A stretch of 64,000 nt of DNA from Paramecium tetraurelia (lineage: Eukaryota; Ciliophora; Oligohymenophorea; Peniculida; Parameciidae), in assembly GCF_000165425.1 (NCBI RefSeq), contig NW_001799021.1:14419-78418 (forward strand). Direction: 5' to 3'. The first letter of the stretch is position 1; each line of letters starts with the position of its first letter. Below, in pieces: positions 1 to 64,000 of this stretch. The position numbers and the translations under genes are program-made. A model generated the notes under the pieces. The model had not been told where the DNA came from, did not search any database, and worked only from the letters and a program-made list of their open reading frames with translations.

Positions 1-28
1 CTTATCCTAACCCAAACCCAACCCAACA
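1..28. repeat. short telomere-like C/A repeats at left end
   Basis: The first 28 bases hold a few copies of CCCAAA/CCCAA-like units. Paramecium macronuclear telomeres are mixtures of C4A2 and C3A3, so this could be the inner edge of a telomere or degenerate subtelomeric sequence. The run is too short to be sure. Confidence 0.3.
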
Positions 29-991
29 AACAAAAAAGGAAACAACAGCAACAATATGCAACCGGAGAATTTCCTTCCTAAGATCATCCTAGCAATAAGA
101 AATTATTGTAAAAATCTTTTGTTACTATAAAATAAAAATATAAAGCAAGCAATTATGATATAAAGTGAATATCATCCTTCTAATATCACTGTACAATAAA
201 AACCTGAATCTATTCTATTTTAACAAAAAAAAGGTATATATTTTATATTTCTTTATTAGTTGTTGAGTTCTTAAAGGAAATAAAAAGTGAAAAATGAGAT
301 CGATTAGATTTACTTATATAAAAAGTATTTACAATTTTTATTATGCGAAATAATATTAAAAATAATTTATATTTCCAATTTTATAATTCTTAATAATAAT
401 AATTCCAATTTAAATAATTAAAATTCTATGAATATCTAAATATATACCTTCCATATTTAAAGATAGTTTTGTAAGTCAGTACCACACAATTTGATATATT
501 CTCCTTTTAGATTCAAGTTTTGAATGTTTCTATTGAATAAATAGAGTTATAAAGTAAAATTAAAATAATAAAATAATTTCCTCTTTTCTGTATCCCATAA
601 ATGAGAGGAATTGATTATAATTCCGTAATGTTACTTTCAGGAGAGGATCATATTGATCTGATATGATTAGTATGAAATATTTTATGAAAACAGAATTTTC
701 AAGATTATATATTTTGTATGGAAATTTATCATAAATTTCATGTCGTTGAATCAGTCAAAATATTTTCAATTGTAAAATATATATATAAAAAGAATGATTC
801 ATATCATTAGCTGATAAGATGAAATTCTTAAAACCATAGATATCGATATTAATTTAAGGAGAATTACTAAATTTAAAAACATATGTAGTATAATAAGTTT
901 TCCTATAAGGTATTATTTTTAATCGTTCTAGAGTCTTAAAGAATAACTATTTAGATATCTTGAATAATATAACAGCAGTTAAATAACGACA
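29..991. other. AT-rich subtelomeric stretch, no gene seen
   Basis: About 960 bp of AT-rich sequence between the left end and the stop of the first gene. No frame with recognisable domains was found on either strand. Confidence 0.5.
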
Positions 992-2608
992 TCAAATTTC
1001 TTAGTAGTATGTTTTTCTAATTGATTCATTCATTCTTGATATCTTTAGAGCCTCTCTAAAATTACCTTGTTTCTCTAAGATATCCACTAAATAGAATATA
1101 ATTTTTAATACATTTCAAATTTTACATCTCTATTTAATTAGTTAATTCTAAACTGATTATATAATTACAAATTTGAAGTGCCTCTGGATATCTATGAAGT
1201 TCCTTTAATGCATTCACTAAATCTAGTTCTATAAAACTACTTTTTTCGATTTAATATTCTTGTAAATTATTATTTATTCTAATAGCTTCATCCCAACTTT
1301 AGATGGCTTCATTTAGCAATCCTTATTTTAATAATGCGTTCGCTAAATTCTAAATAATAATTTAACCTTTCGATTTATAAATAAACATATCATTCCTATG
1401 AATATGTTCTTCACATACTTTAATAATTTCTTCTTATCTTTCTAATTCTGATAATGCTTAAACTATTTAATAATATCATCTGCTTATTACTTAAATTCTT
1501 GACTAAAAAGAAATAATTATATTCCTTCTATTTATCTGAACTACAAAATTCTATTAATTCATGCCATTTTTATTATTTGATTAAAGCATTTGCTGACAAT
1601 CTTAATAATTTTCATACCTTTTTCCACATAAATACCAGGATGCTTCATTAGAGAAATTGCTTTATCATAATTATCAATTATTTCTTATTCTTTTCCCATT
1701 TTCTCTAAGATTTACCCTAAATCAATTGGTGCTTATAATTACCTTTTTTTTTGTATAAAAGCAGTTGATATTTATTATGTTTAAGTCCTAAATCTAAGCA
1801 TGCCAACACTTCTTCATATTCACCTAATTTTTCTAAAGCTTACGCTATGGATTAATAAACTGAGATTTACCTTTTTCCATGTAGAACGAGTGATCATTGT
1901 TATTATACATAATCCCTAAATTCCAACATTCTGCTATTTTTCTCCATCCTTCATCAGTTATTAATCCGTCATTTTGAGTATATAAATTTTTTATGGAGAT
2001 AACTTAGGATAATTTAAATGTAGAAATTTACTTTTCTAAATGTAAAATATTTTATGCTCTTTATTATGGTTAATTCCATAATCCCAGCATTCCAATATTT
2101 CAGTAAATCTCTTCTGTTCAAATAATTCTCGACCTAATGATTATGAAACTCCTTTTTTTACATTTTAACTAATAAAACGTAACATCTTTGACATTTTATG
2201 TTATTGCATAATCATATAATTCAATGAGCAGGTTTTATTTACCTTGATTCCTTAGAGCTTAGGCTAATATATTGAAAAGCAAGTCTTACCTTTTTCTTAA
2301 TAGAAATTGAGATCGTGCGCATTATTTAAAATTCCTAAATCCCAAGTATTTAAAATTTCCTATAATTTACCCAATTTAGCTAAAAGTTAAGCTATTTAAA
2401 TTTAACAAAATTTACTCTTTTTCATGTATAAAGTGATGTTGTTTTTGTTATTCTCAATATTTTTATCCAATTACTCTAAAGTTTCATCATATTTCCCTTG
2501 TATATTTAACTCATTTACTATTTTAAATATCATTTTATACATTTTGACTAAATGTAATGGGAAATGGAATTTTAATTCATAAAAAGAAAATAATTTAATA
2601 TCACTCAT
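992..2608 (-). CDS. TPR-repeat protein with one intron per repeat
   Basis: The model starts at the ATG complementary to 2606-2608 and ends at a TGA at 992-994. About eleven introns of 24-29 nt leave an open frame of about 443 aa. The protein is a string of tetratricopeptide-like helical pairs of about 40 residues with recurring A.AL..LG....... patterns and LEKLGEYEE, LEKMGKEQE, LKELHRYPEALQ segments. TPR arrays are protein-interaction scaffolds. The specific role is unknown. Each repeat is interrupted by an intron at the same place (after a Lys codon, phase 1), so exons and repeats are in register. This suggests expansion by exon duplication. Given its position near the chromosome end, it may belong to a rapidly evolving subtelomeric family. 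It first looks like a pseudogene because frames change often, but every change is explained by a short intron. Confidence 0.75.
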
Positions 2609-3071
2609 TTATATATGAATAAGTTGTGGAGGTTATAAAAATAATCTTATAATTTTGAAATTAAATACAAAAAAGACTACTCAATATCAACTTATTCTAA
2701 ATGATGAAAAAGAAAGTATTTACTTAAAAATCAAATTTAATATCTAGATCTAACCAACTTTTATATTATAAACGTTTTATTAATTAACAATAACGTAATT
2801 AAATAAAGATCAGTCGATGACATTATGTTTAATGTTTATTAAATATTCAAGAAAGACAATTTTTATATTAAACTGAATTCATAAACATTATAGTTTTCAG
2901 AATTCTAAACTTATATATAATAAAATAGTTAATTAAAATGAATTTTTAACTTTAATTTATCACACAAGCTAAAAATTCATTTTATGTAAAATTATGTTTT
3001 CAGCTAATCAATGGAACTTGCATTAATTTGTTATGATATAGAATTGATTCAATTGAATAATATCAATATTT
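2609..3071. other. intergenic, no gene seen
   Basis: AT-rich spacer between the TPR gene start and the stop of the downstream minus-strand scramblase gene. It would have to contain the TPR promoter. No coding signal was noticed. Confidence 0.5.
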
Positions 3072-3971
3072 TCAATTTACTGGTTGTGGACCATCCTTGT
3101 TTTCAAAGTACATATACTCAAACAAAATTGTGGCTGCTAAAATTAAAGCTTTATCTTCTTTCGATGCATTTTAAGGAAATACAACACTATTATTACCAGT
3201 GAAGTCAGCCCAATTTTGACAGCAACCTTTCACTTACTTATTCATTGGAGCTACAACCTCAAATAACTAGTTCAATTATTTACTTCTCCATTTGGAGTTT
3301 TGATATGAAATTCCACATGATTGCATTATTCACTGCAAGGAAATCTGCACCAAAAATAGCATTAGCAACAACTACCCTCTATAATGTATTTCAACTTATT
3401 TTCTGAATCAAAAATATGACAACCAAGTGTACAACAATAAAATGGATTGACAATATAACCTAAATTCCTGTTTTAACCATTTTCAACATATTATACATCT
3501 AAGCGTGGTCTAAATATAAATAAATACTCATAAAAACCTATTCAAACAGCAGCAAGTACATACATACTTTCTATCAAATTTGAAAATAATGCGATCAGAG
3601 TTTTCCTAGAACATTTGATCCATATTAGGTTGGAAGTCTTTGCACCCATAATTGCTGACAAACATCTCAAATGGTCGAAAGGATGGACTTAATGTTAAAA
3701 CAAAGGTTACCTTAATGTTAGTCTAGCGCAAGATGAAGATTTTTCTTTACACTTGAATAATTCTTTTTGTTCGATCTATTCACCTTAATCGTTTGCAGCA
3801 TACACTTTAAAAACATTTGGAGTCTAAAATCCTAATCAATTACTTAGATTAACCAGATCTACCTATCATCACTTAGAAAAACTCGAATTTCTGCTAAATG
3901 AAGATTCCCACCTATGTACCTAAAATATCTAAACAACTTGTTTGGTTTGTATTTAATGTGTAATCAGCCAT
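3072..3971 (-). CDS. phospholipid scramblase family protein (copy 1)
   Basis: Four introns (31, 23, 28 and 26 nt) give a 263-aa protein with start MADYTLN. Scramblases move phospholipids between leaflets in a calcium-dependent manner and belong to the Tubby-like fold family. Family hallmarks are visible: an RPFEMF strand near residue 95, a CTCCC cluster near 135, LDVQYVENGQN, and a second Cys-rich stretch (CCQCYFWC). The C-terminal hydrophobic helix is KALILAATILFEYMYFE, matching the conserved KA...FLIDFMFFE end of human PLSCR1. The 23-nt intron ends in AAG. A second, divergent paralogue lies on the other strand at 33.6-34.5 kb. Substrate and membrane are inferred only from family. Confidence 0.85.
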
Positions 3972-4780
3972 TTGATAAATATTGTTCTACCCAATGCTAT
4001 CATCAGTATTAAGAGGTGACTACATAGAGAAATATGAATTGGATATTTTATTATTTCATAACAATAAAGACTGCTTTAATATTAGCAAAAATGACTCATA
4101 GAGTTCTATATAATAAGAAAACCATAATAAAACCCTATGATTCATGGATTTAAATTAAATTTCTAATTAAAATTATAACTCAACACTAATTTTTACCATT
4201 AATAACTGAATCTCTTTTTCTTTGACATCAAATTGTAAAAATTGAGACAAATTTAATTATTAAATAAAAAATTCCATATATTTTATATTTAATTTAAAAA
4301 TGTTATTACAATTTCATTAAATAAAGTTTGATAATTTCTGCCATTGATCCCTATAAACATATTCTGATTATTCTACCATACCTGATCAATGTTGATAAGA
4401 AATTATAATGGCTGAATTCTCCTATTCAAGTCTACCTTCATTTCTTATTTTCAACATTTACTAATAACTGATCTCAAATAATTAGAGCCACTGATTTTAT
4501 ACATATTTTATTATAAAATCTATATTAGATCGTTTAATAGTTCTTTTTTGACCCTTAATATCTTTAGAATTATTCTATTTCTCCCTTTCTCCTTAAAATA
4601 TTTGTAGGCTAATCTATTTAATCTACAAAATATAAGAGCAATTTAGGCTCTCTACGAAAATGTAAATCTTATATTGAGCAATACTATAAATCCTTCTTCC
4701 CAAATTTCAGAATCTTCATATAGAAGAGTACTCTATAAAGATCATTGCTTAATTATTGAAAAATTATATATTATATTAAT
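3972..4780. other. intergenic, no gene resolved
   Basis: About 810 bp between the scramblase start and the Yip1-family stop (both minus strand). There are short open frames on both strands but nothing with domain character. The promoter of the scramblase gene must lie near 3972. Confidence 0.4.
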
Positions 4781-5493
4781 TCATTCTGTTGAATTCTTTT
4801 CTATAACTTTAAAAAATACTAGTTTATATAGCAGATATAGACTAAATTACATGGCTAAAACTATTCCAACAATGATGTATCTTTTGGCTTATTCTAAATC
4901 GCCTAATATTCTAAATTAATTTGGTTGAATACTTTCTCATTCCCATTATTAAGAAGCTTGAGGAGCTGATCATTCCATAGCCAACTAAACACCATTAAAC
5001 ATAGGAATTTCGTAATACGCACAATATGGTTATGGGCATCAAAATTGACATTGAATAGCCGTAAAGACACACGGTGTGAAAGAATCGGATATCGCTGCCA
5101 AGAATCTTCATTACGATTGTAAGTATGACAGGTGTTCCAAAACTTATGCAATACAGGAGTGCTGCTGATTAAGGAACATAGTCTACTGAATATGTTGTTT
5201 ATCCTTCGAAATTCATTTAGTTGATATTTGCGACAGCTGTAATTAGGAAGATAATTGTTGCACTTATCCATAAAGGACCCCATCTAGATATATAGTGCTA
5301 GCATTTACAGATCAGGATTTCCTGCAACGCGCTCATGAAAGTCTTTTCGGAAAGGGAGAAAGGAGGCTTTGATTCTATCAATCACATCATCTTCAGAGAC
5401 ATTGAAGTAAGGTTAATAATATTGGACTGTTAAAAAGGCACAACATCCTTTTTGTTCTGGATGTTCTTCTTCTTCTTCCTAAAAAAATTCCAT
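4781..5493 (-). CDS. Yip1-domain family protein (YIPF1/2-like)
   Basis: Two canonical introns (4911-4932, 22 nt; 5284-5308, 25 nt) give 221 aa. The cytosolic N-terminus has an acidic run followed by QYYQPYFNVSEDDVIDRI and SFLPFR, then NPDLWGPLWI, the signature of Golgi/endosomal Yip1-domain proteins that work with Rab GTPases in ER-Golgi traffic. About five hydrophobic segments follow between residues 75 and 215, the last being YIIVGIVLAMQFSLYLLY. Both introns are needed: without them the frame loses the WGPLWI motif and the last membrane helix. The gene is divergent from the Alba-like gene, with only 17 bp between start codons. Confidence 0.88.
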
Positions 5494-5510
5494 TTTATAA
5501 AATTAAATAT
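5494..5510. promoter_or_regulatory. 17-bp divergent intergenic segment
   Basis: Only 17 AT-rich bases separate the start codon of the minus-strand Yip1-family gene (5493) from that of the plus-strand Alba-like gene (5511). Both transcripts must initiate here or inside the coding regions. Confidence 0.5.
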
Positions 5511-6359
5511 ATGATTAAAGTAAAGAGTTCAGGCAATAAGGAAGCAGATACAGCTAAGTACTTCCTAGAAGCCATGTTGTAATTAAGAGATTGCTTCAAT
5601 GAATCGAAATCAATAAGCATTGAAGCTCAGGGTTAGGACATCTGTGTGGCAACTTGTGTGTTAGAATTATTAAAGAATTAATTTCCTAATAATAAAAATT
5701 CGATAAATACAAGTGGCAGTATCAAAGACGTCTAAGACTGTGATGTGAGCGGATTAAAAATAGACTTTTAAGTATTAGATTTTGGAAAGGATGTGTACAA
5801 TCCAATGAGTTATGTTGAAAAGTATCTGCAATAATTGATGGAATATGAAAAATCATAGAAACGAAATAATAAAGAAGATACAAAACCAAGATAAAATTAA
5901 TAATAGCAATAATAATAGTAATAACAATAACAATAGTAATAACATTAGTAATAACAATAGTAATAATAATAGCAATAATAATAACAATAACAATAGTAAT
6001 AATAATAGCAATAATAATAACAATAACAATAGTAATAACAATAAAAGAAGCAAAAAGAAGTCTAAGTAGAATATGTATAGAAAGTGGATTCAAATACATA
6101 AGATGATATTTACAACAAATGGAGTAAACCAAAGAATAAAAACAAATAGAGAATACCTAAAAATTACTATGGGAATGATGAAGACTTGGAGACAGATGGC
6201 TTGCACGGATTTGCCGAAGCTTTTGATTAAAAATAGGGGAGAAATAGAAATGAGAAGAATAGAAATAGAAGAAGTTAGAATAAGCAAGAAGAAGTAATTT
6301 ATTAGGAATAGAATTTTATAAGAGGAAATATAAAATACAGAGGAGGATTAAAAAATTGA
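5511..6359 (+). CDS. Alba-like nucleic-acid-binding protein with polyQ tract
   Basis: A single 849-nt exon, 282 aa, TGA at 6357-6359. Residues 1-60 (IKVKSSGNKEADTAKYFLEA, then SISIEAQGQDICVATCVLEL) resemble the Alba fold, a small dimeric DNA/RNA-binding domain. The match is by eye. An acidic linker follows, then a run of 49 codons (5898-6044) encoding almost pure glutamine via TAA, TAG and CAA. The C-terminus is basic (RGRNRNEKNRNRR), suiting RNA binding. The convergent arrestin-fold gene ends 54 bp downstream. Confidence 0.75.
5898..6044 (+). repeat. polyglutamine-coding trinucleotide tract with longer internal duplication
   Basis: Forty-nine in-frame codons drawn from TAA, TAG and CAA with one CAT, encoding Q48H1. 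A longer unit of about 33 nt is repeated twice within it (around 5966-6035), so the tract grew partly by unit duplication. Confidence 0.8.
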
Positions 6360-6413
6360 TAAATAATAATAATCGTATAAAATAATATATAGTTTAAACT
6401 CTGCTAAAAGTAT

Positions 6414-7370
6414 TCAATCATTTTCATTATAAATTACAATTTCATTAGACATTACGTAAGTTTGTTAGTCCTCCCACATAAATTCTAACTGAATTACATA
6501 GTTAACTTTGTACAGTCTTCCTGGGTAGGTGCATGCATCATTAAAAGATTAGGAAATTGCAATATCAATGTCTAGATTTCTCTTCTCACTGTGCATGTTA
6601 TCCAATCTTTGTTAGATCATCGTTTGTGGAGGTAACTAATAATTGTTACTAAACTTACTCGTTTATATTTGGTATCATTTTTAAATAGTAAATCAATTAT
6701 TTACAAAATCGTAATCTGATTCTTAACTAAAGCAAATTGGGATCTAGTGTTGTCAACAAGCAATTTGCCTTTTAAATGTTCACCTATTCGATAAGCATTC
6801 TTCTCCAAACTAGAGATAGCCAACTAAATCCATACTTGAACTAAAGAATCGGAGCGAAACCTGCGAATTTAGGTTCATAATTGAGTGAAATTGGTTTGAT
6901 ATCGTATCTGTTCTTTTTTGTTTTGACTACTTGAATCTGTCTGGTATTTGGTACAATGCTGCTGCTCAATGAAGTGGCTGAAGAACTTTTCTGCGGTTTT
7001 AAGATATAAATACAGCTAAGAAACATTCTAAGTATACGATTGTGGAGAGTGTTTAATCGGAGATTATAGAGTAGTAATTCTGATAAATGGGTTCCCATTG
7101 AATGCGCTAATCAAAAGGAATGTGCAGTTGGGCTTCTCCGTTTAGTTTTCGTCGCATGAGGTTGATATCGAGAAATTGGTTGGATACTGTGAATCCTTTT
7201 GTGGTAATTTGCTCGATCCCAATCAGATTGACATATAAATGATGAGTGTTATCCATAGTCGGATTGTTGATTAAGACTGAACCACTATACTAGCCATGTT
7301 AGTAATCAGCTTGGGTGACTTCGAAGTTTATTTCTCCTTGAAAATGAGTAATCGAGTGGCATAATCCCAT
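6414..7370 (-). CDS. arrestin-fold domain protein
   Basis: Introns at 6991-7013, 6841-6860 and 6636-6658 give 296 aa. The N-terminal half has the beta-sandwich pattern of arrestins (FQGEINFEVTQADY, YSGSVLINNPT, LHIPFDQRIQWEP). The C-terminal half contains GEHLKGKLLVDNTRSQFALV, a very typical arrestin C-domain strand pair, and ends with LYKVNYVIQLEF. Arrestin-fold proteins act as adaptors for receptors and trafficking cargo (alpha-arrestin, Vps26-related). No PPxY motif was noticed. The second intron is only 20 nt. The exact subfamily is not determined. Confidence 0.75.
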
Positions 7371-7491
7371 TATATAATATTTATTAATTAAATTACAAAT
7401 AGATTAATTAAAAGAACATTTTTTAGAATAAATTATTATCTCAACTTCCAAAAATTGTACGTCATAGAACAATAATATTAAAATTACAATC

Positions 7492-8722
7492 ATGTTAAAC
7501 AGCAAAATCAAGATTTTCAATGATGACTCCCTTCTTTTCAGTAGTTATCAATATTATACGGTTCCATTTTTATATACAATGGCCATAATATTGATTTCCT
7601 ACTTCGAAAATGCTTGGATAGCCATTTGGATCGTCTATACTCTAATTCCATTTTTGGATGAATTCTTCTCATTAGATCTTCGTAATCCAAGCAAAGATGA
7701 ATAGAAGTAACTTACATATTAGATTATTACTAGTAAACTAGAATCAGAGATGAGATTCAAGCTTCCATTGTATGTATGCGTCATCTTCGATTGGATAAGT
7801 CTGATTTGGATGATCAATTTCCTTCTAAACAATGAGATCCAGATATTCAATAAACTGGGTATTATCTTTTTGTGTGGCAATTTGGCTGCATCCAACATCA
7901 ACATCGCTCATGAATTGTTTCATAAAGATAATCTGCTGGATAAGCTATTGGGAACTATTACATTGGCAAGAAACTTGTACATCCACTTTGCAATAGAGCA
8001 TATCCATGGTCATCACAGAAATGTTGCTACTCCCAAAGATCCAGCAACTTCATTGAAAGGACAAAAGATATGGAACTTCTTGCCCTAGACCATAATTGGT
8101 TCATATGTGTCTGCTTGGAATTTTGAAGCAGATCTTATGCTCAAAAAATATGGATCAGTTATTAGAGTCTAAAATAGAATGATATGGTAATAATTAATAA
8201 TAGTGTAGGTATACAATATCTTATTTTATTATTCCATGCATTATCTATTATTACTTTGGAATCTTCGGATGTGCTTACTTCTTAGGCACTGTAATCAACA
8301 GTGTAGTGTACTTGGAGACCATTAATTATGTGGAGCATTATGGTTTGAGCCGAAAAGAAATACAACCGGGAAAATATGAGAAAGTAGACATTAGACATAG
8401 TTGGAATGCTCCACACAGATTATCCAATTATCTCCTCTTTAAATTGCAAAGACATTCAGACCATCACGAAAATCCATACAAATCCTACCAGACACTCTGT
8501 TCCTATGAAGAAAGCCCCCAATTACCACATGGATATACTGTGTGTATTCTATTGGCATGGGTACCAAATTTATGGTTTGAAATTATGGATTTGTAATTAA
8601 AGAATTGGGAACATCATAAAAAGAATGTGACCTCAGACCAAGTCAAACAGAAAATGCTTGATTTCATATTCAAAATTGGCATGGTCACTACAACATTGGC
8701 AACTGCTTCAATTGCATTATGA
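7492..8722 (+). CDS. AlkB-type membrane di-iron monooxygenase (alkane/fatty-acid hydroxylase-like)
   Basis: One 22-nt intron (8187-8208) gives 402 aa. All three histidine clusters of the AlkB/XylM integral-membrane non-heme di-iron hydroxylases are present: HELFHK near residue 140, EHIHGHHRNVATPKDPA near 168, and LQRHSDHHENP near 311, plus NYVEHYGL and RHSWNAPHRLSNYLLFKLQ. In bacteria this family hydroxylates terminal methyl groups of alkanes or aromatics with rubredoxin as electron donor. Several hydrophobic segments precede and separate the clusters, as expected for an ER or endomembrane enzyme. Sequence order and spacing are complete, so activity is likely; the substrate is unknown. The next gene starts 9 bp after the stop. 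AlkB-type enzymes are mainly bacterial, so transfer is possible. Confidence 0.9.
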
Positions 8723-8731
8723 ATTATTATT

Positions 8732-9849
8732 ATGATAATATTCCTAATTACAAGTGTTTTCGCATCACATATCTATCCCATCGCCTAAAACCCAAAAACC
8801 TTCGCTTTTCAATTGACCTATCAATAAGGGTCCTTGACACTTGATTTGAATTCTTAATTGACCTTTATGAAACTTAAAGGAGAGGAAGTCAAATGCAATT
8901 CCTCTCCATTTGGAGATTAGATCGAATGTTCCTCATGCACTCCAAATTGTGTCATTGGAGATGGTAATTTGATGCAAAGTGATGCCATCCTCATCAACGT
9001 GTTATAAGAAGAACAAACAGAAAAGATGCTATACGTTTCCACGGATCAAGAAGAAATATTAGGCTTGGGATAATAGAGAGGATGTATATAATAGATTCTA
9101 TATTTGTAGCCTCAAAAACTCCGTAGAATCCATTTCTTTCCAATATTTTTCATATCTGTCTTGGTTATGATAAAGGATTCATTTCAAAAGAATTCAAGAA
9201 TCCATACAAAAAACAAATAAATTACAAATCAAATTCCTCCTCTAAATATTAAGTAGATCTCAAACAAATCAAAATACAAAATCAAACAATTGTCAATCTA
9301 ACTGGAAAAGTTACATATGTCGATAGCAGAGATCCATACATTTTATTGCCTGAAGAAAATTATCAAAAAATCATCACGTATTTTTCCAAATTTCAAGTCG
9401 TTGAAGAATCTCATACTCTCATCGTGAAGAATCAATCTCTAAAATTACCTGATATTGAATTTATATTTGATGATGATGATGAAAAAATCATTATGGAACC
9501 AGAAGCATACATCTTGAAACTTTCAAATGACACTCATATCTTAAGATTCAATAGATCCAAATTAAATCGAATTGAACTAGGATTACCATTCTTGGCTTAA
9601 AAACTTATTACAATTGATTAAAATACAGAGAAATTCTATTTTTCTGATTTTAATTGTTAGGATTAATTCCAATAAATACAACTTGAAATAGATTACTTTA
9701 AACAAATACTCCTTCCAACATTATTGATATGTCTTGTATTCTATTGCATTTTGACTCAAAAAGCTAAAACTTATAAACAATCCAAAGCCAATGAAAGCTA
9801 TGAATTGACTAAATTAAAACAAGAAATTGAAGAGGAAGAGGAGATTTGA
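8732..9849 (+). CDS. membrane-anchored aspartic-protease-like protein, probably inactive
   Basis: One 26-nt intron (9084-9109). The start is chosen because MIIFLITSVFASHI makes a signal peptide. The ectodomain shows pepsin-family features: EEILGLGQQRG, FLSNIFHICLGYDKGFI, and VDSRDPYILLPEENYQKI where active enzymes have a second catalytic D-S/T-G-T. The glycine of that motif is replaced by Arg, and no first-lobe DTG was seen. A single C-terminal membrane helix (ILLPTLLICLVFYCILT) and a short acidic tail end the protein (about 363 aa). It is probably a non-catalytic surface or secretory-pathway protein of the A1 fold. A fragment of another A1 protease lies at the right edge of the window. Confidence 0.7.
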
Positions 9850-10013
9850 ATTAATTTATTTTTAACCTTATTTGTATTGCTATTTCTCTATATTTCAAAT
9901 AATTGATTTATTTTTATGCAAAAATTCAAGATTTTCTTAATTTGAGTTTCATTGAAATTTCATAGTCTATTTATTAATAAGATGAATAATTGTACATTTA
10001 AATATATTTATAA

Positions 10014-11328
10014 ATGAAAATTATCTCAATAATGGCGAATTTAGTCACTAGCCTAATAATATACGATACAAATGTTTTCAAAGGTTTTGATTACGATTTT
10101 AATCAACATTTTCCTTGTTCAAATACCTAGATAACAAGTTAAATCTTCTTCTCAGACTCATTTCCTGAAATACCTAAAATAATCCTTTCCCTTGAAAAAA
10201 TTGATATCTGGATTATAAACTCAGGGTTTATTTTAGAGATCACAGACATTTAGCTTACATGTAAGTATTTAGATTAGTTAAGATTTCAATGTTAAGATTT
10301 CATGTCCAAATGAATTATATTTTGCTGTAAGATTTAAATGGTATGCTATTTGTGGAGGCGGTCTTCAAGTAATTAACTATATCAGCTCTGCTTCCATTGT
10401 CAATCAAACTTTTCCTCATTAATTGAGTAATGCGAAATATGGATTTGTGAGTTTAACAGGTTTATTATTCAAGGGATCAATTGATTTTCTACTTTAAGTA
10501 AGGCATTTATATAATAACATTCTCAGATAAGTGAACTGACAAACTCTTCTATTTCGGTTGAGATTAACCAAGTAGATGGAAAATTCCCTAATTTACTAAA
10601 AATAGGTTATTAAGTTGTCATAACATAACATGAGTTAATCAATCTAGGATTACAATATGCTCCTCAGATTTTTACAAGTTAACCAATCTAAAACATATGC
10701 AGTTAATGGTTTATTTTTAACATTTAAGGTCTTAATTATGAAAACACAGATAACTTAAGACTAAATCTAACTTATAATAATAATGCTGATATTATATCTT
10801 ATTAGGTTGGATAATGTATTAATTTATCAAATTTTAGGGGTTGGATAATATACTGAAAGTTATCATTCTTAGCTATGGTTATTTTATTAAAATACTTACT
10901 TTAGTTGCACTATGATAAAAAATAAAAGAAAATTAATCTCAAATATCAATGATTTACCCGAAAAGAAAATTGTTTTTGTTGATTTGAATCTCCAATATAT
11001 TAATAAAGGATAATACGAATTAATTTTAAATAAAACGCTTTCCTATCTGTAAATAGAAGTAGCTATGAAAAGCTTTTAGGGAAAACTAATTCAAAGTTCA
11101 ATTCATTCATAAGATAACTGCAATCCATCATAAATTCAAGTTATTAAATATAAAAATGAAAAAATCTTCAACTTGATAACTTTCTACCTAGCATTTACTT
11201 CAACAACCTATCAATAATAAAAATTTAAGATTATTATCACAACCGGGAGTATTGAATTAGTTCAAGTACTTTTAAATTGCGCGTAAACTGAGAAGGCAAT
11301 TCTGAAATTTGAATATATAGACGTCTGA
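10014..11328 (+). CDS. H-type-lectin-like beta-sandwich protein
   Basis: Introns at 10261-10282 (AAG acceptor), 10498-10526 and 10816-10837 give 413 aa. The pattern F....F...P.I...L..ID..........ITDIQLT.F.V.I.C, followed by VRFKWYAICG, matches the H-type lectin domain (discoidin/snail agglutinin type) that is abundant in ciliates. The region after residue 250 has further beta-rich segments (KKIVFVDLNLQYINKGQYEL) that may be a second carbohydrate-binding-like module. No signal peptide is obvious at the first ATG, so secretion is uncertain. Lectin assignment is by pattern only. Confidence 0.6.
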
Positions 11329-11913
11329 TTTAAGCAATAAAAAATTGCATTTTATTTAAATTTAAAAAATTAAATTATTAAGCATTTGTGTATATGTACC
11401 AATTATGATTTATAACAATTCTAATAATTTTAGTTTTTATTTGAATAAATATTACTTAAATTCTACAACGACTTAGTATCACGAATGAAAAACATGTAAA
11501 TTAATTTTATCCTTCCTTACAAAAAAATGAAACATTTATCTATAGCCCTATAATCAATTTTACATCAATAATTGATATTCTTAATATAAATTAGTTGCCT
11601 AGATCGTGACGAGTAAAAGTCTTGGATTATTAAAAAGAGTTATAAACAATAAAACTACCTTTTCAATTCTTATGATTTATCTTAAAAAATTCCAAATATG
11701 TTATAAAACATTCACTTGATAATCTCCTAATGGTCTTTAGATATTTTATATTTAAATAGAAAAACTACCAATTTTAATGAAAGTGTTAGAATGTTAAATT
11801 TAAATGTAAATTATTATCGTTATATAGTAAGTCATTTTAACTCATAAAGATGAATTTTCAGAATATGAATGATGAAATAATTAATATTATTATTAGTTCT
11901 AATAAAACAATAT
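11329..11913. other. convergent spacer, no gene seen
   Basis: About 585 bp of AT-rich sequence between the stops of two convergent genes. No coding signal or strong hairpin was noticed. Confidence 0.45.
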
Positions 11914-13211
11914 TCATAAACTGGATAAATTTTAAAAATGAAAACGGGGAGTCAAAATATATCTTGAACTTGCTTCGAAATCATTCATAAAGTCAGTTTT
12001 GAGAGTTCTAATCATTTTAATGAGTAAGATGTTATTTTTAATGTCCTCGTCATGTGTATGCTACTATTAATGGATCAGATTACCAAAGTTGATTCATGTG
12101 CATCAATGTATTCTTCATAGATTTAATGAATATTCTCTTGATTTTCTAATTCAGCTTATATTTCTGCTTAATGATCTTGAATCTATTATTCCATATCTGC
12201 GATCATCTATCCTAATTCTGAAATCTGTTCGTTTAATTTCTCAGTCTTTTCATCAATATGTTCCAACAAGCGTTCATGCAATTCTATTCGTTATTATTCA
12301 GCATTAAAGAGAACGATGTTAGTGTCTGCTAAGTTTTGTTCCCTGAGAATAAGAGAAATGTATTTACATATTTGCAAGCATGTCAATAACATAAGTGACA
12401 TGTTCTAGATTTCCAGTCTATTCTGGAATTTGGGCGAATGACTCTTTAGTTGATAAAGACAAGTACCAATGATTTAACTAAAGGGATTTTATTCTCCCAA
12501 TTACTCCTTAGCCTATGATCGTACCTATACGAATTCTTATCGTATGTCCTCGTAACTAACCTCTAATTCATTGTCCTGCTTAGCAAATTTGGTTTAAGGT
12601 GCAAGATCTGGCATTTTGGGTATCAATTACCCAATCAATCCTTTGGATCTGCGAACGATGCCGCTGGACATGGTTATTTCGCTTCTCCTTCTTTCGAACA
12701 TGGCAACCTAAATATTGGTTGATATTATTGAACTTCGTTTTCTCGAATTTGGACCAATTCAGAAACGGTATTTTCAGTCACTTCTAGAATAGCTTACTTT
12801 TCATCGATAATCTGTGCAAACTTATTGGTGTAATTGGTTAATAGAGCTATTTTATTTTCCAATGAAGTAACTCTATATTTGGAATCCTAGAGCATTCTTT
12901 GGGTTTCCTCAATGTTTTGAAGTTCTATCAAAAGTAATGATGTGTAATGAACCTGTGTCACATTGTTCTTGGAATTCATCCGAAGTAAGTGAGGCAACCT
13001 TGGCTTCCATGCTATTAAGATAAATTAAGAATTATGTTTGATCATGTCCTAGATAATCTCATTGACTAGTACCTTTTCTGAGAAAGGCCCTCACATCTTT
13101 GATCAGATGCTGGCCAACCTGACCTTCACTTGCGATGTTGTCGATATCATCCTTATTTTAACCGACTTAATAAGCAGCTGCTAAGTGTAAAATAAAATGT
13201 ATAAAAATCAT
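11914..13211 (-). CDS. secreted coiled-coil protein, trichocyst-matrix-protein-like
   Basis: Six introns (24, 28, 26, 23, 25 and 20 nt) join into 383 aa. A hydrophobic N-terminus (MIFIHFILHLAAAYQVGQ) looks like a signal peptide. Two long heptad-rich regions follow: about residues 75-135 (CDTELQNIEETQRMLQDSKY onward) and 230-330 (QQRIELHERLLEHIDEKTEK onward), separated by a basic segment. This layout of signal peptide and paired coiled coils resembles Paramecium trichocyst matrix proteins, which crystallise in secretory granules and are exocytosed. The family match is structural, not by a diagnostic motif. The start codon is only 9 bp from that of the divergent PsuG gene. Confidence 0.6.
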
Positions 13212-13220
13212 TAATTATTT
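13212..13220. promoter_or_regulatory. 9-bp divergent intergenic segment
   Basis: Only nine bases lie between the start codons of the minus-strand coiled-coil gene (13211) and the plus-strand PsuG gene (13221). Core promoter elements must overlap coding sequence, or one start is misassigned. Confidence 0.4.
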
Positions 13221-14161
13221 ATGGAAAAATTATTATAGATTTCATAAGAAGTTAGAGAAGCACTCGAGAAGGGTCAAGCAGTAGTAGCTTTGGAGTCAAC
13301 CATAATCACACATGGAATGGAATATCCCACAAATGTTTAGACAGCCTTGGGAGTGGAGGAGGAAATCAGAAACAAAGGAGCTATTCCTGCTACGATCATT
13401 GTCACACAGGGAATCCTTAGAGTTGGATTAAAGTAAGAGGAGATCGAAGAGATTGGAAAGAATAAACACCACTACTAGAAATGTTCAAGGAGAGACCTAG
13501 CATAAATAATAGCATAAAAAGGATATGGAAGTACAACTGTGGCAGCAACCATGATGATTGCTCATATGGCTGGAATCAAAGTATTTGTTACTGGAGGAAT
13601 TGGAGGAGTTCATAGAGGAGCTGAACACACTTTTGATATCTCTGCAGATTTGGTTGAATTGGGATAAACTCCAGTTGCTGTTGTTTGTGCTGGTGCCAAG
13701 TCCATTTTAGACATTCCAAAAACCTTAGAGTATTTGGAAACCTAAGGAGTTCCTGTCGTTGGATACAAAACTAAACATTTCCCCAACTTTTTCACTCCAG
13801 ATTCAGGTTTGTTCTGCAGTACATCTGTGGATTCCAGTCAGGAGGCCAGTGAGTTAATTAAAGCACAATTTGAGTTGTTGAAGCTTAAGAATGGAATCCT
13901 CTTTTGTGTGCCAGTGCCTTAAGATTAAGCAGCAGATGGTTAGATTGTACAGTAGGCCATTGATAAAGTATTTGTTTACATTCAAATTAGGCACTCAAAG
14001 AGTTGGATGAAAAGAATGTCAATGGTGCTTTGGTTACTCCATTTCTATTGAAGAGAGTCAATGAAATTACTGATGGGATGAGTTCAAAATCTAATGTTGC
14101 TTTAATTAGAAATAATGCAAGAGTAGGAGCTGAGATTGCTATTTAATTGTGTTAAAAATGA
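13221..14161 (+). CDS. psuG: pseudouridine-5'-phosphate glycosidase
   Basis: One 23-nt intron (13968-13990) gives 305 aa, the usual PsuG length. The enzyme reversibly splits pseudouridine 5'-phosphate into uracil and ribose 5-phosphate, the second step of pseudouridine degradation. Conserved blocks are intact: [11 protein letters not shown] (catalytic Glu), KCSRRDL (Lys that forms the ribose adduct), [20 protein letters not shown] (Asp), [24 protein letters not shown] and [13 protein letters not shown]. No mitochondrial presequence is obvious. The partner pseudouridine kinase is not next to it and not fused, unlike in many bacteria and some eukaryotes. High identity to the bacterial pattern is notable. 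Confidence 0.93.
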
Positions 14162-14173
14162 TTAATAAATAAT

Positions 14174-14570
14174 TCATGAGTAAAAATCTATTATAATACC
14201 CAAATACCAAGTAATTTACAATGTGTAATATGTTAACCACAATGAATCTTATAATTAATACAGTGTCTTGAACTTTGGATAATTACTAAAGTGTAGTATT
14301 GAAAGTGGCACTAAAGTCAACCAAGCCAACACAGTAGAGAATACACTACTCTAAATTGTGCTCAGACTTAACAATCCTTTATATTTTTTGATTTATACCT
14401 GATATCCCATACAAAAAGACTCTTCTACTTGTGTATTCTCCTTTATATTTAAAATTGAAGCACGAACTCAAAAACAAAGTTGTGTAATGCAATAAAAACA
14501 TAATTAAAATTGCTATTGCTACTGCCATCCTTTTTGGAATGAAATTTTCATCATCTTTTGAAATACTCAT
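14174..14570 (-). CDS. small multi-pass membrane protein, unknown
   Basis: One 22-nt intron with AAG acceptor gives 124 aa. After a charged N-terminus (MSISKDDENFIPKR) there are three or four hydrophobic segments (MAVAIAILIMFLLHY near residue 15; VFSTVLAWLTLVPLSIL near 75; ITWYLGIIIDF at the end). No family recognised. The gene converges on psuG with 12 bp between stops. Confidence 0.5.
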
Positions 14571-15438
14571 TAATAAGCTTAATATTATTAATGGAACAAT
14601 TTACTTGGCTTGAAATTTGTCTTATACCTAACCATAAGGTCTACTTAACCAAATAGAGTTCTTCAAAAGCCATCTAAATCAATTCGTATAAGATTCAAAT
14701 TTTTATGGAAAAAATTCAAAAAAGTCCTCCATAGTATATAAACCTTTACGTCAAACCTTTAAGATATTCTCCAAAAATAAAACTTCTTTGTAGCTCAATA
14801 AACTGAATACTATTATTTGCTATCTTCAATATCCACTCTATAATATTTAACAGAGCACCTTTTACATAAAGGAATAACTTAGAAATATTGAATTCTGTGA
14901 TCAATCTCTACAATTCTGAATCCAGTTTATCCAATTCATGGAACCTATTTAAATTCTCAATGTGGAGAGTTTAATTGACTTCTTTATACTTCTAAAATTG
15001 AAATACTGATATAACTAAAGCACTTATAAAACTAAACTAAAGCTCTTACAAAATCAAGAAAGAACTTAATAAAATTTGAAGTAAGAACCCTTAATTACAA
15101 ATATTTTCGTAAATATAGGTAATTCCAATTGTAAATCCCATTTTTTATACAGAAACACCCTTTCTATAAGTGCAAGTCAAGCCATGGTAATATATATTGA
15201 AAATTTGGTATATCAGTAGAATTGTCTTTCTTCAATCCAAGAACGATTGGAAATATTAATGATATATCAACCCTTCCAATCTATCATAGTTCTAATTGAA
15301 GATTTAAAGAATTTAAGAACCATATTGCTATGCATATTAGACTAATAATTTATAATAAACCTAAGGGAAAGACCTATTTGTGCTTTTAAATTATATAAGT
15401 GAAAAATGATTATATGATGTTAATATAAAATTAATATT
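14571..15438. other. ambiguous region, fragmentary open frames on both strands
   Basis: A minus-strand open frame of 141 codons (14716-15141, start MGFTIGIT) and plus-strand open frames (ATG at 14591; another at 15184-15404) overlap here. None shows a domain, and no set of short introns joined the plus-strand pieces. This could be one unrecognised gene, a decaying gene, or chance frames under a one-stop code. Confidence 0.3.
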
Positions 15439-15899
15439 TCAAAGTTGATCACGGACTTTTAAGTAAGCTTATAAATCAAAGTCTGGATCATCAAACTATT
15501 CTTTAAAAGTTATATTATACTAATACCTTCTCCCTAAAGGTCTTCTTCCTATCCTTCACTATCACTTGAACTGGAATCTTCTTCTTCTTCAGGCTAATAA
15601 TCTTAGTCATAATCCTCTTCATTTTGTTCCTAAGGTTGTTAGAAAAATTATTAAGTATTCATTTGTATTGGGGCCTATTAAAATACAAGATTAGGGTTAA
15701 ATTGGTTTTATTGTGCTATCAAATTCGTTCCTTAATTCCAAAACTAGGGTTGTTAGAATTATTAAAATTAGTTGTTGAAAGGGTTCATGGTGTTATTGGG
15801 AACACTGTAAAAATGTTAAGATTGATCAGGAGTAAAGAGAAATGGATTTTGGAAGCAAGGAGTCGAATTGGCTTGGGAGTTGTGGTTTTCAAATTCCAT
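15439..15899 (-). CDS. small Q/N/P-rich protein with acidic tail, unknown
   Basis: One 26-nt intron with an AAG acceptor gives 144 aa. The N-terminal two thirds are rich in Asn, Gln, Phe and Pro (NNQFQQFQQPQFWNQG). The C-terminal part is strongly acidic (EEEEDSSSSDSEGQEEDLQ) and ends FDDPDFDLQAYLKVRDQL. No known domain; disorder is likely. Many Gln codons are TAA or TAG. Confidence 0.6.
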
Positions 15900-16763
15900 A
15901 AGCGCGAAATTTTATTAATATTAAAATACAGATAACTTTTAATATATATAAATCTCTAATAATAAACTATTAGATTTACAACATAATTTATACAGTATGC
16001 TGGAGAGAAATTACGGGTATATTTTTAATAATAACTCAAAGCAAGATAAAAAGGAATGGAAAAGGATTAAAAAATATTACAATATATTTTAGATAGAATA
16101 TTCTTCAAAAATTAATAAATAATAAAAATGATCTTTTTAGTTAGATATATATTAATGAATTATAGGAATTAATGTATTTTATTGGCATCAAATAGAGGGT
16201 ATACATAAGTTAAATATATGTTTTATGTAGACGAATTGGATTATTTAACATATTTTATAGATAACAAAATAATAATCATTCTAGAATATCGATGAGATGA
16301 ATGGGTTAAAAAGATGCTTACAATATTAATATAACTTTATTTCAAATTAATAGTCAAGTGTAAGGATATAAAAAGGTTTTTATAATTATTAAATTAAAAT
16401 TCCTAAAATTGATATCTTAAATTCTATTAGACAAGATAGATAATAAACTTATATAAACTAAATTATACAACTAATAATATAAAATCTAAGAGCTTTTATC
16501 ATGATGAAAAATTATAAAAATTAAATCTTATAAAAGTAGACGATCATAAATTCAGTGATATATATAAAGCTCACAATAGTATGGGTAAGTTAAATATCAG
16601 TATATCTTGAAATAGAGTTAGAACATATTTTAAATCCGTGACCATTTGATAACTTGTTTGTTTCATCAAATTGATATTAATTTAAAAATAATCATTTTTC
16701 TAAATTGCAAACTTTTTGAATACCCTTCAAGAATTTAAATATCATAAATTAAGCTTAAATAAA
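15900..16763. other. AT-rich intergenic, no gene seen
   Basis: About 860 bp of very AT-rich sequence between divergent genes. Scattered short open frames, none convincing. Confidence 0.45.
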
Positions 16764-17876
16764 ATGAGAGGGCAGCAAGAAAATTATCTTTTCCAAATTA
16801 AGCAATTTGATCAAGATCTGCTTTAGATTGATTATAAATGCAATAAGCGGTTATTCTCTTTAAAAGAGAGAGTGAATTCAAATAATAATAACACTTCCTT
16901 TATCACATAAAATTTAAATTAATCTTATTAAAGAGCTGATTTAAAAATGGAGACCGCCTAAAATCAATTTACTCCAATTACTCATTTGCAAGTTCAAAGT
17001 AAACAGGATTTGGGAATAGAGAGACAGTTTTAAGAAGTGTATTAATCATCATAAGAAAGCAACAAAGAACTATATAATATTAAATGTATTCATAAAATAA
17101 AAAAGGAGAATTAATATTCTTCATAAAAGAAAAGGAAAACCTAAAAACGACCTTTTCAATTAACCAGAATACCCGAATGCTCAAGAGCAGCCAACATAAC
17201 CTTGATATTTAGAGAAAGTGAAAAAAGCATGGAACTCAAAGATTACTCTTTGAATTTGATAAATACGTGCTATCAATTAAAGCAATAGATTCTATGCGAA
17301 TTATTGCAAAAACAGCTTTTCATAACTCAAAAGATTAAAGGCTATATTGAGTGCTCTAGATTATTAGTAAATGGAAACATATTTGAAGATTAGATGTTAC
17401 TTAATGAAATCAGACATCCTATTTTGATTGAGATATTTTAGTTTAAGACTCCAAATTTCAACCAAGATTATCATTATTAGTTCAATCATGAGTAAGTATA
17501 CCAAAATTAGTATGATGGTTTAAGAGTGTAAAATTTATAAATTATGTATAATAATAAGCAAATAAATTGGTCAGGAATTGTTGATATTTCTCATATTGAT
17601 TTTGAGGAGATTTTGAAATTAGAAAATGGCTATGAATTATACAATATCAACAAGTTGGGTTATTTTAGGATACCAAATTAAGGTAAGAAGTTGAATTGCA
17701 AAAGAATGGTCAAACTTAATGTTCCTGAGGAATTGCTCATACTGACCACTGATGACAACGGAAATAGGGATAAATCATACTTGATGAGGAAGTTATCTGA
17801 ACAATGTAAACTGTTGAATTAAGAGTTTGTTAGTTTAGATAATGAAAGTAGATATTATGAATTCATTGAACAATGA
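16764..17876 (+). CDS. hypothetical 370-aa protein, weakly Nup98-autopeptidase-like C-terminus
   Basis: A single exon of 371 codons ending in TGA at 17874-17876, long enough to be unlikely by chance. The N-terminal 120 residues are polar and basic. Residues 250-330 (NWSGIVDISHIDFEEIL, YELYNINKLGYFRIPNQGKK, LNCKRMVKLNVPEELL) recall the beta-sandwich of the nucleoporin Nup98 autoproteolytic domain, but the HFS cleavage motif was not seen. This resemblance is tentative. The stop is 44 bp from that of the convergent coiled-coil gene. Confidence 0.55.
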
Positions 17877-17920
17877 TTATTTTACTTAAAGAGATTAAAA
17901 ATTGATTAATTTATAAATAT

Positions 17921-18739
17921 TCAGGAATTCGTAGACTTCCTCAAAATGTCCATCATTTTAATTAAGTCTTCAATCTGCTAATTCCATAACACTTATTATT
18001 CTTTATTTTGAGTGTTTAATTGCTGGATTTAAGTAACCAAGATATCATTATTTTTTCTTAATTGCAAATTCTCCTATTTCATCTAATGTATTAAATCCTA
18101 ATTGATTTGATACTTTGCTAGTGATTCTGAGATTTTCTCAATTTGTATTTGCATCTGCTCCTTCTATTGCTTTAATTTGACCCTTTGCTTTTCGCTTTCC
18201 AAGAGCTTATCCTCTAATTCATTGATAATCTTCTTGCTGAAATCATCTTTAGCATTGCTATTTTTCAGAGTGTAGATTTGTTATTCTGCTTGATTCAATT
18301 TATTTTGCAGTTCTTCGACCTAGGCTCCAGTATAACCAGACGCACTTAGCGATTATATATTTTCAGCATAATCAACTAAAATAGTTTTGATTTATTCATT
18401 CAACTGTGACGGTAAGATGTTGCTTTTGAATAGGGTCTAGAATTAGGATGTATAGAAATCAAGTAATTATGAAAAGGTTTGTGGTTTGAGAAATTTCTTA
18501 TTGCCTGAGTTTGGTAAAGATTGTTAAGTTTGTTTTTTACCTGACGACTGATTGGACTATTTTAAACTCTTAGTAGTTTGGGGCTGAGGTGAATTCTTAT
18601 TGACATTATTTACTCTCTTCTATTCTTAAGAGCTTTCTGAAGATGATGAGTGATTCCTTTCTGGCTTTTTCAATTTCTATTCGCTGTATCTAGATGCACT
18701 CTAGGTTGTCTTCTTCCATTTTTCAATTAATGAATCCAT
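17921..18739 (-). CDS. coiled-coil protein, unknown
   Basis: A single exon, 272 aa. An N-terminal Ser/Lys/Gln-rich segment of about 110 residues is followed by a continuous coiled coil from about residue 140 to 260 (EELQNKLNQAEQQIYTLKNS, KIINELEDKLLESEKQRVKL). Heptad leucines are clear. Probably a cytoskeletal or scaffold protein. No family recognised. Confidence 0.65.
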
Positions 18740-19151
18740 TAATATTACTTAATAATTTATTATTTAAATTATAACGACGCATAAATAAATATATATAATA
18801 ATAATAGATTGTTTTTTAGAGTGTTCTCATGATCCAAATGCAAATCTAACATTAATAGATTCTTTAAATCTACTTACATATCTCCTGTGGGCAATTGAAT
18901 AAAGAGCACTTATTTTTTATTAGTAGATAAATATATGAAACCAAAATTACAATGGTTTTGAGTAAATTGGTTAATCATCCCTTGAAAATACTCTCCTTTA
19001 CTTTTCATACAGAAATAACAAAAATATAATAAATTTATGAATTTTTGCCATTCAGTTTTTCCTTGCTTTTATTAAAGTTATAACTAATAGAATATTTTAT
19101 AATGTCCTATTTGTTTGTATTGTTGGAATAGGACAATAATTATATAAAGTT
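18740..19151. other. intergenic, no gene seen
   Basis: About 410 bp between divergent genes, AT-rich; nothing recognised. Confidence 0.45.
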
Positions 19152-19550
19152 ATGGCTAATTAATTACCCCCTGGTGGTTTAAATAAGGGCTTGGTTGTAT
19201 CCTTACAATGTTCCTGTCCCCCTGGTTGTTAGTGTAATTCAAGAGATATTAGAAATTGGCATCATAAAGTCTGTGGTTGCCCATCCTTCATTAACGAATT
19301 CGGAGATATTTTTTGCAAAAACTTCAAAGACAAGCCAGAATGCTAAGGTTATTTTATCTAGCATGCATAATTTCAGTGTTCTATTGCCTAAAGAAATGAT
19401 ACTTGGATCGGTTATAGAAATGCAGCTTAATTTATGATGGCCTTGGCATAAGGAATATAGGCAGCAGAATTTCAACTTAAGAACGATAAAAACCTTGTTC
19501 ATTTTACAGCAACCTTGAATAAGGAAGTATAGAGGAGATGGAATAGTTGA
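19152..19550 (+). CDS. small Cys/His-rich protein, unknown
   Basis: A single exon of 132 aa, start MANQLPPGG. The N-terminal half carries nine cysteines in spaced pairs: CSCPPGCQC near residue 20, then WHHKVCGCPSF, IFCKNF, PECQGYF and FQCS. This suggests a zinc-binding or disulfide-stabilised module. There is no signal peptide, so zinc binding is more likely. The C-terminal half is helical (AAQFMMALAQGIQAAEFQLK). The correct frame is betrayed by the ordered cysteines; the other two frames over the same DNA lack them. No family recognised. Confidence 0.55.
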
Positions 19551-20487
19551 GTTTCTACATCTATATATATATAAACAAATGTATTCATTTAAGCCTTCTT
19601 TTCGCCAAAAAATTTGTATTTGATCCTTTGATAAGGAAGAACCAAAGGGAGATTAGACTTTAAGTTTAAAATAAATAGAATATAATTTATTATTAAATTG
19701 GTTACCAAATATAAAATCATTTCTATTTTTAATACCTAAAATACCAGTATCGTAAAAGGAGTCATTATTCTATATTACATCTTTAGTAAAGTAGCCTTCT
19801 TTCATTTTTACCAATTTTAATTCGAACTAATACAGAAAGGAATATCAATTTAGTGTTCTGGTGAATTATATAGAAGTAATTTTAAGAATTAAAAACCAAA
19901 CTTAACCAGGGGTATAATCAAAAATAGATCGGTTTCTAAACTTTCTATCCTATTTCTTAAAGTTTTGAGTCAGGCCTTTGTGAAAAAAGGGTAACCTTGT
20001 TATCAACTTAAATGAAAGTTTAATGTATTATAAGAGTATAATTATACTATTCTTATTTGTATAAGTATCTATGTATACATTATAACTTGTATATGTTAAA
20101 AATATTCAAGTAGTTTTACACTAAAAAATTAAGATTAACTTTATTCTTTTATTATTAATATATATGTATGATATTATTAGAAAATTAATCATTTTTATTT
20201 GATTTGGAAGCATCAAGCTTTAATTAGACAAGGACGTTGACAAATGACTGAGATCTATTGAAAAAACATCCAAAAAAAATACATTATTCTAATTATATCT
20301 CTATGTTCAGTCTTTGGTATTTTCAGTTATCATAATAAAATGTTTTTGTCTATTATTGTACCTTGAGTTAATTTAGATAAATGTTAATAATCAAATAGAT
20401 AGGCGTAATTTGGATAAAGAAAAATTATATTTATTTGTTTTGATGATTTTCAGTCTAAAGTATTATTTATATTTATTATTAAAACAG
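19551..20487. other. AT-rich intergenic, no gene seen
   Basis: About 940 bp between two plus-strand genes. One plus frame stays open for roughly 120 codons from about 19400 to 19866 but is low in information and has no start or domain. Confidence 0.4.
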
Positions 20488-22200
20488 ATGAAGCATCATT
20501 ACGAAAGTGATGAAGATGATGAGGAGCTGAAAGTAATGGATCTACAAAATGTTAGGTTGGAGACATAATTTAAGGAAGATTCAGTATAAGTTAGAAAATT
20601 GGAGAGGGTTCCTTCGGGTAGGTGTATAAAGTGATAGATCAGAAAAGTGGGGATCAAGTGATGGCAATGAAAGTAGAGGTAGAGGAGGAAGATTACAGTA
20701 TGTTGGAGAAGGAAATCAAAGTGTTGATCGAAATGAGGTAGAGAGTAGGATGTTAATTATTAGAAAAAAAACTGGATTCCCTTAAATAAAGTTTTATGGA
20801 TAGGAAAAGAGATTTACCTATTGCATAATGACAATGCTAGGAAAGAATTTGGAGTCAGTGGTGAGAAAGTGCGGAGGCAACTTTGATTTGGGGACATCCT
20901 TAAAGATCGCAATTCAAGTAGGTCATCGATACAATATATAGTTAATAGATGATAGATAGAATCGAAACCCTCCACAATTGTCGTTTCTTGCATAGAGACA
21001 TCAAACCTGATAATTTTGTACTTGAAGCAGGACCATCACCGAAACTGATTTATTTGATTGATTTTGGACTGTCTAAACACTACATAGTAATTAGATGTAA
21101 CTAACATAGAACTCAAAAGGGGATCACATCCAATATATCAAGAAAGCAGGTTTGATTGGAACAGCCAGATACGCCAGTATCAGTGCTCATGATGAAATGG
21201 AATAAGGAAGGAAGGATGATTTAGAAAGTATCGGCTATGTCTTGATATATTTGGCAAGTGGTACGCTGCCATGGATGAATTTGCAGATTGAATAGAAGGA
21301 TTTAAAATATGCTAAAATTCATCATATGAAGAAGACCATCAAGCCTGATGTTTTGTGTGCCAAATTACCAAGAGTATTATATATATTTAAATCATAAGTG
21401 TTTCACAAAGTTCATGCAAGATGTCAGAGGCTATGAATTTAAATAATAACCAAATTACTAATTATTGAAGAGTTACTTCTCAGAGGAATTGGAGTAGATT
21501 CAAAAGGAACGGAAGGGATAATTTCAGTATGATTGGGAGAAATTACCCGAGTATTAATAAAAGAAGAAGCACCTTACAGTTCATATAATGTAATAAAGTA
21601 GCAAAGAGGAAAAGGTGAATTTGATCAAATAGAAGGAACCACCAAGAGTAATTCCTTAGACTTTCGAATAAATCATGCAAGATACTAAGAAAAAGAAAAG
21701 CACTAAAAAAACAACTAGTCATAAGACAAAGAAGAAAGATCCAATTATGATAAATATAGCAGAACCAGATAGTCCTGCTTAAATGCCGTCATTTGGAATA
21801 TTAAATCTTAAGCCATATCAATAATAAAATTCATTCTTACAAATACCTTAATTAAACTCAAGTGGATTAATAGATTATTTGCCCTCGTTGAATCCCTCAG
21901 TAGCCACATCAAAGATGAACAACTATCATTAGAGTGAAGATGTGGTTAGTGAGGGTAGATTGCCAATTTGGGAATTGGGAGATGGTCAAATTCCAGGATT
22001 TTAGAAGATGATTGGTTATGTGACCAAAGGAATAAAAAAACCAAATGCTGATTTTTAAAGGAAAACCAGGAAAGCTCATACATGTATGCACATATTTCTT
22101 ATTTTTAGAGATTGATACTATAAAAAAGATGTCGTAAAATTTAGTTCAACCGAAAACAATAAAAGGAGATGATGAGGGGATTCCTGAGGGATTGGATTGA
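20488..22200 (+). CDS. casein kinase 1 family protein kinase
   Basis: Six introns (23, 26, 31, 23, 25 and 25 nt) give 519 aa. The kinase domain occupies about residues 15-305: GEGSFGQVYKV (glycine loop), AMKVE (catalytic Lys), YCIMTMLGKNLESVVRKCGG, HRDIKPDNFVL (catalytic loop), LIDFGLSKHY (DFG), then GTARYASISAHDEMEQGRKD, a CK1-specific signature replacing APE, and WMNLQIEQKD. The C-terminal 200 residues are basic and Gln-rich. Ciliate CK1 genes form large families acting in cilia and cell-cycle control. The final 25-nt intron replaces an earlier in-frame TGA and extends the protein to EGLD. The Rab21-like gene converges with 53 bp between stops. Confidence 0.92.
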
Positions 22201-22253
22201 TTCTATAATATAGAATATAAAATATATATTGATTAAGAATTCCGTATTGTAAT

Positions 22254-22963
22254 TCAACAACATCCATCGTTTTTTGAGTTTGATTTCTTAGTGTCCTTAA
22301 CATCTTTGATTTAGAGACCTTTCTTTTTCTTGCCTTTGCTTTCTTAAGCTTAAACTTTGATTGAGATGCCTAATGTAATCGGAACAATAATACTTTCGCC
22401 TAAAGCTCTAAACAATTCAGTGATGCCTAGCCCTGCTTTGGCCGATGTAAAGAAATGCTTAGCTCCTATCTTTTTACAATACTCTTCGACTTCGTTTTTA
22501 TCAATTTGCATTTAATTCTTCATGTCACATTTATTGCCTGCAACCACGATTGAAATATCCTTGGTTCCAAATTGTCTTAATTCTTCCACCCATTTTTCGA
22601 CCTATGAGTTGATTTGAAATGTTCTACTTTGAGAAATGACTCTTTGTAAGTGACATCATAAACAAGAACAGCTCCATAAGCATCTCGATAATATACGGTG
22701 GTCAGTGCATGAAATATTTCTTGGCCAGCAGTGTCCTTTAGAAATGAAAGATTGACATACCCAGATGGCCAATTTGATGTCCTTACCACCTCCCAGGTCC
22801 ACAACTTTATCAAAGTAGGTGGCATTGACAGATGATTCCTAATTCTCATTAAATTGATCCTAGCAATATCTCAAAGTCAAACAAGTCTTGCCTACTCTGC
22901 CTAAAGATTAAATGAATATGACTGACCCTCTCCAAGCATCACAATCTTTATTGGTGCACTCAT
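22254..22963 (-). CDS. Rab21-like small GTPase
   Basis: Three introns (26, 25 and 26 nt) give 210 aa. G1 is GEGRVGKT, split by the first intron; G3 is DTAGQE; G4 is NKCD; G5 is TSAKAG. The chain ends in CC, the double-geranylgeranylation signal of Rab proteins. [20 protein letters not shown] resembles Rab21, an early-endosome and phagosome Rab. Note G1 has E where Ras has G at position 12 equivalents, as is common in Rab21 (GEG). Upstream lies the convergent CK1 gene. Confidence 0.9.
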
Positions 22964-22989
22964 TCAATTTAATATTTATATATATATAA

Positions 22990-25497
22990 TCAAGTACTAA
23001 ATAGTGGTGTGAGTTTTGCAAATTCCTTATAAAACAAATTTCGCTCCTCCTTCTTCCCTCTCTTCTTCTTGTTGAACTTAGCCTTCTCATAAAAGAACTT
23101 AGTTTCATTCTCGCAAGCATTGAACAATCCATTGATATCTTATAGGATGGTCTAAACAAATGAACTACTCTGACTAATGATATCGTAAGTAATGGGACTC
23201 ACTATTGTCAACTAGAAGTCCTCTTTTTCCAAATAAAAAAATGGACTATTGTTGGTTCATATAAATATACATACTTCTAGTCAAAGCCCTTGTAGAAGAT
23301 TCCCATAGAATGAGGGTTGAATTTGGTTCCATAAAACTCTAGAAATTTGTACGTCGCCAATCCAATTGAATGGAATCCACCGTTTTATTAATAATAGTAC
23401 TCCAGAAAGGCCACTACAATTAGTACCAAACAGAACGACGAAATTCCACCTTTGGATTAATCATTCAATCCTCTTTTCTTAAGTAAACTTTTAAATAAAA
23501 GTGTAATAGTTTTCAACTCCTAGTATTCTTGAAGCCAAAAGCATGTAAGTTCCGTTGATGTCAATCCCTAATGCTAAATGTGTCCAAAGAAACTGATATC
23601 TACTTAAATCAACTGGGATTGGCACACAAGATCTATGTGAGGCAAATTCATATTCCCATTCCTAAACGGGATACTGGGGTCCACCCATAGTTTAATGAGT
23701 GGCAGAGTGGTTTGAGTAGGATAGATTGGTCTAACATTAATAAATGGATTACTTAATTCGCTTGATCCAATTCATTTTATACAGGAACTCGATTATGACA
23801 TCCATCTTTTGGTTTAATTGATGCGTCTCCAGACCAGTGATCCCTATGTCAATATCACTATCAGGCAGAGCCAGTCTTGTGGCACAAGATCCAAACAGAC
23901 AAACTCCAGCATCCTTAAACAAGAACTAAATTATGAATTGAATTCGATTGAAGACTAACTGTCTAATTGGAAATTGTAAATCATTATCCCTCCTGATCTA
24001 ATCGATAAATTCTTTAATGTCAAGATCTAATTTCTTTATCATTTATTAAAATGCTTGATTCATTAGATTTTCATCTATGGGATTTTCGATTAATTCAATT
24101 GTTTTAGGTAAAACTAAATTCTTTCTAATTATTTTTTTCTTTTCAGGAGTACTAATATTTTATTCTTATTATAATTATTATTATTAATAATCCTATTATT
24201 ATTATTCTTATTATTATTATTATTAATTTTATTATTTTTCCTCTTAATTTATCACTTTTATTTATTCTTAATTATCAAAATCATTCTTACTTATTTCCTC
24301 AATCTCCATTTGTTGCCTATTTTCTTATATTTAAGTTTATTGTTCTTATTATTCTAAACTTAATTATTTTTCCTTATTTGAAGAGGATCCATTAGAATGG
24401 TTTGGAGATTTCTACTTTTTCTTCTTTGTCACTACAATCCAATCTTCAGTGTCTTGATTATCGTCAGAAGTAACATCTTAATTTTCCTGCTCCTTCTAAA
24501 CAACAATTGGAAACTTCTCCTACGTCACTTAATGTATCAGTTTCTTTTGCTTATTTTATTTCTTCTTCTTCTTTAATTTTTATTGAGATGCTTATTGATG
24601 TTACAGATGATGATCATTCTTTGTTAAACATTCCAATTCTTACAAAATGGATTATTTATAGGATTCCCTTATGATTTGTAGAACCTACTTTTCACAGAGA
24701 CTTTAAAGAGTCAAAGCTTGATGTAAAGGCAAGTAGAATATGGATTCGAGTTGATTATCGTTGAACTTACTGAGAAGACTCTGAATATCAATTTTATGAT
24801 CCTTAATGAAAGAGGTGTATTGTTAGAGTAGAATATTCTGATCTAGTCGAATGACAGTGGAAACACAATCAGTGACTTTCCTCCTTATATTGTTGCCGTT
24901 GTTGATCCAATATTACAGGACGCATTCATGATTGATGAAATTGATGTGTTTATAATAGAGCAGAGTGACTTACTTTTCAAACTCGTTAATTATCCAACTT
25001 AGACAGGTCTAGGGTTGAGTAGAATCAAACCAAGGAGCATCTTGAACCTTCAGCTGTTTATTATCTTCAACAATTTTGAGTTATTCTGCAAAAGCCTTGC
25101 CATTTGAGCAATCCCGTAACAAAGTGATGATTTCATTCATGTCTCCTCTGATACAGATGGTATCGAATATTTCATCTTCATCCACCAGGGTGAGTTAAGA
25201 TAATAGTTTCTAAAGATAATGGTGAAGACGTACTTCTTCTAAATTGTTTTTTTGAGTGCATTCCGAGATTTAACATATTTGGTCAATAGAATCCTTGAAT
25301 TGAATCGATTGGTTCGATTTCAATTTATAATAGGATTTCTAGACTAATCTGTCATGTAAATACATCTTTAAGATAAATAGGCTGATAGATCTCTGACCAA
25401 TGACTAGTTGATTATTCCCATTGTGCTTTCTCACCCTAAACTAATCAATCATGTATATATACCAACTCATGAGACCAGAAAAATACGATTATGACAT
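22990..25497 (-). CDS. Trf4/TENT4-type non-canonical poly(A) polymerase with long N-terminal extension
   Basis: Introns at 23731-23752 and 23246-23274 give 818 aa. The catalytic domain starts near residue 490: CLFGSCATRLALPDSDIDIG has the nucleotidyltransferase GS...DxD triad, followed by NPxYPTQTTLPLIKL-type strand, then ELKTITLLFKSLLKKRGLND and GGISSFCLVLIVVAFLE, typical of Trf4/PAPD5. These enzymes add short A tails to nuclear RNAs for surveillance and maturation. The first 480 residues are unlike known relatives: helical, then a polyQ/E region (about 24170-24240). The C-terminus is basic (KFNKKKRGKKEER). The start is 25 bp beyond no clear alternative, so the N-terminus could be shorter. 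Confidence 0.88.
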
Positions 25498-25600
25498 GAT
25501 ATACTTTGGATATTAATTAACAAATAAAATATTTGCGAAACTTCATAAAATAGTAATGGTTATATAATAAATAAAACTTCATCATATGTAAACACATTAA

Positions 25601-26970
25601 TCACCTTAAGTACTCTGATCTCTACTTCTCCTTGAATTCCCTCAAGATCTCAGCTGCCTCCTTACTGATAAAGGTTTCTGTGTCATTAAACTAAGAAAAC
25701 TTCATTGTGGGTTATTTATAACTATCTCTTTCATTTAATTTATTCAATATCGAATCTATCTGTTGCGTTTCTGCAGAATCGCAAATCCCCTTCGATTTCA
25801 ATATCCCACTCAACAACTAAATTGCTTCGATTGCCAATTGCAGTTTTTCATCAGTGCTCATTTTGTAGGTCTAAGCAGGTGTTTAAGACAACCTATTAAT
25901 TTGTTGCTAAGAAGGAGTTTGTGGCTACTGGGGTATTGCCGTATTAGAGTTGGATTACTTATTTGTTGTATTAATGAACAATTGAGGTTACGACGATGAC
26001 TTTAGTTAACTTCCATAATTCTATTGTCTTTCTACAGAAGTAACTTACTTATCCAATTACTATAAATTATTTTGTTATTGTTATGATTATTGTTACGATT
26101 GTGAATTATTCTGTTACAATACATCCAATATTAAGTTGGCTGAATCTCTTACTTGTTTTATCTAATATAATTCAATTATAATAAATACCTTATTTGATTT
26201 TAATTCATACATTAATTCCTTAAAGTACGAATGTTCCTGAATTTTCTCTTTTTATAGCACCACCAGGGAGTACAATATGTCTAACGCCATCTTCTTCACT
26301 TGCCATTATTGATTTGACAGCAACTATTGCAAATGAGGGATGATTTCATCGGCAAAAATACTAGGATTAATGAACTGCTTTACTCTGATTATTCTTCCAC
26401 ACTCAAGATGATTGCAGCCATTCCTTCCAGGATCTCCACTTTCCCATTTTGTTGATTCAACAATGAGATGAATTTCCGAAAGAGGAACAAGGCATTTTGT
26501 TCTAGGATTTCGAAGGACAAGAATTAGACTACTCGTGTCAAACAGAGGGCGTGTTACGCATTCTAATTTAGATGGTTCATGAGTGGTTTCAGAATGCTAT
26601 TGAGAACGTCTCCGTCGAAACAACAGAGCTTAACTATTTTCCCTATAATTTCAGCCACTTGGGCACACACGCAACTCATCGATTCGAAGTCCTTGATTCT
26701 CTTCAATAGATGGGTGAAGATCATGGGTAATTGAGGACTCAAGTTTTCATTGGCACATTCAGCCAATAATCCGAACAATTTCAATTGTTCTTTGACCACA
26801 CTAATTTTATCCGATTTGGCTTCTATGAGTACTTAAACTATCATCTGGTATTGATCGCATTCGAGAAATATCTACCTGAATTGCGGACTTGCAATGGGTT
26901 TTTACAATAAGTATTAAAGTTGTTATTTGTAATTTTTCATTCGTTATAATTTTAATTAAAAAGCCTCCAT
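25601..26970 (-). CDS. HEAT/TOG-like alpha-solenoid protein
   Basis: Introns of 23 and 27 nt give 439 aa. Residues 60-290 form paired helices of HEAT type (LKLFGLLAECANENLSPQLP, MSCVCAQVAEIIGKIVKL, ALDILYSLVVL). A Gln/Asn/Ser-rich linker follows, then a C-terminal helical piece (LQLAIEAIQLLSGILKSKGI). Such solenoids bind tubulin, nuclear transport factors or scaffolds; the class here is not determined. The 27-nt intron is a multiple of three without TGA, so its retention would not break the frame. Confidence 0.65.
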
Positions 26971-27015
26971 AATTTTATCAATATATTATAGCCCACTTCA
27001 GCATAATTATATTTC
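26971..27015. promoter_or_regulatory. 45-bp divergent intergenic segment
   Basis: Start codons of the HEAT protein (26970, minus) and the charged low-complexity protein (27016, plus) are 45 bp apart, so this short AT-rich segment must hold both core promoters. Confidence 0.45.
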
Positions 27016-28488
27016 ATGAATTTCTTAAACAAAATATTTGCAAGTGCCCACAATAGAGGCTCTTTTTAAATTGAGGATGTCTCCGGTTCCGAAGATGATT
27101 AGGATGAAATCCCAGAACACCAAGAGATTCCATAATTCAAGAAATAAAGCATCCAACAATTATCGAGTTACAATTCTCGGAAAAAACCATAACCTAAAAT
27201 TGGTTAGGCCGATTTCTTGGCTAGATACGATGAAAATTTTGATGATGTATTCGGAGACAAACCCGCCCCAATAGATTTCCCGAAGAGTAGGAAAAGGAGG
27301 CAAGAGGAGGAGGAAGAGGATGAAAATGACAACGAAAGGAAATCATCTAAGAAAAAGACCTAAAGTAGGGAGAGGAAATAATAATAATCAAAGGACTAAA
27401 AAGATTAAACAAAAGATTTAAAAGAATAATAAAAAGATAATAAAAAAACAACAAAGGAATTTAGAGAGACAATCGATTACAAGGAATTTATCGACACTAA
27501 GGAATTTAAGGACTTTAAGGACTCCTATGAATTTAAAGAACCTCTTGAACCAAAAATATTAAAAGAACCAAAAATAAGATTACCAAAATTTCCAAAATAA
27601 AGAAAAAGGATTGCTAATAATCATCTTTCAACATTAAGATCGAATTCCGATGGACGAGACAGTGTAAGTAATAAGGATAGGGAATCTATATAACAAAATA
27701 ACAAGTATAATCCTAATGAAATTGCATTACCTTAAACAGCATTGCCAAAATCTGAAAAGAAATAAGACAAGTAGAAAACAATGTTTTTTACGTTTGGAAT
27801 GAATGATGATGATAGTGAAAAGGAAATAAAGAATAGAATCAATAATTTATTTTACGATCAAAAGGAAAAGAAAGATCAGAATGAATAACTTAAAAATGGT
27901 AACAACAATAACAATAACAATAACAATAATAATAATAATAACAATAATAATATCAATAATAATAATAATAACAATAATAATAATCATTCAAAAGAAAAGA
28001 AAGAGCCAGAAAAGAAACAGAAGAATGAGGAAAAGAAATAGAAGAATGAGGAAAAGAAGTAGAAGAATGAGGAAAAGAACGATAGAAATGAGAAGAAATA
28101 AAGAAAAGAGAAAAAAGATAAAGAAAAAAAAACTATTAATTACTTGAACGTATTTGATGAGATTAAGAATACATAAAAGAATGTCAGTAGTAAATAAAAC
28201 AGTGAATAAAGAGAAACAAGGAAGATGAACAGTGAATAAAGAGAAAAGAAGAGAGATAAGAAGAGAGAATCGAAGTAAGCTGGTAAGAAGAATGAAAAGG
28301 CAAACTCGAAATCTCCATCTCCTGAGTTGAAACTTATACAATATGAAACTCAAAAGAAAGTAAAAAGAAGCCAAAAAAGAGTTATTGAGGATTTGGAAAT
28401 GCTAAATGTAGATGAATTATCATTAAATCCCAATATTGTAGAATGCAAACCCAATTTATATTTAGATTACACACCTGTATATGATTGA
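27016..28488 (+). CDS. highly charged low-complexity protein with poly-Asn tract
   Basis: A single exon, 490 aa, TGA at 28486-28488. An N-terminal region (residues 1-90) is of normal complexity and includes QADFLARYDENFDDVFGDKP, which may be a short interaction motif. The remainder is Lys/Glu/Gln-rich with DYKEFIDTKEFKDFKDSYEF repeats, a poly-Asn run (27901-27984), three copies of KNEEKKQ-type heptads, and basic clusters suggesting a nuclear or nucleolar protein. The last 40 residues (VIEDLEMLNVDELSLNPNIV) are again ordered. No family recognised. Confidence 0.7.
27901..27984 (+). repeat. poly-asparagine-coding AAT/AAC tract
   Basis: Twenty-eight in-frame AAT and AAC codons with one ATC. The same kind of AAY/TAR microsatellite in another frame would encode polyQ, as at 5898-6044. 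Confidence 0.8.
28018..28080 (+). repeat. three tandem 21-nt coding repeats
   Basis: Three near-identical 21-nt units encode KNEEK-type heptads. The first unit begins with CAG and the others with TAG, both glutamine in this code. Confidence 0.8.
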
Positions 28489-28503
28489 TTGATTTATAAA
28501 ATA

Positions 28504-29943
28504 ATGTAATCACCTACATCGTCTATAAATAAATTACGAAACTCTCTTACCAGCTTTTATGTCAAAAGCAGCTGTTCCAATAAAACCTCGCCAATCAAAG
28601 AAGATCCTACAATACTCCAAAACCTTTTGAGAATGTAACAGAAGGAAATCGACAGATTGGAACATCAGAATAAGAATCTCTAAGTCCTCACATAGCATCA
28701 ATGTTCAATGCTTTATTAAGAGAGAACGTTACGAACAAACTCTACTAAATTGTAAATGCATTCAGATTTACCATAACAACAATTACCCAATGCCAGGAAT
28801 GCTCGAAGATCGACTATAAAGAATGTATTATAGGCCATGAAACCACCACCTCGTAAGATTGTAGTCTCCAATAAACTCTAAATGACAAACAACGAATGTT
28901 TTAAGCTAAGTTCAATTCTAGAAGCCACTAATTAGCAAGCCAAATAATTATACCATGATGACAGTAGCATATAATTGGTCAAAGAGATCCTAAAAGATGA
29001 GGATTCCTTTATTGATATTATTACGACATATCCTCCTCAATAAGTTTCAATAATGTACGACAAAATTAAGAAATTGATCAACGAACATGAATAGATGTTT
29101 GAACTGATCTTAAAGTTCAAATCAATCATTGACAACTCTTTTAGCCTATAAAATATTAAGTTACAATTAGAAGCTCTCAATCAGTTGAGCTAACAGTGCA
29201 AGAACATCCTAGAATGCAAAAATGCCTAGATCATTACTCATACTGACGAGACAAGTAAATCATATATACAACATGTCTATAACAACAAGTAAATCCTCAA
29301 TTTGAAGAATGCAAAATTTGATGAACGATTTAAAAATGAGAATTTCAATCAATTATTAGCAGCTCCAATTCTAGACAACAACAGATGTCTAGGAGTTATT
29401 GTTTGCTAGGATAAGTCAATCAATTTTAGCGACGAAGATGAAATTTTGATCTAATACATATGCAGACAGGCTCAATATATACTAAACAATTAAGTATCCA
29501 ATAATAAAATAGAAATTCAACTTCAGAAGTATCAACACACTCTCAAAAGCTTGTTATTGCTGTAATAAATCGATGATTTAGATACTAAATTACACTTCTC
29601 AGAATAGAGACTTTGCGAAATTATGAACAGTAATGAATGCAAGATTATCTTACTTTAATAGAACTGCGAGCTACAAAAGAGTATCATTTGGGAAGCTATT
29701 CAAAACAATCAAACTCTGTTTATTAATAATTGCTACAATCATGAAAACTTCTAACCAAATATAGACATCGATACTCAATTGCCAATAATTGCTACTCCAA
29801 TAAAATATCAAAATAAAATTATTGGAGGACTGGAATTTATTTTATATAATAAATAAATTTCATCATTAGATTAGGAAGTTTTAGATTTGTTTATATAAAT
29901 TTTGGGAATAAACTTTTATCATTTCACAAACAATTAATTTTGA
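28504..29943 (+). CDS. tandem GAF-domain protein
   Basis: A single exon, 479 aa. After a Ser/Lys-rich N-terminus and a short coiled coil there are two GAF-like alpha/beta domains. The first spans about residues 205-330 (FNQLLAAPILDNNRCLGVIV, CQDKSINFSDEDEILIQYI); the second about 370-475 (LPIIATPIKYQNKIIGGLEF). GAF domains bind cyclic nucleotides or other small ligands in phosphodiesterases and sensors. No catalytic domain is attached. The last 25 bp overlap the 3' end of the convergent coiled-coil gene. Confidence 0.7.
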
Positions 29944-31929
29944 ATCTCACTAAGATTTGGTAGTTGTGATTTTTAATTTATTGGAATTTCATTTTATAAT
30001 TACAACTACTTAATTTAATTTTATAAGTATTTTATTTCAGTTTGCATCTATAACAATTCCTCCTGATTGTCAGAATCCTTTAATTTTTAATTCAATTCAT
30101 TTGTTATATCCAAGAGTTTTTCTCTCTCTTACTTCAACTTCAAAATGACCTCCTTTGAATTCTAAAGCTTTTTACTAAGATTCTCTATCTGTAGTTTTAA
30201 TTCACTAGTTACACTTTCCAAATCCTCATTATTTTTTGTTTATGCTTAGAGAATTAAGATTTATTCTTTATATTTCAAGATTTCCTGCTAGAGCGATTAG
30301 ATTTTCTCTTTGGCCTAATAACACTCTTGCTTTTGAATATTTAATTCCTAAACCTTCAACAATAACTAATCCTTTGTATTCTCCATTGTTTGATGCATGT
30401 CTTTCACAAACAATTTTAATTGAGTATTTTCCTATTCCAAACTTCGATGATGTTTAGACAAGGATTGCTTGGATTATTTGATCTGCTATTGCATAGATCC
30501 CCTCTAAAGTAGACTAGATACAGGTCCTTCATCTCCACTAAAGAGGAGTTTTTCAACCGATTCCACCTCTTCCTCCTCATCTAAGAACTTCATCTTGGGT
30601 TATTGAATTGGTTATTGTTGCTATGGCTATTATTAAGATGGTTTCTTATTGGAAGGATTGGATTATTATAATTGTGGTTTTTTGTTAGTATTATTTAAAT
30701 TATTATTTTTCCTTAAGGCGACCACTTCCTCTATTAAAATATTATTTTCATTCTTCAATTCTTAAATTTTGGCTGCCATATTATCTAGTAATTTGTTGGA
30801 CTCATTGATTGTCGATTTTAGATTTGCTATTTCATCATTTAATTGAGTGATTTAATAGATCTTCAGATCCAAATCATTCTTTGATTGTTTTTTATCCAAC
30901 TCATTATTTTTAATTAATTACTATACTCTTTGTTCATTATCAAAAATCAATCGATTAAGCTTGGTTTCTATTTCCTAACATTTTTCCTTTTAATTTGCCT
31001 CTTGTATTTATAACTTTTCATTTTCAATCAAATACTGTTGTAATTAGTATTCCAATTTTCTAATCTTCTCCTCTGACTGAGTTTGAATCGATTTCAATTA
31101 TTGTTGAGTCTGCTCCTTCAACAACTTTCCTTTAGTTTTCTTTTTTTATTTCATCTCCAACATTTTATAATTTGTTTTAATTGATAGAATCCTATCCCTA
31201 TTAATCATCGTGATCTCTTTTGATTTAATCAATAATTTATTGTTATTATTAGATTTTCAATTTCAAAAGTTGATTATCATTTTGAAATTCAGCTATTTGC
31301 TCATTGAATTATTGTTTCTGAAGATTAAGTTTCTATTACAATTAAGCATTTTCATTATTGATTTGGATGTGCTATTCTGAAGCCTGCTCCAACTTAATGA
31401 TGATGTTCTTTTGATCATTGTTTTTTTGGAGCAGTTATTCGATCTACTCCTTTTAATCATGTAATTGATCCTATTGATTTTTGAAATACAATTTTTCATT
31501 TTTCAATTATTCTAATTAGTGAAGCGTTTATTTGTATTTGGCTTAGAATTAATTTATCTCTTCTTCATGAATGCGCTTTAGATATTTAATTTCTTTCCTC
31601 TATTCATCATTCTTGGATTTCAAATTATCCCGTTATAATTTCCATTCTTCCTGCTTTCTATGTATCTCAGCTTCCAATTCAATATATTCATTCAGCTATT
31701 TATCATTCTACTGTTTCAGGGAGAGGAGCTTGTCTGTTATTTCATCCAGTTCCTCATCCCTATCTTTAATAACTCTTAAATTGTGCTAATAATCATCATA
31801 AAGATTCTTGTATTTGCTTTGCAATTCCAATATCAATTGATCCTTCATTAGTAACTATTTCTCTTATTGGGCTATTTTCTATCTTTAAAGATAATATAAC
31901 TATTTTTCCTATTCTTCTATTTCATTCAT
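29919..31929 (-). CDS. long coiled-coil protein
   Basis: One inferred 22-nt intron (GTTGG...AAG, about 31120-31141 region) joins two long frames into 662 aa. Nearly the whole chain is heptad-rich coiled coil (LDEITDKLLSLKQQNDKQLN, KIRKLEYQLQQYLIENEKLQ, KYKEQILILQAQTKNNEDLE), interrupted near residue 430 by a Pro/Gln-rich hinge and an acidic DEEEEVESVEKLLFSGDE patch. Likely cytoskeletal or basal-body scaffold. The intron has an unusual donor and acceptor, so a frameshift is an alternative. The stop lies inside the 3' end of the opposite-strand GAF gene. Confidence 0.7.
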
Positions 31930-32279
31930 ATTATTATTATTATTTTATAATTTGAATAAAATTAGTTTATCAAATTTCCCATTTTGCCAATATGTTCATG
32001 CCTAAAAGAGAAAGTCAATAGGGAAAATTTGAAATTTTATGATTTGAAAATTCTTTTGGAAGTTTAATCTGTGTGAATAATCAATAAATAAAACATACTA
32101 GATTATTCCAAGATATATTCGAGAAAATTTCCAAAGATGATAATTATAATAAATCAAGAATAGGTCTCCTATTACTAAATTGACTAAATTAGATTAAAGA
32201 TATTGATTGATTTATATTAATATTTGATACTCAATAATGATATTAATTTATATATTGAATATTTTAATAGGAGGAGCAG
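31930..32279. other. divergent intergenic, no gene seen
   Basis: 350 bp of AT-rich DNA between divergent starts; nothing recognised beyond its presumed promoter role. Confidence 0.4.
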
Positions 32280-32901
32280 ATGAAAAAAGCATTGCAAGTA
32301 CTCAAGACATAAAGTCTCAATTACAACTCTATAAAGTCTGGCTTAAACTATAGAATGACTATAAGAGAGAATGGCCAGAGGATGGGACATATTTCAATCA
32401 ACCTTAATAAATCTAATAATGCTCAAACAAACACAATCCTTAAGAAGCTTCTTTAAAATCAAGAGTATAAAATCTTACGAGATTAAACCAAGATGATATT
32501 CGAAGGATCCTTCGATGCTTTAAAAGCCTTAACAGGAGTAACAACTTATTACCCAGACACAGGTTAATATATTTATACTAAATTTAGGTTTATTAGTGTA
32601 TGATTTAGAGGCCAACAAACTTATATTGCATTTAACCAAGGAGGATGTGTAATGTTAAGGAATTGTCTTGGGCTATGTCATGGATTAGGATGCAATCACC
32701 ATACTGAACTCTCTTAGAGCTTCTACTATTCCATTATAAGCAAGATTGGAAAACACTTATAATTATTACCTAAAGAGAACGTTGAATGTGAGCTTGGCTG
32801 TATCTTTGCTAGTATTTTATAATGCATTTAATGGATCTCAAAAGTCCAAATTTGGTGTTTTTGAGCGTGACGAAAAATCACCTAAAGTAGATTCTAAATG
32901 A
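32280..32901 (+). CDS. hypothetical 198-aa protein with C-terminal hydrophobic helix
   Basis: One 25-nt intron (32563-32587). The frame is MKKALQVLKT...GSFDALKALTGVTTYYPDTG, then LLVYDLEANKLILHLTKEDV. Toward the C-terminus there is one hydrophobic stretch (VSLAVSLLVFYNAF), then a polar tail. A basic N-terminus would permit mitochondrial targeting, but that is a guess. No family recognised. Confidence 0.55.
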
Positions 32902-33647
32902 ATAAGAATTAAAATTAATATATAATCGAAATCATTGTTAAATATATTATGATTATTGTATTAATTGATAAAATAATTATCATTAAGATAAATCAATATT
33001 ATATTAGTTTTTCTTAATGGATGATTATAAAGACTCAGCACTATTTTATAATTCCGTTAACATTATTTTGTATAACAAATAGACAATTTTATCTAAATAG
33101 AGTTGGATCCAGTTATTGTAATATATTGAGCTGTTAAAATTATTAAAATAAGGCAACTAAATATATGATAAATATTTAATTTTTAAAATTTTACTAACAT
33201 AATAACATAGGATCAAAATATTTGTTTAGATTTTCATTTAAGCAGCCTAATATTTAAAGAAGCAATTGTTGACCTCATATATTTAGACTAAGAAGAGTTA
33301 AATTCAATTATAATGCTATTAAGTTAAAACATTTCTTAATACATCAAAAGTAGATACACACCGTGTTCTTATTTTTATGATGAAAAATTAATTTCTTTCA
33401 TTATAATGAATAGATATTGATTAATTTGATAATTTGATTTTTTTAATAAAATTATATAGAATAGTATTTAAGTTTATCATTTTTGTCTTTGGCAAAAGTG
33501 TCTTATGAGTAAGGGTTAAAATTAATGCAGGTTTTCTAGATATGATTATATAGCAATATTTTATATAGGCTTAAGAAAGTAAAACAGATAAAGTTTTTTG
33601 AGCTTTATTACGACACATTTTATGACATAATTAATCATAAATAACTC
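32902..33647. other. AT-rich intergenic, no gene seen
   Basis: About 745 bp between plus-strand genes; only short frames. Confidence 0.45.
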
Positions 33648-34545
33648 ATGAACATCCCTCTAACTGTCTCCAATGATCTGCCATAACCAAACTTTTACTA
33701 GATGAACGAATATAGATAAGTTACAACTAGAACAAATAGCCTATAGATAATGTTCTCTTTACCTGGTATCTAAGTTTAAGAGTAATTTTAAAAAAAGTCC
33801 ACATTTAGTTTTGGTAAATATCTAGATATATATAGGTTAACAAAGGGAAAGGTATTTCAATATATTTCCAACAAACTTTTGTGGACAACCAGCATTATAA
33901 ATGCCATTATTTACAAGCATAAAAACTCATGTTCCCGAGCGATTTTGCGGGTATAATTTTAATTGTATCAAGTGGTGACTTGCCCCCATTATTAGTATTT
34001 GTATAGAAAAGTTAATAACCAAATCTTTAATAAATACCCTATGGACCAATTCAGGATGGATTCTTTTTGAAATTGGAGAGAAAGTGGAGATGCAGTTAAT
34101 GTTGTTTTAATAGGTACAAATATAATTATTATTTCTTTAGATCTCCTCTAGATGTAATTTATATTGAAAATGGTTAAAATGTGCTCTTAGGATAAATTGA
34201 AGTTCCATATGCCATACTACATCAAACTTGTAATATATATGATAGGAATAATAACCTAAAGTATAATATCACTTAAAGGCTTTTCGGGGAATCTACAAAG
34301 CTTAGTTTTTTTCCTTGGGATGAAAGAGAGAGTCAACTTTTCTTTGATATCAAGGATTCAAGAGGTCAAGTATATGCTTAACAATATCATTTTAGATAGT
34401 TTCATAGATGAGAAAATAGACTAAAAGTAAGTTTAATTATGATGTATCGGTTAATTTTAGTCTTATATTTCCTCAAAATTCAATACCTGAGGAGAAGGCT
34501 TTACTTTTAGCTGCAATATTAATGTTTGAATGCATGTATTTTTGA
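33648..34545 (+). CDS. phospholipid scramblase family protein (copy 2, divergent)
   Basis: Four introns (22, 22, 27 and 26 nt) give 266 aa. It aligns along its length with copy 1 at 3.1-4.0 kb: VPERFCG, LKLERKWRCSQCCFNR, LDVIYIENGQNVLLG, and a C-terminal helix KALLLAAILMFECMYF. It lacks the second Cys-rich block present in copy 1 (there FPWDERESQLFFDIKDSRGQ). The protein ends at YF-TGA inside a run of five Ts; one T fewer would continue as MYFES, as in other scramblases, so the terminus may be truncated or miscalled. Confidence 0.8.
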
Positions 34546-34928
34546 AAGTATTTCGAATCATTTATTCAATTTAATTCGAATAGATAAGTATTTTCATAAA
34601 TTCGATATTTTTATATAATTTCATCTTTATAAAAAATAATCTCATCTAATTTTTCATTTTAAATTAAATTCATCTGTTTATATTTCTGTTTATTTTGGAA
34701 AAAGTGAGTTCAAAGAGGCAGCTTAACAATTAGATTTTAATCCTTTCATCTTATTATAAAGTATATTATATCTTATTCTAAATATAGTAAGGCAAAATAA
34801 ATAGTAATAGATTAAGATCATAAGTATTAGTATTACCAAGTTTTTAAATAAAATAATAAGTTGATAATATATTTAGAATCTCAATTTTATGTTCTAAAAT
34901 ACTCCTGATTATTATATAATATTTTATA
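34546..34928. other. intergenic, no gene seen
   Basis: About 380 bp of AT-rich spacer between plus-strand genes. Confidence 0.45.
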
Positions 34929-36227
34929 ATGTTTGATCAAATTTTATTTTAGGAAACAAGGGCTCCTACTTACCAATATGAGATCAAGGAGTAGAGCAAG
35001 CTCGGGCAATTATTGTATCGCGAATTTAACCAAGGTTATAAATTGTACTTGGATGAGTTCTAAATAAATGATGTTACGAATACTTTTGAGGAATTCATTA
35101 AGGTGAATGTGGATAATCAAATATTGGGGGTCAAGGAAATAAAATAGCATTTTCAGACCTTAACCATATCGAAACAGAATGCAAATAAGAAGCAATAAAC
35201 ATTGGTTTTGAGATCCAATTATGGGTTGAAGATTGAGAGTCAGGATTAATATATAAGTGGGACAGTGTTTGACTTTTAGGAGTGGAGTTGCATAGTGGTG
35301 ATGATGATCACTCCTGAATTGAATTACGAGTATGTGACTCATTTTCATTCTACGGATAAGCAATACTATTCCTTCTAATTTGAAATAGGTTAGTCAAATA
35401 AGTATATCATTTTCAACCTAAACAAATGCCATATTTGTTTTTATAATGAAAATCTTATCAAATATGAAAAAGTGAAATGTTTATAATATTTAGAATATAT
35501 TATTTAATAAATACATTATACAAATTATTCTTCATTTCATAGAATTGAATTTTAGAATACGCTAAACAAGTAGTAATTTATGGACTAGTTTTTATTGAAA
35601 TCCGATGTGATCAAGTGGATTGCCCAGGATTTTGAGTACGAAGACAATCAGAACTATTAGTTATTCAAGCAGATAAGATACAAGGAGGATATAGCTTATA
35701 AGGTCCCTGAGATCTTCATAGCTTTAGGGAGGTTGTCAAAGTTGAAGTATCTTTACATACATAATTAATCAATTGTGGGGGAATGTTTGTTTGGCCAAAT
35801 AGAATTTGGTGATGAGATATTATTTATTGACATTTCGCCTAGTCAGCATTTCATCCATTTTTACGAATGTGAGGCAGAGCCAGTCTTCAAATTGCAATCC
35901 TCAATATGGAGATACAGGAAACCATTCAGCGATTATAAGATAGAATTATTGCAGAAGGATAAAAAGAAGCTTATAAATAAGATAAAGTTGAAAGGTAAGG
36001 CTGTTAAGGGAAGATACATCTATGCGAAGAAATATTCTCTGTATGTGATATTTCATGGGAAGATGAGAATTGTGCAGAGTGAAAACATAATGATAAATAG
36101 GGTGATAGGGGAATATTCGTAGAAGGATGAAATTGAATTCGAGAGTGAGGATGGACAATGTATAATTAATTTTATATCAATTTAATAAGATTAAGCATAT
36201 AAGTACAAATTTAAATTTTTTGAATGA
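34929..36227 (+). CDS. hypothetical 432-aa protein
   Basis: A single exon of 433 codons ending in TGA at 36225-36227, with balanced composition and alternating hydrophobic pattern, so real coding is very likely. Segments such as YNENLIKYEKVKCLQYLEYI and GEYSQKDEIEFESEDGQ alternate predicted strands and helices. No signal peptide, membrane helix, coiled coil or known motif was found. Confidence 0.65.
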
Positions 36228-36313
36228 TTTGGACTAATGCAAGGAAAAGTATATCTTAAATTGATTATTATACAGTTTTATTATAAAATTTTAATAATAT
36301 AATTTAAGACTGA

Positions 36314-37169
36314 ATGAGAAATAGGAATAAGGTATTGATTCATTGAGACTTTTTAAAGTTAAGAATAAAGGATATTTTGGGATAGAATGATATTCTTCTG
36401 GATGAAGCAAGCAATGAATAGTTTCGTATTCAGCAAAGGTTCTTGAGGAATCATCAAAACATGTTTGAATAATTGACATCTACCCTTACGACGAGGCCAT
36501 TAACCTTTGCGAAGTTTTCATTTCAGAAGGCCGAATTAGAATAAGACGAATAATTAAGACCCATTGTGGGTGGAATTTATTAGAATCAGAAACAAGGCTC
36601 AATGCTAACCAGCGAACTTTGGTCCAAAAAGCAATTTCGATAATATTTGAAGTAAACCAAGTATCCTTAATGCTTATATGCGCAGCACATACACAGCCAA
36701 GGGAGTTCTGAAAAGATTCGCTCATTGGGAGTGGGATTAGAATTCTAATAAGGATAGATTTAAGAACCTCACTGATAAGGTCAAATAAACGATTTACACC
36801 AATGAGAATGAATTGGTGACCAAGTTGCAGTTGGGCACTAGTGAAGGGGAGAAGAAATTGAGATAGAAAATACTGAGAGATTGGAGAGTCTAAAAGAGTT
36901 ATGATATCCAAAAGAAATTAGAGAAGTACAAAGATTCACAGCTTTTAAAATAAAGAGGAACCAAATATAACCAATCAAATTAATCATTTGAACAATAATC
37001 GTTAAGACAATTATCAAAAAATAATCAATTAATTCATATTATTACAGAACTTTCGGAATTGCAGGAAGATACAAAGAAAGATAAAAAGAAATTAGATATG
37101 GTGACATAATAAAAGAGAAATACTAATCGTTTATAAAAGATAAATTTTGATTAATTTTTGTAAGACTGA
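36314..37169 (+). CDS. hypothetical basic/helical protein
   Basis: Introns of 27 and 34 nt give 264 aa. The chain is charged and helical, e.g. RFAHWEWDQNSNKDRFKNLT, KKLRQKILRDWRVQKSYDIQ, with a Lys/Gln-rich C-terminal coil. The pattern is common among ciliary and cortical ciliate proteins but no family is recognised. The 34-nt intron is at the upper end for this genome. Confidence 0.55.
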
Positions 37170-37254
37170 TTCTATAAGAATTGCTTAGACTTTGAATTTA
37201 GTTCATTTTTTAAATAATATATAAATTCGACTAGAATGTTGCTCAATAATAATT

Positions 37255-38256
37255 AATGAACTAATCAAGTTGGTTTTCCCTTGAAGAAGTAGAGTTGCAA
37301 CATTAAATTACTGTACCCAATCCTCCAGTCATTAAGGAAAGGAAATTGCCAGAAAAATTAGACATGGAGACTCTCCTCTCTTAATACAAATCAATTGAAA
37401 TAAATCCTAATCTGATCAAATACATAGTAGTTGAGAGTGAGACCACTGAGAATTCTAAACAGATCAACTTTAAATCAAAAATTAAACTCAAATGTGAGGA
37501 AAGAGATTTGGATGGAAGTTTAGCCAATAAGGGTACTAACAACATTCAGGCCACTAAAATCTCCATGGCCTCTAGTATTCCATATATCTAAGGCTTGAGA
37601 TCTGCTTTTCTTTCAATGAAGGAGGGAGATGTTGCCTGGTTCAAATTATCCAATGAATAGATGTACACTGAGTAAGAAATTGCAAGTGGAATCTAAGTCC
37701 AGTCTTTATAAAAATATTTCAAAATTGATATTATAGAAGTAACTCAACCTGAACTACCCCTAGATTTAACTAGTTTAGACAAGTAAGATTCCCCTATATA
37801 TTTGTAGTCGTCTAAAGCAATTGGATAGCTTTAAAATTGAAGGAAACCAATTTTATGAAAAGCAATAATATCAAAGTGCACTATTGAGATACCAAAGAGG
37901 ATTAAACTTTTTAGAAAAATGGCCGAAAAAGTTTGAAGACAACCCTGTTGCCATTGAGGCCAAAAGGAACTCCTTATTGGTGTTATCAAGTAATAAGGCG
38001 CAATGTTTGATTAAGTTGCAAGATTTAAAACAAGCCATCTCAGTACTTGAGCCCTTGATTGGTCAAATGAGAAACAAAGTATTTATTTGAGTTAGATTTA
38101 GCCATTTGAAGTCAAGAATTACTATCGGTTAATTACTTGTTTGCAGAAGGTGGATGAATAGGTGAAGGCAGACTTCTACTTTAGACAGGTTTCTCATATG
38201 TGTTAGTTATCACAAGATGAAAAAATGCTATTCAAATCTATAAAAATTAAGAAGTG
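37255..38256 (+). CDS. FKBP-like/TPR immunophilin-type protein
   Basis: Introns of 25 and 23 nt give 317 aa. The first 170 residues resemble a degenerate FKBP prolyl-isomerase fold (IPYIQGLRSAFLSMKEGDVA, then WFKLSNEQMY and IDIIEVTQPELPLDL), followed by three TPR motifs (SFKIEGNQFYEKQQYQSALL, LLVLSSNKAQCLIKLQDLKQ). FKBP-TPR proteins are Hsp90 co-chaperones. Drug-pocket aromatic residues are not clearly kept, so isomerase activity is doubtful. A 7-codon upstream ORF beginning at an ATG just 5' of the chosen start is present. Confidence 0.65.
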
Positions 38257-38305
38257 AAATAAGAGTGTGACAATATATTTAAATAAATTTTATTGCTATA
38301 TAAAA

Positions 38306-38857
38306 TCAATAAAACCCAGGCTATTCCCCTATTAATATGCCATTTTCAAATATTCCCCTTATTTCTTCTTGATCTGTTTTCCTCCAATCCAGGAGATTAT
38401 ATAACTTATTATCCTGTTTACAGATGCCATCTCCATGGAATTAATTATCTCTGAAGAACCCTGAATAAATTATGTCGTTCTGATATTTTAGTACTCCATA
38501 TCCTTCGAGAATAATGTCATCTTTAGATTCCCTGTATTCTCCTTAATAAGAATATCCATCTTCATAAGTTATTACTCTGTGAAATGATTTAGTCCCTCCA
38601 TTTAGAGTTTCTTGTATTGACTTTAGAATCGAAAACTGCTCAGATTTTATTCTGCGTTTCTGAGATTCATTTACATACTAATTCTTTGTTTCGATTTTCT
38701 GCCTAGTTTTAAAAGCACTAAAAGTGGGAATGCCTTAATAGTGTATTTTAGTGGGTATTGTTTTATCGTTCTTAAACTTTTCAAACAATTCCCTCTCCTT
38801 TAGATTTGAATTCTATAGATTTTTTCTTGGTTGTATTGGATTATAGGCATTTTTCAT
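38306..38857 (-). CDS. MORN-repeat protein
   Basis: A single exon, 183 aa. The basic N-terminal 100 residues lack domains. Residues 105-175 carry two to three MORN motifs (YSYQGEYRES, LEGYGVLKYQNDIIYSGFF, FHGDGICKQDN, IRGIFENGILIGEQPG). MORN proteins tether membranes to cytoskeleton and are frequent in ciliates. It converges with the FKBP/TPR-like gene, 49 bp apart. Confidence 0.75.
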
Positions 38858-39086
38858 GATAATTAGAAAAGGGATCAGAAATATTTAGCAATAAAATAAA
38901 ATGGGATGTTTTAATTTTTATTATTATATATTTCATTGAGTTAGGTGGACATAAGGAATTGAGTGGGGAGGATCGAAAAGAGTGAATCATATTGGATTAA
39001 TTGGAATAATAAAAACATATTAATCAAATTCTACTAGTTTGAATTGAAGTATAATTTGAAATTAAATCATAGCGTATTCCGTTATT

Positions 39087-40362
39087 ATGCAAGAGCCAAT
39101 GCTTAAATGTTTGCATGAGAATCATTACTTCAAATAAATAATTGGTGTTTGTGTTAATTCAAATTGCCAAAAAATCAGACCATATTGTCAGTAATGTCTA
39201 AAATGCTATCTGCATTCAGAACATCTCCATGATCTTCAAGATTTTACAGACTTTTACGATTATGTGCAAGAAGGCTTGAATACCTACAATAAAATGCAAA
39301 ACCTAGCAGAGGAATTACAATCCATAGCCAAACTGATTACCATCATTATAAATTAATTAACTTTCAACCCAAAGATCAATCTTAAAGATATGTCCATAAT
39401 CGCAATTAACAATCTGATAAATAAAATCATAAAGGTGAAGGAAGTGGAGAAAACCCTCAAAAACAATTTAGAATTGGCAGTGATACCACTGCAAAAAATC
39501 AAATAGGACTTTAAGGAATTATTACAGAAAAATAGTATGATATTTATGAGTATTTCGCAGGTGAGCAATAATTGATCAGAGAGGAGGAGCCTCTGAAGAA
39601 GACTGCAGTGAAGTCTAAGAAGCAGAAGAAGGCAGGGAAGGAATCCTCAAAAGGGTTATAAGGTAAGAGATGAGATGATTAAATTTAGTGGTTTAAAATT
39701 AAAAATAGACAAAATTGGAGGAATTTAAACATCAAGTTGTTTGTATTAAACCTAGTAAATTGAAGGATGAAAAGAAGTAATAATAACAATAATAGATTAT
39801 CCACAATCAAGGGAAATATCAATTCTCAAATATTTACAAAAATAGAGCTATTAATGTCATTTAGCCAGAGAATTCAGCTGAGGGTTTTGGATTTTGTGTA
39901 TGTGATTAGGCAATTTCTAAAAGTGGAACCACTATCATCGCATTTCGAATAGTAAAGTGCGATTGGAGAATTCACATCGGAGTGTGTTATAGGGACATGC
40001 TGATCGAATCAAAATATGATCCCAATTTGGCAAATGTTGGTCATGGGTATGTTGTAACAATCAATATGCTAAAGCACTTATCTGATCAATAATTAGGGAG
40101 ATGTCTTCTCAACGATCGAGACTGAAATGAATGACAAATCGCTATCATTTAAGTTTTACAATAAAAACATCATTACAATAGAGATTGATTTTGTATAGTC
40201 GCAAATAACTTGGATCAAAAAACAACCCAAGGAAACCTTTGTATGAATATTTGTTATAACAATAAGACTCTTAAATTTGACACTCAGAAGGAACTCTACC
40301 CGTGTGTCAAACTCTGGGGCTCTTCCAAAGTAGAATTACTCAATCCAATAATTCTGCAATGA
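39087..40362 (+). CDS. B-box zinc finger - coiled coil - SPRY-like (TRIM-like) protein
   Basis: Four introns (26, 26, 28 and 26 nt) give 389 aa. Residues 6-55 have C..H...C....C...C..C....H..H spacing (CLHENH, CVNSNC, YCQQCLKC, HSEHLH), a B-box-type zinc finger. A helical coil covers about 60-160. From about 205 to the end there is a SPRY/B30.2-like beta sandwich (NSAEGFGFCVCDQAI, DWRIHIGVCYRDML, KELYPCVKLWGSSKVELL). No RING is present, so ubiquitin-ligase activity is not implied. Such proteins are common in ciliates; targets unknown. Confidence 0.75.
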
Positions 40363-40421
40363 ATAATATTAAATTTACTAACTGGAATAATCATTACCAG
40401 CTAAACTGTACATTCATTAAT

Positions 40422-41648
40422 TCAGATCATAGAATAAAATTCATTCATTGATCCCTCCAACTCTCTTTCCCACAAAGAGTTATTGTCATCTTATAAAAAC
40501 TTACCATGTCTCGAATGGTATAAAGCGAGTCCTAAACACTCTGCCAATTTTGGAATGGCATCTTATTTAACTCCTTTATAAGTCAATGGAATCAAACTAA
40601 AATAATATTCAAAAAATCTCACTTGAAATCCAATCTAGACTCCCTAAAGTGTGCATAAATCTGAGATAATTCTAATTTTTTCGAATCTTCCTAACTCGCT
40701 TCTATACTAACACAAGTTCCTGAAGTCTCGATCAATGGGAATTCTAATTACATTCCCTTAAGATACCTTTCAATTTCAATTGCCTTTTCAATGCAGCACA
40801 ATTGCCTTTCACCTATTTAAACAACGCTTGGTATTCAGCGTGTTAAATTTCTCCCAAACTCACAGCAATACCTGTAATAGTGTGGAAATGAGGGCCAGAT
40901 TAATAACCAGGATAACATGCCTCATCAACCTCCTCAGAATACGCCTTGTCTGAAAATAGTAGGCAGCCTTTGGGACCCAACAAACTGAAATTCATCAATA
41001 GAATTACCTTTGAGTGTTTACTACGACAAATTGATACTGCTGTAACAATTTTGACTCCTCCTCCAGGAGATTAGTAACATAAAACGGAGCCTTTTCTGTC
41101 ACATCCAAAAGAATAGGCGTACTTTATTTGTACTTCGACCTAAGGGTATCTAATTGCTCCAATTTAGAGTCAATAATCAAATCAATTTCACCATCATAAT
41201 TGTCATTCTTAATCACATTATAATACTTCTCAAGTGCCTTCGTGTCTGTATTCCCTCTAGTCAATATAGTGCCTCCAGGTTTAACTAAGGCTTTGCTCAC
41301 AATAAACTTAGCAGTCGTAACACTTTGCAATTGGACATTCACATTAAAGTTGTGTAGATTAAATAGTTTTTGAGCTCTTTCCCAACAAGTTTATTCTATT
41401 TTATCGTAAATCTCAGTTCCAGGTTTGTTTTTCTTTCCAGGATATCCAGATGCATATTTGGTTGACATCATAGATCCTAGGGATTATTGGACAGCCAAAG
41501 AAGTGGGAGTTTCTGTAAAATCAATGCATTTGTGATTGGATGCCTCTGAAATCAAATGAAAGATTTCTGGATCCTGTTGAGCCAATGGGAGATGATGATT
41601 TTTAGCAAAGCAATTGGAGATAAAATATCTTATAATTTTAGAATTCAT
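40422..41648 (-). CDS. serine-hydroxymethyltransferase-like pseudoenzyme
   Basis: Three introns (23, 23 and 26 nt) give 384 aa. The SHMT fold is clear: QQDPEIFHLISEASNH, SLGSMMSTKYASGYPGKK, ALVKPGG, SGPHFHTITGIAVSLGEI, then a divergent C-terminus. The active site is not kept. The TTTTHK-T-L-R-G-P-R block, whose Lys binds PLP, reads VVVNTQSLLGPKG, with Gln in place of Lys. LIASEN reads FTETPT, the YYGG loop reads NKPG, and D-x-A-H reads DVTE. The enzyme therefore cannot form the usual PLP Schiff base. The N-terminus (MNSKIIRYFISNCFAKN) could be a mitochondrial presequence. It lies 44 bp downstream of the PP2C stop on the same strand. The role may be regulatory or structural. Confidence 0.82.
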
Positions 41649-41692
41649 ATAAATAAAATTCAATGCAAAAATCAATTAATGATAATATATAA

Positions 41693-43253
41693 TCAGCTTA
41701 TGAATATAACTATTAAGGTAATATCATCAACTACTGAATCATCTTCCTATGTTAATCATATAATTGTTTACTAAAGTCCACATCTTATACGATATCTGCA
41801 TTAATTCATCGCAAGCACCCTCCAAATCCCCTTAAATGTAATGTTTGCCTACAATATCAACAACACTTTGATTATCAATGAATTCCCAGACTCCATCACT
41901 CCCTAAAATAATGAACTTATCTTGAGGAGTCAATTGGTATTCAAAAATCTCTACAAATATAGAAAATACATTTAATTACCAGGAACACTAGACACACCTA
42001 CTGATTGTGCAATCTAATCTCCAAGACTTCGACTCATAGCCAATCCTGGGTAATTTCCATCTCTAACCCAAACTCGAGCTGGTCCAATCGAATTACCTAA
42101 TGGATTAATAAATGATACCTTGATCATCATAGTAGGTGTCTACTCTCCCGCCATGCATGTGGATCCTATTCATTTCTTTTTCAAGACAGGGTTTGTGATC
42201 GATTGATAGAGGGAATGGTTTGAATTTTTGATTGTTTCCCAATTTGCCAATGATTGCTCTACTGTCTCCGACATTGGAGCAGATTAGATGTCCTCCATCT
42301 TGGATGATGATGGAATTCATGGTGGTGCCACTGAATTGAGTGTCAAATGGTTGTTAATTGATTAGGTTGGCTAGGAGGGAGATAGATTTGACGATGGCTT
42401 GTCTGGGATGTTATTTTAATAGATGATCTCTTTTGAGTATTTTAGTGAAATGATCTCTAACATATTATGAAACAAAATGCCCATTTTAGCCATGACCATC
42501 ACACACAGAGAATAGATGCATGTCAGAGACGATGTTGGTTTCGCAAATGAAAGTGTCCTAATTAGTTTTATTGGGATTGGATGCCAATTGACCTTGTCTT
42601 GTTCTGGTGCTGAAGGAGAGTTTGAATTGTAGGAAATCACGATTGTAATGCAAAGATTGAGCAGATCTATATTTGAGATCGCTCTTTGGTTCTGATCGCA
42701 TGTTGTGAGTACTTGAACTCTAGGCTCTGCGCACTTATTGGTCGATGATGGAATTGTTGAGCTGTAAAAATATGAATATAGATTCTGTTACAAAATTATG
42801 CCATAAATTTCTTTTATCCACATTGGTCTTCTACTTTTGATTGGCATATTGTTTGATCAGATTCTAAGTGGATTCCACTGCTGTCTATCTCTTCGGTTAC
42901 AGTGATTCATAGGGTCTGGATATTTCTGCTGTTTAAGGAACTCAAAATACTTTTTTAAGAGTTCTTGGCATCAATGGTAGCAGATCTGGGCTATCTCAAC
43001 TAAGAGAAATTGGTCTTGAGCTATTTGGCACTGGATTTCTGTGTCTGTTCAATGCGTAGATTCTTGATAAAGTAATTGTTGGTGATTTGGGAAAGGTTTT
43101 CCTTCCTCATGAAAATGCTAACAATGAGTACAATTTAGCAATGGTTTTAACATCACTATTCAAGTATGCTGCATATGACGTCTGTGATTTGCTACCTATC
43201 GCCTGTTTTGGTTTCTTTACATTTGCTTTGTAAATATCAACTGTTCTTTTCAT
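41693..43253 (-). CDS. PP2C-type (PPM) Ser/Thr protein phosphatase
   Basis: Six introns (26, 22, 30, 22, 29 and 25 nt) give 468 aa. A basic, Ser-rich N-terminal extension of about 190 residues precedes the catalytic domain. PPM motifs are complete: LFSVCDGHGQNGHFVS (metal-binding Asp), SGTTMNSIIIQDGGHLICSN with VGDSRAI, DHKPCLEKEMNRI, GGRV, PGLAMSRSLGD, FIILGSDGVWEFI, and a terminal DDITLIVIFI. It should be active with Mn/Mg. The first intron ends in GAG. The PDE gene lies divergently, only 10 bp away. Confidence 0.93.
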
Positions 43254-43263
43254 TAATTAATAA
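43254..43263. promoter_or_regulatory. 10-bp divergent intergenic segment
   Basis: Ten bases separate the start codons of the PP2C gene (43253, minus) and the phosphodiesterase gene (43264, plus). Promoter elements must overlap the first codons of one or both genes, unless a downstream ATG is used. Confidence 0.4.
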
Positions 43264-46200
43264 ATGAAATAAGAGGATTCTCAGTCACCCAGTCTTTGTG
43301 GGTACATCAACTTCTTTCAAGTCTTGGGAGATATGGAATCAGAGGGCCTAATCACGCAATAGGAGAAAAGGATCATCAAGCAGAAGATAACCGTCAAAGA
43401 ACCCTCTCTCATGCTGCTATTGTCTCAATAGTAGGAGGAAACACAAATCAAATCCGAATTGCTCTCGTACTTGTCTTCTTTTCAGCTCACTCGTTCTAAG
43501 TCGCACACTCAGGAATTTGGTTCATCCAAAAAACAGGGACAACAATTACAAGTAAGACAGATACATATTTCACATAGACTCAAACCATCCAACTTATGGA
43601 TCAACTGATCATCCAACTAAAATGCATGCAGCAATATGCCAATCAACAGGTAATTGTGTTTCGGCTATTAGTCCATTAGGCCACCCAAGAATTCAACTCA
43701 AAAATTGAACAACTCAGAAATGTACTCAACTCATTGGATCAAGACGAAGACGTCGATTGCACCTTCATTGAACTACTCCAATCGAATTATTCACTGATAA
43801 AGGTAATATTGCCGTTACACTTAGCAAAGGTATTCTCGTTACATGAATTCACTTCTTGAATTGATGGATGAGAAAGTCGAACCCAAAGATATCCAAGCAT
43901 TCCTCAACACCTTCCTCAATCAACTCATCGGGTGCGAATCCTACAGCTTCATCCTCCTCAAAGATCAGAAGGTTCAGATTCATTACGAGGAGAAGTTTGA
44001 AGAGTTCCCCATCACCAAAGATGTCATAGACGAACTTGTTAATTTGCAACAAATAACTGAAGTCCACTCCCTCAACACACTCAAACACTACTACCAAACT
44101 CCCCATCATTACATACTCAAACTCACCGATTACCAGTATTTTGTTATGCAATTGGATCCAAACTTCAAGTCCTTTGTTACTTTATCCAACAAGTACAATT
44201 ACACTGACTCCTTAATCGAATTGGCTCAATTTGTAATATACACCTCTCAACAGATCAAAGTCCAATACTTCAGCATATTGTCCATTGGAGACACAATACT
44301 GGAGTTTGGTCTGGAGATTGTGAGATGCTCCAAGTATTTACTCATCGAAAACATACTCCAAACCATCAATAAACAATACTAGATCCACGAAATTGCTGAG
44401 AATCAACCCAACGTGGTCACCCTCAAATTTAAGGACTCCTCCTCCTCATTCCTCTTTGCCTCCAATCTAGATCTCAAGAAGCAGCAAGACTTGCTAGTTT
44501 ACAACACTGTCAATCAAGTTTATCAACGATACCAATAGTTCATTAAATAGTGTTACGAAAGAATGCAATTCTACAAGTACTTCTTGAGATCCAAAAACCT
44601 ATTCATGATTGATTTCGACAAGCAGGGTCGTCTGCGTTTTTTGAGCAGAGCTTTGTCACAAAAGATCAAAACTCAATTTCACATTGAGAAGATCCAAATC
44701 GATTCGACTTACAAATAGATATTCACATCCAATCAGCAGATGCTTCAAAGCATTGAAAACTACATCAGCAATGCAAAGTGGAAACTAACTTAGTAAGAGG
44801 AGGACTAGAATAAGCAATACGAAATATTCATAAGAAAGGAGGAGAAGCAATTTAAGGGATTCTCCTTAATCCTGTTAGAGAACGAATGGGTTCGGAAGAA
44901 GACCCTGCCTCCTACGAATGGAAAGACTGTTAGGAAACAATTGCTATAGACAGAGACCATGGATTACATCAAAAAACTGGAAGAATTTAACCCTGACATC
45001 AGAAATTCTGTAGTTGCTATGTACATGCCTTAGACGTAGGAGTTCAATCAAACAGCGTTGCAATCTCAGAAGACCCCCACTTTGGTTTTCCGAAAGATTG
45101 ATAAGGGATAGGTTGTGGGAAAGAATAGTTTCTTTTTTAAGCAACGAGAGGAGGAGAGGAGATTTATGAAAACAAATCCAAATAAACTTAATGAGTGTCA
45201 TTTGATTCTCAAGGAGGAGGACAATCAATTAGACTCTCTGGAGTTCAACATTCATTTAGTAATACATAACAATAATTTAGCTTAAATCTGCAATCGAGAA
45301 ATAAAGAATAGTGTGGGCAATGCTGGAAAGAAACAATTTTAATTAGATCTTTGCATTGCCTCAAGAAAAGATGATAAACTTTTTGATTGAAATGGAAAAT
45401 CAATACAATATGAATAACAACCCTTATCACAACTTTGATCATGGAGTTGCAGTCATGCAAGCAGTAAATTGCTTCATCAAATAATTGTCAAAACAATTAG
45501 ATCAATAATTTTTCAATAATATGACTAAGTTTTGCCTATTGTTGTCAGCCTTGTGTCATGATGTTGCTCACACGGGTAAGACCAATGCATACGAAGCCAA
45601 TTCGTTGAGTCAGTTGGCAATTCGCTACCATGACAAAGTGGTATATTGTATTTTGTTACCTATTTTATTAGATCCTGGAACAACATCATGCCGCAACAAC
45701 CATCAAAATCTTGAGAGATAGTTAGACGAATATTCTCTGCAACTTTTCTGATTAGGATTTCAGAACCTTTAGGAAGTAACTCATTTCCAACATCTTGTCC
45801 ACTGATATGCAAGAGCACTTCAAGATGCTGAAGGAATTCGAATCCAGAGTAGAATAATATGGCAATGATCCTGAGGATTTGTCTTTGTTATGTGGGATGG
45901 TCACCCATGCGGCTGATTTTAATGGCACTGCGAGGAAATGGCCGTAGAGTAGATTGTGGAGTGAGAAGATCAATTAAGAATATCGGGCTTAGTATGCTGA
46001 GGAAGGGAAGTAAGGATATCCTTAGTAGCCGTTCATGAAGGATTTGGATAAGGTAAATTAGAGTATTTAATATCGAAGTTGCATGTGATGTCTAAAAATG
46101 AAATTGGATTCATCAAAGTGATAGTGAGGCCATTGTATCATCAGTTGAACTTGTTTGGCAAAGGGGCATTTTAGGATTGTGTGGATAATTTGGACGAAAC

Positions 46201-46270
46201 CATTTTTGAATGGGAGAAGGTATACTAGTAAGAGTTGAAGGCATTACAACAATAGCAATAGGGTAATTGA
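43264..46270 (+). CDS. class I cyclic-nucleotide phosphodiesterase
   Basis: Introns of 26, 22, 22, 31 and 26 nt, plus an optional 30-nt in-frame intron (43650-43679), give about 950-960 aa. The catalytic domain is C-terminal, from about residue 650: YHNFDHGVAVMQ, LLSALCHDVAHTGKTNAYEA (HD metal site), EQHHAATTIKIL, and GMVTHAADFNGTARKWPQ (last metal Asp). The usual invariant Gln of the nucleotide pocket and surrounding residues differ from mammalian PDEs, so cAMP versus cGMP preference cannot be read. The first 600 residues are mostly helical with a possible GAF-like segment near 190-330 (YSFILLKDQKVQIHYEEKFE). Ciliary cAMP/cGMP signalling is a plausible role. Confidence 0.9.
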
Positions 46271-46321
46271 TGACTTATGATGATATTTTTGTTACGCAAA
46301 AATAATTTATATTAAAATTAA

Positions 46322-47446
46322 ATGAATTTAGGCAAACCAGATCTCAAGTGGTACATTCAATAGAAGGCAGCTCAGAATGTGAAGGAGAGACTCTATGGCT
46401 ATCCCACTCATTTGAATTAATTGCCTGTGCAAACTCAGATCAAGTTTAGCATTCCCACCGAATTCGTAGGATGCATCAATGATCAAGATCAGAAGGATGT
46501 CATCAAGATACTCAAATTCACCCATCTCAAAGTATTCATTCTATTTCACTCTTTTTAGTGGTTAGCCAAAAACAATAGCTTCGCTTTGGGGTATAACAAG
46601 ATCAATAATCAGAAGCGATAAGGACACTTGTCAATCTTTGATTTGAATGACTGGAAATTGTTTTACAAGAAATTTGCAAACGACGAAGCAATGGTGGGGA
46701 TCCTGAATCAAGAATATCTAAACAAGGTATTTGGAATTGGGAGTAATGGAGGGATCTACACGATTGAAAAAGGATAGGGAGGACTTGAGTAGAGACCAGT
46801 ATTGGAGACCAAAATCTTGCAAATTACGGAGGGATCCTTCTCTCCGAATCATCATAAAATTGCCTTTTCGAGTTAGGATAAGTTGATCTATCTGTATGAT
46901 GTCTAATCGGAATCGAAAGAGACTCTCATGGGACATGGTAAGGAGGTGTACACGGTGCAATGGAATCCAGAAAACAGTTTGATAATCAGTGGAGCAGATG
47001 ATGAGACTATTCGTCTTTGGGATGCTTCGAGTAGAGATGAGATTCTGAATTTAAAAAGACACAATTTAGGAGTGAAAAAGGTTAGGTGGAATAGAAATGG
47101 GACATACTTTGCGACGACAGGAAAGGATAAGCAAACCTTGTTGTTTGATCTTAGGAAAATGGATATGGAAATATTTAAATTGCATCAGACTCAGGTTGAC
47201 ACCATCTTTTGGCATCCAAAATATTAAAATATATTTCTCACAGGCGATGCCAATGGTTCTATTTCATGTTATAACATCAACGCTCCAAATGAACCCATGT
47301 ATGTGCAGCATGTACCTGAAACCATTGTGACTGATCTGGCTTTGGACTCAAGTGGGTCTATGATGAGTGTGATTAGAGCCAAATAAGTACAGCCAGATTA
47401 AAAAATCAGTATGGCTGATTAAATATCTATTTATAAGACTGCATGA
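46322..47446 (+). CDS. WD40-repeat protein, Pfs2/WDR33-like
   Basis: Either a 374-aa single exon or 365 aa after removal of a likely 27-nt intron (46532-46558, GTATT...TTTAG, multiple of three). At least five WD repeats are visible from about residue 190: GHGKEVYTVQWNPENSLIIS, GADDETIRLWD, HNLGVKKVRWNRNGTYFATT, GKDKQTLLFDLRKM, QVDTIFWHPKYQNIFLTG. The run FDLRKM...WHP...GD.NGSISCYN recalls Pfs2/WDR33 of the pre-mRNA cleavage and polyadenylation factor. Assignment is tentative. Confidence 0.65.
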
Positions 47447-47502
47447 TTTATTTATATATCTTAATATACATTATATACTATAAACAATATTTAAATAATT
47501 AT

Positions 47503-47814
47503 ATGAGTAATAATATCGAGAGAAGCTTTTCTGTGAAGAATCGGAATTTTCATCCAGAAGAAACTACTCAAAGCACTGGCAAAGTCAAAGTCACTAGACA
47601 CTTTACTAATCAAGTTTATTAAGCACAAAACTCGGATCAAAAACCTACTAAAGATGTTGAGAAGGTGAATGAACTAATCAAATTGAGTGAATAGATCAAG
47701 AAGGAATTGTTGAAGGTCAAGTTTTGTACACTCTGCAAGAGAAAGTTTCAAAGTATCAAATACTTAATTGAGCATGAAGAGAATTCAGATGTACACAAAA
47801 AGATTAAATAATGA
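47503..47814 (+). CDS. small C2H2 zinc-finger protein
   Basis: A single exon, 103 aa. A single C2H2-type finger sits near the C-terminus: FCTLCKRKFQSIKYLIEHE with a second His in SDVHKK, spacing C-x2-C-x12-H-x6-H, as in matrin/U1C-like fingers of RNA-binding proteins. The N-terminus is polar. It is followed 21 bp later by another plus-strand gene. Confidence 0.65.
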
Positions 47815-47835
47815 TATTTATTAAAATTTAACGTA

Positions 47836-48627
47836 ATGCTTGATGAATTAGAATTATTGGTTGAAAAAGAATTAGCTAAGTTAAATTCCCTTAACGGAAA
47901 AGACAAGGTCCCCTAGGTTGTTCAACAACCATTGATGTAGAACAAGGATAAAGTCAATCTCATCATCTCCATTGACAATAAACCAAAAGATATTAAACAT
48001 CCATCAACTGAGCAATGTTCATTCAGACCCATGTTATCGAGGAAGTCCCTGAGGATTGCTGAAAAATTGGGGGATGCCAAGGAAAGACTTACTAAGCCTA
48101 GATCAGTCACGCCTGAAATCAAGGAATAATCTTAGTCGCAAACAAGGAAACGAACTGTCTCTGGAGTTGCACCAAGATGGGAATAGTTATACACTTTAGA
48201 TCAATTTTATAAGACAAAGAAGGAAGCATTGAAATTGTAAATAGAAATGGATAGATCAAAAGATAATGAGACAACCTTCTAGCCAGATCTTTCAAAGAGT
48301 TAAACTAAGTATTGTGATTTTACCATGCCTTTTGAATAGAGAAATCGATATTGGGAAACTAAGAAATAAGAAAAACTTATTTAATATTAGAAGGATGTAC
48401 AAAATGAAAGTCAAACGGTATGCACCTTTAAACCTCAAGTAAATAAAAAAATAGCACAAAAAAGTGTCAAAGTATCAGAATTCAATAAAAAAGGACTCAT
48501 CACCTACTTCGAAAGAGTCTAACAAGCCAATAAGAAGAAAGAAGAACCCAAAAAATCCTCAAAATGGAAACCTGGAGTTACAATACCACAAGAATTCAAA
48601 TTAAGTCATACCAATAGATAAATATGA
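47836..48627 (+). CDS. hypothetical basic protein, cilia/cortex-type composition
   Basis: A single exon, 263 aa. Lys- and Gln-rich, with two F-x-P segments (TTFQPDLSK, CTFKPQV) and RWEQLYTLDQFYKTKKEALK, features frequent in microtubule-associated proteins of cilia. No membrane helix. No domain was recognised; function is inferred only from composition. Confidence 0.6.
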
Positions 48628-48865
48628 TTTTCAATCAAATTACTTAATCCCATTAAGCTAATTATTAATATATACTTATACATACTCCATCCTTCTCCAT
48701 ACATTAATAAATATTGAAATATAATAATAAAAATTGGCTGTTAGTTTCATGCAATAATTTCAAATATTCAAAACAAAACAAATAGGTATTCAATATCAAT
48801 ACTTACAATTAGCAAGTCCTAGTTAATAATAATAATAATACTAAGTACGCTCTCCCTTTCAGAAT

Positions 48866-50040
48866 ATGGAAAACAAAGGTTTTATTTAAAAGTCTTCAAA
48901 TGACCAAGAAATGATCAGTAAACCTGTATAGTCCACAAAACAATTAACATAAACACCAAGTGCCTCTGAATACAAAATTTAATTCAAAGTAGGCGGAGCA
49001 AAACAATAATACGATGAACCTAATACTATGATTTCTTAAGCTATACCCTTTGTTCCTATGAGTCCGTAATAACATCGTGAAAATGCCTCAATCTTCTAAT
49101 CTCCTTAAAATAAAATCTAGTATCAATAGCAATAATTGCAATTTTAATCTCCCAATCGAGATTAATACCAAACAAACTTATTTTACTCATCAAATCAACC
49201 ATTCATTTAATAATCTATTTCTCAACCTTATTAAAATAATTAGAACTCACAAAAAGTAGTAAATTACACCAATACCATTGCTCTTCAAGAAGAGTTGAAA
49301 GCTTTATAACTGCAAAACACTTCTATGACTTAAGAAATTCAAAAATTAGAATCACAAGCATTTAGAGGCCAATCAGCTCAATTCATTAAGGAATTGGAGG
49401 ATAAGATAAAAATGTTATCATAAATGAATAAAAAGTTATCAATCGATAATCGTGAATTAATAAATGTGCCTGATGCGTAAGTCTTGAGAGATCTAATTTT
49501 AAAGTATTAAAATGACAGAAAAATAGCTTATAATTAGCTATCTGAAATGAAGACTGAAATTTAAAACTATAGAATGAAGTAAGAGGATTTAAAGGAAAAG
49601 CTTTAAAATGAAGAGTCGACTTAGCTAAATAACTTAATTTAAGAATTTGAGAATAAGGTATAAACTCTGATTTTAGAAAACGATAGAATTAATGTACAAT
49701 TAAGAAATGGAGAAAACATTATGAGTTAGGTATTAAAGTAAAAAAATGAGAATGAATAATTAAAGCAAAAGCTAAATAAGTTTAAAAAAGATGAAGAAAA
49801 CGCTCACAAATAATATTCAAAAGCAGAAGCCAAAGCTAATTTATTTGAGACTTGCTTAGACAAATTAGATTTGTTACAAGATGAGAATAGGCGTCTTCAA
49901 TAAATGATTAAGGATTCAGAAATGACTTAAGTGGATTTAGATAGTTTATTGGAGAAGGTATAATTATTAAATATCTTTAGATTTAAGTAATTCGGTATGA
50001 TAATGAAAGAATGATGAGATCATTACGTTGTAAATAATGA
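48866..50040 (+). CDS. coiled-coil protein with Q-rich N-terminus
   Basis: One 23-nt intron near the 3' end gives 383 aa. Residues 1-130 are Gln/Ser/Asn/Pro-rich and probably disordered (QQQQLQFQSPNRDQYQ). From about 135 to 365 there is a nearly unbroken coiled coil (ELEDKIKMLSQMNKKLSIDN, DLKEKLQNEESTQLNNLIQE, FETCLDKLDLLQDENRRLQQ). Likely a structural or basal-body component. Confidence 0.65.
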
Positions 50041-50630
50041 GTTTAATATATATATATTTATATGAATAATTCAAGGGAGTGATACTAATTTTGATTAGAG
50101 ATATTAAATTATCCTGACTCTAACCTAAGGTAAGGGAGTATTTAAGAAGAAATAATACATTATTATACATTCTCTGTTTATACAATAAAACATTATAAAA
50201 ATACGTTTGGTTGATCCCAGAAATAAAGTAGTGAACTAAACCAAATATATACATGAAAACATATTGGATTTACAGCAATTTGAGAGATTATGAGTAAAGT
50301 AGAGTGATGTGTTAATTGTTTTGAAGAGACTTACAATATAATTAAAATGAAGAAGGAATTGAAAGTGCAAATTATTTGTAATTTCTATAGGCTATTTAAA
50401 ACTCAGTGTACTTTTTGAAAATAAATCAAATAGTTTAGAAATCAATTAATAATAAATTAAGAGAAGATTTTTTAATCATTATTTATATTCAAAATTAAAG
50501 GAGAAGTTAAAGAAATTAACATTATCATATTGATTAAATAATAATTCAAAGAGTGATTCTTGATGATTTCAATTAATGTTGAATTAGAATTGAGTTGATA
50601 ATGTCTATATAATTATTATTTATTTTTATA
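50041..50630. other. AT-rich intergenic, no gene seen
   Basis: 590 bp between plus-strand genes. Short Lys-rich frames are present without domain character; may hold remnants of a decayed coding sequence. Confidence 0.4.
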
Positions 50631-53600
50631 ATGGATGATGCTTATTCCCATCAAGCCTCAACTCCTTCGGACAGACATCACAAATCTAAATTGGAAACCA
50701 TGAGAAACGAGAACATGAACTTTGTTGAGTAATTCTAATTAGATAGTCTATAGCTCAAACGACGTGATAGTGGAATACTACAAAAATTAGTACCTAATGT
50801 TATTATGGCTTTAGATAAGCAAGTGGATTGGATAGATATTTTCTGGAAATCGAATAATGGCTGGAAGAAGATAAGACTCTTCATACTAACACACCCTTAG
50901 TTCTCGAAGCAGATGATGGGATTGGGAAGAAAACTCTTTTAGTGAAATGGATGGAATATCATGCCAGGAATAAGAAAGGGGTAAGAATATAGTGAATAAT
51001 AGCGATATCCTGATTTTATCATTCCTCATTTTGCCACATAATCGGGCAAAAATAGCAATTATTATTATGCCATCTATAGAATCCTTATTAAATTGAGAGA
51101 AGCACTCAACATCAAATAGAAGGTGGAGCTGCTAGAAGAGAAGCTAAGAAGATATTTCCAATATTGGCTAGAAATTTGTAGTAGATAATTAGATTAACAA
51201 ATTATTAACGGAGCCCAAATCATTTATGACAAGGTATGCGATATCCTCATTCTGTAGGTTATTTTAGTTTTTGAAGGGATAGATAATTTCAGAGAGTTAC
51301 TGGATATGCACCGAGAAGCCAATGTAAATTTTTGGTTGCCAAAGTATTTCCCAACCAACATCAAAGTCATTGTAACTGCTGAACGGTAGTCAGCCTCGAT
51401 GAGATTGTTGAAACCTGATTGTCAAGTGATACCCATAGTGTCTGATAAAACAGTCATGAAATAGACAGTCAATCATCATTTGGGGAAACATCTACTCATT
51501 TAAGTATTCATATCTACTAAGCAACAAGAATCCTTAAAATCTGTTGGATATATTCATTCAGTTAAGTTATAAAGTGAGAAATCAACCAGTTTTTGTGAGA
51601 TCCTACTTTTCTGTCTTCATTCCATATCCTTCAGAGGGAGTAGTCGAAGAAAATGAAATTGATTAAAGAATTGTTGAATAAATACTGTAACCATTAAAGT
51701 TGGAATATTTCATATCTATGAAGGTAATTGAGGATCTGTTTGCATTTCAATTGGATTACTTTTCGAAAGCCAATATAATGGAGGTTGCTAAATTTAGAAA
51801 AGTCTTATTAGTATTGTCTCTTACTTAAAAAGGATTGACTTATCAAGAAATTGAAAGTGTTTGTAACATTACGATCAAAGAATGGAAGTTATTTCTAGTC
51901 TTCTTTAAAGTGTACATAATGAAACACAAAGAATTATGGATAATTCATAATGAAATCTTTAAAAAGTAATCATCAATACTTACTACGTTGACATCAAGGA
52001 TATCTTAGAATTGCATGATACTATAGCTACAACTATTGACAAGATTACTCCTAATTCTATAAGGAAATTGGAAGAGCAAACATTCCAATTATATAGTGCT
52101 AAGAACTATTTCTCTTTGAAAGAAGTAATAAGTATCATCGAAAACTTTCTACTTCTCTTTAATCCTTCTAACAAATATGATCTATGTAGATATTGGTAAT
52201 CCCTTGAAGAGAATGGATTTGATCCTGTTTTGGAGTACAATAAGGCAGTTGAAGGTTTCTAAATTCATTATCATCCTTCATCTGAAGACATGTTCAGAAT
52301 AATCTTACAAATCTCAAGGTTTCTCAAGGAATTTGGTGATTTTGAAACCAGGAACACACCTATATTTAGACACCCACCTATAATTGGAGTATTGAGTGAC
52401 TTATATGATATCGGATTGCTCTAAGAGATACTGAAACTTGACCTTTATTATGACAAAGCACCTGAATTAAAGGAGTTTGATCCAGCTAAACATTTGAAGC
52501 GTGTTGCTAAACCAAAAACAGCTCCTGTGCTTTCCAAGATGGAGTCACTCAATGTAGAGATACAACAAAATAGATAATTGATCAGAACACATTATCTTTC
52601 AATGATATCTAAACCCTTCGAGTAAACTGAAAATGAAGAAGAACCTTCTGAAGATGTGGATTAATTGGCTGAAGAACTTAATCACAAATTGAGAAAGGTC
52701 ATTTAATAAAGGGAAGAGAACCTATCCTAAGAGTAATTGTAATCAAGCGAGCGAGAATCTACTGATTATTATTATAAGAGATGGATTTGGATCCAATTTC
52801 CATGGGCTTGTATGAGTATTGATAAGAATTGCGATTACTCCGTGGTCATCAAACAATGTTTCTCTTCAGCGACAGATTACATGAGCGTTGAGGATGAGAA
52901 TGCTTTCACAGAGTCAGCACTTAAAATAGCACTCGAAGCAAAGAGAAAGCGAAAGGAGATGTATGAGTAAAAGCAAGAACAAGAAACTCAATTATAACTT
53001 ATTCCTTAAGTGCCTGTGCTAGTATAGAAGGGATAGGAGGAGGTCTTGAAAAAGCAAAAAAGAGAACAAATAGAGTTTAGTACGATATCAAGCCAAAGAT
53101 ATGCTAGATCCTCAGCAGTAATCTTACCTCCTGTATCTAATAGGAGTGCTGTGTTGACGTAGGAAGATGCACCATAAGATAATCATAAAAGTCATTTGAT
53201 GTTTATAACCTCAGATTTTACAGATTCAAATTATCTTAATGAAGAATCAAAAACATTTAAATTAAAGTAGGCGGTAGTACCAAATGATGGATAAGAGACT
53301 TAGCATTTACTTGAGAAATTGAAGAAATAAAAAAGTAAATTTAAACAGTTTGCTTCCAATTCTGTTTCTCATGGGAATTATAAGATTACTGAGATTTTTC
53401 CAATCGTCAAGGGAAACATACTATAACATTCGACATCCCAGTTCAACTCTACTACAGTATCAAGCAAGGTAGATGAGGTAAAAATTGGATTAGGTTATTT
53501 ATGAGAATTTGTAGCTGGCTCAGACGTACAAAATCTTAAAGATAATGGACTTCAATAAGGGATATTTGAAAAGGGAACTTAATAATCTAGAAGGCTTGAA

Positions 53601-54718
53601 GTAAGTATAGAGGGATCTGAAGCAATAAATAGAGATAGCTGAGAAGGAGTTGAAGAAATCTTGTAAGACAAAAATAAGGGTGAAAAAGATCTTGAAAATA
53701 TGTAGAGACAACAAATAGTAAAATGAGGAGTATATTAGATATTTAAATTATCTGACTAGAAACTTCACTAAGTTAATTAATTTTGAATAATTGGAAATTA
53801 AAAAGAGTCAAGAAAATATATAATAAGCAAAGCGACAATTTGATGAATTTTTAAAAGTCTATCGTTAAAAGCGATAACATCAGACAACATTATTGCTTCA
53901 AATCAGAAATAGTTTAAGAGAAAAACAACATTTAGATAAAATATTTTAATTAAGTGATTTACAAATAACCGAATAAGCTCATGGTTCAATCTAAAAATTG
54001 AGGAAAAGATTAAATAAAAAGGATGATGACACCAAGAACAAGAAAAACAAAGAATCTTAAGAAAAGGAACTCAAATTACAAAGAGAAAAGTTAATGATCC
54101 TAGAACAACAATATCGAAAGATAAAAGGAGTTTTTGATATTAAGAATAGTGATTATCATTTGAATAAGGAATTCGTAGATTTTATGGCATCGAAAGAAAG
54201 AAAAAGCGAATATGAAATTAAATTGTCAGAGTGTCAATAGAAATTAAGTGAAGTCTTGGATCTAAATACAAAATTGAATGAATAAGCTAAAACATATGAG
54301 AATGCTTATTCATCTCATAATTTCAATTAAAAGGAAGTCAAAAAAGACGGTACAAGTTATATCTTATAGCATTAGAGCAATCTTAAGAGAAAAAGCAAAT
54401 TAACAATATTTAAATGTAAGAATTATAACTCAAGAAACTGATGGTTTTGGAAGCTCGATTAACCAGTTCATTAGAATTGATCGGAAAGAAGTGTGGAGTT
54501 AAAGATGAAGATTAGGTAATGCAAATTTAGATTATTATCAGATTTCTATTATATTAGATTAGAGGAAACAACACATTATAAAAAATGAGGGATAGACAAA
54601 TTATTAGAAGATTTTAGAGCAGTAGTATTAAATAGAGCCGCTTTTAAAATAGCAAGCACCATTCTATTTTCCAAACAGATACACAAATAATAATAGCAGT
54701 AGTAACAGTGAAATTTGA
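50631..54718 (+). CDS. STAND-class P-loop NTPase with long coiled-coil C-terminus (apparent frameshift)
   Basis: About eight introns (25, 25, 22, 24, 25, 16 or 28, 26 and 26 nt) and one apparent one-base deletion in A5 at 51961-51965 give about 1,300 aa. Residues 45-330 form a NACHT/NPHP3-like NTPase: DRYFLEIEQWLEEDK, TPLVLEADDGIGKKTLLVKW (Walker A, with Lys where Ser/Thr is usual), VILVFEGIDNF (Walker B), NPQNLLDIFIQLSYKVRNQP. A helical middle (SLEENGFDPVLEYNKAVEGF, RFLKEFGDFETRN) follows. The last 430 residues are coiled coil. Such NTPases nucleate signalling or ciliary scaffolds. Without the extra base the frame runs into TGA shortly after IFKK. Confidence 0.7.
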
Positions 54719-55077
54719 CATAATTTAATTATATAAATATATAGAAAATAAAGTATAAAAATAGTAATTATTTAATATTTATCGATCTTATATTGTGATA
54801 ATCTATTATTCCTTTCTTATTAATTGATTTATTGTAGGAGATCAAGTATGAGTATACGTGCAGAATAAAATTATTTATGATTTTCATTTTAAATAATTGT
54901 ATCTTGAGTAACTATTTAATTATCATCGAAGTTATATTGAAAGTAAAGTGAATTATAAGCTCATGGTGTATTTCAATGAAAAGTTTAGAGTTTAAAATTA
55001 AATTTATAAATAAGAGCTTTTTGGCAATTTAATTGTGAATTAAATAAAAGCATAATTTGAGTTCAAACTGACATTTA
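54719..55077. other. convergent spacer, no gene seen
   Basis: About 360 bp, AT-rich, between convergent stops. Confidence 0.4.
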
Positions 55078-55653
55078 TCAATAGGAGATATTCAAGGGAG
55101 AGTTGAAATTGAAAAATGATTGGAAACACTCCACTTATAGGAGATAAGAAGTTTGGTCAGTGATCAGTTAAGGACGTTGTCGTAATAAAAGATATTTAAG
55201 AAAGTTTATTTAAATAATTTTACTCATATGATAAGATATCATCAAAGCATGTCTAAGAATTTTTAGTTTAAGTTTTTGCTGGAATTTCTCTCTTACTTAG
55301 ACCTTAGTGGACTCTGAAGTAGAGTGCCAGATCTCATATCGATAATAATTGTATCGGATATTTAAGTCGATTTCTTAAATAGTGAATAAATCAATTACCA
55401 ATTCCTTGGTTTCCTTCAAATCACCAGAAGTTGTGAATTTAATGGGTATTTTGGAATCAATTTAAGTGATGGAAGGTATTTACTGAGGGATCTCGTCAAG
55501 GAAATCCATTTTGTCGATATCTCCCAAAATTGAGATTTTTAAGGGTTCCATAGTCAGCCCTCTTTGACTAAGGACAATAGAAGGAACTTTAATCTTGTGT
55601 CTCAACTCATTTGCTTTTAGAGTAATAGTAGGTCTATCTTAACAACAGCCCAT
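55078..55653 (-). CDS. small MGCC protein, probably lipid-anchored, unknown
   Basis: A single frame of 191 aa beginning MGCCQDRP. Gly2 followed by two Cys is a classic site for N-myristoylation plus palmitoylation, placing the protein on membranes such as the ciliary or plasma membrane. The body alternates hydrophobic and charged residues (MEPLKISILGDIDKMDFLDE, IPIKFTTSGDLKETKELVID), suggesting a beta-rich domain. The last 60 residues are less convincing and a 3' intron could shorten it. No family recognised. Confidence 0.5.
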
Positions 55654-56086
55654 TATTTACGATAGTGTTGAGAAATTGATTTTAAATTAATAAAATCCAT
55701 AATACGAGAGTTTATATCGTTGATATACCAACATATATGACGACATTATATGAGAGAGATTGCTTCATAGTATTCAGAAGAATTTATTGTTTAAGGTTCT
55801 AATAGTCAACTGTTTTGTAGAATGGTATTGAGTTTAGCCTATATAAATAAAACTTCAGCTGTTGAATGGGGATTGTTAGTACTATCGTAAGGTTTTCTGT
55901 TCTCGAGTGTTAGATTGGATTGTTAGACAAAAAGGAGTCAGACAAAAAGGAATCATTCGATTGGGGAGAGATTAAGAAGTCTTTATGATTTAAATGTAGT
56001 TCATTTGAACATCTTTGCACAACAAACGATTAAATAATTTAATTTAAGATAAATTCAAAGCTCTTACACAATCTTTATTCTTTGTT
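55654..56086. other. spacer with an open frame downstream of VPS8
   Basis: About 430 bp between two minus-strand genes. A minus frame in register with VPS8 stays open for about 159 codons beyond its TGA (to 55607-55609), including a Ser/Asp-rich piece and a hydrophobic segment, but it has no suitable start. A run this long is not rare by chance in AT-rich DNA with one stop codon. Confidence 0.35.
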
Positions 56087-59000
56087 TCACCATTCCGTCC
56101 AATTTAAGGCAGACTAGATAATGCAAATAATCTGTACCTCTCTTATATACAATTTGTTAAAGTCATCTTATTTCAGTTTCTTTATTGCTTTTTCTCTTTG
56201 TTCTATTTTGTCATATTGCACAACAACTTGTTTTGATTCAGGCACCACATTGGCTTGTCTGTGTAAGTATTTATCGAAATCAAACTTCGACTTTTTCAAA
56301 CTAGCCTAGACAATCAGATGGGATACTAGTGCGAATTTAAAAGATGTAAGTACTGTATTTTTCATTGCTGCCCAAACAGATAAAGCATTCCTGGAACACT
56401 TTTTGATTCTTCAATTTCAAACTATTGAAACTCTTTTGACTATTGCCATGGAGTTCGATGTAGCATTCTTAATGGTAACTGTGTCCACATTAAAATGCCA
56501 CTGCTTTTGTACACTTAGTGATTCGATCATTGCATTCTCCGCAGTATCGATCGACACAGACTCCTTGATTCATCTATTGAAAGAGTTTTTTGCTTAATCC
56601 CTTGTAAGTGATATCAGTCTATTGCATGGCAATGTTATAGGAAGGCAATTCAAAAGCGAACTTTTCCTAGATGGATTTGTTGGTCTTGAAAAACACTCTG
56701 AGTGGAATAGAACCATAGAGTTGATTCATTTTCTAGATAATCATACAAAGTTTACATCCAAGAGTCTGTCCAATTCTATGCATTTGGACATGGCTAAGAA
56801 CACTTCGGATACAATATCTCCGTGCAATTTTCTGAGGGCTTCAGGGACTTTAAGATCAGTCAATTGTTCCAGTTTATGCTATTTGAAAAAAGAGTCTAAA
56901 AATTAAAACCAATATCCATCGTCTTCAATTTTCGAGCAGAGATCAATGATGTAATTCAACTTCTCAAAGATCTCTTCTTAATCAGTTTCTGAGACTGTCT
57001 TTGATCTTGCGAACGATTTGTGACAATCCTTCAATCTATTGATAAACAGCAGAGTCAACATATCCAGAGCCTTCTAGATGGCTCCATTCTTCTGAAGCAG
57101 GTAGGCAGCAGCATTGTACACCTTATACTTCTCACAGATGGCCAAGGCGTCGTCTAGAGGGAAGTCTCCATTCTGGACATCTTTCAATACCTCTTTGGGT
57201 GCTCTTTAACACAGGAGATCAAGATACAGTAATCTAATTGAATCGGAGGCCTTTTCATTTTTGATGTATTGTTTGAGGTAATGCAATTGGTTTTATGGTG
57301 TTTTTTCTAATTTTTGAATGATTTGCATTTACAATTTGAGATCGTGGAAGTACTCCTTGAAAATTCGATTCGTATACTATTGACTAATGTTCATCAAGGT
57401 ATCGCAATTCTCGATTATAAACTCTTACAACTACATCAGCAATTAAGCATTAGAGTAAATCAACAGTCTTTCAATGACTTCAAATACATTTCTCTTCATC
57501 ATACTGTTCTGCATCTGAAAGTAATTAGAAATGCAGGTGATATAATCGTTTTGTTTGTATATGAGAAAGGTACGGAATTCAGGAAATGGGATGCTTCCAT
57601 CGAAAACAACGGAGACGTCATTCAATTGACTAGTGTCATACAGGTGAATTAAGTAGGCATTCTTATTGACTTCGTAAGACTCTAAGTAGATGGGATCAGT
57701 ATCTTGACTGTTGAAGTTATATTGTTTCAAGGTTTCGAAATAGGATGGAGACAGGAGATCTTGGACTAGTTTCTCTTTGAATTGTTTTTTGAATTACAAT
57801 GGGAATTGCATTAGTAATTCAGAGTAGAATAGCAAGAAATGATTAAGTTATTCAGCAAGGGATATTTAATGATATTGTTCAGTCTTGTCATTATAAACTA
57901 TCTGATAGTGTTCCTGAGCTTTAAGGTCCTCCCTGGTGTTCTCTATGGAACTAAGCATCGATTTCAGGATGTCAGGGACGTGATCGATGATCTCAAACTT
58001 AATCCCAGGGAGAGTGGCTGATTTGATATTGGTATAGATGTGATGCTGCATGAATTACATAAGCAATTGAAGTGATAGTCGAATGTCAATGAGTATGAAT
58101 TGTTTTAAATTCTCTGTATTAAAGATGAATGAAACCAATCCCCTTAACATATCGAAATAGATATTGTGTGGCACCCTCTCTCCCAGGATATTAATACCCT
58201 TCACACACATACGAAAGTAGGCCAAAATACTGTATCCTAGTTTAATTCTGAACTTCCGCAACTTCTCCTTCTCAATGTGGCATGACTCCTTCTATTCCAA
58301 TTACCATTTATTTTCCCAAAGATCCATCAGTTTCATTAATCCAGTGATGAAGTCTCCCTACTTTGTGCACAGATAAATCATGGCCTTGTACAAGTGATAA
58401 TCCATGCAGACCTTGATTAGAAGAGTAGGTTCTTGTTGATGTAAATCTAATTGCAGTATGAGTTATTGTATCATCTCCTTGTCATTTTAATAAAAATTGA
58501 CGTAGTCCACAAAGAACGATTCAGGAATCACAGCAATTTATTTGTTCTTAATGAAGGGATCCAAACAAGTGAAATACAACTTCATCTATTATATGTCCTT
58601 GAAGAAGTCCTTCAGCACAACCAAAGCATAAGTCATGCTATCAACTCTGAGCAAGAACTCTATTGTCTTTTTTATTTTATTCTCCTTCTCTTATTAAGAT
58701 AATGGGATATCCAATGGTTTCAGTGCAAACATTATATGAGTAAAAGCAATCTTCTGGAACATCTAACTCATTTATTCTTAACGTGCTTATAGAGAGGAAG
58801 CTATCTCACTCAGTATTTTAATTTATCCTTGGTAGATCAGCATTCCTTAATGCATGGCTTTCTCCCATTGATTCTTCTCAATCAAATCCTCTAGATATTC
58901 ATTCCAAGTTTGGAGTCTCTCTATTAAAATGTTATTCTTCCTCAATGATACAATTCCATTCTCGTATATTTATACCTGACAAGGTATACTTGGACCTTCA

Positions 59001-60461
59001 TATGAAACACAAATCTCAGCAACCTATGGTTCGACATCTTCCTTTGACAGCATTCTTGTTTTCGATTCCAATATGACAATCCCATCATCTTGCTTAGCAA
59101 ATTAAAACTATGTAGTATGAATTAAAGCAACCCAATTAGAATCCGAAAATGTATAAATGATATTATTTGTTAAAAAGGAACTCTTAATTATATTCCCTTT
59201 CTCTTTCTCTAACTTATAAACAGCACTGATTAAATATTTAAATTATATTACCCTTCTACAATTTCTAGTTCATCCTCTATATTCATACATTTGACTAAAT
59301 GAAATATGTCACCCCATCTTATACACAACAACTTGGCATTCTGATATGACTTTTCGAAGTACCCCTCTCCCCACGACAATTCACCACTTTCATTACTATC
59401 ATTTTAAGGGACATCAATTGAGAAAGTATGTCTTTTCAGAGTATACACTATCTCACATTTCAAAGACCCTAAATTTTGATGCGTATGGCAATTACCTTTA
59501 TAGAATTTAAGAATTTCAACGCGATTAGAATATAATACAGCAGCAATCACTACTTATTAAATATTTTGATTGAGTTACTGGGTCATAGCTTCAGGCATCA
59601 ACTTAATATCCAGAGCAAACTTCGTCTATTAGCCCTCTGTGTCACTGGAGTGCTTGGCTGATGGATCTGTATAATCAGTGACTTCCTCTTCTTTTTTGAA
59701 TATGCTATCCCACCAGGAGGACTGCTTTTATTTTGGCTATTGGGGGTTGCGTTTGATGTGATAGATTTTGCCATTCTTATAGATCTTGTCTTTGGAATGA
59801 GTGACGATGTATTTGTCCATGACAGTCATCACAGTGAAGGAATGTTTGTAGATGACTCCGTGTTCATCCAGAGATAGTGCTTCGATAGTGGAGGATGGTA
59901 TGAATAGGACTTGCATCACTCTGCCTGAATGCAATCTGGATTCATGATGCAAGCGTTCCCATTTCCGACCTACCTCGTATAATTGAATGTCTCCTCTCTC
60001 AAAACCAACCAACATATATTTCTCCCAACATTAGATTGCCAATACAGAGCCATATCTTGTTTGTCGTTCACCTGCATTGAGTATGGCTTGGATGGACTCC
60101 ACTCTTCCATTCACCACTTCAATGCAGATGATCACAGAATGTTGAGTGCCAATCATCAGATACCTCTTTTGACGATGCATATAGAAGCAAAGTTGAGTTG
60201 GTTGTCCATAACTACCATACAATTCATTTGCTTATTGTGTAAACCCATAAATAGGATTCACTTGGAAACAATCTGGTTATTGTTGCACTTTTTCTTAAAA
60301 GAAGGTGTTTCTGTCTCTGGACTCTAAGGAGAACTTTTTTAACACTAACAATGGTTGATTACCTTAAGAGATTGGTAGATTGGTTCAAGTTGATCGAGAA
60401 TATTGAAGTGTGTAAATTGGTGATATCTACTCCGCAAAACTTCTTAATTTAGATAATACAT
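56087..60461 (-). CDS. VPS8-like CORVET tethering subunit
   Basis: A large multi-intron gene of roughly 1,400 codons. VPS8 is the Rab5-binding subunit of the CORVET complex that tethers early endosomes. The N-terminal beta-propeller carries the family pattern: RYLMIGTQHSVIICIEV, LNAGERQTRYGSVLAIQC, KYMLVGFERGDIQLYEVG, GRVMQVLFIPSSTIEALSLD. The alpha-solenoid follows (WNEYLEDLIEKNQWEKAMHQ, CMDYHLYKAMIYLCTKQGDF). Near the C-terminus a CFICLGSNEKY piece keeps only the first Cys pair of the usual RING. The 5' exon is joined by a 26-nt intron (GTTAG...TTAG). Exact splice sites in the middle were not all worked out. Confidence 0.82.
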
Positions 60462-60995
60462 AAAATTATTATTCTGAAAATCAATAATAAACAAACCAAT
60501 AATCAAGTACAATCATAATAACAAACACAACTAATCATGATAGGGTTCATTCATTCTCTCTTGAAAAACTATATTGAACTGGGTTAGAATTAGAATTAAT
60601 AATTGGATCAATCTGTATTTCAGCGAAATAATCAATTAATCTCCATGTATTCTTCTATTATTCATATGCAATTGGAAATTATTAATTCGTTCTCCTTCCA
60701 TAACAGGACTACAGTATTTATTTGTTTCCTTTATCTAATATAAAATTTAGAAATGATTAGATATTAATAGTTTATTGTAAATTGCACTAAGATTGATTTG
60801 ATATGGTATCCAAATGTCATTTGATTGACAATTACAGAAATAGAATTATAATCTGATTACCTATTGAATTTCTTTAATATCAGAGTTTAATAGAGAGTGT
60901 TTACTCAAACCTTCGAATAGTTGAAATCATTGGACGATATCCCTACTTCTCTTCAATCTAAAGAAACACTCGATATTTTATAATAAATAATTTTA
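60462..60995. other. unresolved stretch with possible small minus-strand gene
   Basis: About 530 bp between VPS8 and the next minus-strand gene. A minus frame ending at TGA 60547-60549 reads CYGRRTNQQFPIAYEQQ and WRLIDYFAEIQIDPIINSN, which looks coding, but no start or intron chain could be settled. Possibly a short gene of under 110 codons. Confidence 0.3.
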
Positions 60996-63048
60996 TCACT
61001 TTTTTAGATTAATAGCTTTAATCATAATACTCGATCTCTTAAGAGGAGATCTTTGGGAGTTTTTACGTTGCACTTTACGCGCTGATGCTTTCATTCGCTC
61101 TTGTGGGACTTGCTTGCTCTTATAAAATAATTCAGGATGGAGTAGGGAGAGTTGTCTCACCAATTCAAGGCTTTCTTCTAGTGGCCGATTCAATTGGCTA
61201 CGTAACTCAATGAATTATTTGATCTTAATAATAATTTTAATAATGATACAGTACCACATTCATATCCAAATCCTCAGATTGGATCTCCTATTTGTAGATC
61301 CATCCAGTCCATTATTTGTTCTCAATCATTAGGAAATGTTGAGCTAACATCAATAGCAATTCCAACAGAGTCATTTATGATTTCTAACTATTATACACCT
61401 TTTCATTGAATTCCTCTGAAAATAGTAATTAGAAATAGGGAGATGCATCTTTGATCGTAAAACACTCATTGAGTTGATACTCGTGTTGTTCCTGCAATTC
61501 TTTATAGTATTTGAGTACTTTCTTTAGAGATACAGAACTCAATTAACGATGCTCTCGGATTCCAAAAATGATTGCATACAATTGATTGATGGGTTAATCG
61601 AGATCGCATTCGCTAAGATAAGTCAAAATGGCATTTAGTTTCTCTTCTTCGCCAACCCAATCGATAAAGATCCTACAAACATGATTTAGGAAATCTCCGA
61701 TTTGAGTCAGGTAATCCAAGAAGTTACATAAGAGGGTTGAGTAATCCATTTCTAATTCCTTATTGACTTCAAATGGTATTTGAAAGGGATGGACTTGCAT
61801 AAATATGCCTACAGAGTTCAAGTAATACAGTTGGTAGTTCTCCTCTTGCAATTTGTGACATCCCAATCGAACTTGTGCTTCTTGATGTTTCATCGGAAGA
61901 GGTTGATTCAACTTCTGCTATTTAATTAAAGCACTGCCCAATTCCTTGATGTCCTTTTGGAAGACGAAGGAATGTTGGGCGACCACCTTGTCATATTGTT
62001 TGAACATGCTCTCCAATTCCAAAGCCTTTAAGCCAACTGAGTTCATTCTCTCTTCGGCAATTCTGAGATCACTCATCTATTGGACTGTCACAATGTAATC
62101 TTGAAATTCCTGTTAGACTGACAATAACTGTTATTATAAGTATTCATTCTTACGAATGTATTACGCTTCCATAGCTTTGAATTCCTTATCCATCTAGATC
62201 ATCTAATCTTCAACTTTGATCTTCTGAGCCACAGCCTATTTGAATTGCTCCTTGAACTCTTTGACCTGAGTCTCAATGTAATCGGCACAACTCTTGCCCA
62301 TCCATTGCAATTAGATGTCAATCAAGACGATCCAGAATTTGCAAAAGCCTTCCAAAAATATCCCCAATCTGGTATCATGCTTCAAGGCTTCTCGAACACT
62401 CTGCACCATAGTGTCAGAGACCAGATTCACAGCATTTTAGACAAAGTGCATCTTGAAATTAAGCACAGGTCTGGTCTATTAATGTAGGGGTTCGATTATT
62501 TGTTTGTCCAACTGTTAGAGTGTGTTGAATAGTGTAAAGATGAACTTTTCATCTAAAATGGTCTTGTTTTCACACATCTTGGCTCGTTGAACCTCGTACT
62601 GATTTGAATAGAGCATCATTTTGATGGATTGAGGCAATTCGCTCAAATTTTAAATCAACTATTCATGCTCTCTACAGAGGTAACTGTACTATTCATATTA
62701 AGCACATATTGGAATATTCTCTGTTTCAGATGGTACCCTAATGCGATGTTCTGTTCGACCCTCCCCTATTAAACTGGCCCATCTAGATTTCCGTTCCTCC
62801 TTCTTCAATGATGGACACATTGTTCCTGTGAGGGATCCCTTGGCTCTCTATCTCATGATCTGAGAAATGGTGGCCTTCTAATAAAACATATTGGTTGTTT
62901 GGGTTGGCCAATCATTGCGAGCTGTGTTGGATTACTTCTTGAATACGTCCTTAATGGCCTGGGTGAATTCAGCATCGTTGAACATATCGTCAATCTCACC
63001 CAATGATATTTTAGTTTACTTGTTGCCATTTACCTTGCGTGCACTCAT
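60996..63048 (-). CDS. hypothetical 673-aa helical protein, divergent partner of ARL6
   Basis: One 31-nt intron near the 3' end gives 673 aa, otherwise a single long exon (very unlikely by chance). The chain is helical with a coiled-coil centre at about residues 270-350 (QMIQMDKEFKAMEAQYIRKN). The C-terminus is basic (SARKVQRKNSQRSPLKRSS). Segments such as FLEGFCKFWIVLIDIQLQWM and YSTLLCNFLDYLTQIGDFLN are solenoid-like. No family recognised. Start codons of this gene and the ARL6-like gene are 11 bp apart, so shared control, perhaps with cilium formation, is a reasonable inference. Confidence 0.7.
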
Positions 63049-63059
63049 TAATTATTATA
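63049..63059. promoter_or_regulatory. 11-bp divergent intergenic segment
   Basis: Eleven AT-only or nearly AT-only bases lie between start codons at 63048 (minus) and 63060 (plus). The ARL6 start is fixed because the P-loop begins about ten residues later. Confidence 0.5.
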
Positions 63060-63615
63060 ATGTAAGTTGCATTTAGTGCCATTTGTGTTGGATTAGACAA
63101 CGCTGGCAAAACCAGTCTATTGCGCACACTCTCCAATAGTCAAAGGATGGAGATATTCCCAACACCCACCATGGAGATCCATTATGTCATTTGTCCCAAA
63201 ATAGGGAAGTATTGTCTGGTTTATGATATGTCTGGAAATGGTCGTCATCGATCTAATTGGAGAATTCTCTATCAAGACGTTCAAGCCATGATCTACGTCA
63301 TTGACACCAGCGATTCAGAATACAGGTAGCATACAAAATACATATATCTCTAGATTCCATTTATAAAGACATCTTATTGAAGAGGTTCTTAATGATGATT
63401 TAATCAAAAAAAGTGCGATCCCCATTCTATTCCTATTCAACAAGAACGATAAAAAGAATAGATTCAACAAGGACGATCTCATCAAAGTACTAGGATTGGA
63501 CTCCAAGAAATTCAAAAATAAATTCATTTTCAAAGAGACTACTAGTTTTGAAATTTCAAAATTGAAAGAAGCCATTGATAATCTCACTGATGCACTCTTT
63601 AGCAAAAAATAATGA
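63060..63615 (+). CDS. ARL6/BBS3-like small GTPase
   Basis: One 28-nt intron gives 175 aa. P-loop GLDNAGKTS at residues 10-18, switch Thr in FPTPTMEI, G3 YDMSGNGRHRSNW (ARL6 has DMSGQGRYRNLW where other ARFs have DxGGQ), YVIDTSDSEYR, NKND (G4). ARL6 recruits the BBSome coat to membranes and controls ciliary membrane protein export. The N-terminus lacks the myristoylated Gly2 (M-Q-V-A), so membrane binding may rely on the amphipathic helix alone. The intron lies after the switch II/ID motif. High resemblance makes the family assignment firm; the BBS role is by homology. Confidence 0.88.
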
Positions 63616-63642
63616 TTTGTTATTATTATATTTACTAATCAT

Positions 63643-64000
63643 TCATTTATTCATTTCATGACTTGCCTCCCCCAAACAACTCACCTACCTAATTATCCAA
63701 ATTGATGCTATAGCTATGCAAATACATGCACACACCACTTTAAATATATACAAATAATCGTTTATCTAAATTTATTTACTTTATTTCTCAAAAGCAGCCA
63801 ATTTAGCAAATCCAATTTACTTATTGTCAATGTCAAAAACTGTTACATGCTTTCTTATGAATGTATCCCCCAGAATCCAATAACTATTTGAACTCTTCGT
63901 AAAAGACAACACACACACTGATACATCAATTTATATGTAGTCACTAGGGTGCAATTGCAAACTCAAATCACCTTCAAAATTTAATTCAAATTCAGGAAAG
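63643..64000 (-). CDS. aspartic protease (pepsin family), 3' fragment with membrane tail
   Basis: The start lies beyond the window. The visible C-terminal part has SYWILGDTFIRKHVTVFDID and QIGFAKLAAFEK, the conserved end of A1 pepsin-like proteases, preceded by strands HPSDYIQIDVSVCVL. A C-terminal hydrophobic helix (VVCACICIAIASIWII) and short tail suggest membrane anchoring, as in ciliate cathepsin-D-like and surface proteases. The catalytic aspartates are outside the window, so activity cannot be judged. Confidence 0.8.

Follow-up and report, generated by a model that had tools for sequence, protein, structure and literature searches.

Head-to-head genes with start codons 9-17 bp apart in Paramecium tetraurelia and a candidate shared AT-rich initiation zone

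The intergenic regions of Paramecium generally comprise a few dozen base pairs according to a 2023 review (PMC11334263) and are "sometimes simply absent" in the words of a 2025 review (PMC12716044). The mean ATG-ATG distance has been reported as 388 nt for P. tetraurelia and 121 nt for P. caudatum (v2 annotation), and the same source gives a median Cap-seq 5' UTR of 19 nt for P. tetraurelia and a median intron length of 25 nt for Paramecium (PMC5485702). Laboratories employ a native constitutive bidirectional promoter to express two genes from Paramecium transgenes (PMC4937312, PMC5852613), and TFIIA, TFIIB, TFIIE and TFIIF are described as undetected by sequence similarity in this lineage (PMC12716044). 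Among the listed matches of a search in mostly open literature, considered by title and the opening of the abstract, none announced head-to-head Paramecium start codons less than 20 bp apart, and none presented TAATTA as a Paramecium initiator.

The window analyzed here, a stretch of 64,000 nucleotides (C68:14419-78418) within the 69.07-Mb genome, was combined with four 50-kb stretches into a sample of 264 kb. The placement of the latter is non-random, as the comparison stretches were sited near matches of a trial pattern and those on C25 and C159 contain such a match; the trial-pattern loci (L001-L008) were left out of every count. Genes were predicted with a small gene finder that was self-trained on the 264 kb, and the resulting models match Paramecium in the use of genetic code 6 (TAA/TAG=Q) and in an intron length of 20-32 nt (mode 25). 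Predicted genes with a CDS of less than 150 bases were removed before counting junctions and those of less than 300 bases before counting starts, and the exclusion of N-containing spacers from the orientation test reduced the number of divergent junctions from 41 to 40. A sequence-only reading of the window had claimed adjoining opposite-strand starts at five sites, and the gene finder, to which its coordinates were not supplied, placed all of them at the identical base.

The five window pairs are genuine head-to-head protein-coding genes on opposite strands with adjoining 5' ends, and their ATG-ATG gaps amount to 17, 9, 45, 10 and 11 bp (pairs A, B, E, C and D). Pair A combines a minus-strand gene with two introns for a Yip1-domain protein (4781..5493; Pfam PF04893) and a plus-strand gene for a 282-aa protein with a long polyQ tract (5511..6359). 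The first 128 aa of the latter are without a Pfam match, and a genome search returned the window copy only. The 17 bp between the starts 5493- and 5511+ (5494..5510) are exclusively A+T. The 9-bp gap of pair B (TAATTATTT; 13212..13220, starts 13211-/13221+) is flanked by a minus-strand gene for a 382-aa protein with an N-terminus that appears hydrophobic by eye (11914..13211; no match in the Pfam scan) and a plus-strand gene for a pseudouridine-5'-phosphate glycosidase (13221..14161; PF04227). The 45 bp of pair E (26971..27015, starts 26970-/27016+) separate a TORTIFOLIA1-N/HEAT-like protein on the minus strand (25601..26970; PF24714, scan of the first 250 aa) from a charged low-complexity protein on the plus strand (27016..28488). 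A protein phosphatase 2C (41693..43253, minus strand; PF00481) and a 3'5'-cyclic nucleotide phosphodiesterase (43264..46270, plus strand; PF00233) constitute pair C with a 10-bp gap (TAATTAATAA; 43254..43263, starts 43253-/43264+). Finally, 11 bp (TAATTATTATA; 63049..63059, starts 63048-/63060+) lie between the minus-strand gene of pair D, which encodes 673 aa (60996..63048; no Pfam match in the first 229 aa), and a plus-strand gene for an Arf-like small GTPase (63060..63615; PF00025). The Pfam scan covered nine proteins, four of which were without a match or scanned only over the first 128, 229 or 250 residues, and the Pfam names of the partners give no hint of a common function. Two further tight gaps (≤17 bp) are located outside the window, namely a 6-bp pair on C2 (CATTAATTAATG) and a 10-bp pair on C159, and 62 of the 63 bases in all six tight gaps are A or T.

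The tight start codons are very probably real. If they were mis-set, one true ATG per pair would be located further downstream and the intergenic region would have a normal length, an explanation that we regard as very improbable. It is true that a low-G+C genome may provide extra ATGs by chance and that the calls were made from sequence; furthermore, removal of the start-context term widens the gap of pair E to 75 bp (26940-/27016+). The four tight window pairs stay the same under this treatment, and the next in-frame methionine of their eight starts is found at residue 85, 22, 60, 33, 169, 24, 22 and 30, hence at least at residue 22 in each case and several times within or past the matched domain region. 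The Pfam domains begin at residue 10 (Indigoidine_A), 7 (Arf) and 50 (Yip1), and the alignment of the pair B plus-strand protein with the solved pseudouridine-5'-phosphate glycosidase 4gij begins at residue 3. The previous claim that the nearby P-loop, which we take to be residues 11-18 of the Arf-like protein, fixes the plus-strand start at 63060 holds, and the sole upstream in-frame ATG (63003) is replaced by AAG in the duplicate of this gene. Since the domains of pair C begin deep inside the proteins (PP2C from residue 216, PDEase from residue 688), the support for its start codons comes from its duplicate; both starts and the reading frame are maintained in the duplicates of pairs C and D. 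In-frame ATGs are present upstream of 13221+ (nearest at 24 nt), 43264+ (123 nt), 63048- (24 nt) and 63060+ (57 nt), and their use would result in gene overlap and not in a wider spacing.

A comparison with duplicated loci shows that arrangement and spacing are conserved in recent duplicates of pairs C, D and E and, judged by coordinates only, in a more distant, older relative of the 6-bp pair on C2. The duplicate of pair C on C205 has a gap of 10 bp that is identical at 10/10 positions. The gap of the pair D duplicate likewise measures 11 bp, with 6/11 bases identical and 5/11 changed, and the duplicate of pair E retains both partners with a gap of 52 versus 45 bp. Of the window pairs for which a recent duplicate exists, two have thus maintained the gap length exactly and the third to within 7 bp. 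Coding sequence close to the starts shows extra conservation in pair C and in the minus-strand gene of pair E; the minus-strand gene of pair D (20/30) shows none. C145 was rejected as a further duplicate of pair D; because its sequence matches C205 with 99.8% identity over 829 bp bordering an N stretch of C205, both were counted as one locus, and the truncation of the minus-strand gene on C205 is probably an effect of this adjacent N stretch. The genome search found no recent duplicate of either partner of pairs A and B, and for pair A there are three older Yip1-like paralogues, which have different neighbors at gaps of 28, 173 and 160 bp. The older relative of the 6-bp pair is located on C108 with a protein identity of 51-53%. 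Its matches begin at 248452 (plus strand, query residue 1) and 248449 (minus strand, query residue 119, two codons ahead of the second methionine), from which an ATG-ATG gap of about 8 bp can be inferred, based on the coordinates of ungapped-length matches and not on the letters. A second relative of the C2 minus-strand gene is present on C35, where the plus-strand partner was unmatched in the same search.

The divergent gaps in the 264 kb have a median of 234 bp and a mean of 353 bp (41 junctions), which is near the published mean of 388. Ten of these 41 gaps are shorter than 38 bp, i.e., under two median leaders, and six do not exceed 17 bp. The earlier assessment that the arrangement is compact even for Paramecium is appropriate for the window, which harbors four of the six among 11 divergent pairs compared with two among 30 elsewhere (Fisher p=0.035, a generous value because the window had been singled out for these pairs). 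It needs qualification in that the remainder of the sample contains tight pairs as well, and in that a review has already described intergenic regions as sometimes absent (PMC12716044). Omission of the start model removes the 10-bp pair on C159 and leaves five of 41 gaps (four in the window, one elsewhere) at ≤17 bp. Gaps of ≤11 bp are found in 5/40 divergent versus 1/123 other junctions (p=0.0036), and exclusion of the window leaves 2/29 versus 0/90, which is not significant (p=0.058). The corresponding values for ≤17 bp are p=0.027 with and p=0.25 without the window. With the start model switched off, the divergent excess has p=0.0135 (≤11 bp) and p=0.068 (≤17 bp) including the window, and p=0.25 and p=1.0, respectively, excluding it.

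Given the median 5' UTR of 19 nt (PMC5485702), leaders that extend across 9-17 bp must overlap mutually or with the coding sequence of the partner, unless they are nearly absent. Two such leaders exceed the available space, which is in line with the previous conclusion that either the core promoters overlap each other and the coding sequence or a shared zone is used. We propose that each tight pair has one very short AT-rich initiation zone that would serve both head-to-head genes and comprise the 9-17 bp gap together with a few tens of bases at the beginning of either coding sequence. RNA polymerase II would initiate in both directions at this single open stretch, and the two mRNA leaders, typically of about 20 nt, would overlap in antisense with their 5' ends inside the first codons of the partner. 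We infer that one accessible AT-rich zone drives both genes. The complete account of real pairs, a single shared AT-rich zone and a position in the lower tail of genome streamlining appears to us the probable one, with considerable room for doubt. It is favored by the exact gene models, the methionine spacing, the domain starts, the gap lengths in duplicates and the A+T composition of the gaps, as well as by the A+T rise of isolated starts and the excess of ≤11-bp gaps in divergent junctions. The gap of the older C2 relative, the short published leaders and the bidirectional promoter employed in transgenes speak for it too. Observations that point the other way are the non-significance of this excess without the window, its further weakening without the start model, the missing A+T imprint, Pfam names that give no hint of a common partner function, the different neighbors found beside the older Yip1 paralogues and the absence of extra conservation near the start of the pair D minus-strand gene.

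A serious rival, albeit an unlikely one in our view, assumes two interleaved unidirectional core promoters that would each lie wholly within the coding sequence of the partner, and regards the closeness of the genes as neutral streamlining in which no initiation zone is shared. It is in agreement with the pair D duplicate, whose gap changed in sequence at constant length. Furthermore, 17 of 77 tandem starts are located less than 38 bp from the upstream gene, and promoters in or at neighboring genes therefore seem to be tolerated. A precedent is Giardia, whose apparent bidirectionality may represent nearby unidirectional events (PMC3792122). However, the 84 isolated starts exhibit an A+T rise at about -30 to -1, and their hexamer signals are likewise concentrated within this distance of the ATG. 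The last 10 bp upstream of the ATG have an A+T content of 97% in tight starts versus 89% in the rest, which points to the gap itself. A promoter imprint was sought as A+T content of the partner coding sequence, and none was found: the sequences flanking tight gaps show no unusual A+T richness (Mann-Whitney p=0.57), and for this reason the A+T content at -30 to -11 is lower in tight starts (0.746) than in the rest (0.857).

TAATTA is the top-enriched hexamer upstream of starts (3.7-fold), and directly abutting the ATG it represents the commonest start context (11/156 versus 0.68 expected; 10/155 without the start model). This context is found in five of 12 tight starts compared with six of 142 others (p=0.0004), and in 5/11 versus 6/82 when only all-A/T contexts are considered (p=0.003). 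The motif could accordingly be read as a symmetric two-way initiator, with the palindrome beside one ATG and almost leaderless mRNAs, which we consider doubtful. The observation is post hoc and concerns few pairs, and six occurrences of TAATTA-ATG lie beyond the tight pairs, four at tandem starts and two in wide divergent regions (181 and 843 bp). Moreover, the motif is not found at the starts of pair A and of the C159 pair, and it has been lost from the duplicate of pair D. The palindrome CATTAATTAATG occurs 81 times in the genome versus 64 expected from its halves (1.26-fold, p=0.024; the expectation was derived from the number of TAATTA sites in the sample), and its reversed control 27 times versus 35 expected; only one of its three sites within the sample coincides with a called tight pair. 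The palindrome count barely exceeds the expectation, and genome-wide counting was rejected as proof of a palindromic initiator. The pattern CATTAATTA-N(0-11)-ATG has 741+796 matches (with the 81 palindromes on both strands) versus 339+292 for the reversed control, an excess that was not relied on because the end triplet of the control differs. The far-reaching version, in which a palindromic TAATTA box at the ATG acts as a minimal two-way initiator and 6-17 bp suffice as an entire bidirectional promoter, with nearly leaderless or mutually antisense mRNAs and a spacing nearly fixed through genome duplication, is equally improbable. If it were true, these promoters would to our knowledge be among the smallest bidirectional ones of nuclear genes.

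The gaps set a tight limit on the non-coding DNA of a Paramecium core promoter, with 6-17 bp for two genes, and the loci with retained spacing are ready for the mapping of initiation sites. The close spacing has the appearance of known genome compactness taken to an extreme and not of a new mechanism, and we regard it as the lower tail of streamlining in Paramecium genomes and not as a dedicated regulatory device. Tight pairs belong to the same kind of genome as the published short divergent regions of Paramecium (PMC5485702, PMC12716044, PMC4937312), but their gaps of 6-17 bp fall below one median leader, whereas the published figures cited here are means that leave the tail undescribed. Giardia, which represents another lineage, resembles them in its very short 5' UTRs, in an AT-rich and somewhat symmetric start-site consensus and in some two-way transcription from one nucleotide between neighboring genes (PMC3792122). 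It differs in that its transcription starts have been mapped, whereas the present pairs are defined by predicted start codons, and in that symmetry was reported there to be no predictor of bidirectionality (PMC3792122). Overall, the Paramecium pairs are ordinary in kind and extreme in degree.

For the divergent gene pairs C and E, whose start codons lie 10 and 45 bp apart, the start-proximal coding sequence is better conserved between the duplicates in the window and on scaffold C205 of the same genome than is the start-distal part. On the minus side of pair C, which carries a PP2C gene (41693..43253), the first 120 bp (43134-43253) are identical at 119/120 positions, compared with 378/419 at 480-900, and the first 60 bp on the minus side of pair E (25601..26970; 26911-26970), a TORTIFOLIA1-N/HEAT-like gene, match at 59/60. 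For the minus gene of pair D, the comparison of duplicates revealed no extra conservation near the start.

The minus gene of pair B (11914..13211) has a distant relative on contig C72 (L049:1147-1161; 28% identity), whose N-terminus appears signal-peptide-like by eye and which itself has a divergent neighbour, with 13 bp between the two starts. In pair A, the plus gene (5511-6359) contains a very long polyglutamine tract.

The 11-kb contig C145 (L035) is 99.8% identical to C205 (L036) across 829 bp, a segment that adjoins a run of N on C205, and C145 is probably an unplaced fragment of this scaffold. Pairs C and D occur in identical order and at a distance of ~20 kb both in the window (within 25601-64000) and on C205. 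The C205 duplicate of pair E has the opposite orientation with respect to these two pairs, a rearrangement inside a duplicated block.
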